Made by a program: the position numbers and the translations under genes
Assembly: GCF_000425405.1 (NCBI RefSeq)
Contig: NZ_KE384369.1
Span: forward strand, 16,009 to 80,008
Direction of reading: 5' to 3'
Source: Ferrimonas kyonanensis DSM 18153
Lineage (GTDB): Bacteria; Pseudomonadota; Gammaproteobacteria; Enterobacterales; Shewanellaceae
DNA: 64,000 nt
Shown here: one piece after another, positions 1-64,000 of the stretch
Layout of the letters: the number at the start of each line of letters is the position of its first letter
Numbering within the stretch: position 1 is the stretch's first letter
Notes under the pieces: generated by a model
What the model saw: only the letters and a program-made list of their open reading frames with translations
What the model was told of the DNA's origin: nothing
Database searches by the model: none

Positions 1-76
1 CGGAGTCGAGCGGTGCCATGATTGGGGTCCACGGATGGTTTCCTGCATCAGAGCATCAGACTCGCTGCCAGGCCAC

Positions 77-111
77 AACAAAAAACGGCAACCCGATTAA
101 GGTTGCCGTTT
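77..111 (-). terminator. Rho-independent terminator of tRNA-Cys
   Basis: The arms AAACGGCAACC and GGTTGCCGTTT form an 11-bp stem. On the minus strand the stem is followed by a run of T, just downstream of the tRNA-Cys 3' end. This is a classical intrinsic terminator. Confidence 0.85.
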
Positions 112-122
112 CTCGTAAAATG

Positions 123-196
123 TGGAGGCGCGTCCCGGAGTCGAACCGAGGTCCACGGATTTGCAATCCGCTGCATAGCCACTCTGCCAACGCGCC
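123..196 (-). tRNA. tRNA-Cys (anticodon GCA)
   Basis: Read on the minus strand, the segment starts GGCGCGT and ends ACGCGCC-T-CCA. This gives a perfect 7-bp acceptor stem, a U discriminator (as expected for tRNA-Cys) and an encoded CCA end. The anticodon loop TTGCAAA carries GCA on a GGA/TCC-type stem, and the T arm contains GGTTCGACTCC. The gene stands alone here, followed by its own terminator; the first 75 bases of the window hold nothing I can identify. Confidence 0.95.
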
Positions 197-346
197 AGTG
201 TTCAATGGTGTTTGAACGCAGCGCATTAAAGCAAATGCCGGTCGCGGGTTCAAGTGGCCACAGAGATTTTGACTCATTTATTTTGAAGTCACGCAATAAT
301 GAGTCATTATTCAACGGAATACGATGCACTAATAGACAGGGATTTC

Positions 347-1204
347 ATGAAAATCGTCGCAATCGGAGGGGGACATGGCCTAAGCCGGGTTCTGCGGGCC
401 ATGGCCCCCTACCCCCATGACCTGACGGCCATCATCGCCACCACCGACAACGGCGGCTCAACCGGCAAACTGAGGCAAACCTTTGGCGGCATCGCCTATG
501 GCGACATTCGCAACTGCCTCAGTAACCTGGTTGCCGATGATCACCTGGGTAAACTGCTGCTCGACTACCGCTTCGATCATGACTCGGATTTGGATGGCCA
601 CAACCTCGGCAACCTAATGTTGCTGGCTCTGGATAACCTCTGTGTTCGCCCCAGTGATGCCATTGAGGTGCTGTGTCGCCTGATGGACGTCAAACAGACA
701 TTGTTGCCGATGTCCGATCACCCCACACAACTGATGGCCCGGTTTGCCAACGGCCAACAGTTGATGGGCGAAACCACGGTCGACGACGCATCCAGCCTGC
801 CAACGGCACTAAAGCTGCACCCCAGCGTCGAAGCGCCCTCTGCGGCGGTAGACGCACTGATGCAAGCGGAACGCATTCTGATAGGGCCCGGCAGCTTACT
901 CACCAGCCTGGCGCCCCCTTGCCTGGTGCCCGAAATTCAGCGTGCAGTCAATCGCAGCCAGGCTCGTACCATCCTCATCAGCAACCTGGCGGCCGAGAGC
1001 GGCTGTGTCGGCGACCTCTCTCCTGAGCGTCAGCAGCAGTTGTTTGAAACCCTGACCGGGGTGCAGATTGACCACCTGCTCAGCCACAGCAAAGACGCCT
1101 TCGACAAACCCAACCATTGGCACCGGCCGCTGCTGGCCGAGCAACAGCGCTATCACTGTCCCATTCGACTGGGAAAAGCGCTGCAGGAGCTGTGCCTACG
1201 TTGA
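347..1204 (+). CDS. yvcK: YvcK/CofD-like family protein (YbhK-type)
   Basis: The 285-residue protein carries the family motifs in order: GGGHGLSRVL near the N-terminus, TDNGGSTGKLR, GDIRNCL, GHNLGNLML and GPGSLLTSL. YvcK proteins bind UDP-sugars (UDP-GlcNAc in Bacillus) in a Rossmann-like, CofD-related fold and are needed for growth on gluconeogenic carbon sources. The start was placed at the ATG of MKIVAIGGG, preceded by ACAGGGA, because the 16 residues upstream in this frame are unlike the family. It is monocistronic and converges with the Hpt gene (stop codons almost adjacent). Whether it has any link to the polysaccharide locus next door is unknown. Confidence 0.85.
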   Translation: MKIVAIGGGHGLSRVLRAMAPYPHDLTAIIATTDNGGSTGKLRQTFGGIAYGDIRNCLSNLVADDHLGKLLLDYRFDHDSDLDGHNLGNLMLLALDNLCVRPSDAIEVLCRLMDVKQTLLPMSDHPTQLMARFANGQQLMGETTVDDASSLPTALKLHPSVEAPSAAVDALMQAERILIGPGSLLTSLAPPCLVPEIQRAVNRSQARTILISNLAAESGCVGDLSPERQQQLFETLTGVQIDHLLSHSKDAFDKPNHWHRPLLAEQQRYHCPIRLGKALQELCLR

Positions 1205-1205
1205 A

Positions 1206-1544
1206 CTAGCTGAGCTGGTCCAGGTAGCCCTGATATCGACTGCGGGTCTGGGCCAGACACTGCAATAGCGCCGGCATTCGTTCACTCACGTCGTTGTCGC
1301 CGCCCTTGGCCCGGGATTCCACCTCTTTGGCCAGTTCAGCCAACGCCTCGGCACCGAAGGTCATGGCCGACCCCTTAATGCTGTGGGCCAAGTCCTGATA
1401 CTGCTGCAACAGGCTCGCCTGCTGCACCTGCACCTCGCGGTGGGCCATCTCATCGATAAACACCGTAATCAACTCTTCCAGCAGATCGTAGCCGGCGTCA
1501 CTGGCCAGGTTGTCGATGCAACGCTCATTGAGTATTTCCGCCAT
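1206..1544 (-). CDS. Stand-alone Hpt (histidine phosphotransfer) protein
   Basis: A 112-residue protein with the Hpt signature AHSIKGSA, giving phosphoacceptor His54 in the expected helical context. It has no kinase or receiver domain. It lies at the edge of the syp-type locus and has its own sigma54 promoter (1580-1595), so it probably relays phosphate to the receiver domains of the SypG-like or SypE-like proteins. In Vibrio fischeri the equivalent function is the C-terminal Hpt domain of the hybrid kinase SypF, a gene that is absent here. The domain call is safe; the partner proteins are inferred from position. Confidence 0.85.
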   Translation of the reverse strand: MAEILNERCIDNLASDAGYDLLEELITVFIDEMAHREVQVQQASLLQQYQDLAHSIKGSAMTFGAEALAELAKEVESRAKGGDNDVSERMPALLQCLAQTRSRYQGYLDQLS

Positions 1545-1567
1545 AACCTCTCCTTGTTAAATGTCAC

Positions 1568-1583
1568 TGGCATTAACTTTGCA
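1568..1583 (+). promoter_or_regulatory. sigma54 promoter for the glycosyltransferase at 1661
   Basis: TGGCAT-N5-TTGCA has the -24 GG and -12 GC elements at exactly the sigma54 spacing (12 nt from the first G of GG to the G of GC). The start site should fall near 1594, about 65 bases before the ATG at 1661. It overlaps an opposing sigma54 promoter and shares its -12 core TTGCAA. Confidence 0.7.
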
Positions 1584-1595
1584 ACCTCTGTGCCA
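1580..1595 (-). promoter_or_regulatory. sigma54 promoter for the Hpt gene
   Basis: On the minus strand TGGCAC-N5-TTGCA is a full sigma54 consensus match. The predicted start is near 1569, giving a leader of about 25 nt before the Hpt ATG at 1544. The -12 element is the same TTGCAA used by the plus-strand promoter at 1568-1583, so the two face each other. Confidence 0.75.
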
Positions 1596-1660
1596 TGAGC
1601 CGCTTTCATCACGGCGGCAGATTGGCAATTCGACATAGCAGCAGCAACCGGGAGACCAAT

Positions 1661-2719
1661 ATGACCCCTGCCCCTAGCGTAAAACTGGTGATAGATGGCC
1701 GCCACTTCGGCGGCATCGAGGCTCACCTGTGCCAGCTCTTCACCAGGCTCAAGCAGCAAGGGGTGCCCTGCCAATTGGTGCTGCTGTCGGCGTATTCAGA
1801 GTCTAGTTTCAAAACGCAACTCAAGTTGCAAAAGATCCCTTTTACCGAGCTCTCTGGAAGTAGCCTGAGTAAGCTACGTCAATTGGCAGTCCTGTCTCAC
1901 CAAGGGGTGCTACACAGTCACGGTTACAAAGCCAACCTAATGACCCGGCTCGCCTGCCGACTCAGTGGCACTCAATCGGTGACGACCTTTCATGCCGGAG
2001 AGCCTGGGCAGGGGCGCCTGGCCTGGTACAATCGCCTCGATAAAGGCAGCGCCCGATTCAGTCTCAATGTGGCGGTCTCCCGCGCCATTGCCAATCAGGT
2101 ACCCGGACCCTGCCCGGTGATTCGAAATTTCGTGTCGCTGAGCCCCGCCGAACCCCGAAACGTGAGCCCCACCCTGAGGGTGGGCTTCATCGGCCGTTAC
2201 TGCCGGGACAAGGGCTTCGATCGCTTCTGTCGCCTCAGTCGACAACTGCCCCAGTATCAGTGGCACAGCTTTGGCCAGGGGCCCCTGTCCGTGAACATCG
2301 ATGCCAGTACCCTCAGCGACCACGGTCATGTCCACAATATCGGCCGGCACCTGGCCAATTTGGACCTGGTGATCATGCCGTCCCGGTTCGAAGGCCTGCC
2401 GCTGGCGGCGCTGGAAGCCATGGCGGCGCAACTGCCGATCATCGCCTACAACGTCGGCGACCTGGCACAACTGGTAGACCATCAGGTAGGCGCACTGATT
2501 GACGCCGGTGACCAGGCGGCAATGATCGACGCCATCCACCAATTTGCCCGTCTCAGCCCCCGGCAACGCAACCAACTGGGCCAGCAGGCTCGGGCTCGGG
2601 TGGAACGAGACTGGCATGGCAATGACACCCTGGCCCGCTACCTGTCCCTGTATCGTCAGGCGGCACAATCTATGCCTGCTGCCAGACCTGCATTTTTCGA
2701 TAGATGGTTGAAGGGCTGA
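1661..2719 (+). CDS. Glycosyltransferase family 4 (syp-type locus)
   Basis: A 352-residue GT-B glycosyltransferase. The N-terminal half contains a glycine-rich start (DGRHFGGIEAHL). The C-terminal donor domain has RVGFIGRYCRDKGFDRF and the family motif PSRFEGLPLAALEAMA ahead of an IAYNVGDLAQLV segment. Such enzymes add sugars from nucleotide donors to a lipid-linked repeat unit on the cytoplasmic face. The start follows CGGGAGA. The last 50 bases overlap the 3' end of the sypG-like gene on the other strand. The sigma54 promoter upstream ties it to the locus regulon; the sugar specificity cannot be read from sequence. Confidence 0.85.
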   Translation: MTPAPSVKLVIDGRHFGGIEAHLCQLFTRLKQQGVPCQLVLLSAYSESSFKTQLKLQKIPFTELSGSSLSKLRQLAVLSHQGVLHSHGYKANLMTRLACRLSGTQSVTTFHAGEPGQGRLAWYNRLDKGSARFSLNVAVSRAIANQVPGPCPVIRNFVSLSPAEPRNVSPTLRVGFIGRYCRDKGFDRFCRLSRQLPQYQWHSFGQGPLSVNIDASTLSDHGHVHNIGRHLANLDLVIMPSRFEGLPLAALEAMAAQLPIIAYNVGDLAQLVDHQVGALIDAGDQAAMIDAIHQFARLSPRQRNQLGQQARARVERDWHGNDTLARYLSLYRQAAQSMPAARPAFFDRWLKG

Positions 2720-4094
2720 CTTCCAACAAGCCGGCGGCCTGAGTGATGTTACCCTCGCAGCGGGCTATGGCCTCTTCGATGGCCTGACGCTCGATGTCCG
2801 CCAGCGACTGCGGCGCACCCACGTCGGCGGGAGACGCTGCAACCGTCACGCTGGCGTCCTCCCCAGGCTGGCTCCACTGAAACTGGGCGGGCGTGTCTTG
2901 GGGGGGCTCACACACCACCTGGTTCAGCGGTGCGGGCAAGTCTTCCTGGGCCACTTTACCGCCGGGGTGGATCACCGCCAGCTGGCGCATCACATTCTGC
3001 AATTGGCGCACATTGCCTGGCCAGCCAAATTTACTCAGGGTCCATTCCGCCTGGCGACTGAAGCCGACGAAGCGTTTGCCTTCCTCACCGCCATACTGTT
3101 GCAAGAAGCGTTTGGCCAGCAACAGCACATCGTCGCCCCGTCGCCGCAGCGGTGGCAAGGTGATGGGAACCACGTGCAGTCGATAATAGAGATCTTCCCG
3201 AAACCGACCCGCTTCCACCTCTTTCCAGGGATCGCGGTTGCTGGCACAGACGACCCGCACATCCACATCAATCAGCGTATCGCTGCCTACGGGCTGAATC
3301 TTGCCGGATTGCAGAAAGCGCAACAACTTGGCTTGCAGATCCAGCTCCATTTCACAGATCTCATCCAGAAACAGGGTGCCTTTGTCGGCGGCCTGAACGC
3401 AGCCCTGACGATCTTTCTGGGCCCCGGTAAACGCGCCTTTGACATGACCAAACAACTCACTTTCCACCAACTCCTTGGGAATGGCGGCGCAGTTCAGCGG
3501 CACGAAGGGTTGACTCTGACGACTGCCGGCCTGGTGCAAGGCTTCGGCACACAGCTCTTTGCCGGTACCGCTCTCACCCAGCACAAACACCGTGGCACGG
3601 CTGTCGGCACTGCGTTCGATCATCTGGTACACCGCCTGCATCGGCGTGCTGGCGCCAACAAAACCGTGGAAACCGGCCCGGCTCTGCTGAGTCTCGTACT
3701 TATCCACCAGCCGGTTCAACGCATAGAAACTGAGGGCATTGTTGACCGTAACCTGCAATCGCCGTGCTTCCACCGGCTTGCTGACGAAATCGTAAGCCCC
3801 CAGTCGCATCGCTTCGACGGCGGTCTCTACCGAACCATGGGCGGTAATCACAATAACCGGAACGGTGCAACCGCTGTTGTGAAGCATGCGCAGAATCTCG
3901 ATGCCGTCGTGATCTGGCAAATTCAGATCCAACAACACCAGCGACGGCAGTTGATTGGCCAGTTTGATCTTGGCATCGGCAAAGGTGGTCACGTGTTCCA
4001 CCACCACTCCGCTGTCTCTCAGATAGGCTTTATACACCTTAGCCAGAGATTCGGTGTCTTCAATCAATAACACTCGTTGAATGGGGTTGGTCAT
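2670..4094 (-). CDS. sypG: sigma54-dependent response regulator, SypG-like
   Basis: A 474-residue NtrC/LuxO-class regulator. The receiver domain (about 5-120) has acidic pair E12-D13, phosphoacceptor D56 in LLDLNLP, Thr in VITAHG and Lys in SKPVE. The AAA+ domain (about 145-380) has Walker A GESGTGKE, the sigma54-contacting loop GAFTGA, Walker B GTLFLDEI and an arginine-rich sensor region. A Fis-type helix-turn-helix (NITQAAGLLEVSPSTIYRK) ends the protein. It is the last gene of the sypABCDE-G-like operon and overlaps the gene upstream by 35 bp; its start follows AGAGGGAG. The sigma54 promoters throughout the locus are its obvious targets. In V. fischeri, SypG activates the syp promoters for biofilm formation. 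Confidence 0.88.
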   Translation of the reverse strand: MTNPIQRVLLIEDTESLAKVYKAYLRDSGVVVEHVTTFADAKIKLANQLPSLVLLDLNLPDHDGIEILRMLHNSGCTVPVIVITAHGSVETAVEAMRLGAYDFVSKPVEARRLQVTVNNALSFYALNRLVDKYETQQSRAGFHGFVGASTPMQAVYQMIERSADSRATVFVLGESGTGKELCAEALHQAGSRQSQPFVPLNCAAIPKELVESELFGHVKGAFTGAQKDRQGCVQAADKGTLFLDEICEMELDLQAKLLRFLQSGKIQPVGSDTLIDVDVRVVCASNRDPWKEVEAGRFREDLYYRLHVVPITLPPLRRRGDDVLLLAKRFLQQYGGEEGKRFVGFSRQAEWTLSKFGWPGNVRQLQNVMRQLAVIHPGGKVAQEDLPAPLNQVVCEPPQDTPAQFQWSQPGEDASVTVAASPADVGAPQSLADIERQAIEEAIARCEGNITQAAGLLEVSPSTIYRKMQVWQQA

Positions 4095-5574
4095 CGCGAA
4101 GCTCCCTCTTTGCCAATCCGACCAGCAGTAATGTGGCATCATCCATAAAGGCATCATTGCCCAGGTGCCATAACATTTCTATCATAGATTCAGGGTCTTC
4201 CTGAAATCCAATCTCAGGAAATGTCAAAAAACTCTCCTGCCAACCGTCAGTGTAGAAAAGCAAACGCGAATTGTCGTCCAGACTGTATGAAAATTCCTGA
4301 TATTGCTGATTTTTTGCTAGTCCGAGCAGTGGTCCCTCCACCCTCAGGTCCTGATTGACGCCCCGGCCGAGCAGCCGCGGTGGCGGATGTCCCGCCGCCG
4401 CCAGAATCAAACCGCCATCGGCATCGACCAGGCAGGCCAACGCCGTTGCCGCCGCGTCCGGCACATGATCACAGCACTCTAACGCGTCGGACAGTCTTGC
4501 CAGCAACGGGCCGGGGCGCCAGGGCTGCTGAGACAAAATGGAGTGAATCAGGCCGCTGGTAGTATGGGCAATAAGCTTGGCGCTGACGCCATGGCCCTGG
4601 CTATCGACCAACATCAGCATTCGAGTGCCGTCTTGCTGGTAATGATCGATCAACAGGTCGCCGCCCCCCAGGCTCTTAGGTTGATGCCTAAGGCTAAACG
4701 ACAGCCTGGCGGTATCTGGCGGGCAGCATGGGCTCAGGGGACGGGTCAGTTGTTGTTCGAGTTGCTGCTCATTGATTTGCAGAAGCTGCCGATGACGAAT
4801 TAACGCCCGCTCAATGCTCTGTGTCAGGCGCGCGGCGGACAGGGGCTTGGTCAGGACCTCATCGATACCACACGCCGCCAACTCGGCCATGCGTTCGCCC
4901 TCGGCGTCACTGCTCATGGCCAGAAATGGCAATGCCGCTCGCTCGGGCTTGGCACACAACCAATGCCGCAAGGTAAGACCATCGCCACCGGGCATGTGCA
5001 GATCGCTCAGCAGCAAGTCCACCGGTTCCTGCTCCAGCCAACTCTGGGCCTGGGCGACGCTGCTGCAGCAGATGACTCGATAGCGAGGCGACAGCCAGGC
5101 GTTGATCACCGCCAACTGACTGCGATCGTCATCGATGACCAGAATGGTGGCGTGCACCGGCCGACCGGAAAACGGCAGTTCAAACAGATTGGCCTGATGG
5201 TGCCAGCGGTAATGGGCTCGGGGAACACAGTGGCCGATCAATCCCAGGCCCATGGCCGACTCGGCGAACGTCAATGGCAGACGACGGGCGTCACTGAGGC
5301 GACGATTGAGGGACACGAACGGCGGGCCATTGTCCTCGATCTGCAGCAAGTATTGCGATCCCGGACGCCGGTACAGATTGATCTGTATGGCCTCGACCTG
5401 GTGACGGGAATGCTGGACCAGGTTATTGAGGTACTCGGACACCGCCGTCAGCACCGGCTCGGCCACCGAATCCACCACCCCGAGGCGACACAGCCCCTGG
5501 GTCAGCTCGATTCTAGCCTGGCGAACACCGGCACGGGTGCCATCGACCGGCAGGGTCAGCAGCAAGGCTTTCAT
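4060..5574 (-). CDS. sypE: SypE-like RsbW kinase / receiver / PP2C phosphatase
   Basis: The 504-residue protein has three parts. Residues about 20-120 form an RsbW-type serine kinase ATPase (N-box EYLNNLVQHS, then IEDNGPPF and AMGLGLIGHC). Residues about 128-250 form a receiver with an Asp triad, DLHMPGGDG and LTKP. The C-terminal half is a PP2C (SpoIIE/RsbU) phosphatase with GGGDLL and VDSQGHG. This architecture is characteristic of V. fischeri SypE, which phosphorylates and dephosphorylates the STAS protein SypA on serine. The start is the ATG of MKALLLT, which overlaps the sypD-like stop as ATGA and follows ACGGAG. It lies between sypD- and sypG-like genes. All catalytic motifs look intact in each domain. 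Confidence 0.88.
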   Translation of the reverse strand: MKALLLTLPVDGTRAGVRQARIELTQGLCRLGVVDSVAEPVLTAVSEYLNNLVQHSRHQVEAIQINLYRRPGSQYLLQIEDNGPPFVSLNRRLSDARRLPLTFAESAMGLGLIGHCVPRAHYRWHHQANLFELPFSGRPVHATILVIDDDRSQLAVINAWLSPRYRVICCSSVAQAQSWLEQEPVDLLLSDLHMPGGDGLTLRHWLCAKPERAALPFLAMSSDAEGERMAELAACGIDEVLTKPLSAARLTQSIERALIRHRQLLQINEQQLEQQLTRPLSPCCPPDTARLSFSLRHQPKSLGGGDLLIDHYQQDGTRMLMLVDSQGHGVSAKLIAHTTSGLIHSILSQQPWRPGPLLARLSDALECCDHVPDAAATALACLVDADGGLILAAAGHPPPRLLGRGVNQDLRVEGPLLGLAKNQQYQEFSYSLDDNSRLLFYTDGWQESFLTFPEIGFQEDPESMIEMLWHLGNDAFMDDATLLLVGLAKRELRDDQPHSTSVID

Positions 5575-6230
5575 CGCCATTCTCCGTTGCAGTAGGGGCT
5601 GTGCGACAACCACTGGACGATTCGGTCACACCATCCCGGCAACCGGTGCGCACGCGCCGAGATGGAGGCCGCCAACGACTTTCCCAGCCTGGGCATAGCG
5701 CCGTTGTCCATCACCACCGCCAGCACCGTCAAGCCATAATGGGATGCAGCCTGAGAAAACTCCTGCAACTCGGTCTCTGTGGTGTGGCCGGCCGAGACCA
5801 CCAGCACCACATGGCGACAGCCGACCTGAACACTGAGGGCGTCGGCTCCGGCATAGTGATCGCAGCTGAACACCACACAGCGGTAACTTTGCTGCCATCG
5901 AAGCAGCGCATCAACCACACTGCGCGCATGCAAACGCTGGCCTCCTTCCAGAGTCAGCGCCAGCTGGTCGAACACCTGCTCCTCCTCGATCAAGGTATGA
6001 CAAGAGATGTCGTCCAGGCTTAAACAGCGGCTGGCAACAGACGATTGTTGCGACCCCATGTCCACCAGCAGGCTGTGGTGCTGGCAGCGGCTTAACTGCC
6101 GACACAACTCCGCGGCCGCGGTCTGAGTCGAGTGCGCCTGGCCGGCACACACGATGGCCAGTTGGTTGATGCCCTGGCAACTGACCATGGTGGCCAGAGA
6201 CGAGAACGTCTGTTCTTGATTGTCGCTCAT
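5571..6230 (-). CDS. sypD: CpsD/BY-kinase-like protein with degenerate nucleotide site (SypD position)
   Basis: A 219-residue protein in the place held by the Wzc/CpsD-type tyrosine kinase SypD. The fold pattern is that of a ParA/BY-kinase P-loop domain: hydrophobic strand LAIVCAG, then HSLLVDMGSQ in the Walker A' position and YRCVVFSCDHY in the Walker B position. The P-loop itself reads GQAHSTQT instead of GxxGxGK[ST], the Asp residues of A' and B are not in their usual form, and there is no tyrosine-rich C-terminal tail. I infer a non-catalytic partner of the chain-length protein; assignment rests on position and remnant pattern. It overlaps both neighbours as ATGA. Confidence 0.6.
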   Translation of the reverse strand: MSDNQEQTFSSLATMVSCQGINQLAIVCAGQAHSTQTAAAELCRQLSRCQHHSLLVDMGSQQSSVASRCLSLDDISCHTLIEEEQVFDQLALTLEGGQRLHARSVVDALLRWQQSYRCVVFSCDHYAGADALSVQVGCRHVVLVVSAGHTTETELQEFSQAASHYGLTVLAVVMDNGAMPRLGKSLAASISARAHRLPGWCDRIVQWLSHSPYCNGEWR

Positions 6231-8323
6231 ATTGCCGCTCCCAATGCAAACAATGCCACTATGCTCAGGGCGTCACGGACGCCGTCGATAAAGATGCGCC
6301 AATTAGACTGATCCTCATTGGGCACATAGACGGTGTCACCCGGCCTCACCAAAGGAATTCGAGCGTAATCCGGATCGGTTACGAAGGCCTGCAAATCAAA
6401 CACTCGAGCCTGGGGATCGCAACAGCTGTGTTGAACCACGATGATCTTTTCGATGTAGGCGTTGTCCGACGGCCCCCCGGCCTCCGCCAGCAAATCCAGT
6501 AGATTCATGGAGTTGTCAAAACTGTACCGGCCCGGCTTTCGTACCGCCCCCATCAGACGCACCACCTGCTCCGACGGCTTTTCCAGCCACTTTCGTTCCC
6601 GTTGGGGCAGGAAAATGGTGTCACCTGGGACCACCTGCGGCAGCACACTCTCATCACCGGTCTCAAAATAGCGGGCCAGATTCAGCTGGGTCACCCGGCT
6701 GGTGGCCCCATTGCGGTGGGTAATGCGAATCTGGCCAAGATCCGCCTCATCGGTGGGGCCATCGGCCGCCGCCAGGATATCAAGGAAGCCGAGCTGGTCG
6801 TTAAACGCGTACCGTCCCGGCGACTCCACCTGGCCGAACACGTAGATGGAGCTTTCCGGGCTCTGCCGTACCCAGGTCGACTTATTGTCGGTGGGATCCC
6901 AGGGCAGCTCATTGACCACCACGGTATCGCCGGCCACCAGGGTGGGCAGGCTCGCATAATCCCCCCCTTGTTTAATGAACTTATCTAAATCAAACAGCCG
7001 TTTATTGCCATTTTCTTTAACGATCTCAATCTCCGCCAGGTTGGCATGCTGCAAGGGGCCACCGGCGTGGGCAAACAGGTCGAGAAACGACATGCCATCG
7101 TCCCATTCATAGCGTCCGGGTCGATTCATGGCACCGATGATCTTGATCGCCTTATCCGAGGGGATCTTCAGCCAGGACTTCTCGTTAACGTCGGTTTTTT
7201 CCGGCACAAAAATCACGTCACCGGGCTCGATGGCCGGCAACCGGCCGTTTGCCTGGTTCTCGGTGTAGGACAACAGGTTCACCTCCACCACCGATTGGTC
7301 CTGGCGCAACAAGCGAATGTTGCGAGTCTCAGCGAACCGGGTCGGGCCGCCGGCATTGGCCAACAGATCCAGGAAGGTCACGTTATCGCCGGTTTCATAG
7401 GCCCCCGGGGCCTGAACCTCCCCCATAACGTACACGGTACGCTGGGTGTTGGAGACCACATCCACCTGAATCGGGACGTAAATAAGGGTTCCAGCGCCGA
7501 TGGGTGGCAACATCTCCGCCGTGCCCTCATCGAGGTAGGTTTTGAGATCAAACAGGTAAGGCGTGTTGCCGCTGATCACCCGAATGTGGCTGACGTCGGC
7601 ATAGCGGGTAACCCCCTCGGCCCGCATCAGGGCATCGACGATGCTCATGGTGCCCTTTAACGCGAAACTGCCGGGATTACGCACCTCACCAAACAGGGTG
7701 ATGGAGTCGGCATCGCCACCGCCATCGCCACCGGCGATCAACGAGCGGGCATCGAAATTCACCTCGACGTTGCCGGTCAGCGGCGACGCCGGCACAAACA
7801 ACTCGTCTTCGGTCTGTAACTTGGGCAACAGGGTCTCGTCGCCACTGTCCAGGTAGGCCTTGTAGTCGAAACTCAGCCGCTGCTCTCCCCGACGCACCTG
7901 CAACTTATCCAGCTGGGCACCGGGACGTAATCCCCCGGCAGCCTGTATTGCCATCTGCACATTGCCATCGGCCGGCAACAGCACTTCCCCAGGGGCCTGG
8001 ACGTAGCCCAGTACTCGAATCAGCAATTGCCGCTGACTGAGCTCGACGTCAAATTGGTCCAGGTTAAGGTACACCGTCGACAGAGCCAGTTGGATGGCGC
8101 TACGCGCCTGAGCCAGAGTCTTGCCTCTGAGGTTGACCTTGCCCACCTCCGGCAAGCGGATTTTTCCCAGTTTATCCAGGGTAAACGGCTGCTCAAAGTC
8201 AACCTCGCCTGGCATGATGATCACCACCGCATCGCCGGGTTGCAACTCTCTGGCGCTGTCATCGGCAACGCTTAACGACGGCAGAGTCAGCAGGATTAGG
8301 ACCATCAGCAGGCGCATCATCAT
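6227..8323 (-). CDS. sypC: Outer-membrane polysaccharide export protein with six SLBB repeats (SypC-like)
   Basis: A 698-residue Wza-family exporter. After a signal peptide (ends near SLSVADD) comes a poly-export domain (LQPGDAVVIIMPGEVDFEQPF). Six SLBB-like units follow, each with a G-x-V/M-x-x-PG-x-(Y/F/V) start and an A-x-A-GG-P-type end (for example VYVMGEVQAPGAYE, IKIIGAMNRPGRYE, IYVFGQVESPGRYA, VRLMGAVRKPGRYS). The C-terminus is hydrophobic. Ordinary Wza proteins are about 350-380 residues with two or three SLBB units, so this is an expanded form. The start is the first of three ATG codons after GGAGGGAG; TAATG overlap upstream and ATGA overlap downstream show translational coupling. 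Confidence 0.88.
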   Translation of the reverse strand: MMMRLLMVLILLTLPSLSVADDSARELQPGDAVVIIMPGEVDFEQPFTLDKLGKIRLPEVGKVNLRGKTLAQARSAIQLALSTVYLNLDQFDVELSQRQLLIRVLGYVQAPGEVLLPADGNVQMAIQAAGGLRPGAQLDKLQVRRGEQRLSFDYKAYLDSGDETLLPKLQTEDELFVPASPLTGNVEVNFDARSLIAGGDGGGDADSITLFGEVRNPGSFALKGTMSIVDALMRAEGVTRYADVSHIRVISGNTPYLFDLKTYLDEGTAEMLPPIGAGTLIYVPIQVDVVSNTQRTVYVMGEVQAPGAYETGDNVTFLDLLANAGGPTRFAETRNIRLLRQDQSVVEVNLLSYTENQANGRLPAIEPGDVIFVPEKTDVNEKSWLKIPSDKAIKIIGAMNRPGRYEWDDGMSFLDLFAHAGGPLQHANLAEIEIVKENGNKRLFDLDKFIKQGGDYASLPTLVAGDTVVVNELPWDPTDNKSTWVRQSPESSIYVFGQVESPGRYAFNDQLGFLDILAAADGPTDEADLGQIRITHRNGATSRVTQLNLARYFETGDESVLPQVVPGDTIFLPQRERKWLEKPSEQVVRLMGAVRKPGRYSFDNSMNLLDLLAEAGGPSDNAYIEKIIVVQHSCCDPQARVFDLQAFVTDPDYARIPLVRPGDTVYVPNEDQSNWRIFIDGVRDALSIVALFALGAAI

Positions 8324-9168
8324 TACTCCCTCCGAAACGACTCGGGCCACTGACTCAGTGTCAGGACGGCCGAGGATGTCTCAGACATCACGGGCTGACT
8401 CATCAACTCAAAGCTAACCCGACGGTTTGCCAGACGGCCGCTGCGATCGCTGTTGGATGCCAATGGCATCGCGTCTGCCGCAGCCACCACCCGCAGTTGG
8501 CCAGCGGCAACGCCGTTGGCCTGCAACAGGCTCGCCACTGCATTGGCACGTCGCAGTGCCAGGGCCTGATTGTGCTGGGGATCGCCCTGACTGTCGGTAT
8601 GACCGGTGATCGTCAGTTGCCACTGAGGCTTGTCTCGCAACACCTGCGCCAATTGCTGCAACCGCACCTGAAACTCCGGCAGCAACTCATCCCGGTCCAG
8701 GGCAAACTGCTCAGACTGCAGCAGGCCGGCGGCAATGGGATCAAAGGCCGCGCCAGTCGCAGCGGTGGCCGCCACCGACTGGGCACCACCACAGCCCATG
8801 TGCTGAGTGATGTAATTCAAGCGAACACCGAGGCGATGAATCTGATCTTCCAGAATCAGCAACTGTTCACTGGCATCGGCATACAGGCCCTCGGCCAACT
8901 CACCGCGAATCTGCCCCAGCCGCTGCTCGGCCTGGTATTGGCGTTCCGGCAAACAGGCCACGGCACCGCGAAGCCGCAGCAGGTCCAGCCCGGTCTGCGC
9001 TTCCACCACACGCTGCCTCAGCGCCTGGTGCTCCTGTAAAAATGCCGGGGAGAGCAGATAACTGTCCCACGGGGTGCCCTCTGCGGCCATCTGGCCCTGG
9101 CCCTCTTCGGGCCATTGGGCACAGCCAGCCAGCAGTAGCACCAAGGCGCAGCTCACTCGATTCATCAT
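8323..9168 (-). CDS. sypB: OmpA-family lipoprotein (SypB-like)
   Basis: A 281-residue lipoprotein with lipobox LLAGC within the first 16 residues. A helical, Gln/Glu/Leu-rich middle region precedes a C-terminal OmpA-like peptidoglycan-binding domain (about 160-275) containing TGHTDSQGDPQHNQALALRRA and NRRVSFEL. It should be anchored in the outer membrane and bind peptidoglycan near the export pore. In V. fischeri, sypB sits between sypA and sypC and also encodes an OmpA-domain protein. The start follows GGGGAG; the gene overlaps sypA-like by ATGA and sypC-like by TAATG. Confidence 0.87.
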   Translation of the reverse strand: MMNRVSCALVLLLAGCAQWPEEGQGQMAAEGTPWDSYLLSPAFLQEHQALRQRVVEAQTGLDLLRLRGAVACLPERQYQAEQRLGQIRGELAEGLYADASEQLLILEDQIHRLGVRLNYITQHMGCGGAQSVAATAATGAAFDPIAAGLLQSEQFALDRDELLPEFQVRLQQLAQVLRDKPQWQLTITGHTDSQGDPQHNQALALRRANAVASLLQANGVAAGQLRVVAAADAMPLASNSDRSGRLANRRVSFELMSQPVMSETSSAVLTLSQWPESFRRE

Positions 9169-9479
9169 GACTGCTCCCCGGTAAACGCGATCGCCTTATC
9201 CACCTTCAGCATGGTCAATATCCGCTTTGGCTGACCATGAACGTCGGCCAGTTGCAGCACTCGCTGTTGCCGCTTCAGGCGCTTAAAAAGAAAGATGATG
9301 GCACCGATCCCGGAGGAATCGATGAACTCCGTGGCTTTCAGGTCGATAACCACCAACTGATTGGGCTCTTGCAACAACTCCTCGAACTGCTCCTTGATGC
9401 CAGCCACACTGTCGATATCAAACTGTGCCGGCGCCAATACCGTTTTCGGGTTCAGACTGTCATTAAGATGAATCGCCAT
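9165..9479 (-). CDS. sypA: STAS-domain anti-sigma-factor antagonist-like protein (SypA-like)
   Basis: A 104-residue single STAS domain. The conserved phosphorylation loop reads FIDSSGIGAI, placing the target serine at residue 56, the same position reported for V. fischeri SypA. In that system SypE phosphorylates and dephosphorylates this serine, and the unphosphorylated form promotes biofilm. It is the first gene of the six-gene sypA-B-C-D-E-G-like operon. The start follows CGGGAG, and a consensus sigma54 promoter lies about 60 bases upstream (9539-9554). Domain identity is certain; the role follows from the operon. Confidence 0.92.
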   Translation of the reverse strand: MAIHLNDSLNPKTVLAPAQFDIDSVAGIKEQFEELLQEPNQLVVIDLKATEFIDSSGIGAIIFLFKRLKRQQRVLQLADVHGQPKRILTMLKVDKAIAFTGEQS

Positions 9480-9538
9480 AGTGCACTCCCGTTGCCTGGT
9501 TCAGTGGAGGGCTAATGCCGCTCCTCTGCCCCTGTTAC

Positions 9539-9554
9539 TGCAACAGCAGTGCCA
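9539..9554 (-). promoter_or_regulatory. sigma54 promoter of the sypA-G operon
   Basis: On the minus strand TGGCAC-N5-TTGCA, preceded by T, matches the sigma54 consensus at every conserved position with exact -24/-12 spacing. Start site expected near 9527, giving a leader of about 48 nt. An upstream element begins 60-61 bp further up. Confidence 0.82.
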
Positions 9555-9603
9555 AGATTGAATATTCAATAAATACAGTGAGATAAACTTGATTGGTGAG
9601 CGA

Positions 9604-9643
9604 GGTTCCCATTCTGCAACGGCGATTTTGCAGAACGGGAACC
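9604..9643. promoter_or_regulatory. 16-bp-arm inverted repeat holding a candidate SypG-type upstream element
   Basis: The arms GGTTCCCATTCTGCAA (9604-9619) and its near-perfect complement (9628-9643, one mismatch) surround an 8-nt loop. Within it, CTGCAACGGC-N4-TTGCA (9614-9632) recurs upstream of the promoter at 14372-14387, at the same 61-bp distance. It lies between the stop of the fused transferase gene and the sypA-like operon. It could double as a terminator for the former, but there is no T tract on the minus strand, so a regulator-binding role is favoured. Confidence 0.55.
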
Positions 9644-9653
9644 GCCGACAGGC

Positions 9654-11420
9654 TTAGTGGCCCTTGGCGGAAACCACCACCCACAGAGTCCGCATCAGGA
9701 TCTGCGCTTCCATGGCCAGGTAGCTTTTGAAACCGCCGAGACTGGCGGCGTAGGCATGATCAAACAGCAGCTTGTTTTTCACATCATCGATGCTGGTGTC
9801 TCCAGACTGGTTGACCTGAGCCAAGCCGGTCAGACCCGGACGCAATTCATAGGTGCGCTCGAGATAGTAAGGCAGTTGCTGGTCTAAAATGCCACAAAAC
9901 TGCGGCCGCTCGGGCCGAGGCCCAACGATGGACATTTCGCCCTTGAGTACCTGAAACAGTTGCGGCAACTCATCCAGACGAGTAGCCCGCAACAGCCGCC
10001 CTACTCGGGTCACCCGAGCGTCGCCGGGCTTAGCCCAACGTGCGCCGGCTTGCTCGGCGTCGCTGGTCATGGATCGAAACTTGGTGACATAAAACAGCTC
10101 GGTACGATCGCTGTAGCGGGCACCGACTCGCATCTGGCGGTAGAATACGCTGCCGGGGGAGTCCAGCTTGATCGCCAGGGCAATCAGCGGAAACAGCGGC
10201 AACACCAGCAACAACGCCAGCATCGATACCAACAGGTCGATGCCCCGTTTAATTCGCTTCACCCCCACGGGCTGAAAGTCCTGGTTGAGACGCTGGCGCC
10301 AGCCCACTCGAACGCCAACCAAGTGGCACCATGCTCCGGTGCAGGCTCCGGTCACTGCCCGAGCCAGATTGCCAACCCGGCTCTTGGGGCGCAAACCGGC
10401 ATAGGCGGCCAACAGCACCGCAAACGAGGTTGCCAATGCCACCGCCCCTGCCCCATTTGGCAGCATCAGTGCCGCCCCCATGCCGCTAAGCACCCACAGG
10501 GGCAACATCAGCGGTAACAATGCCCGCAACCCTTTGCCGGAAATGGCCGCCATTTTAGCCGCTAACGACAGAGAAGGCAGGGTCGCCAGCAAGGACGGCA
10601 ACTGCGCCAGGTTGCCGGCCGCAATCCTTGCCCGCTGGCCAAACAGGTTTTCATTGGCCCTGGGGGCGATGTCCACGGCCCGTAACTGTGGTGCGAAATC
10701 CGCCCGATAGCCGCACCTGAGAACCTGCATCACCAACTCAAAATCGTCATTCACACACCCCGATGGCAAGGGTTCGATAGGGGCCAGTCGCAGCGCCATC
10801 AGAGCACCGGTTGCCCCCATCACCGCGCCTAGCATCGCCTCCCCCTGCCGATTGCGGTTGAGCCGGGCCCAATGGCCGGCCAGGCGACTGTCGGTACCGT
10901 GGAGGTAACGGCCGCAGAGGGCGCCGAGGCGGTCATCGTCAAATGCCCGGCTTATCCGCGCCAGCGCATCATGAGCCAGTAGTGCCGAGCAATCGGACAA
11001 CACCACCAATTGACTCTGCCGTTTCAGTCGCTGCAGATGCTGATTCAGACGGTGAATCTTACCGCGGTTGTGGTGGTGGTTATGCAGGGTAAATCCGATC
11101 CCCTGTTGCTGAAACCGGCGTTGGTACTCGGCCGCCACCTCGGCACTGGCGTCGCGACAACCGTCGAGAATCAACTCAACCCGCCATCGCTGCACCGGAT
11201 AGCGCTGCTGCAACAGGTTGTCCAGTTTGAACCCTAACTCACGGGCCTCGTTGAAACAGGGAATCACCACGGTCAGGTCCGCCTGGGTCGGATCCGTTCC
11301 ACTCACAAACGGCCCGTCCTCCGTGGCCCGGCTGGCCAACCATTTCATCCAGAGTGGGTACACCAACAAGTGAACGGCCAACAGCAGCGTCAGCAGCAAA
11401 AACAGCGTCATCAGCAACAT
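9654..11420 (-). CDS. Fused GT2 glycosyltransferase and polyprenyl-phosphate sugar transferase (SypQ-SypR-like)
   Basis: A 588-residue fusion. An N-terminal membrane segment is followed by a GT-A family 2 domain (about 45-270: LTVVIPCFNEA, VVLSDCSALL, GCVNDDFELVMQVL). Further hydrophobic segments come at about 300-345. A complete bacterial sugar transferase domain (about 380-588) starts KRIKRGIDLLVSMLALLLVLPLFPLIALAI and contains VTKFRSMTSDAE, LDELPQLFQVLKGEMSIVGPRPE and LRPGLTGLAQVNQSG. The second part loads the first sugar phosphate on undecaprenyl phosphate; the first adds another sugar. In V. fischeri these are separate adjacent genes, sypQ and sypR. The start after GGGAGTTACC overlaps the previous gene by 10 bp. 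Confidence 0.87.
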   Translation of the reverse strand: MLLMTLFLLLTLLLAVHLLVYPLWMKWLASRATEDGPFVSGTDPTQADLTVVIPCFNEARELGFKLDNLLQQRYPVQRWRVELILDGCRDASAEVAAEYQRRFQQQGIGFTLHNHHHNRGKIHRLNQHLQRLKRQSQLVVLSDCSALLAHDALARISRAFDDDRLGALCGRYLHGTDSRLAGHWARLNRNRQGEAMLGAVMGATGALMALRLAPIEPLPSGCVNDDFELVMQVLRCGYRADFAPQLRAVDIAPRANENLFGQRARIAAGNLAQLPSLLATLPSLSLAAKMAAISGKGLRALLPLMLPLWVLSGMGAALMLPNGAGAVALATSFAVLLAAYAGLRPKSRVGNLARAVTGACTGAWCHLVGVRVGWRQRLNQDFQPVGVKRIKRGIDLLVSMLALLLVLPLFPLIALAIKLDSPGSVFYRQMRVGARYSDRTELFYVTKFRSMTSDAEQAGARWAKPGDARVTRVGRLLRATRLDELPQLFQVLKGEMSIVGPRPERPQFCGILDQQLPYYLERTYELRPGLTGLAQVNQSGDTSIDDVKNKLLFDHAYAASLGGFKSYLAMEAQILMRTLWVVVSAKGH

Positions 11421-12502
11421 GGTAACTCCCGTTGAAACAGTGTGTGGTAGTGGTTGGCCATAACCCGATCACTGCCGGTCTGGCGGACAAACTGGCGCAA
11501 CTTGGCCGGGTGCCGATCCCGGCGGCGCAACAACTGGTCAATGCCGTCAATGACCTCTGACTGGGCGCCCAAGGCAACCATGCGCCCCATATTGGTACAC
11601 ACCATATGGCGACAGTTACCTACGTCAGAGGCGATAACCGGGACTCCGCAGGCCTGCGCCTCTAGCAAGCTCATGGGGGCACCCTCGTTGTCGCTGACCA
11701 ACCCGAACAGGTTCAGTGCCCGGTAAAGGCGGTGCACATCATCCACCCGACCCAGAAAGTGACAACGCTGCTGCACCCCAAGCTGGCGCGCCAATTGCTC
11801 CAGGCTAACCCGCTCGCTGCCCTCACCCGCCACCACCAGGTGTACTCGTTCAGGCAAGGCCACCAGGGCCCGAATCAACCGGTCTACCCGTTTTATCTTT
11901 TCCAGCCGACACACGGTGCCCACCAAATCCACATCCAGGGGCAAACCAAAATGACGCCGTGCCCGCTGACTATTGCCCGGGGTAAAACGGCCCATGGCGA
12001 TGCCGTTGTTGACCACGCAATCGATGCGACAGCCAGCCTGGCGAAACTGATCCGCCACCAGCGGTGCATCGGCGACACTGATGGGGGCAAACAGCCGCAG
12101 TGCCGAGCGGGTCATCATCTTGACCCTGGGCATCGCCAGGCTCCAGCCATCGTGGTGAGTATGGACATGGCTGATCCCCAGTCCGACCGAGGCAGCACCA
12201 CCATAGAGCAACGGACCGACATGGTGGGTATGCAGATATTGAACCCGGTGTCGACGCAGCCACTGCCTCAATGCCACCACGGTGGAAACCGACACCCCCT
12301 GGGGCTTAGCCAGGGTTTCAAAGCGCTGTAACCGCCCCAATACTGGCCAATCTGCCACAAGTTGCTGTTTGTCCCCCTCCAACGACAGGTAGTGAACCTG
12401 ATAATCTCGCTCCAGCTGATCACCCAGGGTCATCACCATGGCTTCGAGGCCGCCAACCACCATTTTCTGTACCAATTGGACTAACACCGGTTTCGACATC
12501 AT
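11411..12502 (-). CDS. Glycosyltransferase family 4 (SypP-like)
   Basis: A 363-residue GT-B enzyme. The N-terminal domain has the nucleotide-independent start QKMVVGGLEAMVMTLGDQL; the donor domain has LVGTVCRLEKIKRVDRLIRAL, LVVAGEGSERVSLEQLA, HFLGRVDDVHRLYRALNLF and NEGAPMSLLEAQACGVPVIASDVG. It resembles TIGR03088-type stp2 transferases of exopolysaccharide loci. Two ATG codons stand in tandem after AGGAGG; the first (chosen) overlaps the chain-length gene stop as ATGA, the second at 12499 has better spacing from the ribosome site. Position between the Wzz-like and fused transferase genes matches sypP. Confidence 0.85.
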   Translation of the reverse strand: MMSKPVLVQLVQKMVVGGLEAMVMTLGDQLERDYQVHYLSLEGDKQQLVADWPVLGRLQRFETLAKPQGVSVSTVVALRQWLRRHRVQYLHTHHVGPLLYGGAASVGLGISHVHTHHDGWSLAMPRVKMMTRSALRLFAPISVADAPLVADQFRQAGCRIDCVVNNGIAMGRFTPGNSQRARRHFGLPLDVDLVGTVCRLEKIKRVDRLIRALVALPERVHLVVAGEGSERVSLEQLARQLGVQQRCHFLGRVDDVHRLYRALNLFGLVSDNEGAPMSLLEAQACGVPVIASDVGNCRHMVCTNMGRMVALGAQSEVIDGIDQLLRRRDRHPAKLRQFVRQTGSDRVMANHYHTLFQRELPCC

Positions 12503-13941
12503 GCTCCTCCTAAAGACGACTTCACCAACACCGGCCCCAACCCCAGCTGCAACACCTGCTGTTTGTGGTACACCCGTCGGTCCAGCAACATACTGGCCGT
12601 CACCATGGCCAGTCCGAATCCCACTCCGCCAAACAACCCCAGCAGTCCATTCAGCCACCAGGGGCGATTAATGGACCGCTTGGGTAAGTTGGGCTGGTCG
12701 ATCACCCGCACCTTATCCGGCGCCTCAAACCGACCCAACTGGCCGGTAACCTGCGCTTTCTCGTAGCGGGTCAGTAGCTCCTGGTACAGCAGGCGACGAC
12801 CTTCTGCCAGTCGCTCCAGCTCCATCAGTTCCCGCTCGACATCGGCACTTTGGCCCATGCGAGCCAAAATGGACTGCTTGTGCTGCGTTACCACCTCCAG
12901 CTCGCCCTTGAGGGTGGCCACCTGATTGCTGGACTCCTGCAGTTGCTGCAACTGAGACACCAGCAACCTGGGTTCACCGCCGTCGGCCTGATCGGGCTCA
13001 AACGAGGTCGCCAGCTGCCACAGTTCGTCCAGGTGGCGCTCAGTATCTACCGACGATGCGGTCATCAGTTTTTGTTTTTCCTGCTGCAATTGATTGATGC
13101 GGGCCTGCACGCCCCGGACTTTAGAGTGTCGGGCGGTATAGCGGCTTTTAAGCATGGCCAGCTGTGCCCGAGTGCGAACGATCTGCTTTTCAATTTCACC
13201 GACGATGGGGTTGGCGGTGCTGAGCTGGGTTTTCAGGCCGGCCAGCCTGGCCTGGGCCCCTTCCAGCTCGATGCGCTTGGTGCGGATCTGAGTCTCCGCT
13301 TCCAGAAGCGCCATGTTGGTGGCCCCCAGAAGACCCGGCAGCAGGCTGGCGTGCTCCTGCTTAAATGCCGCCAACTTGGTTTCCACCTCCGCCAACGCCT
13401 GCTCCTGGCGCTGCAACTGGGTCTTAAGGAAGATCTCGGAGTTGTCCACCGCCCGCTGGCCCGGTGCCATCAGGCGTTTTTGAAAACTCTCGCTGATGGC
13501 ATTCAGCAGCAACCGGGCTTCGGCGGCATCCGGCCACACCAAGGACAGCTTTACCAGCGCATCGCCCACCAGCTCCATCTGCGTGGCCTGGGACAGCCGC
13601 TGCTGAATCATCTCCTGTTCTGCCGCTGGCGTGGCCTCAGTCACCAGTCCGGTCTCCTGCGCCACTTCGGCCATCACATAGCGGGAATGCAGCAGGGCAT
13701 TAAGGCCGGCGATGCGCTCTTTGAGCTTGACCTCCACCGACAGATCCTTGAGGAACGGATTGGCCAGTGCCGACTCCTGCAACAACAACGAGGTCGAACT
13801 GCGATACTGGGTGCGGCTGAATGCCGACAGCCCCGCCATGGCCACGGCCACCACCAACGCCGGAATCACAATCAAGTAACGCCAGTGCCAGCAATGGCAC
13901 AAGAACCGATACAGATAGAAGTACGCCCATTCAACCGCCAT
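12499..13941 (-). CDS. Chain-length determinant / GumC-like polysaccharide co-polymerase (SypO-like)
   Basis: A 480-residue inner-membrane protein of the Wzz/PCP family. There is one TM segment at about 20-42 (YLIVIPALVVAVAMAGLSAF) and another near 425-447 (WLNGLLGLFGGVGFGLAMVTA), preceded by the Pro-rich PNLPKRSINRP segment. Between them lies a long periplasmic region with extended coiled coil (about 175-385). There is no cytoplasmic kinase domain; the partner would be the separate SypD-like protein, which here looks catalytically inactive. The start is the ATG preceded by GAGGATGG; the gene overlaps the upstream lipoprotein gene by 11 bp and is coupled to the glycosyltransferase downstream. 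Confidence 0.87.
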   Translation of the reverse strand: MAVEWAYFYLYRFLCHCWHWRYLIVIPALVVAVAMAGLSAFSRTQYRSSTSLLLQESALANPFLKDLSVEVKLKERIAGLNALLHSRYVMAEVAQETGLVTEATPAAEQEMIQQRLSQATQMELVGDALVKLSLVWPDAAEARLLLNAISESFQKRLMAPGQRAVDNSEIFLKTQLQRQEQALAEVETKLAAFKQEHASLLPGLLGATNMALLEAETQIRTKRIELEGAQARLAGLKTQLSTANPIVGEIEKQIVRTRAQLAMLKSRYTARHSKVRGVQARINQLQQEKQKLMTASSVDTERHLDELWQLATSFEPDQADGGEPRLLVSQLQQLQESSNQVATLKGELEVVTQHKQSILARMGQSADVERELMELERLAEGRRLLYQELLTRYEKAQVTGQLGRFEAPDKVRVIDQPNLPKRSINRPWWLNGLLGLFGGVGFGLAMVTASMLLDRRVYHKQQVLQLGLGPVLVKSSLGGA

Positions 13942-14311
13942 AGGCCATCCTCAGCACCACTTCACCGTCGCGGCTGTCGGGCAGATAGCGGCCCTGAACC
14001 TGGCCCTGATAACCCAGGGTCCGCAGCGATTCGATCACCAGCGCCAGTCGGTTCTGAGCCTGGTAGGCCGCCGCCCAGTCCGGGCCATCGTCGACCGACC
14101 CAACGTCTACCTTAATCGTGGGGGAGCGAAACAACGACGGCGTCATCTGCTGCTGCAACAGGGCCACCAGACCCGATTCGCCGCGCCACAGCACACGAAT
14201 CACCTGGGGGTCCTGTTGTTGGGCCGTCGATAACATCTTCGATTTGGAGTTGGGGGTCGAACTGCAGCCCGCCAGTGCCAGCAGCAAAGTCATTGCCAAA
14301 AACAGTCTCAC
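13931..14311 (-). CDS. Small lipoprotein of the polysaccharide locus, function unknown
   Basis: A 126-residue lipoprotein with lipobox LALAGC at the end of the signal peptide. The mature part has no motif I recognise: a short linker, then an alpha/beta segment (IRVLWRGESGLVALLQQQM ... LALVIESLRTLGYQGQVQGRY). The start is GTG, chosen because AAAGGAGGT lies at ideal distance. It is the first gene after a good sigma54 promoter and is coupled to the chain-length gene, so it should act with the export or polymerisation complex. I know of no exact counterpart in the V. fischeri syp set. Confidence 0.75.
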   Translation of the reverse strand: MRLFLAMTLLLALAGCSSTPNSKSKMLSTAQQQDPQVIRVLWRGESGLVALLQQQMTPSLFRSPTIKVDVGSVDDGPDWAAAYQAQNRLALVIESLRTLGYQGQVQGRYLPDSRDGEVVLRMAYGG

Positions 14312-14371
14312 GGCGCACCTCCTTTGAGTTTCGCGACTGCGGTGATTGACACCACCGCTTCGTCAATACAA

Positions 14372-14387
14372 TGCAGGAGTCACGCCA
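14372..14387 (-). promoter_or_regulatory. sigma54 promoter of the lipoprotein-SypO-SypP-SypQR genes
   Basis: On the minus strand TGGCGT-N5-CTGCA has GG and GC at the exact sigma54 spacing. The predicted start near 14360 gives a leader of about 50 nt to the GTG at 14311. Confidence 0.7.
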
Positions 14388-14415
14388 CAATTAAATTTCC
14401 ACTAAAAACAAAGAA

Positions 14416-15531
14416 TTAAGCAGTGAACCTGGTCGAAGCTTGCAGTCTGCAACGGCCGGATTGCAATTTGCCGCGAATCTGGTCGGCGCGATCGCCCCAC
14501 CCTTGCCCCAGCACCTGCATGCGAATCTCAGCCACACTCGGCCGGGAGATCAGGCTCATCAGTACCATGGCGACAAACTCCTCCCGTGTCGTTGCCAACT
14601 GCACCCCACAGGCATAGTCGCGAGCGGCATCGAAATCGGTGCCCACCACGGGCACACCGGCAGCCAGGTATTCCCGCAACTTAAGGGGGTCACAGGCGGC
14701 GATCTGAGGGGTTTGCAGGAAAGGCAGCAAGGCCACATCGAAGTGCTGAGCATAGGCCGCCAGTTGATCGTGGGGCAGACGTCCCAGGTGATGGACATTG
14801 GGTTTGGCCAGCAGCGCTCCGGGGCAACTGTGGTTATCGCCAATCAATACCAGCTGACACTCAGGCAATACCGTGGTCAGCGTATCCAGCAACCCGTAGT
14901 CCAACCAGGGCGCCAGCGAGCCGTAGTAGCCCAGCACCGGTCCTTTCGGTAGCGCTTTGGGCCGAGGTCGGGAGTGGCTAAACAAACGCATGTCGACGCC
15001 ATGACGCACGACGGATACCGCCGGATGGTCAAAGCGCCGAGCCAAGACCTCACTGGCGCAAAACACCCACTCGGCCCGTTGCAGCAACCGCTGCTCAGCC
15101 TGCAGCACCGGCTCATGATCCACACCACAGAGGCCGCCAAAGTCGTCACCGCAGTAGTAGATCACCCGAGCGCCAGGAAACAGATCCAGGTAGGCCTCGG
15201 CGCTGGGCAACGCACACCAGACAAAGTCCACCGGCCCAACGTCGGCCAATGCGCGCTGCATCTGGCGATGATTGAGGCGCTGCAACCAGGAAGACTGGGC
15301 CAAAGGCCAGACCCTGGGGGCAATCACCTCAAAAGGAGCCTGGCACCGCTTCGGTGCCCGTGCCACCCCTTTGCTGACCAAGCGGGCGGCATCCTGCCAT
15401 CGGGGCTGACGCAGACCGATGGAGTTGATCCACACCACCTCAAAGTGCGCCGACAATTCCCGTATCAGATGTTGACTGCTTGAGGGGTGCCGACCCCAGT
15501 CCTCACCGAAGACCACCATTTTAGGTTTCAT
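14416..15531 (-). CDS. Glycosyltransferase, family 4-like (SypN position)
   Basis: A 371-residue GT-B-like protein. The N-terminus MVVFGEDWGRHPSSSQHLIRELSAHFEVVWINS is typical of transferases acting on exopolysaccharide. The donor half has VLGYYGSLAPWLDYGLLDTL, LVLIGDNH, VHHLGRLPHDQLAAYAQHFDVALLPF and LKLREYLAAGVPVVGTDF. The start after GGAGGTGGGTG overlaps the acetyltransferase gene by 11 bp. It is the last gene of the flippase-polymerase operon. The sugar it transfers cannot be told from sequence. Confidence 0.84.
   Translation of the reverse strand: MKPKMVVFGEDWGRHPSSSQHLIRELSAHFEVVWINSIGLRQPRWQDAARLVSKGVARAPKRCQAPFEVIAPRVWPLAQSSWLQRLNHRQMQRALADVGPVDFVWCALPSAEAYLDLFPGARVIYYCGDDFGGLCGVDHEPVLQAEQRLLQRAEWVFCASEVLARRFDHPAVSVVRHGVDMRLFSHSRPRPKALPKGPVLGYYGSLAPWLDYGLLDTLTTVLPECQLVLIGDNHSCPGALLAKPNVHHLGRLPHDQLAAYAQHFDVALLPFLQTPQIAACDPLKLREYLAAGVPVVGTDFDAARDYACGVQLATTREEFVAMVLMSLISRPSVAEIRMQVLGQGWGDRADQIRGKLQSGRCRLQASTRFTA
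14447..14465. promoter_or_regulatory. Candidate upstream activator element for the promoter at 14372-14387
   Basis: CTGCAACGGC-N4-TTGCA lies 61 bp (counted from TGCAACGGC) upstream of the -24 element, exactly as at 9614-9632 upstream of the sypA promoter. Here it falls inside the 3' end of the glycosyltransferase coding sequence and is preceded by a small palindrome, TTGCAG-T-CTGCAA. Confidence 0.5.
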
Positions 15532-16192
15532 CACCCACCTCCAGGTTTCGTACGATTCGGGCCGGATTGCCCGCCACCACAACATTTGCCGGTACGTCGC
15601 GGCTGACCACTGAACCGGCGGCAACAATGCTGCCCCGTCCGACAGTGACCCCCGCCAGGATGATGGCACCGGTACCCACCCACACATCCTGCTCCAAGAT
15701 GATTGCTCTGGCCTGGTGCGGCAACTCCGGCAACCCCTGTGCCCGAGCCCGGGCTTCCAGTGGGTGACCGGGGTAGCCGGCGAGAAACACCCTTCCGGCC
15801 AACCTGACGTTATCGGCCAGGATCACGCGCGTGCCACAGGCGATGGTGTTCTGCCAGCCAATATCGATGTTGTCGCCCAGTTCCAGGCTGCTGCCGGGGC
15901 GACCGCAGATGGTGCTGACTCCGCTGATTCGACACCCCTGGCCCAGCGTCACCTCAACCGGGCCCAGCACCTGAGGCATGCCGTCGTACAGATACAACCC
16001 CTGCCCACCCGACACCCGACTGCGAAACATCGGCGTCCAGATCAGCACTCGAAGCAGACCGGACCACAGCGTGCGCCCTCCCTGCAACACCCAGAATAAC
16101 GGCCGGTACACCAGCGTTATCGGCGGAATCTGCCACTGGCGAATCACCAGATAGGCGGGCTTAAGCCATTGTTTGATTGCAAAAGCGGTCAT
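15521..16192 (-). CDS. Hexapeptide-repeat acyltransferase (SypM-like)
   Basis: A 223-residue left-handed beta-helix acyltransferase. Hexapeptide turns are visible from about residue 75 on (GCRISGVSTICG, DNIDIGWQNTIACGTRVILADNVRLAG). The classical C-terminal block DVWVGTGAIILAGVTVGRGSIVAAGSVVSRDVPANVVVAGNPARIV is present. It should O- or N-acetylate a sugar of the repeat unit using acetyl-CoA. The start overlaps the polymerase stop as ATGA. Position between polymerase and glycosyltransferase equals that of sypM in V. fischeri. Confidence 0.87.
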   Translation of the reverse strand: MTAFAIKQWLKPAYLVIRQWQIPPITLVYRPLFWVLQGGRTLWSGLLRVLIWTPMFRSRVSGGQGLYLYDGMPQVLGPVEVTLGQGCRISGVSTICGRPGSSLELGDNIDIGWQNTIACGTRVILADNVRLAGRVFLAGYPGHPLEARARAQGLPELPHQARAIILEQDVWVGTGAIILAGVTVGRGSIVAAGSVVSRDVPANVVVAGNPARIVRNLEVGDET

Positions 16193-17517
16193 GGTATTTG
16201 CCTCACAGGTTCAGATTCAATTCGACAGCTCGCCCACAGCAAGGCGGCCAGGATGTACAGAGGCCAGGTAAAAGCCTGAGTTAAGAAGGTGGCGCTGATC
16301 CCAAATCCCACCAGCCCTGAGTACAACGCCAGTGCCCAACAACTGGCCTCCCAGTGTTCCCGGACCCGTTGCAACAACTGGCGAGAGCGGCGCAACAACG
16401 CCACATAGAAGGCGACAAACAGAACCAGCCCCACGATCCCTACCTCGGCCAGTACCTGAAACCAGGTACTGTGGACGGCATGACTTTTGCCATCCCAGTG
16501 GGGGGAATAGAAAAAATAGTTGGCAAGAAAGTTATCCAGACCGACCCCGAAAACCGGATGGGTCCAGGCCATGGACGCGGCCGCTTGCCAGGCGTAGAGG
16601 CGGCCCATGGCGGATTCATCGATGCCGGATTCGGCGGCACCGCCGGACTGACGTTGATCGATACCGGCCAGCATCAACAACACCATGATCAGCACCGGTG
16701 CCAACAGCCACACCCAGCGCGGTAACCGGTATCGCCGCAACACCAGGCTGCCAGTAACGCCACAGATCCCCAGCAGGCCGCCACGGCTCTGAGTCGCGAT
16801 GATCGCCATCACCAGCACCAGCATGATCCCCCCGGCGACCAGGGCGCCTTTGCCGCCGTACAGGGCTCGACTGAAGGCGAAGCTCAATGGCAACAGCAGC
16901 ACCAGCGCCAGATCATTGGGGTCCCCGAGGGTGGAGCCCCAACTGCGGCCAATGGTGACCCGGGTGCCCTCCACCACCTCCAGGCCATGGGCACTGTTGT
17001 AGAGGGCACAGACGGCAACGACACTGCCCGCCACAATGATCAGCCAGGCCACGCACCGCAATTGGGCACGGCTCTGAATCAACCAGGAGACGGTAAAGCA
17101 CATCAGCACTACCTTGACCCAGTTGCCACTCCAGTAGGCGGCCGCCAATGGCCGGTTGGTCGCCAGCACCACCCCGATGGTGCTCAACGCAAACAGCAGC
17201 AATAACACTCGGCCTTCGGGGTACAGATAGATGCGAGTCTGACGCACCACCCCCACCTGCCAAAACAGCACCGCCAACGACCCCAGCGCCAGCATTTGCG
17301 GAATCCTTAACCCCAATAGCGCCGGATTCAGTTCATGCAGACGAAACGCGGAAAACAACACAAACAACACGCACAGCATTACTGGCCAGCGCTGCGCCAG
17401 TATCAGCGCCGGCAGCAACAGCCAGCCGGCCAGCAACAGCAGCGGACTCAGCCAAGCCCCCACCGCAATCAAGCTGGCGCTCAACAGGGCGATCCCCAAT
17501 GGATAGGCGCCTATCAT
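16189..17517 (-). CDS. O-antigen ligase/polymerase family protein (Wzy-like, SypL-like)
   Basis: A 442-residue polytopic membrane protein with about 11 hydrophobic segments and the large periplasmic loop of the Wzy_C/O-antigen ligase family (GRLYAWQAAASMAWTHPVFGVGLDNFLANYFF, then HSTWFQVLAEVGIVGL). It probably polymerises lipid-linked repeat units in the periplasm. The start is ATG at MIGAYPLG, overlapping the flippase stop as ATGA; the ribosome site is weak, which fits translational coupling. Confidence 0.86.
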   Translation of the reverse strand: MIGAYPLGIALLSASLIAVGAWLSPLLLLAGWLLLPALILAQRWPVMLCVLFVLFSAFRLHELNPALLGLRIPQMLALGSLAVLFWQVGVVRQTRIYLYPEGRVLLLLFALSTIGVVLATNRPLAAAYWSGNWVKVVLMCFTVSWLIQSRAQLRCVAWLIIVAGSVVAVCALYNSAHGLEVVEGTRVTIGRSWGSTLGDPNDLALVLLLPLSFAFSRALYGGKGALVAGGIMLVLVMAIIATQSRGGLLGICGVTGSLVLRRYRLPRWVWLLAPVLIMVLLMLAGIDQRQSGGAAESGIDESAMGRLYAWQAAASMAWTHPVFGVGLDNFLANYFFYSPHWDGKSHAVHSTWFQVLAEVGIVGLVLFVAFYVALLRRSRQLLQRVREHWEASCWALALYSGLVGFGISATFLTQAFTWPLYILAALLWASCRIESEPVRQIP

Positions 17518-18869
17518 GATTGCCACTGCGCCGCCGCTACCGTTACGGTACCGGTTTTCAGCGTCCTGATGGCATACGCAGCCGCAACACTGGCCAGCGC
17601 CAGCAACAAAACCGGATGCCCGGCCCACAATGCCATCGCCGTTGCGATGCTCAGGCCCAGTAATCCCACAGTCGAATACGGCAAACGCAGCTGACGTTGG
17701 CTAACCCAATAGAACAGCATGGCCCGAATGGCCATCAGCAGGGTCATGGCCTGAATCAGGCCGGTTAACCCCGCGACAATGATCGCCAACGGCAGCAGCA
17801 CCAGCGCCGGTAACATGATTGCTGCATTTAACATCAGTGCCAGATTGCCGGTGGCTCGGTGATAGACGCCGATGCTGAGCAAAGCCGGAATCTGCCTGAG
17901 CAGAGTGATCAGCAGCAGCGCCGGCAGCCACTGCAGGCCCTGCTGATAGGCAGCATCAAACAGCCAGGGAAACGCCAGCGGGATCGCCGTGGCGGCCAAG
18001 GCGATGGCGACCACCAACAGCGCTACCCCGGCGGCAGTCACCCGCGCCAGGATGACGGACTCGTTGCGATCCGCCAATCGATGCCGCAACGGTCCCCACC
18101 ACAGCATAAACGGCTCCATGGCATAGGCGGGTAGCAGGCTCAGTTGCCACACCAGAACGTAGGCCCCCAACACCTCCAGGCTAACGGCCTCTGCCAGCCA
18201 GGGCCGTTCGTAACCGTTGAGCACAAAGGTAATGCCGGTGGACAGGGCCAGTGGCAGTCCATAGCCCACGATGGGGCGCCAGGGACCGACCGGGCTGCGG
18301 GCGGCACGCATCAACATCGGCCGGGCATCCCAGATCAGGATGGTGGCGGTGGCCACCGCCCCGCTGAGCATCACTGCGCCCACCCCCATGCCTGCCAGCA
18401 GCAACAGCAGCGACAGGCCGGTCTGAAGGGCCGACATCGACACGATGACCCAGAAAAAGCGCTGCGGCCGGTTATTGATTCTCAGCGCCACCAGTCGCAG
18501 CCCCAACCAGCCCCCCATGGCCAGATTCGCCAGCAACAGCTGCAACCACAGCCAATGCAAATCACCGGGCAACAGCCGGGCCAGTCCCAACGCCAGTAGT
18601 GGCGACAGCAGCAACAGTGCACAGCCATAGCGCCAGCCAAATGCCTGAATGCGGCGCAGCATGGCGGCATCCGAGGCATAGCGCTGACAACATTCGGTCA
18701 ACCCCAGCGACGCCACCAGGCTACCGACATTCGCCACCGCCACCAGCAGACCCAGCTGACCAAAGGCCGCCACCCCGAGCAGGGAGGCGGTCACCGGCAG
18801 CATCAGCAGACCCAGCGCCTTCTGGGTCACGCCACCAACGGCGTAGTACACCACCGCTGACCGGCTCAT
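17514..18869 (-). CDS. Polysaccharide flippase (Wzx/MVF-type, SypK-like)
   Basis: A 451-residue protein with 12 or so transmembrane segments and the N-terminal pattern of Wzx flippases (VVYYAVGGVTQKALGLLMLPV, FGQLGLLVAVANVGSLVASLGL). It should move undecaprenyl-linked repeat units across the inner membrane. The start is the ATG of MSRSAVV, overlapping the previous stop as ATGA, with GGAG upstream. Between a glycosyltransferase and the polymerase it occupies the sypK place. Confidence 0.85.
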   Translation of the reverse strand: MSRSAVVYYAVGGVTQKALGLLMLPVTASLLGVAAFGQLGLLVAVANVGSLVASLGLTECCQRYASDAAMLRRIQAFGWRYGCALLLLSPLLALGLARLLPGDLHWLWLQLLLANLAMGGWLGLRLVALRINNRPQRFFWVIVSMSALQTGLSLLLLLAGMGVGAVMLSGAVATATILIWDARPMLMRAARSPVGPWRPIVGYGLPLALSTGITFVLNGYERPWLAEAVSLEVLGAYVLVWQLSLLPAYAMEPFMLWWGPLRHRLADRNESVILARVTAAGVALLVVAIALAATAIPLAFPWLFDAAYQQGLQWLPALLLITLLRQIPALLSIGVYHRATGNLALMLNAAIMLPALVLLPLAIIVAGLTGLIQAMTLLMAIRAMLFYWVSQRQLRLPYSTVGLLGLSIATAMALWAGHPVLLLALASVAAAYAIRTLKTGTVTVAAAQWQS

Positions 18870-20011
18870 ATCAGCGACTCCATCCAACCAGACAGACGTT
18901 TGGCCTGCAATTCGACATCAAACAGTCGGCGTGCCCGCCACTTGGCCTGCAACGCCATGCGTTGGTAGCGAGCGTCAGACAACGCGGTCAGTTTACGGAT
19001 GGCACGACTGAGGGCGCCGGGGTTGTCTGGCGCCACCTGAAAACCGGTGCGGCAACTGACGATCTCTTTTAGCCCCATGATGTTGCTGGTGATCACCGGC
19101 AATCCCATGGCCATGGCTTCTTTGACCACCAGCGGACCGGTGTCGCGATCGCCATTGCCGGCGATACGAAACGGCGCCACCAGCCCCAGATAGCGGTGGC
19201 CATGCTGGGCCAGCCAATCCTGGTTGCGAACCCCCAGGAACCGTACCGACTTAAGCCCCAGCGCCTCAATCTGGGCCCGATAGGACGCCGCTAACGGGCC
19301 GTCACCGACGATGTCCAGCTGCAACTGCGGGTCATCGATGCGTGCCAACGCCTGCAGCAAGGTATCCAACCCCTTCTTCTCAACCAGGCGACCGATGAAC
19401 AACAGCCGTTTGCGCCTGCTCGGGACATCGCCGGGCGTAAACAGTTGCGTATTGATGCCGCAGGGGATCAGCGCCGCCTGGCTGGCGCCCTGGTCCTCAA
19501 ACAGCTGCCGCATCTCCCGGCACACCGCTACCGACAGGTCCGCATTGCGCAGCTTGACCGGCAAATCATGGGGGTGGGCGTAGACATCGGCACCATGGCC
19601 AACAAAGGACACCGTGATGCCAAGAATGCGGGCGGCGACGATGGCGACTGCCGCCGTGTGTTGAGCAAAATGCGCATGCAGGTGATCACAGCCGCGGGCC
19701 TGGGCGGCAACCCGGGCCGCCATCAACAGCAGGCTGCGGCGGGGAAAGGCCTGTTGTTCCCGCAAAAATTGCCACACCGCCGGGGTCAGGACAGCCTGAG
19801 CCATCGCCAGCGCCACCTTGCTGCCCAGCGGTGCCGGTGGCACCACCCGGGTCATCCACGCCTGGTGCAACGCACTGTCGATGGCATCGGCAGACTCCAG
19901 CGCGATGGGCAGGATTCGATGACCCAGCTTGGTCATGGCGTTCATTTCGTTGACCACGAAGGTCTCTGTCAGTACAGGAAAGCTGGGAATGACGTAGGCA
20001 ATGGCTTTCAT
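18866..20011 (-). CDS. Glycosyltransferase family 4 (SypJ-like position), first gene of the flippase operon
   Basis: A 381-residue GT-B enzyme: N-terminus MKAIAYVIPSFPVLTETFVVNEM, a HLHAHFAQHTAAVA segment with conserved His residues, SFVGHGADVY, then donor-domain motifs LLFIGRLVEKKGLDTLLQAL, LDIVGDGPL, VRFLGVRNQDWLAQ and DTGPLVVKEAMAMGLPVITSNIMG. This is the WcaL/colanic-acid type of family 4 enzyme. The start follows CGGAG. A weak sigma54-like promoter lies at 20049-20064, so the five-gene operon (transferase, flippase, polymerase, acetyltransferase, transferase) may be co-regulated. Confidence 0.86.
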   Translation of the reverse strand: MKAIAYVIPSFPVLTETFVVNEMNAMTKLGHRILPIALESADAIDSALHQAWMTRVVPPAPLGSKVALAMAQAVLTPAVWQFLREQQAFPRRSLLLMAARVAAQARGCDHLHAHFAQHTAAVAIVAARILGITVSFVGHGADVYAHPHDLPVKLRNADLSVAVCREMRQLFEDQGASQAALIPCGINTQLFTPGDVPSRRKRLLFIGRLVEKKGLDTLLQALARIDDPQLQLDIVGDGPLAASYRAQIEALGLKSVRFLGVRNQDWLAQHGHRYLGLVAPFRIAGNGDRDTGPLVVKEAMAMGLPVITSNIMGLKEIVSCRTGFQVAPDNPGALSRAIRKLTALSDARYQRMALQAKWRARRLFDVELQAKRLSGWMESLI

Positions 20012-20048
20012 GAACGGCTCCGAATCAGGCAAGGTCTGACTCCCTTGA

Positions 20049-20064
20049 TACAAAAACCACGCCA
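20049..20064 (-). promoter_or_regulatory. Possible sigma54 promoter of the flippase operon
   Basis: TGGCGT-N5-TTGTA on the minus strand has correct spacing and a good -24 element, but TTGT instead of TTGC at -12. A TTGCAACGGC element begins 61 bp upstream, as in the better promoters, which raises its credibility. Confidence 0.4.
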
Positions 20065-20112
20065 ACAGGCTTACCTATTGAATAAAAAGAACTATTTCCT
20101 CGGTGGCGCGGT

Positions 20113-20135
20113 GGCCGTTGCAGTTTGCAACGGCC
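20113..20135. promoter_or_regulatory. Perfect 10-3-10 palindrome in the divergent intergenic region
   Basis: Arms GGCCGTTGCA and TGCAACGGCC flank GTT. It sits between the divergent transferase genes at 20011 (-) and 20265 (+) and contains the TGCAACGGC core found upstream of the other sigma54 promoters. A regulator site is more likely than a terminator, since it lies upstream of both genes. Confidence 0.55.
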
Positions 20136-20212
20136 GCCAGAGCACTCAACGGCCAAATCATTGCAAATCGAGCAGCCCTTAAACAATTACCAATAAATCA
20201 ATAAGATAACTT

Positions 20213-20228
20213 TGGCATCCTTCCTGCA
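20213..20228 (+). promoter_or_regulatory. sigma54 promoter of the family 2 glycosyltransferase
   Basis: TTGGCAT-N5-CTGCA shows GG and GC at exact sigma54 spacing, with the start expected near 20240, 25 bases before the ATG. A partial element (CAACGGC followed by TTGCA, 20147-20165) lies about 60 bp upstream. Confidence 0.7.
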
Positions 20229-20264
20229 GTTCCGATAACACTGTCGGTGAGTTCAGGAGTCACT

Positions 20265-21185
20265 ATGGAACCAAGCATCTGCGTCATCATTCCCAGCTAC
20301 AACTGCCTCGAGTACCTGCCCCAGGCGCTTGACAGCATCTGGGCCCAAAGCTTGAGAGTAAAGGAGGTGTGGGTGGTGGATGACGGCTCCAGCGACGGCA
20401 CCGCCGAGTGGCTGCAGCAACAGCGCCCTCGCCACCCCGCCCTGCATTCGCTGCGGTTGGAAAATGTTGGTCCATCCGCCGCCAGGAATGCCGCCCTGCA
20501 GCTGTGTCAGAGTGACTGGGTGGCCTTTCTGGACGCCGACGACCTTTGGTACCCCGATAAGTTGGCTCGGCAGTGGGCCGCCTTGTCGGCCAACCCGGAT
20601 GCGACATTTTGCATCAGCAACTATCTGCACATCGATGAGCAGCGCCGGCCCATCATCGACTGCTTTAGTTACTGGCCCGAGTATGGCCGCCAGTCCTGGC
20701 ATAGCCTCAGCGGCGATCAACTGTTTGCGGAAAATGTGGTGGGAACCTCAACGGTGTTGGCTCGCACTCAGGCCCTGCGCCAGTGCGGTGGTTTCGATGA
20801 AACGTTGCGATCCGCTTCAGACTGGGACCTGTGGTTGAAGCTGATCCGCACCGGAGAGTGCGTGGTGGAGCCCGAGTGTCAGATGGACTATCTGATGCGC
20901 GCCGGCTCCATAACCCGTGCCAGGCTCAAACGCCTGCAGGCCGTCGAGCGCATCATCGACCGACATCAGGCCCACCACAGCGACGACGCCGTCGACAGCG
21001 CCCGAGCCGGGTTGGCCCGCAACTACGCCGAGTATTATCAGGAACAGGGAATGTTCGCCAAGGCGTGCGCCTATCAGTGGCAGGCACTGCGACTGAAGTT
21101 TCACTATCAGGGAGTGCGCCACCTGCTGGCAGCGCTAAAAGGCGGGATACTGGCGGTCGCCAAACCCGCCCGCTGGGCCCAATAG
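20265..21185 (+). CDS. Glycosyltransferase family 2
   Basis: A 306-residue GT-A enzyme: CVIIPSYNCLEYLPQALDSI, VWVVDDGSSDGTAEWL, NVGPSAARNAAL, WVAFLDADDLWYPDKL (the DxD-type metal site) and GGFDETLRSASDWDLWLKL. The N-terminal 230 residues are catalytic and the tail is helical. The start is the ATG after AGGAG. It has its own sigma54 promoter and marks the right border of the polysaccharide locus. Confidence 0.87.
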   Translation: MEPSICVIIPSYNCLEYLPQALDSIWAQSLRVKEVWVVDDGSSDGTAEWLQQQRPRHPALHSLRLENVGPSAARNAALQLCQSDWVAFLDADDLWYPDKLARQWAALSANPDATFCISNYLHIDEQRRPIIDCFSYWPEYGRQSWHSLSGDQLFAENVVGTSTVLARTQALRQCGGFDETLRSASDWDLWLKLIRTGECVVEPECQMDYLMRAGSITRARLKRLQAVERIIDRHQAHHSDDAVDSARAGLARNYAEYYQEQGMFAKACAYQWQALRLKFHYQGVRHLLAALKGGILAVAKPARWAQ

Positions 21186-21202
21186 CCCAGCGGGGGCGTC
21201 GA

Positions 21203-22393
21203 CTAGATGACGGAAGCGATGGCGCTGACCAGGTAAGGCAGATTTGCCTCGGTCATGCCCGCCACGTTAATGCGACCGGAGCGAACGATGTAGATGGCAA
21301 ACTCCTCTTTCAGCGCCGCCACCTGATCCGGGTTGAGACCTGAGAAGCTGAACATGCCATTTTGCTGCTCGATGAAACTGAAATCGCCGGCCACACCGGC
21401 GGCCTTCAGTTGCGACACAAACTCCAGTCGCATGGTTTTGATCCGGGCCCGCATCTCAGCCAGCTCCTCGAGCCACATCGCTTTGAGCTCGGCATCGGCC
21501 AGGATGGTCGCCACCACCATGGCTCCGTGGGCCGGTGGGTTGGAGTAGTTGGCACGAATCACTTTCTTCACCTGGGAAAAGGCGCTGTTGGCCGCTTCAC
21601 TGGTTTGAGCCAGCAGGGTAAAGGCGCCGGTGCGCTCGTTGTACAGGCCAAAGTTCTTGGAGAAGGAGCTGGCAACCATCAGCTCTTCCATGGCATCGGC
21701 AAACAGACGCAAACCTGTCGCATCTTGTTCCACATCTACCGCAAAGCCTTGGTATGCAAAGTCAAACAGAGGCAGCCAACCTTTACTGCAGGCGATGGCA
21801 GCCAACTCGGACCACTGCTCCGCGGTCGGGTCGATGCCGCTGGGGTTATGGCAACAGCCATGCAGAATCACCACATCACCGGCTTCTACTTCCGCCAGAT
21901 CCGCTTTCATCCCTTCAAAGTCCAGGCCCTTGGCGTCGGCATCGTAATAGCGGTATTGTGCCACCTCAAACCCCACCGCCTGGAAGATCTGCGCATGGTT
22001 GGCCCAGCTGGGGTTGCTGATCCAGACCTTACGGGTATCGAGATTGCTGAAGATAAAGTCCGCCGCCACTCGCAGTGCACCGGTACCACCCGGGGCCTGA
22101 GCGGTGCGGGCGCGCTGAGTGGCGATGATGTCACTGTCGGCACCAAACAACAGCGCCTGAACCGCCGCCGCGTATTCGGGCAGTCCGTCGATGGAGAGGT
22201 AACTCTTCGTCTTTTGCTGTTCCAGAATCTTGGCTTCCGCCAGCTTGACGCAGCGCAGTACCGGCGTGGTGCCCTGAGCGTCTTTGTATACGCCAACACC
22301 CAGATTCACTTTACTGGCACGGGGATCGGTTTTAAAAGCTTCATTGAGGCCAAGGATAGGGTCGGCGGGAGCCTGAGGAATAGATTCAAACAT
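21203..22393 (-). CDS. Aspartate/aromatic-amino-acid aminotransferase (AspC/TyrB family)
   Basis: A 396-residue class I aminotransferase, normal family length. The PLP lysine lies in [15 protein letters not shown]; other family blocks are [31 protein letters not shown] (with the substrate/PLP-binding Asn) and the C-terminal RINVAGM, which holds the substrate carboxylate-binding Arg. It transfers the amino group between aspartate or aromatic amino acids and 2-oxoglutarate. Which substrate is preferred (aspC or tyrB) cannot be decided here. It is monocistronic. Confidence 0.9.
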
Positions 22394-22477
22394 TGTGCTA
22401 CTTCGAAGACGGAAAGGTGACTGTATTTATACCATCTTCATGACCACATTGGCAGACAGCGGCCGGTTTTATGCGGC

Positions 22478-22512
22478 AAAAAAATACCCCGGTCGCACCA
22501 ACAACCGGGGTA
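22478..22512 (-). terminator. Terminator of pssA
   Basis: TACCCCGGT and ACCGGGGTA form a 9-bp stem; on the minus strand it is followed by seven T. It lies 60 bases beyond the pssA stop. Confidence 0.8.
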
Positions 22513-22571
22513 ATCACATTTGTGGTTATTACACCATAACCGGGCGTCAACCCGCTTCGGCAAAAACCAAT

Positions 22572-23918
22572 TTACAGCAGCCGTTTTAGCAGCAAATCCG
22601 CGCGAACCCGCCGCAATCGTTTCAGCAACTTTTTCACCGGCTCCGGGTACTCATTCAGCGTCTGCAACTGCTCGAAACTGGCCACTCGCGTGGTATGAGT
22701 CAGGATCGTCTCCTGTTCGCGGGCGAACTTATCGGCCAGTTGCTGCTGCTGATCGTCGATCAACAGGCCGTTTTCCAGATCCAGCGCCCAGGCTCGTGGA
22801 TTGAGGTTATTGCCGGTCAACAGGTAGTAGCGATCGTCAACCTGCATTCCCTTGAGGTGATAACTGTTGTCGTCGTGCCACCACAGATGCAGATTCAGCA
22901 AACCATCGGCGATGGCTCGCTTATGACGTTTGGCAAACCGACGCAGATTCTGCTCATACAGGTAAGGCAACGCCCCAACCGGGCTGAACTCCTGCGACGG
23001 CGGAATGTAGAAATCGTTGGCGGTTTTGTCTCCCACCACCAACACCACTTCCACTCCCCGCTTCAGCAACTTGTTGACCGTGGCCATCAGTGGCTTGGGC
23101 AGGTTGAAATAGGGGGTGCAGATAAACACCTTTTTCTGCGCCGACGCCAGCAAACGCTCAATCGCCTTGTTCAGCTGGTTGTCGGTACGGCCCAGACCGG
23201 CCAGAGGGTAGACCATCAGCGGTCCGCGTTCGTCGTTCACCACCCGGTATTTTGCCCGCGACAAGCGTTGACGCAACTGGCGAACCGCCACCTTCAACTG
23301 CTTCATCGACGGAATGTCATTGCTGAGCAACGACGATACCGCGCTGTTGTCGATCAGGTTATCGCGCATGTAGTTGACCATGGCATCGGCCAGCTTGGCG
23401 CACTGAATCAAATGGTAGCGATCGTAACGATAACGATCCAACTGGTGCAGATAGACGTTGTTAATGCTGGCGCCACTGTAGAACACGGTGTCATCGACGA
23501 CGAAGCCCTTAAGATGGAGCACCCCCATCCACTCGCGGTTCTTGACCGGAACGCCGTGAATTTCGATGCCATGCTGATACTGGGCCGCGGTGTTGCGATA
23601 AAACTCATCGTTGCCCACTTGGGGGCCCTTACCAATGAGGCCACGCTGAGCCCGGTGAAAATCCACCAGCAGGTGGATGTCCAGTTCCGGATTGGCCTGT
23701 TTGGCCTGGAACAGGGCGTGCAGGATCTCCCTGCCGGCTTCATCATCCTGAAGGTACAGTGCCGCCAGGTAGATGCGCTTGCCGGCCCGCTTGATGGCCT
23801 CGAGCAGGCGCGCTTTAAAATCGGCGGTCTCCAGCAGGATCTCGACGTCCTCAGCCTTAAGCTGCGCGCCCGGCAGTTCACTGATCCAGCTTTGCACCGT
23901 AGAAGGCGTCATTTTCAT
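22572..23918 (-). CDS. pssA: CDP-diacylglycerol-serine O-phosphatidyltransferase
   Basis: A 448-residue phospholipase-D-superfamily phosphatidylserine synthase of the E. coli type (about 451 residues). The first HKD motif is HLKGFVVDD with His135/Lys137, and the second is in YHLKGMQVDDRYYLLTGNNLNPRAW. It makes phosphatidylserine, the precursor of phosphatidylethanolamine. The start is the ATG of MKMTPST; the ribosome site is weak (GGAG is about 15 nt upstream), so the true start could differ by a few codons. It is monocistronic with its own terminator. Confidence 0.92.
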   Translation of the reverse strand: MKMTPSTVQSWISELPGAQLKAEDVEILLETADFKARLLEAIKRAGKRIYLAALYLQDDEAGREILHALFQAKQANPELDIHLLVDFHRAQRGLIGKGPQVGNDEFYRNTAAQYQHGIEIHGVPVKNREWMGVLHLKGFVVDDTVFYSGASINNVYLHQLDRYRYDRYHLIQCAKLADAMVNYMRDNLIDNSAVSSLLSNDIPSMKQLKVAVRQLRQRLSRAKYRVVNDERGPLMVYPLAGLGRTDNQLNKAIERLLASAQKKVFICTPYFNLPKPLMATVNKLLKRGVEVVLVVGDKTANDFYIPPSQEFSPVGALPYLYEQNLRRFAKRHKRAIADGLLNLHLWWHDDNSYHLKGMQVDDRYYLLTGNNLNPRAWALDLENGLLIDDQQQQLADKFAREQETILTHTTRVASFEQLQTLNEYPEPVKKLLKRLRRVRADLLLKRLL

Positions 23919-24129
23919 AATAATGACGATACTCCAAATAGAAATGGCCACGGGCCGCCGCCAGGGGCGTCCCGTGTGAATAGGCTAACGTTGGCCACCC
24001 CGGGGGATCGGCGAACGGATTTAGCAAGCTAGTAAAGCAAACCCTTGATTGACGGGCAAGTGCTGAAGAAAAAGTTGGACGTTAAATGTTGAATAACTGA
24101 ACAGTATGGCATCAGGGAGGGAGCCAGGT

Positions 24130-24170
24130 CACACGGAACACCGTATGACTGCACCTGGCAACGGCCATGG
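24130..24170. other. Imperfect hairpin in the gap between pssA and the YnhF-like gene
   Basis: GCCAG/CTGGC outer arms and GTCACACGG/CCGTATGAC inner arms (one mismatch) pair around AACA, with a 5-nt bulge. A second short hairpin (ACACC/GGTGT, 24183-24201) follows the YnhF-like stop on the minus strand. These may end transcription of that gene. Nothing else is visible in 23920-24200. Confidence 0.35.
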
Positions 24171-24203
24171 CGGGGTGAAAATTACACCACCTCGACGGTG
24201 TCC

Positions 24204-24296
24204 TCAGGCGTAGTTGATGGCGATCAGTCCCATCAACAGGATGCCGGACAAGATGGCGGCCGAACTGATCAGCGCCAATTTGAGATCGGATTTCAT
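24204..24296 (-). CDS. YnhF-like single-pass membrane peptide (30 residues)
   Basis: The peptide begins MKSDLKLALISSAAILSG and ends GLIAINYA: a charged N-terminus and one hydrophobic helix. It resembles E. coli YnhF (29 residues, MSTDLKFSLVTT...) in length, the M-x-[ST]-DLK start and the TM pattern. The ATG follows GGGAGC at proper distance. YnhF is a small inner-membrane protein of unknown role. The match is by eye on a very short sequence, so family membership is likely but not certain. Confidence 0.65.
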   Translation of the reverse strand: MKSDLKLALISSAAILSGILLMGLIAINYA

Positions 24297-24432
24297 GCAT
24301 GCTCCCTATTTTGCTGTTGAACCCAGATTCATTATTGGCAATGATTGAAGCTAGGATCAAGCCGTGCCCCTTCCCTAACCGGGCAATTTTAGACTAAAGT
24401 TTAACTATCAATGGCTTACAATGGGGGGGGTG

Positions 24433-25731
24433 ATGGATAACCAACTTCTTCAGGACAAGGTCAAAGAGGCCGATGTGTGGCGGCGCATGGCCCAGCCCGC
24501 CAGTGGCACCGCGCTGGTGCATCAAATTGCCCATTGCCTGTACCGCCTTCAAGGCTGGCCCTGGGTGGCACTGGCCGAGGTCGACCATCATCAGGTTCAC
24601 CTGCGAGTACTCAGTGAGGCGGGCAAACCCAAAGCGGTGTTTTCCTACCCGCTGGAGGAAAGCCCCTGCCGCCTGCTCTACCCCGATGGCCAGCAAGCGG
24701 ACTTTCAGGTATTCAGCAACAACCTCAAGCGCTATCCCCATTGGCGACTGCTGCAACAACTGCCGGCCAGAACCTATTTTTCCCAGCGGCTGGGGGATGC
24801 CATCGACCATCGACAATATCACCTCATTGCCCTGCACCACCTGTTGGTGGACGAATCCCGGTTGCCCAAAACCCTGATGTCGACCGCCATGCGGCAAGTG
24901 GCGCAGGATAAGCGTCACCACAGTCAATCCAGAGAGCTGTTGCAGCTGCAGCAGATCACCCAGCACCCCAGTGTGGCCATGGCCTACGTCGACAACCGCC
25001 AGCGTCTGGCCTGGGCGTCTCCGGGTTTATGTCAATTGCTCGGCAGTCCTCTCAATGCGCTGCTGTTGCAACCGGTGAGCACCCTATTCTCCAGCCTGGA
25101 CACCAGCCACCTGGCGGTTTGCCGGGAACAACCATTGTCCCTGCGCCAGCACTGGAACAGTGCCGATGGTGGCCACAAACAGCTGACGCTGTCGCTGGCG
25201 TCGTTGGCCGATGGCGTTCTTATCCATGTGCACGATCCCCTTCATGGCGACGAGCCGGACAGCGACAACCCGCCAGAGCAACTGGCCCACCGACTCGAGC
25301 AAGAACTGGCGAGGTTACAGCGCAAACAGGAGGTGGCGGCGCTGCTGTTCATTGAATTTGGCCTCAGCGACACTTTGACTGACCCTGAACAGGCACTCGA
25401 ACAGCTGCAACAACTGACCCTGCCACTGGTGCAGTCGGTGGTTCGCAAGGAGGACTACGTGGCCCAACTGGGGCATCGACTGGTGCTGTTGACGGCCTGC
25501 TTCGACAACCAGGGCGAGGTCCCCCGCAACCAGCTAACGGCCATTGCCGACAAGATAAACCGAAAACTGGCTCCGGCGTTACGACACGCTGACTTTTGTC
25601 GCAGTTACCAGATAAAAATTCGTCTTATCACCAGCTGGGACAGCGATATTGAGCAGGTACTGGACAGCGATAACGCCACGGTTTGGCTGTCAAATGGGGC
25701 AAATAATCAAGAAGTTGCTATAACTAATTAA
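24433..25731 (+). CDS. GAF-type sensor protein with degenerate GGDEF domain
   Basis: A 432-residue soluble protein with no signal peptide. Residues about 15-150 look like a GAF domain, about 165-270 like a PAS domain (VAMAYVDNRQRLAWASPGLCQLLG). The C-terminal part (about 285-430) follows a diguanylate-cyclase fold (LFIEFGLSDTL ... VVRKEDYVAQLGHRLVLLT ... ADKINRKLAPAL). There the catalytic GGDEF is replaced by LGHRL, so no cyclase activity is expected; it may bind nucleotide or act as a scaffold. The start at 24433 was chosen because an 8-G run just upstream can serve as ribosome site; an alternative ATG is at 24421. Confidence 0.6.
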   Translation: MDNQLLQDKVKEADVWRRMAQPASGTALVHQIAHCLYRLQGWPWVALAEVDHHQVHLRVLSEAGKPKAVFSYPLEESPCRLLYPDGQQADFQVFSNNLKRYPHWRLLQQLPARTYFSQRLGDAIDHRQYHLIALHHLLVDESRLPKTLMSTAMRQVAQDKRHHSQSRELLQLQQITQHPSVAMAYVDNRQRLAWASPGLCQLLGSPLNALLLQPVSTLFSSLDTSHLAVCREQPLSLRQHWNSADGGHKQLTLSLASLADGVLIHVHDPLHGDEPDSDNPPEQLAHRLEQELARLQRKQEVAALLFIEFGLSDTLTDPEQALEQLQQLTLPLVQSVVRKEDYVAQLGHRLVLLTACFDNQGEVPRNQLTAIADKINRKLAPALRHADFCRSYQIKIRLITSWDSDIEQVLDSDNATVWLSNGANNQEVAITN

Positions 25732-25767
25732 CCAGTATCAAAAATGGTCCAGCCAGGGGAGAGCCCT

Positions 25768-26076
25768 ATGTCGATGAAGAGCGCCAAAGAGTTTGCAGTG
25801 TGGTTAAAGGATAGGTTCGGGTTCCACCCTCAGGGGTTGTATCTGACCAAGGCCGACATTCGCGAGCTGTCGGGGCGGCAGACGTTCCGCCAGGACTTTA
25901 TCGCCGATGTGCACTTTGAACTCTGTCGCCACGGCATGGGCTTTATTACCGACGCGCTCAAGGAAAACTACTTCCTCATCCATCTTCCCAAGACCTACTG
26001 GAAAGAGGTGTCGGATCGCTACGCCACCGAATCCAATGTCCACGCCATTCCGTTTTCGCAGCAGAAACAGCGCTGA
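25768..26076 (+). CDS. Conserved-looking protein of unknown function
   Basis: A 102-residue soluble protein with no motif I recognise. It is rich in charged and aromatic residues (EFAVWLKDRFGFHPQGLYLTKADIRELSG; FHPQG and ELCRHGMGFITD stand out) and reads like a small winged-helix-type domain. The start follows GGGGAG at ideal spacing, which supports it as real. It lies 37 bases after the degenerate-GGDEF gene, probably in the same transcript. Confidence 0.6.
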   Translation: MSMKSAKEFAVWLKDRFGFHPQGLYLTKADIRELSGRQTFRQDFIADVHFELCRHGMGFITDALKENYFLIHLPKTYWKEVSDRYATESNVHAIPFSQQKQR

Positions 26077-26089
26077 CCCAACGATGTCA

Positions 26090-26118
26090 TAAAAAAACGG
26101 GGCCATCAGGCCCCGTTA
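26090..26118. terminator. Bidirectional terminator
   Basis: AACGGGGCC and GGCCCCGTT pair around ATCA. A run of A on the left gives a T tract on the minus strand for the acyl-CoA dehydrogenase gene that ends at 26135; it also lies just after the plus-strand gene ending at 26076. Confidence 0.85.
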
Positions 26119-26134
26119 ATGTCTGTCACCGTCT

Positions 26135-27898
26135 TCAGAACCACTCGTTTGGCATCGACATGATGGCCGACGGATCCTGGTTGATGATCTGCAGGTGATA
26201 GTGGGCCTTAGGCAGTTGCCGCTCGAAGAAGTACCGCGCCAGCATCGCCTTACGCTCCACAAACGCCGGCTCGTAGTCGCCCTGCTCCGCCGCAGACACC
26301 ATTTTCAGCCACATCCAGCCGTAGATAGCATGGCCGCTGGCGTGCAGATAATCGGTGGCGGCACTGTTGATGGCATCGGCCTTGGTGCTGCTGTTTGCCA
26401 GTTCCTGCGCCTTTTCCAGCAAGGCGTCAAACAGCGCCAGCAACTGCTGCAGTTGTGGCTGCCAGGCGGCACCGAGTTCGCTCAGCTCCTGCTCGATCTG
26501 CTGCTTCAGCGCCAGCAAGCCGGCGCCGCGATCGGCCACCACTTTACGGCCGACCAGCGTCAGGGCCTGAATGCCATTGGTGCCTTCGTAGATCTGGGCA
26601 ATGCGAACGTCTCGAACCAGCTGCTCCACCCCCCACTCACGAATGTAGCCGTGACCGCCAAACACTTGCTGGGCATGAACCGTAGACTCCAGTCCTTTGT
26701 CGGTAAAGAAGGCCTTAACCAGGGGCGTCAACATCGCCACCTGATCGGCGGCGCGCTTCTGCACCTCGCCGTCGCCGTGTTTGGCCAGATCCAATTGCAT
26801 GCCGGTGTACACCGACAGGGCCCGGCCGGCTTCGGTCATCGCCGCAATCTCAAGCAGCATTCGACGAACGTCGCCGTGCACCACGATGGGATCGGCTTCG
26901 CCACCCAGACCACGGCCACTGCCCTTACCCTGCTTGCGCTCCTTGGCGTAATTGGCGGCCAACTGATAGGCCGCTTCCGAACAGCCCAGGCCCTGAATGC
27001 CGATGGACAATCGCTCGTAATTCATCATGGTAAACATCGCCACCAGGCCCCGGTTGACCTTGCCCACCAGGTAACCCTGAGCGTCATCGAAATTGATCAC
27101 GCAGGTGGCCGAGGCTTTGATGCCCATCTTGTGCTCCACCGCCCCACAGGTCACGCCGTTGTTGTCGCCGACACTGCCATCGTCATTGACGCGATTTTTG
27201 GGCACCAGGAACAAGGAGATGCCTCGGCTGCCACCGGGCGCATCCGGCAACTTGGCCAGCACCAGGTGGACCACGTTATCGGTAAGGTCGTGATCGCCGC
27301 CGGTGATGAAGATCTTAGAGCCGGTCAGGCGATAGCTGCCATCCTCCTGAGCCACGGCCTTGGTGCGCAGCTGACTCAGATCGGAACCTGATTGAGGCTC
27401 GGTCATGTCCATGGCCCCGCTCCACTCACCGCTGTACAGCTTGGGCAGGTAGGTCTGTTTTAACTCTTCACTGCCGTGGGCGGCGATGCACAGCGCCGCG
27501 CCAGCGGTCAGGGAACCATACAGGGCAAAGGCGTTGGACGCACTGTAGACCATCTCATCGAACAGCACCCCCAGCATCTTCGGCATCCCCATGCCGCCGT
27601 ATTCCGGGTCACCGGACAGCCCGACCCAACCGGATTCTGCATAGGTGGTGTACGCCTGTTTGTACCCTTGGGGCGTGATCACCTGGCCCTGATCAAACCG
27701 CACCCCCTCCTCATCACCGCTGCGATTGAGCGGCGCAATCAGAGTCTGGGTGATCTTGGCACCCTCTTCCAGAATCGCGGCAGCGGTATCCATATCGATG
27801 GCCTCAGCCAGTGCTGGCACGGATTGCCACACCTCTGAAGCCCGAAACACATCCTTGAGCAAAAACTGCATCTCTGTAAGCGGGGCGTTATATTGCAT
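26135..27898 (-). CDS. Acyl-CoA dehydrogenase with C-terminal extension (DmdC/FadE-like)
   Basis: A 587-residue FAD acyl-CoA dehydrogenase with the extra C-terminal domain typical of the roughly 590-residue class that includes 3-methylmercaptopropionyl-CoA dehydrogenase DmdC. Motifs: MTEPQSGSDLSQLRTKA, GSKIFITGGDHD, YERLSIGIQGLG, QVFGGHGYIREWGVEQLVRDVRIAQIYEGTNGIQALTLVGRK with the catalytic Glu in YEGTNG. Start chosen at ATG (27898) with AGGAAG five bases upstream. It is monocistronic and faces the TetR gene. The substrate (DMSP-derived or long-chain acyl-CoA) cannot be told. Confidence 0.85.
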   Translation of the reverse strand: MQYNAPLTEMQFLLKDVFRASEVWQSVPALAEAIDMDTAAAILEEGAKITQTLIAPLNRSGDEEGVRFDQGQVITPQGYKQAYTTYAESGWVGLSGDPEYGGMGMPKMLGVLFDEMVYSASNAFALYGSLTAGAALCIAAHGSEELKQTYLPKLYSGEWSGAMDMTEPQSGSDLSQLRTKAVAQEDGSYRLTGSKIFITGGDHDLTDNVVHLVLAKLPDAPGGSRGISLFLVPKNRVNDDGSVGDNNGVTCGAVEHKMGIKASATCVINFDDAQGYLVGKVNRGLVAMFTMMNYERLSIGIQGLGCSEAAYQLAANYAKERKQGKGSGRGLGGEADPIVVHGDVRRMLLEIAAMTEAGRALSVYTGMQLDLAKHGDGEVQKRAADQVAMLTPLVKAFFTDKGLESTVHAQQVFGGHGYIREWGVEQLVRDVRIAQIYEGTNGIQALTLVGRKVVADRGAGLLALKQQIEQELSELGAAWQPQLQQLLALFDALLEKAQELANSSTKADAINSAATDYLHASGHAIYGWMWLKMVSAAEQGDYEPAFVERKAMLARYFFERQLPKAHYHLQIINQDPSAIMSMPNEWF

Positions 27899-27934
27899 GG
27901 TCACTTCCTGATGAAGAATCTAAACGTAAATTTA

Positions 27935-27946
27935 AAACACCCGTTT
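27935..27946. promoter_or_regulatory. Possible fatty-acid-regulator site AAAC-N4-GTTT
   Basis: AAAC-ACCC-GTTT lies about 37 bases upstream of the acyl-CoA dehydrogenase start and resembles the inverted GAAAC/GTTTC-type operators of PsrA/TetR regulators of beta-oxidation. A weak, short match. Confidence 0.25.
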
Positions 27947-28062
27947 AGTTTCAGAGATTATGGGGAGGAATTCAAGGTGAATCGCTCTCAAGCGTATCGA
28001 CGGCAATACGAAAACTCGCCCAGGCAGCCAGCGCGACGACCTGGGCAAACGGTGAGACCGTG

Positions 28063-28671
28063 TCAGGCTTTGATGGCCAGGTGCAGAATTTCGTCGGTCA
28101 ACTGCTCGTAGGACAAGGGATCGCCCGCGCGAAACCATTTGTCAGTCCAGGTGATCGAACCGTACAGCAGTTTACGCAGAACCTGGGGCGGTGCCGAGAT
28201 CAGGCTCTCGTTTTTTGCCTGCTCGAGGACATCGATCCACATCTTCTCGTACGCCTCTCGCAGCGCCAGGATGTCAGCCTGACCAACGTCGGACAGAAAA
28301 CGCCACTCGTTGATCACTACCGCCATGGCATCGCCCTTGTCGCCATTCATGGAATCGAGCTCGCAGGCGATCAGCGCCCGCAACTTATCGATGGTGGTCG
28401 GCGCCGCCGCCAGTTGGGTGCGCATCCGCCCCATGGAGAAATGAATGCCCTCCAGCATGACGGCCTTGAGGATGGCGTCTTTGTTCTTGTAGTGATGAAA
28501 AATGCTGCCGGACAGGATGCCGACCGCACTGGCGAGATCGCGCACCGTGGTGCTCTGATAGCCCTTTTCCCGGAACAGCCGGGCCGCCTGGCCCAGCAGC
28601 CGGCCACGGGGACTGCTGGGATCCGCGAGAATGCCGTCATCGATTAGTTGTTGTTCTACTGTTTCAAGCAA
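28063..28671 (-). CDS. TetR-family regulator (AtuR-like)
   Basis: A 202-residue regulator. The N-terminal HTH is RGRLLGQAARLFREKGYQSTTVRDLASAVGILSGSIFHHYKNKDAIL, a clear TetR signature, followed by an all-helical ligand domain. The start was set at TTG because GGGAG stands six bases upstream and no ATG follows nearby; the longer frame to 28776 would run into the operator region. It diverges from the atu-type operon, as atuR does in Pseudomonas aeruginosa, where AtuR represses terpene-degradation genes. An acyl-CoA is a likely effector. Confidence 0.8.
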   Translation of the reverse strand: MLETVEQQLIDDGILADPSSPRGRLLGQAARLFREKGYQSTTVRDLASAVGILSGSIFHHYKNKDAILKAVMLEGIHFSMGRMRTQLAAAPTTIDKLRALIACELDSMNGDKGDAMAVVINEWRFLSDVGQADILALREAYEKMWIDVLEQAKNESLISAPPQVLRKLLYGSITWTDKWFRAGDPLSYEQLTDEILHLAIKA

Positions 28672-28778
28672 AACGTTCTCCCGAGTTCTGATGCGCTTAA
28701 ATCGTTGCCAGGCGCCGATGCTATCACTGTTTGCCCTTTTGCTGAATAGACGAGAAATGCCAACCCAAGGTTGCAAAC

Positions 28779-28788
28779 CAAGCGCTTG
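28779..28788. promoter_or_regulatory. Palindromic candidate operator for the TetR regulator
   Basis: The perfect palindrome CAAGCGCTTG lies in the divergent region between the TetR gene and the atu-type operon, flanked by AAC on one side and two GGTT repeats on the other. Position fits an autoregulated TetR operator. Confidence 0.4.
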
Positions 28789-28874
28789 CTAGGTTAGGTT
28801 AAATTTAACACAGTTTTCATGGGCAGACTACGGTTGACTCACCCCCGACCAACCGGACACAACAGGAGTGTGCA

Positions 28875-29750
28875 ATGGCCTACCGTTCCGTGTTTACCGA
28901 AGGCCTGATGGCCAACAAAACCCTCATTGTCACCGGCGGCGGCAGTGGCATCGGTCGCTGCTGCGCCCACGAACTGGCGGCGCTGGGCGCTACCGTGGTA
29001 TTGATCGGCCGCAAGATTGAAAAGCTGCTGACGGTGCAGGAAGAGATCATCGAAGACGGCGGCCTGGCCGATGTGCTGGCGTTGGACATACGCGATGAAG
29101 CGGCGGTGATCGACGCCATCGGTTTGCTGGTCAGCAAGCACGGTCCAATCCACGGCCTGGTGAATAACGCCGGCGGCCAATACCCCGCCCCACTGGAACA
29201 GATCAACCAGAAAGGCTTCGAAACCGTGGTTCGCACCAACCTGGTTGGCGGGTTCTTGATGGCCAGGGAGGTGTTCAATCAATCGATGAAGGCCCACGGC
29301 GGCGCCATCGTCAACATCACCGCCGACAACTGGGGCGGGATGCCCGGCATGGGTCACTCCGGCGCCGCCCGGGCTGGGATGGATAACCTCACCAAAACCT
29401 CGGCCTGGGAATGGGGCCGCTACGGCGTGCGGGTTAATGCGGTGGCACCAGGCTGGGTCGCGTCCAGCGGCATGGACACCTACGACGAACCCATGCGATC
29501 GCTGATCCCCAAACTTAAACAAGCAGTGCCCCTGAAGCGGATGGCCACGGAATCTGAGATCAGTGCCGCCATTGTGTTCCTGCTCAGCGACGGCGCCGGG
29601 TTTATCTCCGGAGCCACCCTGCGAGTCGATGGCGCCGCCTCTCAAGGGGCGGCCACCTGGCCGATCCACCAGCAGAGTGCCAGCAACAGCACCAGCTATC
29701 AGGGCTTTCACCGGGCCACCCTGCCCGACGTGCTCAGTACCGGAGAGTAG
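28875..29750 (+). CDS. atuB: SDR-family oxidoreductase, trans-2-enoyl-CoA-reductase-like (AtuB position)
   Basis: A 291-residue short-chain dehydrogenase. The NAD(P) motif is TGGGSGIG, then NNAGG and NITADNWGGM. In the active site the usual YxxxK is replaced: HSGAARAGMDNLTK, the pattern of peroxisomal trans-2-enoyl-CoA reductases (PECR), so catalysis must not use the normal Tyr-Lys pair. It is the first gene of the operon; the start follows AGGAG. The stop is followed within two bases by the carboxylase gene ATG. In P. aeruginosa, atuB precedes atuC in the same way. Confidence 0.75.
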   Translation: MAYRSVFTEGLMANKTLIVTGGGSGIGRCCAHELAALGATVVLIGRKIEKLLTVQEEIIEDGGLADVLALDIRDEAAVIDAIGLLVSKHGPIHGLVNNAGGQYPAPLEQINQKGFETVVRTNLVGGFLMAREVFNQSMKAHGGAIVNITADNWGGMPGMGHSGAARAGMDNLTKTSAWEWGRYGVRVNAVAPGWVASSGMDTYDEPMRSLIPKLKQAVPLKRMATESEISAAIVFLLSDGAGFISGATLRVDGAASQGAATWPIHQQSASNSTSYQGFHRATLPDVLSTGE

Positions 29751-29752
29751 CC

Positions 29753-31354
29753 ATGGCCGTGATCGAATCCCAATTTGACCCTCACAGCGCCGAAGGCCTG
29801 CGCAACCGCCAGGCAATGCAATCGGCCATCGACCGGTTCCGTCAGGTGGAAGCCTTTGTCGAAGACACCGCCAACCGCGCCGCCGACACTTTTGCCCGAC
29901 GGGGGCAGCTGCTGCCACGGCAGCGGCTGAGCCGACTGCTGGATCCGGGCGAGGCCTTTATTGAGCTGTCGAGCCTGGCCGGCTACCAGATGGACGACGA
30001 CAAAGACGGCAGCGGTGCCGGGGGCGGCTGCATCGCTGGCCTGGGTTACGTCGCCGGTGTTCGCTGCCTGGTGGTGGTGGACAACTGCGCCATCAAAGGC
30101 GGCACCATTTCGCCCATGGGGCTGAAGAAAAAACTCAGGGTGCAGCAGATCGCCCTGGAAAATCGATTACCCATAGTCACCCTGGCCCAAAGCGGCGGCG
30201 CCAACCTTAATTACGCCGCCGAAACCTTCTGCGAAGGCGGTCGGGCTTTTGCCAACCAGGCCCGGCTGTCGGCGGCGGGCATCGTGCAGATCACCGTAGT
30301 GCACGGCAGCGCCACTGCCGGCGGTGCCTATCAGCCCGGACTGTCCGATTACGTCATCATGGTAAAACGCCAGGCCAGCATGTATCTGGCCGGCCCGCCC
30401 CTGCTCAAGGCGGCCACCGGCGAGATCGCCACCGATGAACAGCTTGGCGGGGCCGAGATGCACATCGAAGACGTCGGCAGTGGCGAGTACCTGGCGGAGG
30501 ACGACACCGACGCCATCGAACAGGCCCGGCAGCTGATGGCCCAGATTGGCCCGCCGACACCGACGCCCAAGTCACAAGGGTTGCCTCCCCGCCACGACGA
30601 GGAGGAACTGCTGAACCTGGTGCCTGCCGACCCTAAGACCGGCTACGACGTGCGCGAACTGATCGCCCGCATCGCCGACGATTCACGGTTTCTTGATTTT
30701 AAAGCCAACTTCGACCGTCAAACCGTGTGCGGCCACCTCAGCATCAATGGCCACCGCTGTGGCCTGATTGGCAACAACGGCCCCATTACCCACAGAGGCG
30801 CCAATAAAGCCGCCCAGTTTATTCAACTGTGTGAACAGAGCGGCTTACCGCTGCTGTTCTTTCACAACACCACCGGCTTTATGGTGGGCACCGAATCGGA
30901 ACGGGGCGGCATCATCAAACACGGTTCCAAGCTGATCCAGGCGGTGGCCAATGCCCGAGTGCCTAAGCTGAGCCTGCTGGTGGGCGGCTCCTATGGCGCC
31001 GGCAACTACGCCATGTGCGGCCGGGGCTTCGACCCTCGCTTCATTTTTGCCTGGCCCAACAGCCGCACCGCGGTGATGGGGCCTTCCCAGGCGGGTCAGG
31101 TGCTCAGGATCGTCGCCGAAGCCAAAATGCGTCGAACCGAACAGCTGGATGAAGCCCAGCTGGACGCGCTGCAACAGCGCACCGAGGCGATGATGGAAGC
31201 CACCTCGTCGCCGCTGGCCTGTACCGCCCGCTTGTGGGACGACGGCATGATCGATCCTCGCGACAGCCGCCGCTTACTGTCGCTGCTGCTGGACGTTTGC
31301 CTGCAGGCCGACCGCCCTGTTAATCCCGGCCATTTTGGTGTCAGCCGATTTTGA
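29753..31354 (+). CDS. atuC: Acyl-CoA carboxylase carboxyltransferase (beta) subunit, geranyl-CoA type
   Basis: A 533-residue biotin-dependent carboxyltransferase, full family length. Two crotonase-fold halves are visible: AIKGGTISPMGLKKKLR and GSATAGGAYQPGLSD in the first, FFHNTTGFMVGTESERGGIIKHG and GGSYGAGNYAMCGR in the second. With the AtuF-like subunit it carboxylates a branched enoyl-CoA. Gene order (SDR, this gene, dehydrogenase, hydratase, biotin subunit, SDR) matches atuBCDEFG rather than liu, and the segment AYQPGLSD differs from the AYVPAMSD-like form I expect in methylcrotonyl-CoA carboxylases. The substrate remains an inference. Confidence 0.75.
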   Translation: MAVIESQFDPHSAEGLRNRQAMQSAIDRFRQVEAFVEDTANRAADTFARRGQLLPRQRLSRLLDPGEAFIELSSLAGYQMDDDKDGSGAGGGCIAGLGYVAGVRCLVVVDNCAIKGGTISPMGLKKKLRVQQIALENRLPIVTLAQSGGANLNYAAETFCEGGRAFANQARLSAAGIVQITVVHGSATAGGAYQPGLSDYVIMVKRQASMYLAGPPLLKAATGEIATDEQLGGAEMHIEDVGSGEYLAEDDTDAIEQARQLMAQIGPPTPTPKSQGLPPRHDEEELLNLVPADPKTGYDVRELIARIADDSRFLDFKANFDRQTVCGHLSINGHRCGLIGNNGPITHRGANKAAQFIQLCEQSGLPLLFFHNTTGFMVGTESERGGIIKHGSKLIQAVANARVPKLSLLVGGSYGAGNYAMCGRGFDPRFIFAWPNSRTAVMGPSQAGQVLRIVAEAKMRRTEQLDEAQLDALQQRTEAMMEATSSPLACTARLWDDGMIDPRDSRRLLSLLLDVCLQADRPVNPGHFGVSRF

Positions 31355-31371
31355 TCCCTCAGGAGCTCATA

Positions 31372-32523
31372 ATGTTTACCCAAGAACATCAACAACTTCG
31401 CCAGACAGTTCGCCAGTTCGTCAATACCGAAATCAACCCCTATGTGGATCAATGGGAACGACAAGGCCACTACCCCGCTAAGACCGTTTTCAAAAAGCTC
31501 GGCCAGTTGGGGCTGCTGGGGATCACCAAGCCGCAAGCCTTTGGCGGCCTGGGCCTGGATTACAGCTATCAAATTGCCTTCGCCGAGGAGATCGGCGCCG
31601 CCCATTGTGGTGGCGTGCCCCTGTCCATCGGCGTTCAGACCGACATGGCGACCCCGGCCCTGGCGCGCTTTGGCAGCGATGCCCTGCGGGATCAATTTCT
31701 GACCCCGGCCATCGCCGGCGAGATGGTGGCCGCCATTGGGGTCAGTGAACCCGGAGCCGGCTCCGACGTCGCCGCCATTAAGACTCAGGCGCGAAAGGAC
31801 GGCGATGACTACGTCATCAATGGCAGCAAGATGTGGATCACCAACGCCACCCAGGCCGACTTCATCTGTCTGCTGGCCAACACCTCCGACGACGCCGTCC
31901 ACAAAAACAAATCGCTGATCATCGTGCCCACCAACACCCCGGGGATCAGCTTTTCCGACAAGCTCGATAAACTGGGCATGCGCAGCTCCGACACCGCGCA
32001 GATCTTTTTTGATGACGTTCGCGTTCCTCAGGCCTACTGCATCGGCCAGGAGGGTGCCGGCTTCACCATGCAGATGCTGCAGTTTCAGGAGGAACGGCTG
32101 TTTGGTGCTGCCATGTGCATCAAGTCGCTGGAGAACTGCATCACTCAGACCATCGATTACACCCGCGAACGCAGCGCCTTCGGTCAATCGGTGCTGGACA
32201 ACCAGGTGGTGCATTTCAGGCTGGCGGAACTTCAAACCGAACTGGAGTGCCTGCGGGCCCTGGTCTATCAGGCCACCAGCAGTTACATCCAGGGCGAGGA
32301 CGTCACCACCCTGGCCTCCATGGCCAAGCTCAAAGGCGGCCGTTTGTGCCGGGAGATCACCGACAGCTGTCTGCAGTACTGGGGCGGCATGGGGTTCATG
32401 TGGGACAACCCGGTATCCCGAGCCTACCGGGACCAGCGCCTGTGCTCCATTGGCGGCGGCGCCGACGAAGTGGTGCTGGGGATCATCTGCAAGAAGATGG
32501 GCATCCTGCCCAAACGGGGGTAG
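31372..32523 (+). CDS. atuD: Acyl-CoA dehydrogenase, citronellyl-CoA dehydrogenase-like
   Basis: A 383-residue acyl-CoA dehydrogenase of normal length: VSEPGAGSDVAAIKTQARKDGDDYVINGSKMWITN (FAD/substrate binding), ERLFGAAMCIKSLENCI, FGQSVLDNQVVHFRLAEL, LQYWGGMGFMWDNPVSRAYRDQRLCSIGGGADEVVLGIICKKMG with the Glu of the GGGxDE segment. It should introduce the alpha,beta double bond into a branched acyl-CoA. Start chosen at ATG after AGGAG; the frame extends a few codons upstream without a ribosome site. It lies 17 bases after the carboxyltransferase gene. Confidence 0.78.
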   Translation: MFTQEHQQLRQTVRQFVNTEINPYVDQWERQGHYPAKTVFKKLGQLGLLGITKPQAFGGLGLDYSYQIAFAEEIGAAHCGGVPLSIGVQTDMATPALARFGSDALRDQFLTPAIAGEMVAAIGVSEPGAGSDVAAIKTQARKDGDDYVINGSKMWITNATQADFICLLANTSDDAVHKNKSLIIVPTNTPGISFSDKLDKLGMRSSDTAQIFFDDVRVPQAYCIGQEGAGFTMQMLQFQEERLFGAAMCIKSLENCITQTIDYTRERSAFGQSVLDNQVVHFRLAELQTELECLRALVYQATSSYIQGEDVTTLASMAKLKGGRLCREITDSCLQYWGGMGFMWDNPVSRAYRDQRLCSIGGGADEVVLGIICKKMGILPKRG

Positions 32524-32530
32524 TTCGACC

Positions 32531-33352
32531 ATGGCGAGTAACCAGCAAGCCGTTCGAACCCGCCTGGCGCAAGGGGCGCTGCAATTGACCCTGAATCGGC
32601 CGGAGTGCGGCAATGCCATGAACCTGGCCATGGTGAGCGAACTGCGCCAGGCGCTGCACTCGGTGCGGGATGACCGCCAGTGCCGTGCCATTGTGATTCA
32701 GGGCCAGGGCGATCATTTCTGCGCCGGCGGCGATCTGAAAGAGATGGCCGCAGCCGGTCAGCGTGGCGCCAATGGCGACGACCAAGCCGCGTTTGAGCGC
32801 CTTAACCGCGCCTATGGACAGTTGCTGATGGAGCTGAACCAGGCACCGCAGTTTATTCTGGTGCTGACCCACGGCGGCGTGCTCGGTGGCGGACTCGGGC
32901 TGGTGTGCGTCAGCGATCTGACCATCGCCCATCAAAACAGTCGGCTGGGAATGCCAGAAACCAGCCTGGGAATCCCTCCGGCGCAGATTGCTCCCTTTGT
33001 GGTCGACCGCATCGGCCTGACCCGTGCCCGCCCCTTGGCGCTGTTGGCCCGGCAGATCGAGGCCTCGGCCGCCCTGGCAATGGGATTGGTGCAGCAGCTT
33101 GCCGTCGATGATGACGACCTTATCCAGCAACGCAACCACATACTTGCGGAACTGAACCGCTGCGCACCGGCCGCCAATGCCGTCACCAAGGCACTGCTGC
33201 TCAATGCCGACCAGTTACCCCGCAAACCACTGCTGGACCTCGGAGCCCGCCAGTTTGCCGCGGCGGTGTGTGGCCACGAAGGCCGGGAAGGCACCCGAGC
33301 CTTTACTCAGAAACGTCGGCCCCGCTGGGCCGACGAGCCGTTGGAGGTGTGA
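32531..33352 (+). CDS. atuE: Enoyl-CoA hydratase family protein, isohexenylglutaconyl-CoA hydratase-like
   Basis: A 273-residue crotonase. Oxyanion-hole motifs are QGDHFCAGGDLKEM and HGGVLGGGLGLVCVSDLTIA; the following MPETSLGIPP holds the Glu that usually acts as general base/acid. In the atu pathway this enzyme hydrates isohexenylglutaconyl-CoA after carboxylation of geranyl-CoA. It starts 8 bases after the dehydrogenase stop with a weak ribosome site and its TGA overlaps the next ATG (TGATG). Confidence 0.75.
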   Translation: MASNQQAVRTRLAQGALQLTLNRPECGNAMNLAMVSELRQALHSVRDDRQCRAIVIQGQGDHFCAGGDLKEMAAAGQRGANGDDQAAFERLNRAYGQLLMELNQAPQFILVLTHGGVLGGGLGLVCVSDLTIAHQNSRLGMPETSLGIPPAQIAPFVVDRIGLTRARPLALLARQIEASAALAMGLVQQLAVDDDDLIQQRNHILAELNRCAPAANAVTKALLLNADQLPRKPLLDLGARQFAAAVCGHEGREGTRAFTQKRRPRWADEPLEV

Positions 33353-35304
33353 TGAGTTTTCACAAAGTACTGATTGCCAACCGGGGCGAGATCGCAGTCC
33401 GTCTAATTCACGGCGCACGCCAGCAGGGTTACCAAACGGTGGCAGTCTATTCCGACGCCGACGCCCACGCCCCTCACGTGGCACTGGCAGACGAGGCGAT
33501 CTGCATCGGCGCCGCCGACGTCCAACGCAGCTACCTCAACCCCCAGGCCTTGCTGGATGCCGCCCGCCACAGTGGCGCCGACGCTGTCCACCCCGGCTAC
33601 GGCTTCCTGTCTGAAAACGCCGATTTCGCCCGCCAGTGCGTTCAGCAGCAGCTGACGTTCATCGGCCCCGGCGCCGACGCCATCGAGATGATGGGCAACA
33701 AACGCCTGGCCAAGCTGGCGATGCTGGACGCGGGCGTACCCTGCATTCCCGGCTACCAGGGCCAGGATCAGAGTGACCAACGACTGATGGAAGAAGCCCA
33801 GCAGATTGGTCTGCCGGTGATGGTCAAAGCCGCCGCCGGTGGCGGCGGCCGCGGCATGCGACTGGTTCACCACGAGTCGGACCTGGCTCAGCAGATTGCC
33901 AGCGCCCGCTCCGAAGCCCTGCACGGCTTTGGCAGCGACGAACTGATACTGGAAAAGGCGCTGATCGCGCCCCGTCATATCGAGTTTCAGATTCTGGCCG
34001 ACGCCGACGGCCACTGCATCCACCTGGCCGAGCGGGATTGTTCGGTGCAGCGTCGACACCAGAAGGTGCTGGAGGAAGCGCCCTCACCGGCGGTCTCACC
34101 TGAACTGCGCTGGCGCATGGGTCAGGCGGCGATCCTGGCCGCCCAAAGCTGTCAATACCAAGGCGCCGGCACGGTAGAGTTTCTGCTGGACCGGGACGAC
34201 CATTTCTATTTTTTGGAGATGAACACTCGCCTGCAGGTGGAGCACCCGGTGACCGAGATGATCACCGACCTCGATCTGGTGGAATGGCAACTGCGCATTG
34301 CCGCGGGCGAGCCGCTGGCGCTGACTCAGGATCAGGTTCGAATACAGGGTCATGCCATCGAAGCCCGCCTGTACGCCGAAGACCCATCCCAACAGTTCCG
34401 GCCCCAGACCGGCATCGTCAGGCTGTGGCAGCCTTGTCAGGCCGAGGGCATTCGCATTGACGCCGGCATCGACGAAGGCCAAACCATCGGCAGCCATTAT
34501 GACCCGATGCTGGCGAAACTGATCGCCTGGGCACCGGATCGTGCCACCGCAGTGCGCCGATTGAATCGAGCCCTGCTGGACTCGCCCCTGCTGGGCGTGG
34601 CCAACAATCGCCAATTTTTGTCGGCGCTGCTGTGCCACCCAACCTTTAGCAGCGGCCAGGCCAACACCGGTTTTATCGCCGACCAGTTTAGCGACCACCC
34701 CAGCCTCACGCCCGGCCCACCGCCCTCACGGCTGTGGGCCATTGCCGCCACCCTGCTGTGGAGCGCCAGCGACAACCGCCCGGCCCTTGCGCCACTTCGA
34801 CACGGATCTTCGCCGGCGTCCCAGTACACCCTGACTGTGGCAGATCACCGCTGTACCCTGACCCTGAGCGCCGAAGCCGATGCCCTGCAGATAGCGTCTG
34901 AAGACTGGCAGCACCGCTGCCGGGTAGTTCGCCGACAGCACCACCGCACCCTGGTGGAGGTCGACGGCGTCGGCCTGTGGATTGTCGCCGTTTGCCAGAG
35001 CCATCAGCTGTGGCTGGATTTTCACGGCCAACAGGTTCATGTTGAATCCATCAGTCATCGGCGTCGTCGCAGCGGCCCGCAACAAGGCGACGGCGAAATA
35101 CGAGCCCTGATGGATGGCTGCGTTCAGACTGTCCACGTCAACCTGGGCGATGAAGTCACCCAGGGGCAAACTCTGCTGATGATGGAAGCAATGAAAATGG
35201 AGATGCCCCTCAAGGCCGATCGCTGCGGCAGAGTCGCGCAGCTTCAGGTCAAGGAAGGGCAACAGGTAACCGCCCGGCAACTGCTGGTTGCCATAGCCGA
35301 CTAA
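33352..35304 (+). CDS. atuF: Acyl-CoA carboxylase biotin-carboxylase/BCCP (alpha) subunit, geranyl-CoA type
   Basis: A 650-residue alpha subunit. The N-terminal biotin carboxylase (about 1-450) has KVLIANRGEIAVR, AVHPGYGFLSENADFA, the ATP-grasp loop KAAAGGGGRGMR, ERDCSVQRRHQKVLEEAPSP and EMNTRLQVEHPVTE. A linker domain (about 460-570) leads to the biotinyl domain ending near residue 648 with MMEAMKMEMPL, whose Lys carries biotin. It pairs with the AtuC-like subunit to carboxylate a branched enoyl-CoA with bicarbonate and ATP. GGAGG lies five bases before the ATG. Confidence 0.8.
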   Translation: MSFHKVLIANRGEIAVRLIHGARQQGYQTVAVYSDADAHAPHVALADEAICIGAADVQRSYLNPQALLDAARHSGADAVHPGYGFLSENADFARQCVQQQLTFIGPGADAIEMMGNKRLAKLAMLDAGVPCIPGYQGQDQSDQRLMEEAQQIGLPVMVKAAAGGGGRGMRLVHHESDLAQQIASARSEALHGFGSDELILEKALIAPRHIEFQILADADGHCIHLAERDCSVQRRHQKVLEEAPSPAVSPELRWRMGQAAILAAQSCQYQGAGTVEFLLDRDDHFYFLEMNTRLQVEHPVTEMITDLDLVEWQLRIAAGEPLALTQDQVRIQGHAIEARLYAEDPSQQFRPQTGIVRLWQPCQAEGIRIDAGIDEGQTIGSHYDPMLAKLIAWAPDRATAVRRLNRALLDSPLLGVANNRQFLSALLCHPTFSSGQANTGFIADQFSDHPSLTPGPPPSRLWAIAATLLWSASDNRPALAPLRHGSSPASQYTLTVADHRCTLTLSAEADALQIASEDWQHRCRVVRRQHHRTLVEVDGVGLWIVAVCQSHQLWLDFHGQQVHVESISHRRRRSGPQQGDGEIRALMDGCVQTVHVNLGDEVTQGQTLLMMEAMKMEMPLKADRCGRVAQLQVKEGQQVTARQLLVAIAD

Positions 35305-35313
35305 GGAGCAAGT

Positions 35314-36144
35314 ATGAACAACCTACAGGGAAGAACCGCCGTCATTACCGGTGCCAGCCGAGGCATCGGCCGGGCCATGGCGTTAAAGCTGGCCAGTCAC
35401 GGTGCCAACGTGGTCATCGCCGCCAAATCCGATACCGCCCACCCCAAACTGCCGGGCACCATCCACAGTGTCGCCGACGAGGTCGAAGCCTTAGGGGTTG
35501 AAGCGCTGCCAGTAAAGCTGGATGTGCGCGACCAGGCCTCGGTCACCGAGATGGCCAAAGCGGTAGAAGCGAAATTCGGCAAGCTGGACATACTGATCAA
35601 CAACGCCGGCGCCATACGGCTCACCGGCGTCGAACACACCCCGGTTAAACGCTACGACCTGATGTATCAGGTCAACAACCGGGCGGTGATGCTGTGCAGC
35701 CAGGCCCTGCTGCCGCTGCTGTGCAAGTCCGACAACGCCCACATTCTCAACCTGTCACCGCCCCTCAACCTGGATCCTAAGTGGTTTAAGGATTATGGCC
35801 CCTACACCACCACTAAGTACGGCATGTCGATGCTGACTCTGGGAATGGCCGAGGAGTTTCGCGACCGCGGCATCGCCGTCAATTCACTGTGGCCGAAAAC
35901 CACCATCGCTACCGATGCAGTCAAGTTTGAAGCCGGCGGTGAAAAACTGTTTCCGGTCAGCCGCACCACCGACATCATGGCCGACGCCGCCCACGCCATC
36001 GTCAGCCACACCGGTAACCAGCTCAGCGGCGAACTGCTTATCGATGAGCTGATTTTACGACGCATGGGCCAGACCCAGTTTGACCAGTACGCCTACGTAC
36101 CAGGGACCACCCGCTTCTTTACCGATCTGTTCGTCGAGGAGTAA
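35314..36144 (+). CDS. atuG: SDR-family oxidoreductase (HSDL2/AtuG-like)
   Basis: A 276-residue short-chain dehydrogenase: TGASRGIG cofactor motif, NNAG, LNLSPPLN and YTTTKYGM with the catalytic Tyr-x-x-x-Lys intact, unlike the first SDR of the operon. The sequence around AAKSDTAHPKLPGTIHSVADEVEALG is typical of the HSDL2 group often found with branched acyl-CoA enzymes. It follows the biotin subunit by 9 bases, as atuG follows atuF in Pseudomonas. Confidence 0.75.
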   Translation: MNNLQGRTAVITGASRGIGRAMALKLASHGANVVIAAKSDTAHPKLPGTIHSVADEVEALGVEALPVKLDVRDQASVTEMAKAVEAKFGKLDILINNAGAIRLTGVEHTPVKRYDLMYQVNNRAVMLCSQALLPLLCKSDNAHILNLSPPLNLDPKWFKDYGPYTTTKYGMSMLTLGMAEEFRDRGIAVNSLWPKTTIATDAVKFEAGGEKLFPVSRTTDIMADAAHAIVSHTGNQLSGELLIDELILRRMGQTQFDQYAYVPGTTRFFTDLFVEE

Positions 36145-36146
36145 TC

Positions 36147-37292
36147 ATGGGTAGGTCTCCCTACTTTGATGAACTGTCGCAGATGATTCGACACACTGCG
36201 ACCCGGTTTGTCGAGCAAGAGGTGGCGCCGAATATCGACCAGTGGGAACGCCAGCGCGGCTTTCCCCGCTCGCTGTACCGCAAAGCCGGCGCAGCCGGAT
36301 TGCTGGGGCTGGATTACCCCGAGCAGTACGGCGGCACGCCCTGTGATCTGTTTGCCTTGATCGCCATGAGCGAAGCCCTGATGCGCTGCGGCTCTGGCGG
36401 CCTGTTTGCCAGCCTGTTGTCTCACAACATCGGCCTGCCGCCGGTGGTCAACTTCGGCTCGGACGCGCTCAAGCAACGGGTGATTCCAGCGGTTCTCTGC
36501 GGCGATAAAATCGCCGCCTTGGCGATCACCGAGCCCGGTGGCGGCAGTGACGTCGCTAACCTGCATACCACCGCGGTTCGCGACGGCGACCATTACCGCA
36601 TCAACGGCAGCAAAACCTTCATTACCAGCGGCAGCCGCGCCGACCTGGTGACCGTGGCAGTGCGCACCGGCCCGGTCGGTCATCACGGCATCAGTCTGCT
36701 GCTGGTGGAGGCGGATAGCCCCGGCTTCAGCCGTGGCCACAAGCTGGACAAGATGGGCTGGCACGCCAGCGACACCGCCGAGCTGTTTTTTGACGACTGC
36801 CGGGTACCGGTGGCCAACCTGATTGGCCAGGAAAACCGCGGATTCCCCATCATCATGTCCAATTTCCAGAAGGAGCGTATGAGTCTGGCGGTGATGGCCA
36901 ACATCACCTCAGAGCTGGCGCTGGACGCCTGCCTGTCTTACGTGCGCCAACGGCACACCTTTGGCCAACCGCTGGCGGGCCACCAGGTGATTCGCCATAA
37001 GCTGGCGGAGATGGCCACCCGCCTGGCCGCCAGCAGGCAGATGCTGTATCACACCGCGTCCAGGCTAAATCAGGGGGAATCGGTGGTCATGGAGATGTCG
37101 ATGGCCAAAAATCTGGCCACCGATACCAGTGATTTCATTACCCACGAGGCGGTGCAGATCTTCGGCGGTATGGGTTACATGAGCGAGTCGTTGGTCGAGC
37201 GGCTGTACCGGGACAGTCGCATTCTGTCCATTGGCGGCGGTACTCGGGAGATCATGAATGAGATCATCGCCAAGAGCCTGTTGGCGTCATGA
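36147..37292 (+). CDS. Second acyl-CoA dehydrogenase of the atu-type operon
   Basis: A 381-residue acyl-CoA dehydrogenase. Motifs: ITEPGGGSDVANLHTTAVRDGDHYRINGSKTFITSGSRADLV, DKMGWHASDTAELFFDDCRVP, FGQPLAGHQVIRHKLAEMATR, QIFGGMGYMSESLVERLYRDSRILSIGGGTREIMNEIIAKSL. The ATG follows GAGGAGTAATC two bases after the atuG-like stop. P. aeruginosa has a fatty-acyl-CoA synthetase (atuH) at this place, so this gene is a local addition. It may oxidise a downstream shortened intermediate. Confidence 0.82.
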   Translation: MGRSPYFDELSQMIRHTATRFVEQEVAPNIDQWERQRGFPRSLYRKAGAAGLLGLDYPEQYGGTPCDLFALIAMSEALMRCGSGGLFASLLSHNIGLPPVVNFGSDALKQRVIPAVLCGDKIAALAITEPGGGSDVANLHTTAVRDGDHYRINGSKTFITSGSRADLVTVAVRTGPVGHHGISLLLVEADSPGFSRGHKLDKMGWHASDTAELFFDDCRVPVANLIGQENRGFPIIMSNFQKERMSLAVMANITSELALDACLSYVRQRHTFGQPLAGHQVIRHKLAEMATRLAASRQMLYHTASRLNQGESVVMEMSMAKNLATDTSDFITHEAVQIFGGMGYMSESLVERLYRDSRILSIGGGTREIMNEIIAKSLLAS

Positions 37293-37304
37293 CAAGGCGC
37301 CATC

Positions 37305-37329
37305 AAAAACGGGGCCTTACGGCCCCGTT
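37305..37329. terminator. Bidirectional terminator between the atu-type operon and the DUF2987 gene
   Basis: AACGGGGCC and GGCCCCGTT pair around TTAC, with A residues to the left. It serves the plus-strand operon ending at 37292 and the minus-strand gene ending at 37354. Nearly identical in stem to the terminator at 26090-26118. Confidence 0.85.
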
Positions 37330-37353
37330 CTGATGCTGACAGCTCGACCCGAA

Positions 37354-37992
37354 CTACATCATCGGCGAGATGCTGTGAGGGGCCTGGCTGAACACCAGCT
37401 CCGCCCCGGCAGGGAACTCATCCACCGTTAGCGTTAACCGGCCCTTGTCATCCACCGGCAACGGCTGGCTGCCGGGGTTGGTAAACTGCGCCTTTGACGC
37501 CGGCGCCAGAGTGAACGTGACCCCCTTCACCTCCGGCTGCAGCCAACCAAACCCAACACCGGCATACGCCCGCATCAAGGTGTTCATCTGCAACTGAATG
37601 TCCGCCACATCCTCAACCAGGTAACGGCGCTTATCCAACACCTCCGCCTGCAGCTGCATGGCAAAATCGCACTGGTTGTCGTTTTCCAGCTCCACCCGAA
37701 TCACGGCACTGCTCTCGCGCAGGCTGCGGTCAAATGGCAACAGCAACTGCTGATCGTCACCGACCAGCAACGGCAGCCGTTTGCCATGGCTGAGAATGGC
37801 GCCATCGTCGATGCGGCAAGGGCGATGCTTCTGACGATGATTAAAATAGAACACCAGCTTCATGCGGTTGACGTCCGGCTCATACAACTTGTCCATTCGG
37901 TCGTAGAAGCCCTTGTAGTCCAGCGTCAGTGCCGAAGCAGAGAATGGCAACGCCAGTGACGCGGCCAACAACATCCCTGTGAGTGTTTTCAT
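37354..37992 (-). CDS. Secreted DUF2987-like protein
   Basis: A 212-residue protein with a clear signal peptide (cleavage after SASA) and no other membrane segment. The mature N-terminus LTLDYKGFYDRMDKLYEPDVNRMKLVFYF resembles the DUF2987 family of Shewanella and Vibrio, as far as I can recall it; two Cys (in HRPCRIDDG and NQCDFA) could form a disulphide. Probably periplasmic, function unknown. Its ATG directly follows the stop of the Bax-like gene, so it is the last gene of a three-gene operon. Confidence 0.65.
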   Translation of the reverse strand: MKTLTGMLLAASLALPFSASALTLDYKGFYDRMDKLYEPDVNRMKLVFYFNHRQKHRPCRIDDGAILSHGKRLPLLVGDDQQLLLPFDRSLRESSAVIRVELENDNQCDFAMQLQAEVLDKRRYLVEDVADIQLQMNTLMRAYAGVGFGWLQPEVKGVTFTLAPASKAQFTNPGSQPLPVDDKGRLTLTVDEFPAGAELVFSQAPHSISPMM

Positions 37993-38775
37993 TTACATAT
38001 ACCGTTGGTTGGTTTCTAACATCTGCAACAGCTCATCGATGTAAGCTTCTTTGCGTTCGGAGTAGCGAATCAGCCCCGGAATCAGTGCCGCGGCGGTCAC
38101 GTCCATCTGTTGCTGCCGGAGATCAAAGCGGATGTCCCTCAACTCCTGATAGGCGGGGTTGGAGTTAAGGTTCTTAACGTAGGACGCCACCGAGGCACCG
38201 ACGCTGTCAAACTTGGCCACCTCGTGGTTGCGACCGCTGTCCCGGCTCAGAGGCACCAGGCCGCAGCCGGCCTTAAAGCACCACTGGCCAAAAAAGTTCA
38301 GGCCATCGCGGGCAAAACGGGAACTGCCCCAACCGGTTTCGTTGGCGGCCTGGACCAGCACCATTTCCACCGGCAGAGTATCCACCCGCTTAAGCAGCGG
38401 CTCCAGGGTCTCCAAAGACAGTTGGCGCAGGTCGTAGCCGTACTCACGGGCAATTTGATCGGCCTGATTCATCTCGGCCCGGCCAACCGTGCGACCCTGC
38501 TGCAGCTTACTCTGCAGTTGCAACAAAAATTGACGCTGGGACGCGATGCGTTGATTGACCTGCTCGATCTCAGGCCGTAAGTAACTGAAGAAGGCCTTCT
38601 TCTTCTCCTTCACATCGGCGATTTCGGCGAAATCCGGCAGTTGGTTCAACGACGCATTGGGCTGAATCGGCAAGCCGGACTGGCGGTGTGAAGGCTGGTC
38701 CAGCATCACCTGAACCAGCAACACGCCCGAGGCCACCAGCCCCAGGGCGATGATAATTCCTGCTAAGGGTCTCAT
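37993..38775 (-). CDS. Bax-like glucosaminidase-domain protein
   Basis: A 260-residue protein with an N-terminal TM anchor (LAGIIIALGLVASGVLLVQVML), a helical stretch and a C-terminal glucosaminidase-type domain. Key segment: EMVLVQAANETGWGSSRFARDGLNFFGQWCF, including the catalytic Glu of the NET motif seen in E. coli Bax and FlgJ. It should act on peptidoglycan in the periplasm. Start chosen at MRPLAGII because AGGAGG lies six bases upstream; ORF-wise six more codons are possible. Confidence 0.82.
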   Translation of the reverse strand: MRPLAGIIIALGLVASGVLLVQVMLDQPSHRQSGLPIQPNASLNQLPDFAEIADVKEKKKAFFSYLRPEIEQVNQRIASQRQFLLQLQSKLQQGRTVGRAEMNQADQIAREYGYDLRQLSLETLEPLLKRVDTLPVEMVLVQAANETGWGSSRFARDGLNFFGQWCFKAGCGLVPLSRDSGRNHEVAKFDSVGASVASYVKNLNSNPAYQELRDIRFDLRQQQMDVTAAALIPGLIRYSERKEAYIDELLQMLETNQRYM

Positions 38776-38792
38776 GAGGATCCTCCTGATCA

Positions 38793-39584
38793 TCAGGCTT
38801 CGAAACGGCCGTTGCCGGCGCCCGGTTCCGGTGGGCTGGCTTCGTCGCTGCTCAGGGTTTCCGGGGTCACAAACAGGTGCTTGTACACCACCCCTTTAAG
38901 CTGGAAAAAGAACGGAATGACCCAACACAGGGCGGCCAGAGTGACGGTGGCGGCAATCATCTCGGTGCTGCCATCCACAGGTTGCTTCTGGGCATGGCTG
39001 GCAATCACCATGGCCATGGGCCAGAACGCCAACATCAACCCGATGAGGCCAACCAGGTAGGCGCCACACAGAGGCAACAACTGCTTCACCATCACCTTGG
39101 CACTGTCGACGATGCTCTTAAGCGGGTTGGTGCGATGCACCAAAAAGTACAGGTTGGCCTGACTCAGGACCACCAGCAAGCCGACGCCCAACACGAACAG
39201 CAAGGCGAAGCCCAGCTGAGACACAAAACCGGTGATGAGGCTGATCAGCAGCAGCGGCGCCGTTAGTGGCACCACCTCCAACATGGTACGAGCGCTAACC
39301 GGACGATCCAGCGCCCGTTGCAGACCGATGTAGGCCAAGCCCGCTTCAATGGGCGCGGTCATGATCACCATCATCAACTGCAATACCATAAAGCCGTCGG
39401 AAGGCTCGCTGAGGCTAAAGGTCACCGGCATGCCCAACACGGTATCGATGACGGTGTAACACAGGAAGGTTGCTGCCGCCATGGCGATGCCACTGGCCAG
39501 GGTGGCAAACAACAACGGCTTCACGTCCTGACGGATCAATCGGAAGGTCTCGGTCAGAACGGCGATCAAATTCAATTTTTGCAT
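38793..39584 (-). CDS. Polytopic membrane protein of unknown function
   Basis: A 263-residue protein with about six transmembrane helices (for example LLFATLASGIAMAAATFLCY, LLLISLITGFVSQLGFALLFVLGVGLLVVL, LPLCGAYLVGLIGLMLAFWPMAMVI). It resembles the Shewanella-type conserved membrane proteins (BPSS1780-like fold in outline), but I cannot name a family with confidence. Start placed at MQKLNLI; an upstream ATG at 39614 would leave a leader of only about 14 nt from the predicted start of transcription. First gene of a three-gene operon. Confidence 0.65.
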   Translation of the reverse strand: MQKLNLIAVLTETFRLIRQDVKPLLFATLASGIAMAAATFLCYTVIDTVLGMPVTFSLSEPSDGFMVLQLMMVIMTAPIEAGLAYIGLQRALDRPVSARTMLEVVPLTAPLLLISLITGFVSQLGFALLFVLGVGLLVVLSQANLYFLVHRTNPLKSIVDSAKVMVKQLLPLCGAYLVGLIGLMLAFWPMAMVIASHAQKQPVDGSTEMIAATVTLAALCWVIPFFFQLKGVVYKHLFVTPETLSSDEASPPEPGAGNGRFEA

Positions 39585-39628
39585 GTAAAAACGGGCGTAG
39601 CTCGCTAAAAACATTAAAGTTAGCTGCC

Positions 39629-39657
39629 ATTATACCCGGCTTTTCAGCTGGCCCCAA
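39629..39657 (-). promoter_or_regulatory. sigma70 promoter of the membrane protein/Bax-like operon
   Basis: On the minus strand a perfect -10 TATAAT (39629-39634) lies 17 nt from TTGGGG (39652-39657) at -35. Confidence 0.6.
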
Positions 39658-39857
39658 ACTTGTGAACCAGGCCGCAAACCTGATTATCGGAAATGGCGGC
39701 GGTTGTTGACTAAAATTGCTGTTGGCTGTCGAGCCGATTGCACCGGATTTTCACCCCTTAGCACCCGAAACATCCCGCACCTGAGGCAAAACGTGATCCA
39801 GGCCACAGCTTGACTCACGTGCGATAGAATTACGGTTTTAGAATAGGCAGTTAATGC

Positions 39858-39886
39858 TTGGCGTTTTGCCTAACAAGCACTAGAAT
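39858..39886 (+). promoter_or_regulatory. sigma70 promoter of potABCD
   Basis: TTGGCG (39858-39863), a 17-nt spacer, and TAGAAT (39881-39886). Start expected near 39893, about 50 bases before the potA ATG. Confidence 0.55.
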
Positions 39887-39945
39887 TCGCCGCCTGTTAT
39901 TTAATGCCCGTAGCCCGAGCCCGCTGCCTTGAACTGGAACCGCCA

Positions 39946-41055
39946 ATGAGTCACTCCACTCAAGAGACCATAGTCCGCCTCAATAACGTCACCAAAAGCT
40001 ATGGTGATAAGACCGTTATCCAGAATCTGGATCTGAACATCAATGATGGCGAATTCGTCACCCTGCTCGGCCCGTCCGGCTGCGGTAAAACCACGGTGCT
40101 CAGGCTGATTGCCGGCCTTGAAGAGTGCAGCGCCGGTACCCTGTTCATCAATGGGCAGGACGTCACCCAGATTGGCGCCGAGCAGCGCCACGTTAATACC
40201 GTGTTCCAGAGTTACGCCCTGTTTCCGCATATGACGGTGTTCGATAACGTCGCCTTTGGGTTGCGGACCCAGAAAGTGCCGGAGCCCGAGATCAAGCAAC
40301 GGGTGATCGAAGCGCTGAAAATGGTGCAGCTGGATGCCATGGCCAAGCGTAAGCCAGATCAACTCAGTGGCGGCCAACAACAACGGATCGCCATCGCCCG
40401 CGCGGTGGTCAACCGCCCCAAGGTATTGCTGCTGGACGAGAGCCTGTCGGCGCTGGATTACAAACTGCGCAAACAGATGCAGATCGAACTGAAACAGTTG
40501 CAGCGCAAGCTGGGCATCACCTTTATCTTCGTCACCCACGATCAGGAAGAGGCGCTGTCGATGTCCGACCGCATCAAGGTGATGCGCGACGGCAAGGTGG
40601 TGCAATCGGGCACCCCGAAAGAGATCTACGAAACCCCCAATAGCCGGTTTGTGGCGGAATTCATCGGCGAATCCAACCTGTTTGCCGCCAAGGTAATCGA
40701 AGCCATCGATGAGCGTCATTTCCTGTGCGACATCAGCGGAAAACGCTACCCGGTATACAGCACCGAGCCGCTGACACCCGCCACCATGATCAATGTGTTG
40801 CTGCGCCCGGAAGATCTGCGCCTGACCGAGATCGTTGCCAACCAGCCCAGCGATCTGCTCACCGGAACCGTTACCGAGCGTACCTATAAAGGCATGACCC
40901 TGGACTCGGTGATCACCCTGGATAATGGCCAACAGATCCAGGTGTCTGAGTTCTTCAACGAGGACGATCCGGACGTGGACCACAGCCTGGGCCAACGTGT
41001 GGAAGTGTCCTGGGTGCCGAGCTGGGAGGTGGTACTGCCCTATGAAGGCGACTAA
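39946..41055 (+). CDS. potA: Spermidine/putrescine ABC transporter ATP-binding protein
   Basis: A 369-residue ABC ATPase: Walker [11 protein letters not shown]-loop FQSYALFPH, signature [14 protein letters not shown], Walker [14 protein letters not shown]-loop THD. The C-terminal TOBE domain (about 285-369) is typical of PotA. Usually Walker B ends DEPLSALD; here it is DESLSALD. It energises uptake of polyamines by PotBC with PotD. First gene of potABCD; overlaps potB by 14 bases. Confidence 0.93.
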
Positions 41056-41902
41056 AACCTTTCAGTGGTTCTCCATCGGACTCATCAGCCTGTGGCTGGT
41101 GACCTTCGTGCTGGTGCCCAACCTGATGGTGCTGATCAGCAGTTTCCTGGTGTCCGATGTCCACGATCTGGTGAAGTTTCAGTTCACCTTCGACAACTAC
41201 GCCCAGCTGATCGACCCCATGTACGCCAAGGTGGTGGGCTACTCCGTCTACCTGGCCGCCATCACCACCCTGTTGTGTTTGCTGATCGGCTACCCCGCCG
41301 CCTGGTTTATCGCCCAGTTTCCGCCCAAGGTGCGGGGCGTGCTGCTGTTCCTGGTGATCGTGCCGTTCTGGACCAACTCACTGATCCGCACCTACGCCAT
41401 CAAGATTATCCTCGGCACTCGCGGTGTGATGAACTGGGGCCTGATGGAGCTTGGCCTCATCGATACACCCATCCGGCTGATGTACACCCAGAGTGCGGTG
41501 CTCATCGGCATGGTCTATATCCTGCTGCCGTTTATGATTCTGCCGCTGTTCTCCAGCATCGAGAAGCTGCCCACCTCCTACCTGGAAGCGGCCCGGGATC
41601 TCGGCGCCAGTAAACTGCGCACCTTCAGAACCATCGTACTGCCCCTGACCCTGCCGGGCATGATTGCCGGCAGCCTGATGGTGTTTCTGCCGGCCATGGG
41701 CATGTTCTACATTGCCGACCTGCTGGAAGGCGCCAAAAACCCATTGATCGGTAACCTGATCAAAGACCAGATTCTGGTGGCACAAAACTGGCCGTTCGGC
41801 GGCGCCCTGAGCGTGGCCCTGCTGATCATGATGGCGATGATGCTGTTCCTCTACCACCGCGTCAGCCAGATGCTGCGCCGTAAGGAGGAGTTCGATGTCT
41901 AA
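41042..41902 (+). CDS. potB: Spermidine/putrescine ABC transporter permease PotB
   Basis: A 286-residue permease with six TM helices and the EAA loop [25 protein letters not shown] that contacts PotA. N-terminus has the PotB pattern [13 protein letters not shown]. The start ATG lies inside the potA 3' end, and its own 3' end overlaps potC by 8 bases, so the operon is translationally coupled. Confidence 0.93.
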
Positions 41903-42665
41903 GTTTCTGAAATGGGGCTTTTTGGGGTTGCTGTTCAGCTACCTGTACCTGCCCATTGCGGTGCTGGTGGCCAACTCCTTCAATGCTCATAAATACGGCA
42001 TCAAGTGGACCGGCTTCACCACCAAGTGGTACGACGCCCTGCTCAACAACGCCGGCCTGATGCAAGCTGCCTCGCACTCGCTGACCATTGCAGTGCTGTC
42101 GGCGTCCCTGGCCACCATCATCGGTACCCTGACCGCCGTGGCGCTGTTCCGCTACCGCTTCAAAGGCAAGATTGCCCTCAACGGCATGCTGTTCGTGGTC
42201 ATGACCTCTCCAGACATTGTGATGGCGGTGTCACTGCTGGCCCTGTTTGTCAGCCTGGGAATGGCACTGGGATTCTGGTCGCTGCTGTTTGCCCACATCA
42301 CCTTCTGCCTGCCGTTTGTGGTGGTGACCGTGTACGCCCGGCTAAAAGGCTTCGACAACGCCATTCTGGAGGCCGCCCGGGATCTGGGCGCCAGCGAGTG
42401 GCGAATCTTTAAAAAGATCATCCTGCCGCTGGCCACCCCGGCCATTTTTGCCGGCTGGTTGCTTAGCTTTACCCTGTCACTGGATGATGTGATCATCAGC
42501 TCGTTTGTGACCGGTCCCGGCTATGAAATTCTGCCCCTGAAGATCTACTCCATGGTCAAGGTGGGCGTGTCGCCTGAAGTCAATGCTCTGGCGGCGTTGA
42601 TGCTGGTGTTGTCGCTGCTGATGGTGGCTCTGGCCCAGCTGATCCTGAAACGAAAATCGGCTTAA
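41895..42665 (+). CDS. potC: Spermidine/putrescine ABC transporter permease PotC
   Basis: A 256-residue permease: YLYLPIAVLVANSFN at the N-terminus, EAA loop [25 protein letters not shown], and the PotC segment LSFTLSLDDVIISSFVTGPG. Six TM helices. AAGGAGG lies at the right distance upstream of ATG within the end of potB. Confidence 0.93.
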   Translation: MSKFLKWGFLGLLFSYLYLPIAVLVANSFNAHKYGIKWTGFTTKWYDALLNNAGLMQAASHSLTIAVLSASLATIIGTLTAVALFRYRFKGKIALNGMLFVVMTSPDIVMAVSLLALFVSLGMALGFWSLLFAHITFCLPFVVVTVYARLKGFDNAILEAARDLGASEWRIFKKIILPLATPAIFAGWLLSFTLSLDDVIISSFVTGPGYEILPLKIYSMVKVGVSPEVNALAALMLVLSLLMVALAQLILKRKSA

Positions 42666-42718
42666 GCTTCGGCTTGAGTCATACTTGCTTTGAATCAATG
42701 AACAAGGAATCCACCGCC

Positions 42719-43762
42719 ATGCTCCGCACTCTGGCAAAAACCGCCTCAGCCGCGCTGATTGGTCTGTGCAGCCTGGCCGCCCACGCGGCCAGCGACGTCG
42801 TCTACTTCTACAACTGGTCCGAATACATGCCGGAAGGCCTGTTGCACGAATTTGAACAGGAAACCGGCATCAAGGTGATCTACACCACCTACGACTCCAA
42901 CGAAGCGATGCACGCCAAGCTGAAGCTCACCGGCGCCAAGGGCTACGACCTGGTGGTGCCCTCCACCTACTTCGTCGCCAAGATGCGCGATGAAGGCCTG
43001 CTTCAGCCCATCGATCACAGCAAACTGCCCAACTTCAAGCACCTGGATCCGGTGATGCTGAACAAGGCTTACGATCCCAACAACCAGTACTCCATTCCCT
43101 ATGTCTGGGGCGCGACCGGCATCGGCATCAACACCGATTTTGTCGACGCCGACAGCATCAACAGCTGGAAGGATCTGTGGAATCCGAAATGGAAGGGTCA
43201 GCTGATGCTGATGAACGACCAGCGGGAAGTGTTCCACATGGCGCTGCGGATTCTGGGCTACTCGGCCAACTCCACCGACGAAGCTCAGATCAAAGAAGCG
43301 TACAAGCTGCTGAAAAAGCTGATGCCGAACGCGCTGGTGTTTAACTCCGACACCCCTTCCCTGCCTTACATGGCCGGAGAAGTGCCGCTGGGTATGATCT
43401 GGAACGGCTCCGCCTTTGAAGCCAATAAGAACGATCCGGCCATCACCATGATCTACCCCAAAGAGGGCGCTATCTTCTGGATGGACAACATCGCCATTCC
43501 GGCCGGGGCAGAAAACGTCGACGCCGCCCACAAACTGATCGATTTCCTGCTGCGCCCGGATGTGGCCGCCAAGGTGTGTGAAGAGGTGGGCTACCCGACC
43601 CCGAATAAGACCGCCAAGGAGATGTTGGATCCGGAGTTTGCCAATAACCCCATCATCTTCCCACCTGCGGAAGTGATTGAAGCCGGTGAATTCCAGTCTG
43701 ATGTCGGTGATGCCGTTCGCCTGTACGACAAGTACTGGCAGATGCTGCGCACCGGCAACTAA
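42719..43762 (+). CDS. potD: Spermidine/putrescine-binding periplasmic protein PotD
   Basis: A 347-residue periplasmic binding protein with a Sec signal peptide (cleavage near AAHAA-SDV). Family blocks: VVYFYNWSEYMPEGLLHEFEQETGIKV, YDLVVPSTYFVAKM, IPYVWGATGIGIN, NDQREVFHMALRILGYSANS, EGAIFWMDN. The aromatic and acidic residues that hold polyamines (Trp and Glu in the YNWSEY segment, Trp and Asp of FWMDN) are present. Last gene of potABCD, followed by a strong terminator. Confidence 0.93.
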   Translation: MLRTLAKTASAALIGLCSLAAHAASDVVYFYNWSEYMPEGLLHEFEQETGIKVIYTTYDSNEAMHAKLKLTGAKGYDLVVPSTYFVAKMRDEGLLQPIDHSKLPNFKHLDPVMLNKAYDPNNQYSIPYVWGATGIGINTDFVDADSINSWKDLWNPKWKGQLMLMNDQREVFHMALRILGYSANSTDEAQIKEAYKLLKKLMPNALVFNSDTPSLPYMAGEVPLGMIWNGSAFEANKNDPAITMIYPKEGAIFWMDNIAIPAGAENVDAAHKLIDFLLRPDVAAKVCEEVGYPTPNKTAKEMLDPEFANNPIIFPPAEVIEAGEFQSDVGDAVRLYDKYWQMLRTGN

Positions 43763-43786
43763 GCCGCTCGCACTTCGCACAAAGAC

Positions 43787-43813
43787 AACGCCGCTTTTAC
43801 AGCGGCGTTTTTT
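43787..43813. terminator. Terminator of potABCD, overlapping the 3' end of the CREST gene
   Basis: AACGCCGCT and AGCGGCGTT pair around five bases and are followed by TTTTT on the plus strand. The minus-strand CREST-family stop codon (43797-43799) lies in the loop region. Confidence 0.88.
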
Positions 43814-44606
43814 GTGGCCGCAACCTATCCCGCCGACTCAAACGCCGCCTCGTCTGCAACATCCGCAAAATGAGGTAACACCCCATTGCGGCGAACAGGT
43901 GTTTCAGGGTGTGGCCACTGACAACGCCCTGAGTACTGAAAAAAATCGCCTCATCGTAGAGTTCGGCCACCTTGGCCACCAGGTAGCAACCCCATGCCAG
44001 GACCAACACCCCCTGATGGGAGTAGCCGCTTGAAAACAGCATCATCAGCACAGGAATGGTCAGCAGCGGCAGCAGTTGCACCCAGATATAGGGCCTCAGA
44101 TCATCGCGCCAATGCCAGTACGCCACAGTGGCCGCCCCCAACAGCAACGCCGGAACCAGCAACTTCGGAATAAGCCGGCTCGCCAGGTATTCACTGGTCA
44201 GGGCGATGAACAGTGCCATAAAGCCAATGGTCATCGACAGCCGATCCCACACCAGAGTAGCGTTGGAAGGGTTGAGGTGATAATAGGCCGAAGTCAGCCC
44301 TACCAGGGCTACCCCGGCAAAAAGCCACCACCAGGGCGGGTAAGCTGGACCGGATGGTGTCCGCAGGCAATAACGCAGGCCCAGGATTCCAACGATCAAG
44401 AACGGCAGGCTGGACAATACATTGAGCCCGTTGGCTACCCCAAGCAGGGTTCTAACATCGGCAAACGAATGGTAGGCCAGGCTCTGAGCGATGGGAGCCA
44501 GGGTCAATAGCGCGCCAAGAGGCCCAAACACAATGCCGAGCAGCACGGCGTGCCGCCAACTAAACCTTGCTCGGTCGCCAGGGTAATCCAGCTTCGGTTG
44601 GGCCAT
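43797..44606 (-). CDS. CREST-superfamily (alkaline-ceramidase-like) membrane protein
   Basis: A 269-residue protein with about seven TM segments. It has the conserved metal-site pattern of the CREST superfamily (alkaline ceramidases, PAQR receptors, Per1): S106-x3-H110 in SAYYH, D121 in VWDRLSM, and H232-x3-H236 in SGHTLKH near the C-terminus. These would bind zinc in a membrane hydrolase; the natural substrate in a bacterium without sphingolipids is unknown. The start follows GGAGAGCGAGG. It is monocistronic and convergent with potD. Confidence 0.72.
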   Translation of the reverse strand: MAQPKLDYPGDRARFSWRHAVLLGIVFGPLGALLTLAPIAQSLAYHSFADVRTLLGVANGLNVLSSLPFLIVGILGLRYCLRTPSGPAYPPWWWLFAGVALVGLTSAYYHLNPSNATLVWDRLSMTIGFMALFIALTSEYLASRLIPKLLVPALLLGAATVAYWHWRDDLRPYIWVQLLPLLTIPVLMMLFSSGYSHQGVLVLAWGCYLVAKVAELYDEAIFFSTQGVVSGHTLKHLFAAMGCYLILRMLQTRRRLSRRDRLRPQKTPL

Positions 44607-44750
44607 CCTCGCTCTCCGGCTGACCAGACCACAGACTCAGAGAGTATAGGACGTTCCGCTACGACCATGGGCCGTCTCGGACGCTGAAAACTGCCACCCT
44701 AAGCACAAGCAATCAACGCTGACTCTGGCAGGCCACGACTCAGGAGCAGG

Positions 44751-45587
44751 CTACTGACAATCGTCACCTGAAGTCAGCGCCTGCCTGACCCTGGCTCTTA
44801 ATGCCTTATGATCCGGGTTGGACTGCAGCGAACGGTGATACAGCATGGAGATGGGGGCGCTTTTCATCGGCATTGGGAATGACAGCAACTTGACGCCCAG
44901 CCGAAACGCCATCGACTGCAACCGTTTTGGCGTCACCGCAATGGCATCGGAGTTCGCCACATAGGCCAGCTGGGACGCATAGGAGTTGGCCCTGTGGGCG
45001 ATGGTGCGAGGCCTGGGTTGCTCACACAACAGGGTAAAAATGTCCTGCTTATGCCTGCGGGTCGTCACCGCCACATGGCGTTCGCCATAGAACTGCGTTT
45101 CAGTGAGGGCATCGCCAATTCTGGGATGATCCTGGCGCACCGCCACCCTGACCTGCTCTTCCACCAACAGCTCGTTTACCACGCTGGCGTCGTTGATGGT
45201 CACCAGATCCAGCACCAGATCCACCTGGCGGTTTCGTATGTCGTCAAACAGTTGCTGCTGCTCATCCGGCGGAATGGACACATCGACATCCTCGTGGGCC
45301 AGATCGTACGCGTACAGGTCCGGCGCATACACCTTGTGCTGCACCTTAAACAGCGCCTCATCAATCAAGCCGAACGCCGGTTCCAGCTTGGTGGCCATGT
45401 AGTTGGCATGGGCAGTGGCTTCGATAGAGCGCCCCTTACGCACAAACAGTGGCTGGCCGATGCCCTGCTCCAGTTGCTTGATGCGCATGCTCACCGCCGC
45501 CTGGCTGATCCCCAGCTGCCCGGCTGCCTTGGTGTAGGAGTTCAGCCGGTACACCAGGGTAAAGGTATTAAGCAGATTCAGATCCAT
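44751..45587 (-). CDS. LysR-family transcriptional regulator
   Basis: A 278-residue LysR regulator. The N-terminal winged HTH reads MDLNLLNTFTLVYRLNSYTKAAGQLGISQAAVSMRIKQLEQGIGQPLFVRKGR; the rest is the periplasmic-binding-protein-like effector domain. It diverges from the alkylsulfatase gene, and in Pseudomonas the SdsA1 alkylsulfatase is likewise controlled by a divergent LysR protein, SdsB1. GAGAGG lies upstream of the ATG. A palindrome (45602-45616) just upstream suits autoregulation. Confidence 0.85.
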   Translation of the reverse strand: MDLNLLNTFTLVYRLNSYTKAAGQLGISQAAVSMRIKQLEQGIGQPLFVRKGRSIEATAHANYMATKLEPAFGLIDEALFKVQHKVYAPDLYAYDLAHEDVDVSIPPDEQQQLFDDIRNRQVDLVLDLVTINDASVVNELLVEEQVRVAVRQDHPRIGDALTETQFYGERHVAVTTRRHKQDIFTLLCEQPRPRTIAHRANSYASQLAYVANSDAIAVTPKRLQSMAFRLGVKLLSFPMPMKSAPISMLYHRSLQSNPDHKALRARVRQALTSGDDCQ

Positions 45588-45601
45588 CGACGCCTCTCAA
45601 T

Positions 45602-45616
45602 ATAAGCTGTGCTTAT
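45602..45616. promoter_or_regulatory. LysR-type T-N11-A operator
   Basis: ATAAGC-TGT-GCTTAT is a perfect palindrome with T-N11-A geometry, 15 bases upstream of the LysR ATG. A second inverted repeat, GGTGA-N7-TCACC, lies at 45631-45647 within the same divergent region. Confidence 0.5.
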
Positions 45617-45798
45617 GTATTTTATCAGCTGGTGACCATTTATCACCACTATGACTTATCTAATACTGAACTCATCCCGTCAACGACGCCAGCGAAGACT
45701 CCGACGGCCCCCAAGGGGTCCCCAGGCGAACTCTGCCTCGGAGCAAAGATGTAGCGATGGCCGTTGGTCTTCAAATGAGCGATGACTTTGAGGTGATT

Positions 45799-47829
45799 AT
45801 GAAAAAATCCATTATTGCACTGTCGGTGGTGATCAGCATCAGCACTCCCCTAATGGCCGATCAACACGGCCATGGTGCGGGCAAAGACGAACACGCCCTG
45901 ACCTCCACGTTTAGCTACCAGGGCAAGCCCGCCACCCAGGCCACCATCGACGCCAACCGCCAATTTGCCAAGCAGCTGGATTTCGCCAACAACAAGGGCT
46001 TTGAGGAGACCCGCAAGGGCCTGATTGCCGAGTTCGACCAAGAAACCGCCGCCATCATCTGGAACGACTACCGGTTCCTGGAGGGAGACACCCCGGATAC
46101 GGTTAACCCCTCGCTGTGGCGCCAGGGCCAGGTAAACCACGAAGCGGCCGGCCTCTACCGCGTGACCGATCGCATCTATCAGGTGCGCGGCACCGATCTG
46201 GCCAATATGAGCCTGATCCGCAGTGACAGCGGCTGGATTGTGCTGGATCCTTTGACCACCCCCATGGCCGCCGAAGCCTCGCTGCGTTTCGCCCTGAACA
46301 ACTTGCCCGAGGGTGGCGACCTGCCGGTGGTCGCCATGGTCTACTCCCACTCCCACGGCGACCACTTCGGCGGTGCCCGGGGAATTCAGAAACTGTTCCC
46401 CGACGTCAAAGCCTACGGCTCGAAGAACATCACCAAGGAGATCGTCGATGAGAACGTACTGGCCGGCAACGCCATGTCCCGCCGGGTCTCCTACCAATAC
46501 GGTACCGTACTGCCAATCGGCGAAACCGGCATCGTCGACGCCGCCCTTTCCAACGCGGTCACCAAAGGTGAGCTCAGCTATGTGAAGCCCACGGAAACCA
46601 ACCACACGGCCAGCATCGAGTCCTGGGACATCGACGGCGTCGAGTTCATCTTCATGGACGCCTCCGGCACCGAGGCCACCTCGGAGTCGGTGGCCTACAT
46701 CCCAGAGATGAACGCCATCTGGGGGGCAGAGCTGACTTACAAAGGGATGCACAACGTCTACACCCTGCGTGGCGCCAAGGTGCGCGATGCCCTGTTGTGG
46801 TCCAAGACCATCAACAAGGTGATCAACGAGTTTGGCGGCGATGCCAAGGTGCTGTTTACCGCCCACTCCGCCCCCATCTGGGGCAATGAGGCGATCAACA
46901 CTTTCCTCAAGCTGCAGCGGGACAACTACGGATTTGTTCACAACCAATCCCTGCGCCTGGCCAACAACGGCGTGGTGATGCAGGACATCGGCTGGGAGAT
47001 CCAGAAGATCATTCCCGACAGCATTCAGAAGGCGTGGCACACCAACGGCTATCACGGCACCTACAGCCACAATGCCCGTGCGGTGTACAACCTGTATCTG
47101 GGGTACTTCGATATGAACCCGGCCAACCTCAACCCTCTGCCCAGCGGCGAAGAAGCCAGCAAGTTTGTGGAGTACATGGGTGGCGAAGAAGCGATTCTGA
47201 CCAAGGCCAAAGCCGACTTCGACAAGGGCGAGTACCACTTCGTGGCCACCGTCCTCAACAAGGTGGTAACCGCCAACCCGGACTTCAAGCCCGGCCGTGA
47301 CCTGCTGGCCGATACCTACGAGCAGCTTGGTTACCAGAGCGAGGCCGCCGGCTGGCGTAACGTCTACCTCAGCGGCGCCTATGAACTGCGCAACGGCATC
47401 CAGAAGACGGTGCTTAAGGCCAACTCTGCCGACGTGGTCAGCGAGATGGACATGGGCATGATGCTGGACTACCTGGCGGTGCAGGTGGATGCCTCGGTCG
47501 CACAGCACAACAGCTTTACCCTGTCTGTGGTCCTGCCCGACATTAAAGAGACCTACTTCGTAGAGATGAGTAACGGCAACCTCAACAACATCCAGGTCAC
47601 CGAGCCCAGGAAAGCCGATGCCACCCTGACCATCAACAAGGCCGACATCGACCGCATCAATCTGGGGCAGGCCAAGGCCACTCAGTTGCTCGAAAGCGGC
47701 AACGCTCAGTTAACCGGTGATCAGAGTGTGCTGGTCAAATTGCAGCGCTCCCTGACCAAGGCGGATTCGGCATTTTCCATTGTCCCTAGCCAGAGCCAGA
47801 GCACCGCTCAGCACTCACACCAGCACTGA
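45799..47829 (+). CDS. SdsA-type alkyl/aryl-sulfatase (metallo-beta-lactamase fold)
   Basis: A 676-residue secreted enzyme. Signal peptide (cleavage after PLMA), then the metallo-beta-lactamase domain with zinc motif YSHSHGDHFGG (His184, His186, Asp188, His189) and further ligands around FTAHSAP. A helical dimerisation domain (about 410-540) and a C-terminal SCP2-like domain (about 550-660) follow. Its length and order match SdsA1, which hydrolyses sodium dodecyl sulfate and other primary alkyl sulfates. The mature N- and C-termini are His-rich (QHGHGAGKDEH; QHSHQH). Start chosen at MKKSIIA after GAGG. Divergent from a LysR gene. Confidence 0.9.
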   Translation: MKKSIIALSVVISISTPLMADQHGHGAGKDEHALTSTFSYQGKPATQATIDANRQFAKQLDFANNKGFEETRKGLIAEFDQETAAIIWNDYRFLEGDTPDTVNPSLWRQGQVNHEAAGLYRVTDRIYQVRGTDLANMSLIRSDSGWIVLDPLTTPMAAEASLRFALNNLPEGGDLPVVAMVYSHSHGDHFGGARGIQKLFPDVKAYGSKNITKEIVDENVLAGNAMSRRVSYQYGTVLPIGETGIVDAALSNAVTKGELSYVKPTETNHTASIESWDIDGVEFIFMDASGTEATSESVAYIPEMNAIWGAELTYKGMHNVYTLRGAKVRDALLWSKTINKVINEFGGDAKVLFTAHSAPIWGNEAINTFLKLQRDNYGFVHNQSLRLANNGVVMQDIGWEIQKIIPDSIQKAWHTNGYHGTYSHNARAVYNLYLGYFDMNPANLNPLPSGEEASKFVEYMGGEEAILTKAKADFDKGEYHFVATVLNKVVTANPDFKPGRDLLADTYEQLGYQSEAAGWRNVYLSGAYELRNGIQKTVLKANSADVVSEMDMGMMLDYLAVQVDASVAQHNSFTLSVVLPDIKETYFVEMSNGNLNNIQVTEPRKADATLTINKADIDRINLGQAKATQLLESGNAQLTGDQSVLVKLQRSLTKADSAFSIVPSQSQSTAQHSHQH

Positions 47830-47842
47830 TTGGTACCAACAG

Positions 47843-47869
47843 AAAAGGTCGCTCCAGGGCGACCTTTTT
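47843..47869 (+). terminator. Terminator of the alkylsulfatase gene
   Basis: AAAAGGTCGC and GCGACCTTTT pair around six bases, ending in five T. Confidence 0.85.
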
Positions 47870-48074
47870 CCGTTTCTAGGCGGGACTCTGGCAAATTCAG
47901 TCCACGGTTCATTTCCGCGATGACGCCCGCAGCCTGGTGGTGAAGTTCTGTTGCGGGCACAACCTCAAACCCATGCCGGCGAAGTTGCGGCGACTCAATC
48001 CACAATCGAGGCGCCCTTCCAGGTTATCGACATGGACTTAGCCTAAAACCATGCTCTGGCTGCCATCGTGCCCC

Positions 48075-48233
48075 TTAGGGTTTGGGCTGATCATCGCGGC
48101 GCAATCCCTTCTTCGGACTAAAAAAGTCACACGCCAATCGCGTCGCCGTTGTCGGTTGCTCCCAGGCTCCGCACTGATCTCGTTGATGTTCCGGCATTCT
48201 GGTAAATTGCCGGCATTGTCCGCATCGATTCAT
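48075..48233 (-). CDS. Small Cys-rich protein (52 residues)
   Basis: The protein begins MNRCGQCRQFTRMPEHQRDQCGAW and continues to TRLACDFF before a basic tail. The Cys pattern C-x2-C-x13-C-x13-C looks like a small zinc- or iron-sulfur-binding knuckle. The ATG has a strong ribosome site (GGGGAGGG) at good distance, which argues for a real gene. I do not recognise the family. It stands alone between the alkylsulfatase and the chemoreceptor. Confidence 0.6.
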   Translation of the reverse strand: MNRCGQCRQFTRMPEHQRDQCGAWEQPTTATRLACDFFSPKKGLRRDDQPKP

Positions 48234-48653
48234 GATCCCTCCCCGTAAAAAAAACCGCACCGTGGTACCCAGCTGTGAACCCTGCTGACTGCTCCATCAA
48301 CAGCATCGACGCGAGTCAGTCAGGTTATCAGCCACAAGGTCAATAAATCGACAAATAAACAGCACCCGCCCGCTTCGGTGAGATCTGGCCCGCAAAAACA
48401 GCCCTTTCAGCTCGATGCCGACCCGCCAGGATTACTGATTGCAGGGCAGTCAAACCGTCGGCCGCTTCAAAGCGGTAAAATTGCTACCCCAGAGGCGATA
48501 AAACTGCCATTGCGGTCACGATATCAGCCATTGCATGTCAACTTACAAGCGGTTTATTTCGGAGTAACTAGCTGAATAACCGATATTAAGGTAAAATCGC
48601 GCCCCCCCTTTGAGCCGCAAGGCTCCCCCTTCTTTTTGTAATGCGAGTGAAAA
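48234..48653. other. 420-base intergenic region
   Basis: No convincing gene. It holds the promoter of the Cys-rich gene (left side). On the right are a TAAAAT -10-like box near 48590 and a short hairpin GAGCC-GCAA-GGCTC followed by a pyrimidine/T stretch (48610-48637), just before the chemoreceptor start. The hairpin could be a leader attenuator or simply the 5' UTR fold. Confidence 0.4.
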
Positions 48654-50561
48654 TTGAAAACCCTGGGTTTTAAACGATCCATCATCTTATCCGTGGTGGT
48701 CCTGGTGACCTTGTGTCTGGTCGCCGCCAACTGGCTGTCCTATCTGAACCTTAAGAGCAGCGTCATCGACAGCGTAAACCGCCAGTCTGAAGCGGTCGTT
48801 CACTATGAAGCTCAGAATATTGAGACCTGGTTCGAATCCAAGCAAGAGGCGGTCTCCGCCATGGCCGAACACTACCAGCCTGGGCTCAGCGCGGAGGAAT
48901 ACGTCGAGGACGTACGAATGATGCGCAGTGCCAGCGGCGTCAGCGAACTGCTGGTCGGCCTGGAAGATGGTCGGGCCTTCTCCACGTTCGAGGGCGGCTA
49001 CTGGCATGACGGTGTTGCCGATACCGCTCGCTACGATCCACGAGTGCGTCCCTGGTATCGCCAGGCGATGGCGGCGGGCGTACTGGACGTCACCGACATC
49101 TACACCGATGCCAGCAACGGAAACCAGGTGGTATCTGTAGTCAAAAAGGTCGCCGATGGCGTCATCCTTGGTGACATCGAGCTGAGTATCCTGCAGAAAA
49201 CCGTCAACAGTGTGGACTTCCCCGGCTCCGTAGCCGCCATCATGGACGGCAAAGGTAAGGCGCTGGTCTCCACTTCGCCGCTGCTGTCTCAGGGAACACG
49301 CTTCTCCGATCTGGGTATGGATAACGTCGGGGTTGCCATGCTCGGCAGCCAGGAGGCCACCACAGACTACGTATTGAAAGGCGTCGACAAGCTGGCGTTC
49401 ACCCGTGAGATCCCTCTGATCAATGGTAAGAGCTGGTACTTGTTTGTCGGAGTGGAGAAAGCGGTGGCCTATGCCGCCCTGGACAAGGCGCTGCGCGATG
49501 CGCTCATCCTGTCTGTGGTGCTGTTGGCCATCGGTGTGGCGCTGTCCCTGGCGATCCTAAACGTACTGTTCAGACCGATTCTCTCCCTCAATGAACTGGT
49601 GACCGAGCTTGGCCAGGGCAACGGCGATCTGACCCGCCGGCTACCGGTGGAAGGCGATGACCATCTGGCGCACATTGCCCAGGGCATCAACCGCTTTATT
49701 GGTAACCTGCAAACCATGATGCATGAGGTGTCCAAGGCCTCCGACCACATCACTCGATCGGTGGAGTTGGTGCAAGCCCAGACCGAATCAAACAACGGCG
49801 TGCTAAAGACCCACACCACCGAGACCGAGCAAGTAGTTACCGCCATCGAAGAGATGAGTGCCACCGCCAACGACGTTGCTCGAAACGCTGCCGAAGCGTC
49901 CCGTTTCACCACCGACACCAACGTCAAGGTCAACGACTCCAAGGCAATCGTTACGTCGGCTACCGAGACCGTTTCACAGCTGGTCATCGACGTCGACACC
50001 ACCTCGGACAACATCACCAACATCGGCAAGGACACCGACGACATCACGTCAGTGCTGAAAGTGATTGGTGAGATTGCCGATCAAACCAACTTGTTGGCGC
50101 TGAATGCCGCCATCGAGGCAGCCCGCGCCGGTGAGCAGGGTCGAGGGTTTGCCGTGGTGGCCGACGAGGTGCGCGCCCTGGCGGCCCGCACCCAATCAAG
50201 CACCGCGGAGATCGAAGCCACCCTGGCCAAGCTGCATCAGGGTAGCGCCGCAGCCATCGAAGCGATGGGCATCACCAAGACCAGTTGCGAGCAGACCGCG
50301 ACCGGAGCCAATGCGGTATCCAGCGATCTGGATGACATCGTTCAATCGGTGGCACGCATCAACGATCTCAACACCCACATCGCCACCGCAGCAGAGGAAC
50401 AAAGCTCGGTCGCCACCGAGATCAGCCGCAACATCACCACCATTCGCGAAATTGTAATGGAGCTCTCCTCCAACGGCCGGGCGACGGAAGCGGAAACACT
50501 CAACCTTTCCGCGGCAAACAGCCAACTGAAAGCAGTCGTAGGCAAGTTCAAGCTCAGCTAA
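48654..50561 (+). CDS. Methyl-accepting chemotaxis protein with dCache sensor domain
   Basis: A 635-residue chemoreceptor: TM1 at about 10-30, a periplasmic Cache domain ([30 protein letters not shown] is the dCache signature for small carboxylates or amino acids), TM2 at about 280-305, a HAMP domain and the signalling hairpin with tip [38 protein letters not shown]. No C-terminal NWETF-type pentapeptide is present. The start is TTG with a poor ribosome site; no better in-frame start precedes TM1. Confidence 0.88.
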
Positions 50562-50578
50562 CCCTCTGACGGAATCAC

Positions 50579-50604
50579 AAAGGCCGCAAACGCGGCCTTT
50601 TTTC
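50579..50604 (+). terminator. Terminator of the chemoreceptor gene
   Basis: AAGGCCGC and GCGGCCTT pair around AAAC, followed by six T. Confidence 0.87.
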
Positions 50605-50649
50605 TTGGCTACCGACTACCACGACCAATTCGCCCCCCCATTCTCCCTC

Positions 50650-50835
50650 TTCAATAGACACCCATACTAACTTCACGCCCCTTCGCTAGATGCCCCTTTA
50701 CATGACACCTGCCCCTTCACATGACACCCATAATACATACCATGACACCCATACCACTCTGCTAGATGTCCCTTCACACGACACCCATAAAACCTTACAT
50801 GACATCCATACCAGCCTAACATGACATCCATACCA
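50650..50835 (+). repeat. Cluster of degenerate CATGACACCCATA repeats
   Basis: About seven copies of a short element, core GACA[C/T]CCATA mostly preceded by ACAT or CCAT, spread irregularly at 17-40 base spacing immediately upstream of the transposase gene. Two elements with the complementary core TGGGTGTC lie beyond the gene in inverted orientation. Confidence 0.65.
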
Positions 50836-50893
50836 ATCTGGCTACATTGGTGTTCATCTACACTGTACTTTTGTGAGTTTCAAGGATGAGACC

Positions 50894-51874
50894 ATGCCCA
50901 AAGCCAGAAGCCAGTTGATATCACTGCAAGATACGCCCTTCTACCATTGCGTCAGTCGTTGTGTTCGCCGCAGTTATCTTTGCGGTATCGATGCCTACAC
51001 CGGCATCAGTTACGAGCACCGCCGAGACTGGGTTGAGAATCGGTTACTCGAATTAAGTCAGGCGTTTGCCATTGAAATATGTGCCTTTGCGGTGATGACA
51101 AATCACACCCATGTGGTGCTGCACGTAGATGAGCAAAAGGCCAAGGCCTGGAGTACTCAGGAAGTCCTCACTCGATGGCACCGATTGTTTGCGGGTACGG
51201 ATTTAACCCGACGCTATTGTGTCGATGAATTACGCAGCACACTCACCAGCGCTGAACTGAGTCAGGTGGATAACAAAGCCTCGCTGTATCGCAATCGCTT
51301 AGCTGATTTAAGTTGGTTTATGCGTTCGCTTAACGAGTACATTGCGCGCGAAGCCAATAAAGAAGACGAATGCACCGGTCGGTTTTGGGAGGGAAGATTT
51401 AAATCACAGGCGCTTTTGGATGAACAGGCGCTGTTGTCGTGCATGGCTTACGTTGATCTTAACCCCATTCGTGCTGGCATGGCGAAAACGCCGGAAAAAT
51501 CCGACTTCACCAGCATTCAGATGCGCATTCGAGCGGCCCTAAAAGGAAAGCAGCCAGAACGATTAAAACCTTTTAGTAGCAATGACCTAGGTACACATTC
51601 CTTACCCTGCCACCTTAACGATTATTTAGAGCTGGTGGAGTTCACCGGCCTAGCCCTCAAAGAAGGCAAAGTCGGTGCTATTCCTGCTTGCAGTGGCACG
51701 CTGTTGCAGCGACTGAACATCGATTTGAGCAACTGGATTGAATTGACCGAGGGCTTTGAAGATCAGTTCTGTCATCTTGCAGGGCGATTGCACAGCCTGC
51801 AGCACTGTCGACAAACTGATGGTTTGCACCGAATCCGTGGTTCTGGAAATGCAAAGCGCCTTTTTGGTGCATAG
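50894..51874 (+). CDS. REP-associated tyrosine transposase (RAYT, Y1 HUH family)
   Basis: A 326-residue transposase of the IS200-like Y1 superfamily. DTPFYHCVSRCVRRSYLCG opens the catalytic domain; VMTNHTHVVLHV contains the HUH-type metal site; FWEGRFKSQALLDEQALLSCMAYVDLNPIRAGMA is the conserved helix with the presumed catalytic tyrosine. A C-terminal extension (about 200-326) distinguishes this group, common in marine gammaproteobacteria. Start chosen at MPKARSQ after AAGGATGAG. The flanking repeats in opposite orientation are its likely substrates. Confidence 0.85.
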   Translation: MPKARSQLISLQDTPFYHCVSRCVRRSYLCGIDAYTGISYEHRRDWVENRLLELSQAFAIEICAFAVMTNHTHVVLHVDEQKAKAWSTQEVLTRWHRLFAGTDLTRRYCVDELRSTLTSAELSQVDNKASLYRNRLADLSWFMRSLNEYIAREANKEDECTGRFWEGRFKSQALLDEQALLSCMAYVDLNPIRAGMAKTPEKSDFTSIQMRIRAALKGKQPERLKPFSSNDLGTHSLPCHLNDYLELVEFTGLALKEGKVGAIPACSGTLLQRLNIDLSNWIELTEGFEDQFCHLAGRLHSLQHCRQTDGLHRIRGSGNAKRLFGA

Positions 51875-52328
51875 TCAGTTCCGTTCATCACCACTTTTTC
51901 AAAACTCTGTCATTCTTTAAGGAATACAGAGCCCTCCCCCTGTGCAGATCTTTCTTGAAACTCAACCAAGCGTCGCTTTTAAGTGTTGTTTCTGCTCGCG
52001 ACAACTCGATACGGCGCCGCGCAAACTCCCCACCTGAAGTCAGCTAGCTCAGAGGTTCATAGTGGTTATTGGGCTTAGAAGGTTGGGTGTCTTTTCATGT
52101 TCCGGTTGGGTGTCTTTATATGTTTCTGTGCCTGAAAGCCCGCTGCGACCTGGTGTTCCTCTCGATTTAACCTCCCAAGATACAATCGGTTACAGAGATG
52201 TAATTCGGCTGTGATTACACTTCGCAGCAACAATTACTCACTGCCATAGCGGCAAAGGCTGTAGGCCAACACGCCCTCGGGTTGAGGTACTTCCGGCCAG
52301 ATTCATGATCTAAAGGAGAGAGTTCACC
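51875..52328. other. 454-base gap with transposase-associated repeats
   Basis: No gene seen. Its centre contains the two 23-base TGGGTGTC repeats (52081-52126). The right part is presumably the promoter region of the lipoprotein gene. Confidence 0.5.
52081..52126 (-). repeat. Two tandem 23-base repeats with TGGGTGTC core
   Basis: GGTTGGGTGTCTTTTCATG and GGTTGGGTGTCTTTATATG start two adjacent 23-base units. Their complement, CATGAAAAGACACCCA, resembles the CATGACACCCATA units upstream of the transposase, in inverted orientation. Confidence 0.65.
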
Positions 52329-52634
52329 ATGCGGATACTACTATCGATGCTCATTGCAAGCTGCATCCTGCTTCAGGGTTGTTCGGCCCACCCGGCCTTT
52401 GACGACAGCGGCTACACCCAAAGGTTGGATGCGGTTGTCGACAGCATCAAGAATAACCCCTCCTACAAGCGGGTGCCCATCGACACCGATGAGCAGGTAG
52501 AACAGTTCACCGAACTCACTTACCAATTGTATAAAAAGCAGATTTCAAACGATCAATTTGTCCAGCAGATGCTGCTCGAATACCCGGACTACCAAACATC
52601 GATTCGTTGGTTGGCCACCCAGTTTCAAAAATAG
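52329..52634 (+). CDS. Small lipoprotein of unknown function
   Basis: A 101-residue lipoprotein with lipobox LLQGC. The mature part is helical and charged (YTQRLDAVVDSIKNNPSYKRVPIDTDEQVEQFTELTYQLYKKQIS) with no known domain. AAAGGAGAG stands at good distance from the ATG. It is followed by a strong hairpin (52654-52675). Confidence 0.75.
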   Translation: MRILLSMLIASCILLQGCSAHPAFDDSGYTQRLDAVVDSIKNNPSYKRVPIDTDEQVEQFTELTYQLYKKQISNDQFVQQMLLEYPDYQTSIRWLATQFQK

Positions 52635-52653
52635 GACCAACGCCGAAACCACA

Positions 52654-52675
52654 CCCGGTGCCTTGGGGCACCGGG
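52654..52675 (+). terminator. Hairpin after the lipoprotein gene, terminator-like
   Basis: CCCGGTGCC and GGCACCGGG pair around TTGG, 20 bases after the lipoprotein stop; there is no T tract, so termination is only likely. Confidence 0.45.
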
Positions 52676-52852
52676 ATGCCCTCCCCCAATAACTTGCTAT
52701 TGCCCCCGCAGCGGATTGCTCCCCTGTTGACCGTGCGTCAATACGGCCCGGTCAACCGCCATCGCACTGTCACCGGCGACACCATGATTGTGGCCAGGGA
52801 TAGCACGGCGGGACGGGGATGACCGCCACAAAAACCACCAGGCAGGACAGCC

Positions 52853-53797
52853 ATGACAGAGATTACCTTTGATCGCGTAAACACGGTACCCCATCCCAAG
52901 CTCGAGTTGCGCCTACTTCACCCCAAATACTGGTGTGTGTGGCTTGGTTTCGGACTACTGGCGTTGCTGGTCAATGTGCTCCCGTATGGGGCTCTTAGAC
53001 GGATCGGCTTCTTGATTGGGGATCTTGCCAGGCGGCTGCTGAAAAGACGAGTTCATGTCGCCAGAACCAATCTCAGCCTGTGCTTTCCCAGCTATTCCGA
53101 CGAAATTATCGAACAGTGGGTTAAACAGAATTTTCAAAATGCCGGCATGGCATTAATGGAGACAGGATTCGCCTGGTTTTGGCCATCGTGGCGAATTCAC
53201 GCCCATACAGACTCTTTTGGCAAAGAGGAGCTATTGCAACAGCAGCAACGTCAGCGCGGCGTGCTTATTATTTGTGGCCACTTCTTTCACCTAGAAATGA
53301 CCGCACGAATCTTCAGTACCTTTGCTCCGGGTTATGGCGTCTACCGCCCCCATTCCAATCCAGCCTATGAGTTTATCCAACACTGGGGACGAACTCGAAA
53401 TGGCAATCAACTGGTCGATCGAAAGGACATAAAATCCATGATAAAGGTGCTGAAATCTGGTGAACGACTCTGGTACTTACCCGACCACGACTACGGCCCC
53501 AATGGTTCGGTGTTCGCCCCCTTTTTTGGTATCCAGGCCAGCACCGTTGCCGGCCCAGGGGTACTGATGAAGTTAACCGGCTGCGCGGTGGTATCCGCCG
53601 TTAGCATGAGACAGGAAGACACCTACATTCTTGAGGTCGACCCGGATTTTAGTCAGCAAATCCCCCCCAATCCGATAGGAGCGGCAACAGTAATTAACCG
53701 CCGCCTCGAAGCCATGATTATGAAAGGGGTGACTCAATGGATGTGGCTGCACAAACGATTCAAAACCACTCCGCCGGGAATAGAGTGTCGCTACTAG
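52853..53797 (+). CDS. LpxL/LpxM-family Kdo-lipid A acyltransferase
   Basis: A 314-residue late acyltransferase of lipid A synthesis. An N-terminal TM segment (CVWLGFGLLALLVNVLPYGAL) precedes the family blocks VHVARTNLSLCFP, GVLIICGHFFHLEMTARI (the catalytic H-x4-E), GVYRPHSNPAYEF and WYLPDHDYGPNGSVFAPFFGIQASTVAGP. It adds a secondary acyl chain to the lipid A precursor at the inner membrane. LpxL or LpxP is more likely than LpxM, but the chain specificity is open. Confidence 0.85.
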   Translation: MTEITFDRVNTVPHPKLELRLLHPKYWCVWLGFGLLALLVNVLPYGALRRIGFLIGDLARRLLKRRVHVARTNLSLCFPSYSDEIIEQWVKQNFQNAGMALMETGFAWFWPSWRIHAHTDSFGKEELLQQQQRQRGVLIICGHFFHLEMTARIFSTFAPGYGVYRPHSNPAYEFIQHWGRTRNGNQLVDRKDIKSMIKVLKSGERLWYLPDHDYGPNGSVFAPFFGIQASTVAGPGVLMKLTGCAVVSAVSMRQEDTYILEVDPDFSQQIPPNPIGAATVINRRLEAMIMKGVTQWMWLHKRFKTTPPGIECRY

Positions 53798-53942
53798 CCC
53801 CTCGACTCGCCATCCCAATAAGGCTTTAAAAAGCCGCCGAATACTGATAGCTCCGACGGGTTTCAAGTAAAGGGCCAACAACACCAGGCAAGGCAACGTA
53901 ACACACGGTTTAAAGTGTCCGCGTCTCGTTGCCAACCCTGAT

Positions 53943-54179
53943 TTGAACGCAGCGTCAGGCCGAATCAGTCGCGCAATGCCTCCATAAGCAACGGCACAGC
54001 CCCCCCCAGCCTAGCCGGCACGACTGCCATTTGGCATGGGTGTCTCTGGAACGGCCCTGACTTGAACGCAGCGTCAGGCCGATTCAGTCGCGCAATGCCT
54101 CCACAAGCAGCGGCACAGCCCCCCCAGCCTAGCCGGCACGACTGCCATTTGGCATGGGTGTCTCAGGAACGGCCAGGCA
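53943..54179. repeat. Tandem duplication, two copies of about 119 bases
   Basis: Copy 1 runs 53943-54061 and copy 2 from 54062 to about 54175, near identical (a handful of substitutions and one C fewer in a C run). Each unit contains CAGCGTCAGGCCGA, AGTCGCGCAATGCCTCCA and the complement of the last codons of csaA with its stop. Copy 2 holds the real csaA 3' end; copy 1 is an orphan. The rest of 53798-53942 shows no gene. Confidence 0.9.
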
Positions 54180-54482
54180 CGGCGTCAAACCGTCGGCATA
54201 GCCGATATCGAACAGCATCCCTTGAGAAATCTCTCCCGCCATTTTCTGCTCGGGCAGGTTAACCACGAACAACGCCTGTTTGCCTTCGATCTCCTGGGGG
54301 TTTTCACGCTCCTGCTTGATTCCCGCAAGAATTGAACGCGTGTGGTCGCCAAAATCCACGGTCAGTTTCATCAATTTTTTTGACTTGCTAACGTCCGATA
54401 CTGTGGTGATCGTTCCCACCCTAATATCCAGTTTTTCGAAGTCCTCAAACGTAACCAGTTCCTTTATTGTTGCTTGTTGCAT
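54129..54482 (-). CDS. csaA: tRNA-binding/chaperone protein CsaA
   Basis: A 117-residue OB-fold protein: FEKLDIRVGTITTVSDVSKSKKLMKLTVDFGDHTRSILAGIKQE and the C-terminal block LFVVNLPEQKMAGEISQGMLFDIGYADG are typical of the CsaA/EMAP-like tRNA-binding domain. CsaA is a dimeric tRNA-binding protein with reported chaperone/secretion-related activity in Bacillus. The 3' end is part of a tandem duplication, but the reading frame is intact. AAGGG precedes the ATG. Confidence 0.88.
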   Translation of the reverse strand: MQQATIKELVTFEDFEKLDIRVGTITTVSDVSKSKKLMKLTVDFGDHTRSILAGIKQERENPQEIEGKQALFVVNLPEQKMAGEISQGMLFDIGYADGLTPCLAVPETPMPNGSRAG

Positions 54483-54628
54483 TTCATACCCTTAACAAGT
54501 CAGTTTATTGCAGAAGATTTCACGGATGTATCCTCCAGCAATCGGTGATCCCGAGTTGTGCTTATTCGCGATTAGCCTCTAAAAGACCGCAGCAATATGC
54601 CACGTTAATGGACACACCGGTATCCCAA

Positions 54629-55798
54629 TTACAACCCGGTCGGCCAACTCCATGGCGGCTGATCCAGCATCGACTGCCCCATCACCTCTGTCTCGCCATA
54701 AGGCTTATGCAGCTGTATTGAGTGGCAATTATCGCTTTTCTCTAGGCTGGCAATGAGTCTGGGCGCATGCGAGATCACCCACACCTGGCTATGAGCCGAC
54801 GCCTCGATGATCAACCGTCCGAGTGCGGGCAAAAGATCCGGGTGCAGGCTGGTTTCTGGCTCGTTCAACACCATCAGGTTGGGCGGCCTGGGGGTCATCA
54901 ACGCCGCAGTGAGCAGAAGATAACGCAGAGTGCCGTCCGAGAGCTCGGCAGCAGTAAGCGGCCTGAGCATGCCGGGTTGCAGCAAGCTCAGGGTAAAGCG
55001 GTTGTCTGCGCTGATGTCGATATTCAATCGTGAGTCGGGAAACGCTCGGTCAATCGCCCGATCCAGTCCCTGCTCATCGCCCACTTCACGTATGGTCTGC
55101 AGTGCCGCAGCCAAATCACGGCCGTCGTGGTGCAGAACCGGGGTTCTACTGCCAATGGAAGACTGACGCGCCGGCGCCTCCGGGTCGGTGCGAAAATGGT
55201 CGTAGAAGCGCCATCGCCGCATCGATTCCCGCAACGCAAACAGCTCTGGCGTCGCCTGTATGTCCGCCACCTGATCAAACATGCTGTCGTAAGCCGGTAG
55301 ATGCTGGCTGATCACCCTGAAACTGCGTCCGTCGCGGCTTTTGACCATCGGCCCCTGCCGCCCCACCAACTCAGCGCCGGGACGCCAGCGCTGCCCGGCC
55401 CAAATCGCTTCCCGCTTCACTTCCGGATCCAGGTTGAACACACTGCCTGGTACCGGCTCCGGCATACCCAGTCCAATGGCGTAGCTAAAGGGCTCTCCGG
55501 TAAAGCCCAGTTTCAGGCGCGAGTGGCGATTGCGACCCGAGCCCTGAACCTCAACTTCCCCGCGTCGCATCGCCGCGGTAATTTCATCGGGTCCGGCCCA
55601 CATGGTAGAGAGCAACCCGCCCTCACGGGCCAAAGCGCTGACTACGCCGCCCTGGGCGGTTTCCGCCAGCAACCGCAATGCCCGGTAGAGATTGGATTTG
55701 CCACAGCCGTTGCCGCCGGTGATCAGCGTCAGGGGCCCCAACGGAATACGAAGGTTACGAATGGAGCGATAGTTCTCAATGACAAACGCGTTCAGCAT
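54629..55798 (-). CDS. AAA-family (OLD/RecF-like) ATPase
   Basis: A 389-residue ABC-type ATPase without transmembrane segments: FVIENYRSIRNLRIPLGPLTLITGGNGCGKSN (Walker A), ELSDGTLRYLLLTAAL (signature), LMVLNEPETSLHPDLLPALG (Walker B with Glu) and VWVISHAPRL (switch His). This is the AAA_21 group of stand-alone predicted ATPases, some of which act in phage defence; no partner nuclease gene lies next to it. Monocistronic. Confidence 0.82.
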   Translation of the reverse strand: MLNAFVIENYRSIRNLRIPLGPLTLITGGNGCGKSNLYRALRLLAETAQGGVVSALAREGGLLSTMWAGPDEITAAMRRGEVEVQGSGRNRHSRLKLGFTGEPFSYAIGLGMPEPVPGSVFNLDPEVKREAIWAGQRWRPGAELVGRQGPMVKSRDGRSFRVISQHLPAYDSMFDQVADIQATPELFALRESMRRWRFYDHFRTDPEAPARQSSIGSRTPVLHHDGRDLAAALQTIREVGDEQGLDRAIDRAFPDSRLNIDISADNRFTLSLLQPGMLRPLTAAELSDGTLRYLLLTAALMTPRPPNLMVLNEPETSLHPDLLPALGRLIIEASAHSQVWVISHAPRLIASLEKSDNCHSIQLHKPYGETEVMGQSMLDQPPWSWPTGL

Positions 55799-55947
55799 AC
55801 TCTGGATGATGTCGGTCGGCTCGAAAGGCCTACCTTAACATCCCGCTTGTGCGAGGAAAAACCGTCAACCGCCGTCCATTACAAATGCGATTACGCCTTA
55901 GAAGCCGGTCATGACAAAGACTTGGGGCATTTCGGCTTGGCCCCGGA

Positions 55948-56475
55948 CTAATTAAAAGTGCCCCTTACCGGGTAATTTTTGTCTCGAATGAAATCGATGC
56001 CGCTTAACAGCACATCGATCTCTGGACGCGCGAACGGGCCATTGGAGATATCCAATATCTGAATCTCATTGCGGTCGTTAATGATGAAAACACCCGGTTC
56101 GGAGTAGAAGTGATTGGTCTCACCGGTTGAGAGCGGACGAGAGATATACAGCCCGAGTTCCCGCATCATCTCTACGGTCAAACCGTAGGTTACCGGGTAG
56201 TTTACTTTCAGCTGCATGAAGTGCTCCAGCGCCTGTGACTCGTTGTCCGCAGAGGTGGCAACAATATCCACGCCCAGCTTGGCAAACGCCGGCTTAGCCT
56301 CGCCGATTTTCTTCAGGTATCGAGTGCACATCGGGCAGTGCCCGCCGCGATACACCACCACCATTTTCCAGTTGGTCTTTTTTTCCGGAGCACCAAGATT
56401 AAGTCTACCGCCACCCAGCTTTGGCAGTTCGATAGAGGGAAACTGAGACCCGCCTTTCACCTTGTTTGACATCAT
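55948..56475 (-). CDS. Peroxiredoxin-like (AhpC/TSA) protein
   Basis: A 175-residue thioredoxin-fold protein. The active-site segment WKMVVVYRGGHCPMCTRYLKKIGEAKPAFAKLGVDIVATSAD contains a C-x2-C pair where AhpC/TSA proteins have the peroxidatic Cys. The second half (YSEPGVFIINDRNEIQILDIS) is family-like. It probably reduces peroxides or disulphides in the cytoplasm. Tandem GTG-ATG-ATG codons follow AGGGGA; the first ATG was used. It diverges from the MocR gene. Confidence 0.75.
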   Translation of the reverse strand: MMSNKVKGGSQFPSIELPKLGGGRLNLGAPEKKTNWKMVVVYRGGHCPMCTRYLKKIGEAKPAFAKLGVDIVATSADNESQALEHFMQLKVNYPVTYGLTVEMMRELGLYISRPLSTGETNHFYSEPGVFIINDRNEIQILDISNGPFARPEIDVLLSGIDFIRDKNYPVRGTFN

Positions 56476-56795
56476 CACTTTGTCTTTCCCCTGATTTATC
56501 AGCGATGAAATCACGGCCATTTCATCACTTGCCGATCATTCGCATCACCTGAAACCTCACTGTCCAAGGCAGCGATGCTCGGTAATGAGCGAGCGTCTCC
56601 CCCCCTTGCAGATGAAAGTGCAGCCGATGCGACAGCCACATCAGAGTCGGGGAGTGAAACAACTGGCAGTGTAGGGCCAGACCCGAAACCATAATAGACA
56701 CAAAAGTAGCGCATTTATGCATAACAGATGTGCAGAGGAACTGGTATGATCGCGACCACCCGCTTAACTGTGATGATGATAAGAGGCTAATCCCG
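56476..56795. other. 320-base divergent intergenic region
   Basis: Contains promoters for the peroxiredoxin-like gene (left) and the MocR gene (right; TATGAT around 56745 is a fair -10 box). I see no further gene or strong palindrome. Confidence 0.4.
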
Positions 56796-58226
56796 GTGAA
56801 AAAGTACGAGGAGCTGATCAAGCAGATCCGCAGCCAAATCCAGAACGAGGTCTGGCAAACCGGAGACAAACTTCCTTCCCTCAGGAAGCAGGCCGAACTG
56901 TCCGGAGTAAGCCTGATGACGGTGGTGCACGCCTATCAGGTGTTAGAAAGCCAGGGCTGGGTGGTCTCGCGGGCGCGGTCCGGCTATGTTGTTGCTCCCA
57001 AGATTGAAAACAGTGACTCGGTTCCCGCCAATGAACCGGTTGAAAAGACCGAGTCTGTAGACATTAACGACTTTGTTTTCGAAGTGCTTCAAGCCAGCCG
57101 TACCCCCAACATCACCGATTTTGGCAAGGTGCACCCCGATCCCACCCTCTACCCTCGCCAACACATCAACAAGTCGCTGATCAATACCGCTCGCACCCTG
57201 CCCGCCTCCAGTGCCATGGATAACCTGCCGCCCGGGAACCTGGAGCTTCGGCAGCACATCGCCAAGCGTTATGCCGCCCAAGGAATGACGGTGCACCCCG
57301 ATGAAATCGTGATTACCACCGGCGCATTGGAAGCACTGAATCTGAGCCTGCAATCGGTCACTGAACCGGGCGATTGGGTGGTGGTGGAGTCGCCCACGTT
57401 TTACGGCGCACTGCAGTCACTGCAAAGGCTGAACCTAAGGGCCCTGTCGGTAAGAACTCACGCAACGGAGGGCATTGATCTGGAGTCGCTTGAAAATGCC
57501 CTGCAATCCCATCCGGTGAAAGCCTGCTGGTTGATGACCAATCACCAGAATCCATTGGGGTTCACCCTGTCGGCGGACAAGAAGAAGCGGTTAATGGCCT
57601 TACTGGCTAAGTACGATGTCTACCTGATTGAAGACGACGTCTACAACGAGCTCTATTTCGGCAGTGATAAGCCGCTGCCGGCAAAAGCCTTTGATCGCCA
57701 CGGCAAGACGCTGCACTGCTCCTCCTTTTCCAAGTCGTTGGTGGCCGGATTTCGTATCGGTTGGGTTGCGGCAGGTAAAATGGCCGTTCCCATTCAAAAG
57801 CTGCAGATGATGAGCACCCTCTCCACCAGTGCGCCGATTCAAATGACACTGGCCTCCTACCTGTCCACTCGCAACTACGAAAGACACCTGCGCCAGTTAC
57901 GCAGAACCCTGGAACAGAGAAAATTTGCCACCTGGCAGGCACTGCGAAATCACTTGCCGGCGCAAGTAAACATCAATTGCAGCGAGGGTGGGTACTTTTT
58001 ATGGCTGGAGTTGCCCGCCGGTCTCGACGCCACTGAGCTCTATCGCCGCGCGTTGCAACACAACATCTGCATTACCCCAGGCAAGATGTTCTCTGCCGGC
58101 GATTTTCACAATCACTGTTTCCGTTTAAACGTCTCTTTTGAACTCACTGATTCAAGGTTGAACGCCATTAAAACCTTGGGTGAACTCATTAGAAGCCTGT
58201 TGCCGACGCAGCCCCGGGCGGTCTGA
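56796..58226 (+). CDS. MocR-family regulator (GntR HTH fused to aminotransferase)
   Basis: A 476-residue PdxR/MocR-type protein. The N-terminal winged HTH (about 1-70) reads KLPSLRKQAELSGVSLMTVVHAYQVLESQGWVVSRARSGYVV. The class I aminotransferase-like domain (about 110-470) has MTNHQNPLGFTLS, YLIEDDVYNELYF and the PLP lysine in HCSSFSKSLVAGFRIGW. Such regulators use PLP to sense amino acids or vitamin B6. The start is GTG after AAGAGG. Its target is unknown; the peroxiredoxin-like gene is divergent from it. Confidence 0.87.
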   Translation: MKKYEELIKQIRSQIQNEVWQTGDKLPSLRKQAELSGVSLMTVVHAYQVLESQGWVVSRARSGYVVAPKIENSDSVPANEPVEKTESVDINDFVFEVLQASRTPNITDFGKVHPDPTLYPRQHINKSLINTARTLPASSAMDNLPPGNLELRQHIAKRYAAQGMTVHPDEIVITTGALEALNLSLQSVTEPGDWVVVESPTFYGALQSLQRLNLRALSVRTHATEGIDLESLENALQSHPVKACWLMTNHQNPLGFTLSADKKKRLMALLAKYDVYLIEDDVYNELYFGSDKPLPAKAFDRHGKTLHCSSFSKSLVAGFRIGWVAAGKMAVPIQKLQMMSTLSTSAPIQMTLASYLSTRNYERHLRQLRRTLEQRKFATWQALRNHLPAQVNINCSEGGYFLWLELPAGLDATELYRRALQHNICITPGKMFSAGDFHNHCFRLNVSFELTDSRLNAIKTLGELIRSLLPTQPRAV

Positions 58227-58257
58227 TGGCTCGGTAGCGTTCAACCGCCATTTAGGA

Positions 58258-58295
58258 ACAAAAAAAAGCAGGAGGATCCGATAGGATCATCCTGC
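58258..58295 (-). terminator. Terminator of nrfA
   Basis: GCAGGAGGATCC and GGATCATCCTGC (one mismatch) pair around GATA; on the minus strand eight or more T follow. It lies about 90 bases after the nrfA stop. A second short hairpin (CGCCCT-TATC-AGGGCG, 58336-58351) precedes it. Confidence 0.75.
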
Positions 58296-58383
58296 GAAAT
58301 GACTGCTTTCCAATTTTGAGCAGTAGGAAATCAGCCCGAGAGACCGCCCTTATCAGGGCGTAAAAAAGCTTGAGAGACTGAGA

Positions 58384-59748
58384 TTAAAATTCAACTTTGA
58401 TTGGCCACTCCTTCTGTACGCGCTCCTCCAGGAACGTTTTCTTCTGGGCATCGAGCTTAGCTTTGTCCAGACCTACCAGCACCTGAGCTTTTGCCTTGGT
58501 TGAGTAGTCAGGGAAGCTCACTTTGGCAACGCCATGCTTCGACAGAACGGTCTTAAGTGCTGCGCGAGCCTCTTTACCAATCTTCTTGGCTTTGGCCAAC
58601 TCTTCCAGAGCAAGTTCCGGGTTGTGGGCGTGGATGCCGTGAGAGGCGATGGCGTAATCCCAGTACCACTGGGCATGACGGATAAGCTTGAGCGCGCCCT
58701 TCATTTCCGCTTCGGTGGCACCGGCTTTCCAGGCTTCACCCGCTTCGAAGTGGGCCTTAACGATGACGTCTTCAGCAGCCAGTTGCGCCTTGTGAACCGC
58801 TTTCTTGTTCATGGCGATGGTGTCAACCAACTCAGCCTTGGTGTCGTGGCAGTTAGAGCAGGTCTGGTCGAAGTTATCGATGGCATTGCCAACGTTGTGC
58901 TTGGTGAACTCTTTACCGGAAGCACTTTCAACCTTTGGCATGTGACAATCGATACAAGTCACGTCCATCTCGGCGTGCGCCGTTGGCTGCCAGGTTTCCC
59001 ACTCAGGGTGCTGAGCTTTCAGCATTGGCGCTTTGGAAATCTTATGAGTCCAGTCTTTGAAGTTGAGCGCGTCGTAGTAGGCCAGCATGGCATCGGGGTT
59101 CTGACCACCGTTCCATGGGAACTTCACTTTCTTATGGTCGGTGCCATCGAAGTAGTACTCGACGTGACACTGGGCACAGGTCATGGCCGCCTGGATGTTG
59201 GGCTCCTGGTCTTCAAACTTCTGACCCGCCGCAGCGAAACCGCGCATGGCGAAAGGACGCGCCGGAGTCGGTTTGCCGGTTTCGGCGTCGTGACAATCGG
59301 CACAGCCTACGTTGTTGCCAATCTCGTGACCGGTGGCGCCCCACTTCTTGTCGGAGAAGTTGGCTTCGCCGATCTTGTCGTACATGCGACCGAGATCCGG
59401 AGTCTTACAGCCCCAGCAGGAAGCCGGCATTGGACCTTCAGAGTCGGTCATCGGGCCGCCGGTACGCAGGCTTCGGGTCAAGTCAGCAACAGCAAACTGG
59501 TGACCGCGAGGCTTGTTGTAGTCTTTGGCAAAACCATAACCGCCATAGAGAATCACGATCATTGGATCGTGCTCCAGAATGTCGCCCTGCTCGGTGGATT
59601 CGATGGTCGATGCCCAGGAAGCGTACTGTTCAGGGTACTTATCCTTCCAGGTAATGTTGTTGGCATCTTCCGGGGCGTTTTTGGCCAACGCCGAACCGCT
59701 AAGTACAGCAATGGCAACGGCTACAGCGAGTTTATTCAGTTGTTTCAT
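58384..59748 (-). CDS. nrfA: Ammonia-forming cytochrome c nitrite reductase
   Basis: A 454-residue periplasmic pentahaem cytochrome with a Sec signal peptide (cleavage after SALA). Haem sites in order: CWGCK (111-115, the special Lys-ligated catalytic haem), CADCH (149), CAQCH (191), CIDCH (265) and CSNCH (297). The family calcium-site and active-site surroundings (HGIHAHNPE) are present. It reduces nitrite to ammonium with six electrons. The gene is alone: no nrfB/CD or nrfH beside it, so electrons probably come from a CymA-type quinol dehydrogenase elsewhere. GGAGAGG precedes the ATG. Confidence 0.95.
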   Translation of the reverse strand: MKQLNKLAVAVAIAVLSGSALAKNAPEDANNITWKDKYPEQYASWASTIESTEQGDILEHDPMIVILYGGYGFAKDYNKPRGHQFAVADLTRSLRTGGPMTDSEGPMPASCWGCKTPDLGRMYDKIGEANFSDKKWGATGHEIGNNVGCADCHDAETGKPTPARPFAMRGFAAAGQKFEDQEPNIQAAMTCAQCHVEYYFDGTDHKKVKFPWNGGQNPDAMLAYYDALNFKDWTHKISKAPMLKAQHPEWETWQPTAHAEMDVTCIDCHMPKVESASGKEFTKHNVGNAIDNFDQTCSNCHDTKAELVDTIAMNKKAVHKAQLAAEDVIVKAHFEAGEAWKAGATEAEMKGALKLIRHAQWYWDYAIASHGIHAHNPELALEELAKAKKIGKEARAALKTVLSKHGVAKVSFPDYSTKAKAQVLVGLDKAKLDAQKKTFLEERVQKEWPIKVEF

Positions 59749-60209
59749 ATCATCCTCTCCGAGGTTTTTATTATCTTTCGAGAAGAATCATAGGCAGGGG
59801 AATGAAGCGCATGCATACCCCTTTGGGGGTATTGGCCGTGAAACCGATTTAGGATCACTGTATAGGCCACTTTTTGCTGAAATTAGTTTGAGTTTTTGAA
59901 AATGTTTACCGCCACAACGCCAAAAACAAGACGGAGCAAGAGGTTCTCTATAAGTCACGTTTTATCATAGAGTTAATAAAGAAATAACCATGCTGGGTGA
60001 GGCAAAAACACCTACCTCAATGCGTTTGTCATCGCCTTACAGCTGCCCCCAGGCAGAGGCTGGTAGCACAGCGACTCTGCTACAAACAAGACCGCGTACG
60101 CCCTGGGGCGCTCATTGGGAGGTGGGCTCACAAAAGGGCAAACTGGCGGGTTAAATAAGACGAGGCGTGGGCCACGATAGCCTGATCGCACTCCGGCGAC
60201 CGAGCTTAG
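59749..60209. other. 461-base gap between nrfA and the cassette array
   Basis: The first 150 bases are the nrfA regulatory region (see the 7-2-7 site). The rest holds no gene I can support; the final 30 bases look like a half attC site. Confidence 0.5.
59816..59831 (-). promoter_or_regulatory. NarP/NarL 7-2-7 binding site upstream of nrfA
   Basis: TACCCCTTTGGGGGTA is an inverted pair of heptamers with 2-base spacing; one arm fits TACYYMT fully and the other has one mismatch. It lies 68-83 bases upstream of the nrfA ATG, where NarP/NarL activates nrf in enterobacteria. Confidence 0.6.
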
Positions 60210-60216
60210 TTATGGC
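60187..60216 (-). other. Left half of an attC site at the array edge
   Basis: On the minus strand GCCATAACTAAGCTCGGTCG follows the end of the last cassette gene, with the TAA stop inside the box. CATAACTAAGC is shared with the attC at 62842-62848. No matching right half (L'-R') was found further left, so the site looks truncated. Confidence 0.4.
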
Positions 60217-60677
60217 TTTACTTTCTTAATAACCAAAGAGGTTACTAGCGTCATTAGGATGAAAGGAAGATATAAACTTACTAGTTGATTCCACAAATCA
60301 ACAAAATGACCAACAAAATGTCCTGTACTAAAAACGATTAGCAAAGGATAAGAGTAACAGAAAAATCCAATAACAACGCCAAGAACTATGTAATCAGAAT
60401 TATTTCTTATCCAGTTTATATTAAAAAGCGTCACCATCCATATTAGGAACGCGATAATCGCAGAAATTACTGATGTTAAGATTCGCGTGACAATCAGACG
60501 ATCACCATCAGCGTAATGTCTAGCCCAATCCAAAAATCCAGGCACTTCGTAGATCGGTCTTAGCAAAGACACAATGATTGGCTGAAATAGGTCACCTTTA
60601 ACGAATACCCAATCAAACCAAATGAAGAAAGCGATACCGAAAAAGACCGCTGATGATACTTGCAGAATCTTCTTCAA
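60210..60677 (-). CDS. Cassette-encoded four-TM membrane protein, unknown function
   Basis: A 155-residue protein with four hydrophobic helices (VFFGIAFFIWFDWVFV, VISAIIAFLIWMVTLFNINW, YIVLGVVIGFFCYSYPLLIVF, LYLPFILMTLVTSLVI). No family recognised. Start chosen at TTG (MKKILQV) because AGGGAAGG lies just upstream; the frame continues 11 codons further without a ribosome site. A perfect 16-bp inverted repeat lies directly upstream. Confidence 0.6.
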   Translation of the reverse strand: MKKILQVSSAVFFGIAFFIWFDWVFVKGDLFQPIIVSLLRPIYEVPGFLDWARHYADGDRLIVTRILTSVISAIIAFLIWMVTLFNINWIRNNSDYIVLGVVIGFFCYSYPLLIVFSTGHFVGHFVDLWNQLVSLYLPFILMTLVTSLVIKKVKP

Positions 60678-60714
60678 TGAACGCCTTCCCTGATAAATTA
60701 CCCGTGCCAAAACA

Positions 60715-60758
60715 GTGTGTTGTCAAACTTCGCCCAAGAGACAAGTTTGACAACACAC
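60715..60758. repeat. Perfect inverted repeat, 16-bp arms
   Basis: GTGTGTTGTCAAACTT (60715-60730) and its exact complement (60743-60758) flank 12 bases, immediately upstream of the membrane-protein cassette gene. It could be an operator, a terminator for upstream transcription or a folded recombination site. Confidence 0.7.
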
Positions 60759-60995
60759 TAGCAAGAGAGTCGCTAAGGATCAATAAGTTACCCCTAGAAC
60801 ATTAGTGTTCACGATGCGGCGCATGAACTCGCATTAACCACGCCTTATGCAGGCCCAATGCCCGACATTGGTGTCAAAGTAGTTATCAACCGACTACCAG
60901 TATCTTCTTAACTGCCAGGGAGCGTGCATGGGGCTATTGACGCGACGAAGGGGTCGCTTATTGGTGACTTGTTGCTTCAAAACGCAATGCATACG

Positions 60996-61028
60996 GAAAC
61001 GCCCAAAGTTGTTAGCTTTGGGCGTTTC
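60996..61028. terminator. Strong hairpin after the GNAT gene
   Basis: GAAACGCCCAAAG and CTTTGGGCGTTTC form a perfect 13-bp stem around seven bases, about 30 bases beyond the GNAT stop. T runs are short on both sides; termination is the simplest role. Confidence 0.55.
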
Positions 61029-61059
61029 TTCTAGCAAACAGGGTTACGACAACCGAGCT

Positions 61060-61491
61060 TTAACGTGACATATGCAGAATTGGAAATGGTTTTCCCATAT
61101 CATCAAGGGGTGAGCGTGAAACGACTTTAAATCCCATATGCTCATAAAAGCCTACAGCCAGTGGATTCTGCTCATTTACATCGACTTTGGTTGCCTCTAG
61201 CTGCTCAACTGCGTATTGCAGCAGAGTTTTGCCAATGCCTCGCCCTCTTGCCTCATCCAAGATGAACAACATTTCAACCTTTGCGTCATGAACACCCACG
61301 AAGCCAAGGATTGACCCCTGCTCATTCTTGACGCATCTCAGCGTCACAGCAGGAAACGCCTGCTCGATGATAACGGGTTTAAAAAACTCAATATCTTCTT
61401 CTGTTATGAAGCTATGAGTTGCTCGGACTGAGTTTTCCCAAACACTAAGCATTTCTACGTAATCTTCAGGAAGCACATTTTCTACAATCAT
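61060..61491 (-). CDS. GNAT acetyltransferase, YjaB-like (cassette gene)
   Basis: A 143-residue N-acetyltransferase. The acetyl-CoA loop is ARGRGIGKTLL; the C-terminal block VDVNEQNPLAVGFYEHMGFKVVSRSPLDDMGKPFPILHM closely matches E. coli YjaB (NVNEQNEQAVGFYKKVGFKV...SEVDDLGKPYPLL). The substrate is unknown. Acetyltransferases of this size are frequent integron-cassette cargo. The ATG follows a weak AGAGAAAC site. Confidence 0.85.
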   Translation of the reverse strand: MIVENVLPEDYVEMLSVWENSVRATHSFITEEDIEFFKPVIIEQAFPAVTLRCVKNEQGSILGFVGVHDAKVEMLFILDEARGRGIGKTLLQYAVEQLEATKVDVNEQNPLAVGFYEHMGFKVVSRSPLDDMGKPFPILHMSR

Positions 61492-61594
61492 CGTAGTTTC
61501 TCTTGTAGTGACTGAAATCTATGTGCAGCCGCGAGCTGCGCACTTTACCCTTTCGACACCCTGTCCTCAAGAAGTTTGACTATTGGTATGCTCA

Positions 61595-61722
61595 GGTTGT
61601 TTGATCGCTGTTGGCGCCCGAAGCGAACTGCCACGAGTTCATGTCTGGGGGCAATGGCACGCTGTCTAGCTGACAGACTCCTATCGCCACATTGCGGTCG
61701 TTCAGGAGCTTGGGGTGTAACG
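61595..61722 (-). repeat. Shared cassette leader, copy B
   Basis: This stretch is clearly related to 63500-63630 (copy A): both contain GGCACGCTG, a C[T/C]AG-centred palindrome, AAGCGAACT and end in the attC core (GTGTAACG here, GGTAACGC in A). It forms the first part of the GNAT cassette, between the attC core and the gene. Confidence 0.65.
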
Positions 61723-61771
61723 CTCCCATCAAGCGCCGCCGGAGGCGGTCGCTTGGATGGGCTTGTTATGC
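61715..61771 (-). other. attC site, 57 bp
   Basis: Minus strand: R'' GCATAAC, L'' CCCATCCAAGCG, a central loop with CCGCC/GGCGG, L' CGCTTGATGGG, R' GTTACAC. L'' and L' pair with one bulge, the canonical short attC architecture. The last residues (NKPIQATASGGA) and stop of the upstream cassette gene are encoded inside it. Confidence 0.72.
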
Positions 61772-62679
61772 TTATCTTGCCGGTACTGGAAATAATCTAC
61801 AACATCAGGCCGATTGTCTCTAGCATGTTCTTTCTTAGGCTCCCAGTGAGCAGATCCTTTAATTAATCCAGGTGCCCTGAATGCAAATAGAATTTGAACA
61901 GCGGTATTAAGCATTTTAAGGCTTGCTCGATTTTCTTCTGTAGAAACACGATCATATTCAATAAATGAGAATGAGCATAGATCATGTAGCACTTCATCGA
62001 TGATAGTGATTTCAACGTAATCTGTATCGTCTTTAATGCTTAGGAAGGCAGGGGCATGATCGTTAGTTGAAATAAAGTTTGCTCTAACTGAGTGCTCTTG
62101 TTCATAAGAAATCATGGTTCTTAATCGATTAATTTCCGACAATACACATAATGCGAGAGCACATTTTTGCTTAAACGTTATGTCATCAGCTTTTACATAT
62201 TCACGATAATAGGAGTTCAAAACCGAAATTGAACTTTGAAATTCTTCTATTATTTTATTGGCAAACTCAGAGCGTGCATTTATATCAATTTCATACGGTG
62301 TGTTTTTAGGGAAAAATAATGAATATAGACCTGACTTCTCCTTAAATTCTATACCGAAGCGCTTTTCAAGCTTCTCTAATCTTTTTTCAAACTCTTCATG
62401 ATGCTTGTAATAGTTAACAAACACATTCTGTTCGCGTGAAAGCTTTATCTGACGTTCCGCTTGTTCGGCTCGATAGTTCGAAATAGATATTGCTGCTAGC
62501 GGAAAAACAAGTGCTGCTGTGTACAAGGGTACAGAGAACCATTTGTAAAAATTAGCAAAGCCAGAAATGGTCGGATCAAATATTAGATCAGTCTCATTCA
62601 TTAAAATCATAACTAAAAAAATCAAGGATGCTAACAAAGGCAAGCATATTGACATCCAGACCAACTTACTTTTAAACAC
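61729..62679 (-). CDS. Cassette-encoded membrane-anchored coiled-coil protein, unknown function
   Basis: A 316-residue protein with two N-terminal TM helices (LVWMSICLPLLASLIFLVMILM; FSVPLYTAALVFPLAAISI), a coiled coil (about 75-105, AEQAERQIKLSREQN ... HHEEFEKRLEKLEKRFG) and a soluble domain with no known motif. The layout resembles phage- or stress-related membrane sensors but no family was recognised. The start is GTG after AAGGAAG. Its C-terminus runs into the attC site, as in many cassettes. Confidence 0.65.
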   Translation of the reverse strand: MFKSKLVWMSICLPLLASLIFLVMILMNETDLIFDPTISGFANFYKWFSVPLYTAALVFPLAAISISNYRAEQAERQIKLSREQNVFVNYYKHHEEFEKRLEKLEKRFGIEFKEKSGLYSLFFPKNTPYEIDINARSEFANKIIEEFQSSISVLNSYYREYVKADDITFKQKCALALCVLSEINRLRTMISYEQEHSVRANFISTNDHAPAFLSIKDDTDYVEITIIDEVLHDLCSFSFIEYDRVSTEENRASLKMLNTAVQILFAFRAPGLIKGSAHWEPKKEHARDNRPDVVDYFQYRQDKHNKPIQATASGGA

Positions 62680-62722
62680 TCACTACTTCCTTATTTATCT
62701 GTAAACCCTGTGTTCGACCGAA

Positions 62723-62848
62723 GCATAACGCCGCATTAAGGTGTGAGCAACGTAATACCAAAGCCTCAGCAAACCACCTTAATCACTAAATGCAACGCAT
62801 GTTGAAAATGCCACGCGTTGCGAATCACTCCTAAATGCTTAGTTATGT
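62723..62848 (-). other. attC site, 126 bp, VCR-like
   Basis: Minus strand: R'' ACATAAC, L'' GCATTTAGGAGTG, internal CAACGCGTGGCATTTTC and GGTGGTTTG segments, L' CACACCTTAATGC, R' GTTATGC. L'' and L' are complementary with two mismatches. Length and the CAACGCGTGGC and GGTGGTTT segments strongly recall Vibrio cholerae repeats. Confidence 0.78.
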
Positions 62849-63274
62849 TTACTGTTGCTTCAACTCCACAACACCTTTTGCATTTTTCCACTCAACAAGG
62901 TGCCCAGCTAGTTCATTGACCTCTGCTACTGCCACAGCAGCGATAATTTGGTCATTTGACTCAATCTTATTTATTGCCTTTGGGGACGAATGAATAGCTA
63001 AAATTACGCCATAAGATTGATAGTCTTTAAAGCCGTCAGGGGACTTTAACTCAACCTCCAATCCATTTTTAGTAATAGTTTCATATCGTCTAAGCTTGTT
63101 TTTTTCTTGTTCTGTAAAGATTATTTCAAGAAACTGTTCTGAATTACTGATGCTGTTAACTAGAACCGTCAAACGCGAACGGTGCTTCTTTGCAATATCA
63201 ACAGCAAACGCATAGGCCCCTCTTAACTCCTCCGGTGACACGATTGTCGGAGAAAAATAAGCGTACCTTTCCAT
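62849..63274 (-). CDS. Cassette-encoded soluble protein, unknown function
   Basis: A 141-residue protein beginning MERYAYFSPTIVSPEELRGAYAFAVDIAKKHRSRLTVLVNS. Alternating strands and helices suggest an alpha/beta fold; no motif recognised. The start follows GGAG at good distance (a longer frame begins 10 codons earlier without one). The stop is adjacent to the R'' box of the VCR-like attC. Confidence 0.65.
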   Translation of the reverse strand: MERYAYFSPTIVSPEELRGAYAFAVDIAKKHRSRLTVLVNSISNSEQFLEIIFTEQEKNKLRRYETITKNGLEVELKSPDGFKDYQSYGVILAIHSSPKAINKIESNDQIIAAVAVAEVNELAGHLVEWKNAKGVVELKQQ

Positions 63275-63621
63275 ATTTATAGCTCCATTGTTGATTGTAA
63301 ACATAACAGCTGTTTTTATGCGGCAAATCGCCGCCTTTCACTCGGGATACTCTTGCCGCATATCTGAAAGCCATAACAGTGACCCGGTGAAAGAATTCTC
63401 CCAATGTATCAGTGAATTAGGTCAGGCTCAACGCCCTTGGATGCTTGTTCATCAGCAGGAGAGGCGGATTAGCTCAACAAAAAGGCGGCAATTCGCGCGT
63501 GGTAGACGTCAATGACCGGCTTGACGCCAAAGCGAACTATCTTCGGTTCATGCCAGTGGTCAAGGGCACGCTGCCTAGTTGGCAGGCTGCGCGCGCCACA
63601 AAGGGGTCATTCAGAGTTGAG
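63275..63621. other. 347-base leader of the unknown-protein cassette
   Basis: No gene supported. Its right part is the shared leader, copy A. The part next to the gene is presumably its promoter. Confidence 0.45.
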
Positions 63622-63630
63622 AGGTAACGC
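63500..63630 (-). repeat. Shared cassette leader, copy A
   Basis: Related to 61595-61722. Shared segments in plus orientation: AAGCGAACT, GGTTCATG/AGTTCATG, GGCACGCTG[C/T]CTAG followed by the palindromic partner GGCAG/GACAG, GGTC[A/G]TTCAG and the terminal TAACGC of the attC core. Confidence 0.65.
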
Positions 63631-63681
63631 CACAAACACCGGTGCAGCTATGCTGCATTCGTGTGATTTGGATTGTTAGAA
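63622..63681 (-). other. attC site, 60 bp
   Basis: Minus strand: R'' TTCTAAC, L'' ending ATGCAGC, L' GCTGCACCGGTGTTTGTG, R' GTTACCT. GCAGC/GCTGC closes the inner stem. The TAA stop of the partial cassette gene is inside R''. Confidence 0.68.
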
Positions 63682-64000
63682 ATTAACTTTAGTGATATCA
63701 CCCACATCCCAACCTGTAAAAGTAATCCCATCATCAACCAATAACTCTTTGGGCTCAAACTCAAACGGATTCACACCTGCCATAATGAGCTCTTGGATCT
63801 TATCTTTCTGAGAGGTTTCTAGACCATCCCACCATACAGGAGAGATAAATGTATTCTCCGAAACCCCAAAGAAAAATCGAACTAGAGCGCTAAAAATGTT
63901 GTCTCTATCAATAGACAACAAAGTGTTAATAAACCCTAATACTTTGCTTGATTCTTTTAGCCAGCTAAATACCACATAACCCTTACCATCACTGGAAAAC
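63676..64000 (-). CDS. Partial cassette gene at the window edge, unknown function
   Basis: The frame stays open to base 64000, so the gene begins beyond the window. The visible 107 or so residues include SSDGKGYVVFSWLKESSKVLGF near the edge and PVWWDGLETSQKDKIQELIMAGVNPFEFEPKELLVDDGITFTGWD further on. An internal GTG at 63975 is not a convincing start. No family recognised. Confidence 0.6.
   Translation of the reverse strand, partial: FSSDGKGYVVFSWLKESSKVLGFINTLLSIDRDNIFSALVRFFFGVSENTFISPVWWDGLETSQKDKIQELIMAGVNPFEFEPKELLVDDGITFTGWDVGDITKVNF

Follow-up and report, generated by a model that had tools for sequence, protein, structure and literature searches.

Positions 1206-21185 of the analysed Ferrimonas kyonanensis DNA (64,000 nucleotides, hereafter the window) raise the question of whether this is a syp-type polysaccharide locus and, if so, which protein would feed signals into it in place of SypF.

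Gene content and kinship with syp loci

The first-pass annotation had read the region as a syp-type locus with an overlapping A-B-C-D-E-G operon. Pfam domains and ORF coordinates bore out the locus type and all the genes it named. The regulatory and export half is composed as follows.

299..1204, plus: CofD/YvcK-family gene, left border of the locus (PF01933, 8.7e-68; adjacency)
1206..1544, minus: LuxU-type stand-alone histidine phosphotransferase, HPt (PF01627, 1.7e-12; PDB LuxU 1y6d, E=2.7e-8; motif HSIKGSA; tree)
1568..1583, plus: sigma54 promoter-like site, one mismatch, before the sypH-like gene (motif scan)
1580..1595, minus: perfect sigma54 promoter-like site TGGCAC-N5-TTGCA before the HPt gene (motif scan)
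1595..2719, plus: GT4 glycosyltransferase, sypH-like, reversed relative to Vibrio-type loci (Pfam; comparison with syp loci of family f21)
2670..4157, minus: SypG/LuxO-family sigma54 response regulator (REC, sigma54 activator and Fis domains from Pfam; NCBIfam, PDB, tree)
4060..5613, minus: SypE-like RsbW-REC-PP2C switch (RsbW-type ATPase, REC and SpoIIE phosphatase from Pfam; catalytic motifs present)
5571..6230, minus: SypD-like, divergent CapB/BY-kinase relative (7-row profile, CapB 2e-11; no match in a Pfam search)
6227..8350, minus: SypC-like exporter (SLBB and Poly_export, Pfam)
8323..9168, minus: SypB-like OmpA lipoprotein (OmpA, Pfam; lipobox LLAGC)
9165..9479, minus: SypA-like STAS protein, Ser56 (STAS, Pfam; residue 56 of the translation)
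9539..9554, minus: perfect sigma54 promoter-like site before sypA (motif scan)

The genes of the SypC-like SLBB exporter, the SypA-type STAS protein and the SypB-type OmpA protein lie in line, and the SypG/LuxO-family sigma54 regulator is encoded within the locus. By ORF coordinates A-B-C-D-E-G all overlap as claimed, by 1 to 35 bases with likely start codons, which are guesses. The guessed sypE start was one codon off, with no effect on this range, and that of the polymerase gene was also off; for these two, overlaps can be read by sign but not by size. The "outer transferase" at 1595-2719 is present as well, but it is sypH-like and reversed. Its match (30-34% identity) in 13 syp loci of family f21 directly follows sypG in eight, lies about 1.5 kb further in three and was unseen in two. 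The biosynthetic half contains the following features.

9654..11420, minus: SypQ-SypR fusion, GT2 and initiating sugar transferase (Bac_transf; Pfam)
11411..12658, minus: SypP-like GT4, likely start near 12502 (Pfam)
12499..13941, minus: SypO-like chain-length protein (TIGR03007, below cut-off)
13931..14311, minus: small lipoprotein-like gene, no Pfam family (present in 7 of 8 syntenic genus loci)
14416..15687, minus: SypN-like glycosyltransferase, likely start 15531 (Pfam)
14440..14452, no strand: palindrome TTGCA-N3-TGCAA before the lipoprotein-O-P-QR unit (within the sypN-like ORF, at its 3' end)
15521..16192, minus: SypM-like hexapeptide acyltransferase (Pfam)
16189..17628, minus: SypL-like polymerase/ligase (Wzy_C, Pfam)
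17514..18887, minus: SypK-like flippase (Polysacc_synt, Pfam, below cut-off; tblastn with syp loci)
18866..20065, minus: GT4 heading the biosynthetic unit (Pfam)
20118..20130, no strand: palindrome TTGCA-N3-TGCAA in the divergent promoter region (one mismatch to the published LuxO motif)
20213..20228, plus: sigma54-like site, two mismatches, before the divergent GT2 (by eye; one mismatch there in G005 and G008)
20247..21185, plus: divergent GT2 (Pfam; relative beside a sypL-like gene in one genome of family f9 and in G006)

The biosynthetic set K-R is complete, including the initiating transferase. The initiating transferase is there as part of a sypQ-sypR fusion. The biosynthetic genes do lie upstream, in what is the syp order shifted cyclically, and related orders were found elsewhere. 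The HPt gene, the small lipoprotein-like gene and the divergent GT2 had gone unmentioned.

NCBIfam pointed to a different system, since the best matches of the chain-length, export and ligase proteins are TIGR03007, TIGR03027 and TIGR03097, which would fit an XrtA/PEP-CTERM-type exopolysaccharide system instead of syp. All three matches are below the curated cut-offs, on which ground this assignment was rejected, and the A-B-C-D-E-G genes are collinear with their matches in syp loci; we regard it as extremely unlikely. The locus is related to syp loci. Gene content, order, motifs and conservation are direct observations, and we consider it reasonably probable that this syp-type (scv-type) locus serves a biofilm exopolysaccharide and receives its input from a LuxU-type protein, in the relay proposed below.

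Distribution and published relatives

A synteny comparison, proposed in the first-pass annotation, recovered a matching syp-type locus in 8 of the 14 genus genomes, each time adjoining the same CofD gene, and a SypC match in 9 of the 14. The arrangement regulator, reversed sypH, HPt, CofD is present in eight of the nine SypC-bearing genomes, with the HPt itself in seven of those eight. The same layout was also seen in a genome of another family (G325).

Occurrence of syp outside Vibrio is true but already in print: scv/syp loci are known from 148 species in 28 genera, sypF is missing in many of them, sypQ-sypR is fused in some, and SypE is missing in the scv locus of V. parahaemolyticus (PMC8941931). 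Loci outside Vibrio, sypF absence and the fusion are published features. With the scv loci of V. parahaemolyticus and others, our locus shares gene content, with those in other genera a host outside Vibrio, with many the missing sypF and with some the Q-R fusion. The main text of PMC8941931 mentions neither HPt nor Ferrimonas.

Shared with the syp locus of V. fischeri, a squid dweller that uses its syp polysaccharide for symbiosis, are genes of the SypA, B, C, D, E, G, H and K-R types, the SypA serine, a sigma54-type regulator with promoter sites, and the division into several transcription units. The locus differs from it in the cyclically shifted order, the fused sypQ-R, the reversed sypH, the lack of sypF, the LuxU-type HPt within the locus, and palindromes that are LuxO-like rather than of the published SypG motif. 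The Plesiomonas shigelloides megaplasmid NZ_CP062197 carries M, N, the small lipoprotein-like ORF, O, P, Q, R, A, C and E in the order of the window. It differs by a large hypothetical gene after N, by hypotheticals without a match to window B and D in the places of B and D, and by K and L on the opposite strand. No SypG-like or HPt match was present in the 37 kb fetched from it.

The regulator and the HPt protein

The regulator (2670-4157) belongs to the SypG/LuxO family, but its position within the family was less clear. LuxO is its best match in both PDB and NCBIfam and the palindromes are LuxO-like, so regulator and HPt could be a true LuxO-LuxU quorum-sensing pair merely adjoining the polysaccharide locus and acting via Qrr RNAs. 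Its score with the LuxO model NF041946 is, however, 607.7 bits, below the cut-off of 800 and near the SypG control from family f21 (610.8), not the LuxO control (859). In a denser tree, in which 13 of the 59 rows were left out (4 outgroups, 2 long LuxO and 7 thinned LuxO) and 5 added, the regulator grouped with syp-linked SypG rows at 95/92. The AU tests rejected neither the SypG grouping nor the LuxO grouping (p 0.233 and 0.17 for the latter), and the alignment of the LuxO linker region is too gappy to be informative. From these sequences, the regulator appears to group with SypG, though not decisively.

The best Qrr RNA (RF00378) match in this genome scored 25.7 bits (E 0.036), and neither here nor in three genus mates did any match exceed the cut-off, whereas all three control genomes of family f21 were positive. 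A LuxQ sensor domain was likewise not found in this genome, while two of two f21 genomes had one. On these two negative searches and the sub-cut-off LuxO score we discarded a true LuxO-LuxU pair with Qrr as very unlikely. The lack of a Qrr match over the cut-off and of a LuxQ match, an overlap of the regulator gene with sypE and its place in a polysaccharide operon set the locus apart from the luxO-luxU relay of Vibrionaceae, with which it shares the LuxU-type HPt beside a CofD gene, the regulator family and the palindrome type.

Compared with LuxU, a stand-alone HPt of about 114 aa, the protein encoded at 1206-1544 has LuxU (1y6d) as its closest PDB relative and groups with LuxU-position proteins at only 88/73. 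Its CofD/YvcK neighbour also adjoins luxO-luxU in Vibrio-type genomes. The HPt might be only an old CofD neighbour unrelated to syp, in an ordinary scv/syp locus whose SypG is served by another kinase or HPt. G009, which keeps the locus without the HPt gene, fits this and counts against an HPt-based relay. So does HPt-CofD adjacency in three genomes of family f25 and in G271 of family f6, where the fetched stretches contained no syp genes, which means that part of the HPt-locus linkage may be positional. Six HPt domains are encoded in the whole genome, and other phosphate donors are therefore possible. Against the neighbour-only explanation, SypE-HPt-CofD occurs in 11 of the 11 genomes of family f2 that have an HPt match (for three of these, no SypG-like match was seen in the 31-39 kb fetched), the HPt adjoins a SypG/LuxO-type gene, or is one gene away from it, in genomes of families f1, f6, f9, f11 and f21, and it carries its own perfect sigma54 site in G000 and G005. 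We find this explanation rather unlikely and favour a role of the HPt in the locus.

A SypF hybrid kinase with HPt was not detected within the locus among ORFs and Pfam matches, as the first-pass annotation had stated. We did not treat SypF as defining for syp/scv, because 38 scv-positive Vibrio species lack it (PMC8941931). One genus member has a SypF-type kinase. A hybrid kinase with HPt (L054), 8 kb left of the window, was considered as a SypF substitute and rejected because its neighbours, judged by eye, resemble a TorT/TorR set. Elsewhere in the genome (contig C8), an H-NOX gene accompanies a HahK-like hybrid kinase with a receiver and without HPt.

A putative relay and the partner switch

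Using the general sigma54 consensus, we found two perfect sites in the window against 0.18 expected, both inside the locus. Exact palindromes TTGCA-N3-TGCAA also number two (0.15 expected), again both inside the locus; 1.55% of random 300-base windows contain one. The palindrome before the head GT4 is exact in five and has one mismatch in two of the seven testable genus loci (G002, cut at the end of its stretch, was left out), and the one before the lipoprotein gene is exact in all seven genus loci having that gene. These promoter and palindrome sites support direct regulation of the polysaccharide genes by the SypG-like protein as a prediction.

Several counts speak against the relay outlined below. 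Sigma54 sites at one mismatch show no excess over chance (7 against 4.7 expected). The sypA site is found in 5 of 8 genus loci (4 of 7 genus mates at one mismatch or fewer) and the HPt site in only 2 of the 7 genus loci with HPt (G000 and G005). The palindrome at 20118 differs from the published LuxO motif at one position and that at 14440 at two, the latter palindrome lying inside the sypN-like ORF. Neither LuxO-motif sites at up to two mismatches (5 against 5.7 expected) nor SypG-motif sites (5 against 8) are in excess, with both motifs taken from PMC10162802.

In the relay that we propose, each phosphotransfer step, each DNA-binding step and the polysaccharide itself are predicted from sequence. 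The HPt would receive phosphate from a hybrid kinase encoded elsewhere in the genome, with the H-NOX-linked kinase as candidate, and would phosphorylate the receiver of the SypG-like regulator. The regulator would then bind the palindromes and activate the sigma54 promoters of sypA, of the biosynthetic units, of the sypH-like gene and of the HPt gene itself, the last giving positive feedback. The HPt would probably also phosphorylate the SypE receiver and so turn SypE from a SypA kinase into a SypA phosphatase. As the same HPt would act on SypG and SypE, one relay could control both transcription and a post-transcriptional brake. The LuxU-type relay would thus stand in for SypF, driving SypG and probably SypE. 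It resembles the HahK-LuxU-SypG side branch of V. fischeri, where HahK signals via SypF and LuxU to SypG-dependent biofilm (PMC12369376).

The RsbW, REC and PP2C domains with their catalytic motifs and the SypA serine target are all present, and partner switching is predicted from them. Full-length SypE was found in only 2 of the 14 genus genomes. It is absent between sypD and sypG in six of the eight syntenic loci, while the SypA serine is kept in both of those six that were aligned, so the switch is not the conserved core. The earlier claim that the same logic works here has to be amended on this point, and also in that a LuxU-type HPt is found where SypF is missing.

A quorum-sensing-type relay protein built into a syp-like locus hints at a possible common origin of the two control circuits. 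The LuxO-LuxU relay of Vibrionaceae could descend from the control module of a syp-type locus beside CofD/YvcK, in an ancestor with one SypG/LuxO regulator and one LuxU-type HPt. In Vibrionaceae the regulator would have been duplicated; one copy would have stayed next to CofD and become LuxO, and syp would have relocated and acquired SypF. We offer this as speculation, unlikely as it stands; our literature searches listed no common-origin account of syp and LuxO-LuxU control to the point.

The locus would be a natural example of a syp biofilm switch that takes its local input from a LuxU-type relay, a connection that genetic work in V. fischeri uncovered as a side branch. Two questions become accessible: can LuxU-type proteins phosphorylate SypE in addition to SypG, and do quorum sensing and the control of symbiosis polysaccharides have a common origin? 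Natural contrasts exist within the genus, where SypE is present in some loci and absent from others, one locus lacks the HPt, and one member has a SypF-type kinase.

Gene content and syp kinship of the locus

The minus-strand genes of the locus run from 20065 to 2670. GT4, flippase, polymerase, acyltransferase, GT, small lipoprotein-like, chain-length and GT4 genes come first, and the remainder comprises a GT2/initiating sugar transferase fusion, STAS, OmpA lipoprotein, SLBB exporter, CapB-like, RsbW-REC-PP2C and sigma54 response regulator genes. Judged from the gaps, the sequence suggests three transcription units: GT4-K-L-M-N, where every gene overlaps the next; lipoprotein-O-P-QR, with a gap of about 120 bases in front; and A-B-C-D-E-G, with a 174-base gap in front. 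The remaining features are as follows.

Features around and within the minus-strand run
299-1204: CofD/YvcK gene, beyond the HPt gene
1206-1544: HPt gene (LuxU-type stand-alone histidine phosphotransferase), beyond the sypH-like GT4
1595-2719, plus strand: sypH-like GT4, beyond the end of the sigma54 regulator
13931-14311: small gene, lipoprotein-like and of no Pfam family, flanked by the sypN- and sypO-like genes
20247-21185: GT2, divergent from the locus head

In Vibrio-type genomes (family f21), the window proteins match syp genes that stand in line, which bears out the syp-type identity proposed in the first-pass annotation. The 15 f21 regions examined consisted of 13 syp loci and two luxO-type places. 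Compared with the f21 syp loci, the window gene order is a cyclic shift. On the Plesiomonas shigelloides megaplasmid, M, N, O, P, Q, R, A, C and E are ordered as in the window, with hypothetical genes interspersed, and related orders also occur in f6 and f12 genomes, so the window order is not unique. Small lipoprotein-like ORFs, judged by eye, immediately precede sypO in both Plesiomonas (L045) and an f6 genome (G262, L102).

The locus is real and syp-type. The claim of a syp locus outside Vibrio is correct but not new, as scv/syp homologues were already reported across 148 species and 28 genera (Liu et al. 2022, PMC8941931). The same paper describes Q-R fusions in several genera and lists 38 scv-positive Vibrio species that lack sypF. 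A term search of its main text found no mention of HPt or Ferrimonas, and a full-text literature search for Ferrimonas and syp returned one paper, which was unrelated.

At the far end of the window (60000-64000), G+C drops to 0.40, compared with about 0.52 before, and none of three ORFs tested had a Pfam family match; this stretch is possibly a foreign insert.

The HPt gene and the sigma54 regulator

The closest solved structure to the window HPt protein is LuxU (E 2.7e-8, runner-up 0.0011), and the closest to the regulator (2670-4157) is LuxO. The regulator, HPt and CofD genes stand together in 25 of the 30 f21 loci returned by the search; four of the other five were examined further and all lie within syp loci. 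The published identity between SypG and LuxO is about 48% (PMC10162802). With a LuxO model (cut-off 800), the window regulator scored 607.7, against 610.8 for the syp-locus regulator and 859 for the luxO-place gene of the f21 genome G166, and thus scores SypG-like. As judged from sequence, the window combines the luxO-luxU place and HPt type with a regulator scoring like SypG.

In a regulator tree of 59 rows with distant outgroups, the four genus proteins included belonged neither to the LuxO group (29 rows, 100/99) nor to the SypG rows, and the AU test rejected neither their grouping with LuxO (p 0.233) nor that with the SypG clade (p 0.062). A second tree was built without an outgroup and held eight genus proteins, which joined the syp-linked regulators of f21, f9, f12 and the genus mate G006 at 95/92; the LuxO grouping was not rejected (p 0.17). 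In a tree of HPts (36 rows, 121 columns), those of the genus clustered with LuxU-position proteins and a single f6 HPt at 88/73, whereas the split between stand-alone HPts and the HPt domains of hybrid kinases reached only 74/68.

Across the order, 113 of 394 genomes searched had an HPt match. The arrangement SypE-HPt-CofD was found in 11/11 f2 genomes, counting only those with an HPt match and taking the HPt place in G046 from the genome search; one f6 genome (G325) has E-G-H(reversed)-HPt-CofD. A stand-alone HPt adjoins a SypG/LuxO-type gene in G219 (f9), G117 (f11) and G031 (f1), with no further syp genes within the 16-17 kb examined around it. HPt-CofD pairs without syp genes in the stretches examined (three genomes of f25, one of f6) count against a tight HPt-syp link. 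In the f25 stretches L192 and L193, the 17 kb examined contain no syp genes, and the LuxU-type HPt beside CofD adjoins two other regulators of sigma54 type.

Conservation within the genus and putative regulatory sites

A SypC match was found in 9/14 genus genomes, eight of which share the window layout through CofD. The HPt is present in 7/8 of these syntenic loci, G009 being without it, and the small lipoprotein-like gene likewise in 7/8. In G006, the ninth SypC-bearing genome, the HPt lies inside a 1007-codon frame just before SypG, i.e. a SypF-type input. This different, SypF-type syp locus is on contig C7 (L190-L191), and its regulator groups with f9 at 100/99, a sign that the locus may have been transferred.

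SypE matches spanning all three domains occur in only 2/14 genus genomes; sypD is followed directly by sypG in the remaining six syntenic loci. The DSSG serine of SypA is kept in both sypE-less loci aligned (G002, G008), and the sypE-less V. vulnificus and V. parahaemolyticus likewise keep it (PMC4517449). SypA-type proteins of three aligned f2 loci (L048, L050, L100) have DSTG instead of DSSG, with threonine at the phosphorylation site despite the presence of SypE.

Perfect TGGCAC-N5-TTGCW sites occur twice in the window (0.18 expected), one ahead of sypA and one ahead of the HPt gene; allowing one mismatch gave seven sites against 4.7 expected, no excess. Sites with at most one mismatch precede sypA in 5/8 and the HPt gene in 2/7 genus loci. 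Exact TTGCA-N3-TGCAA palindromes also number two (0.15 expected); one lies 110 bases upstream of the head GT4, the other 141 bases upstream of the lipoprotein gene. The former is exact in five of seven testable genus loci and has one mismatch in two (94-110 bases upstream); the latter is exact in 7/7 loci having the gene (99-202 bases upstream). These genomes are related, and the promoter and palindrome counts across the genus are hence not independent. The published LuxO (TTGCAWWWTGCAA) and SypG (TTCTCANNNTGMDWN) motifs (PMC10162802), searched with mismatches allowed, were both not above expectation in the window.

Candidate input kinase and proposed relay

On contig C8 of the window genome (157714-159968; L181 3215-5469), an H-NOX gene overlaps a hybrid histidine kinase gene with a receiver and without an HPt, a candidate HahK-like input. 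In V. fischeri, HnoX-controlled HahK works via SypF and via LuxU on SypG-dependent biofilm, and phosphorylation of SypE by LuxU as well is an idea favoured by the authors (PMC12369376). SypG can also activate qrr1 (PMC10162802). Neither the window genome nor any of three genus mates yielded a Qrr above the cut-off, and a LuxQ domain was likewise not found in the window genome; f21 genomes were positive in both searches.

The new element is the LuxU-type relay accompanying a syp-type locus. For this organism the proposed relay mechanism, in which LuxU-type phosphotransfer would replace SypF, is supported by the gene arrangement and by analogy with V. fischeri.
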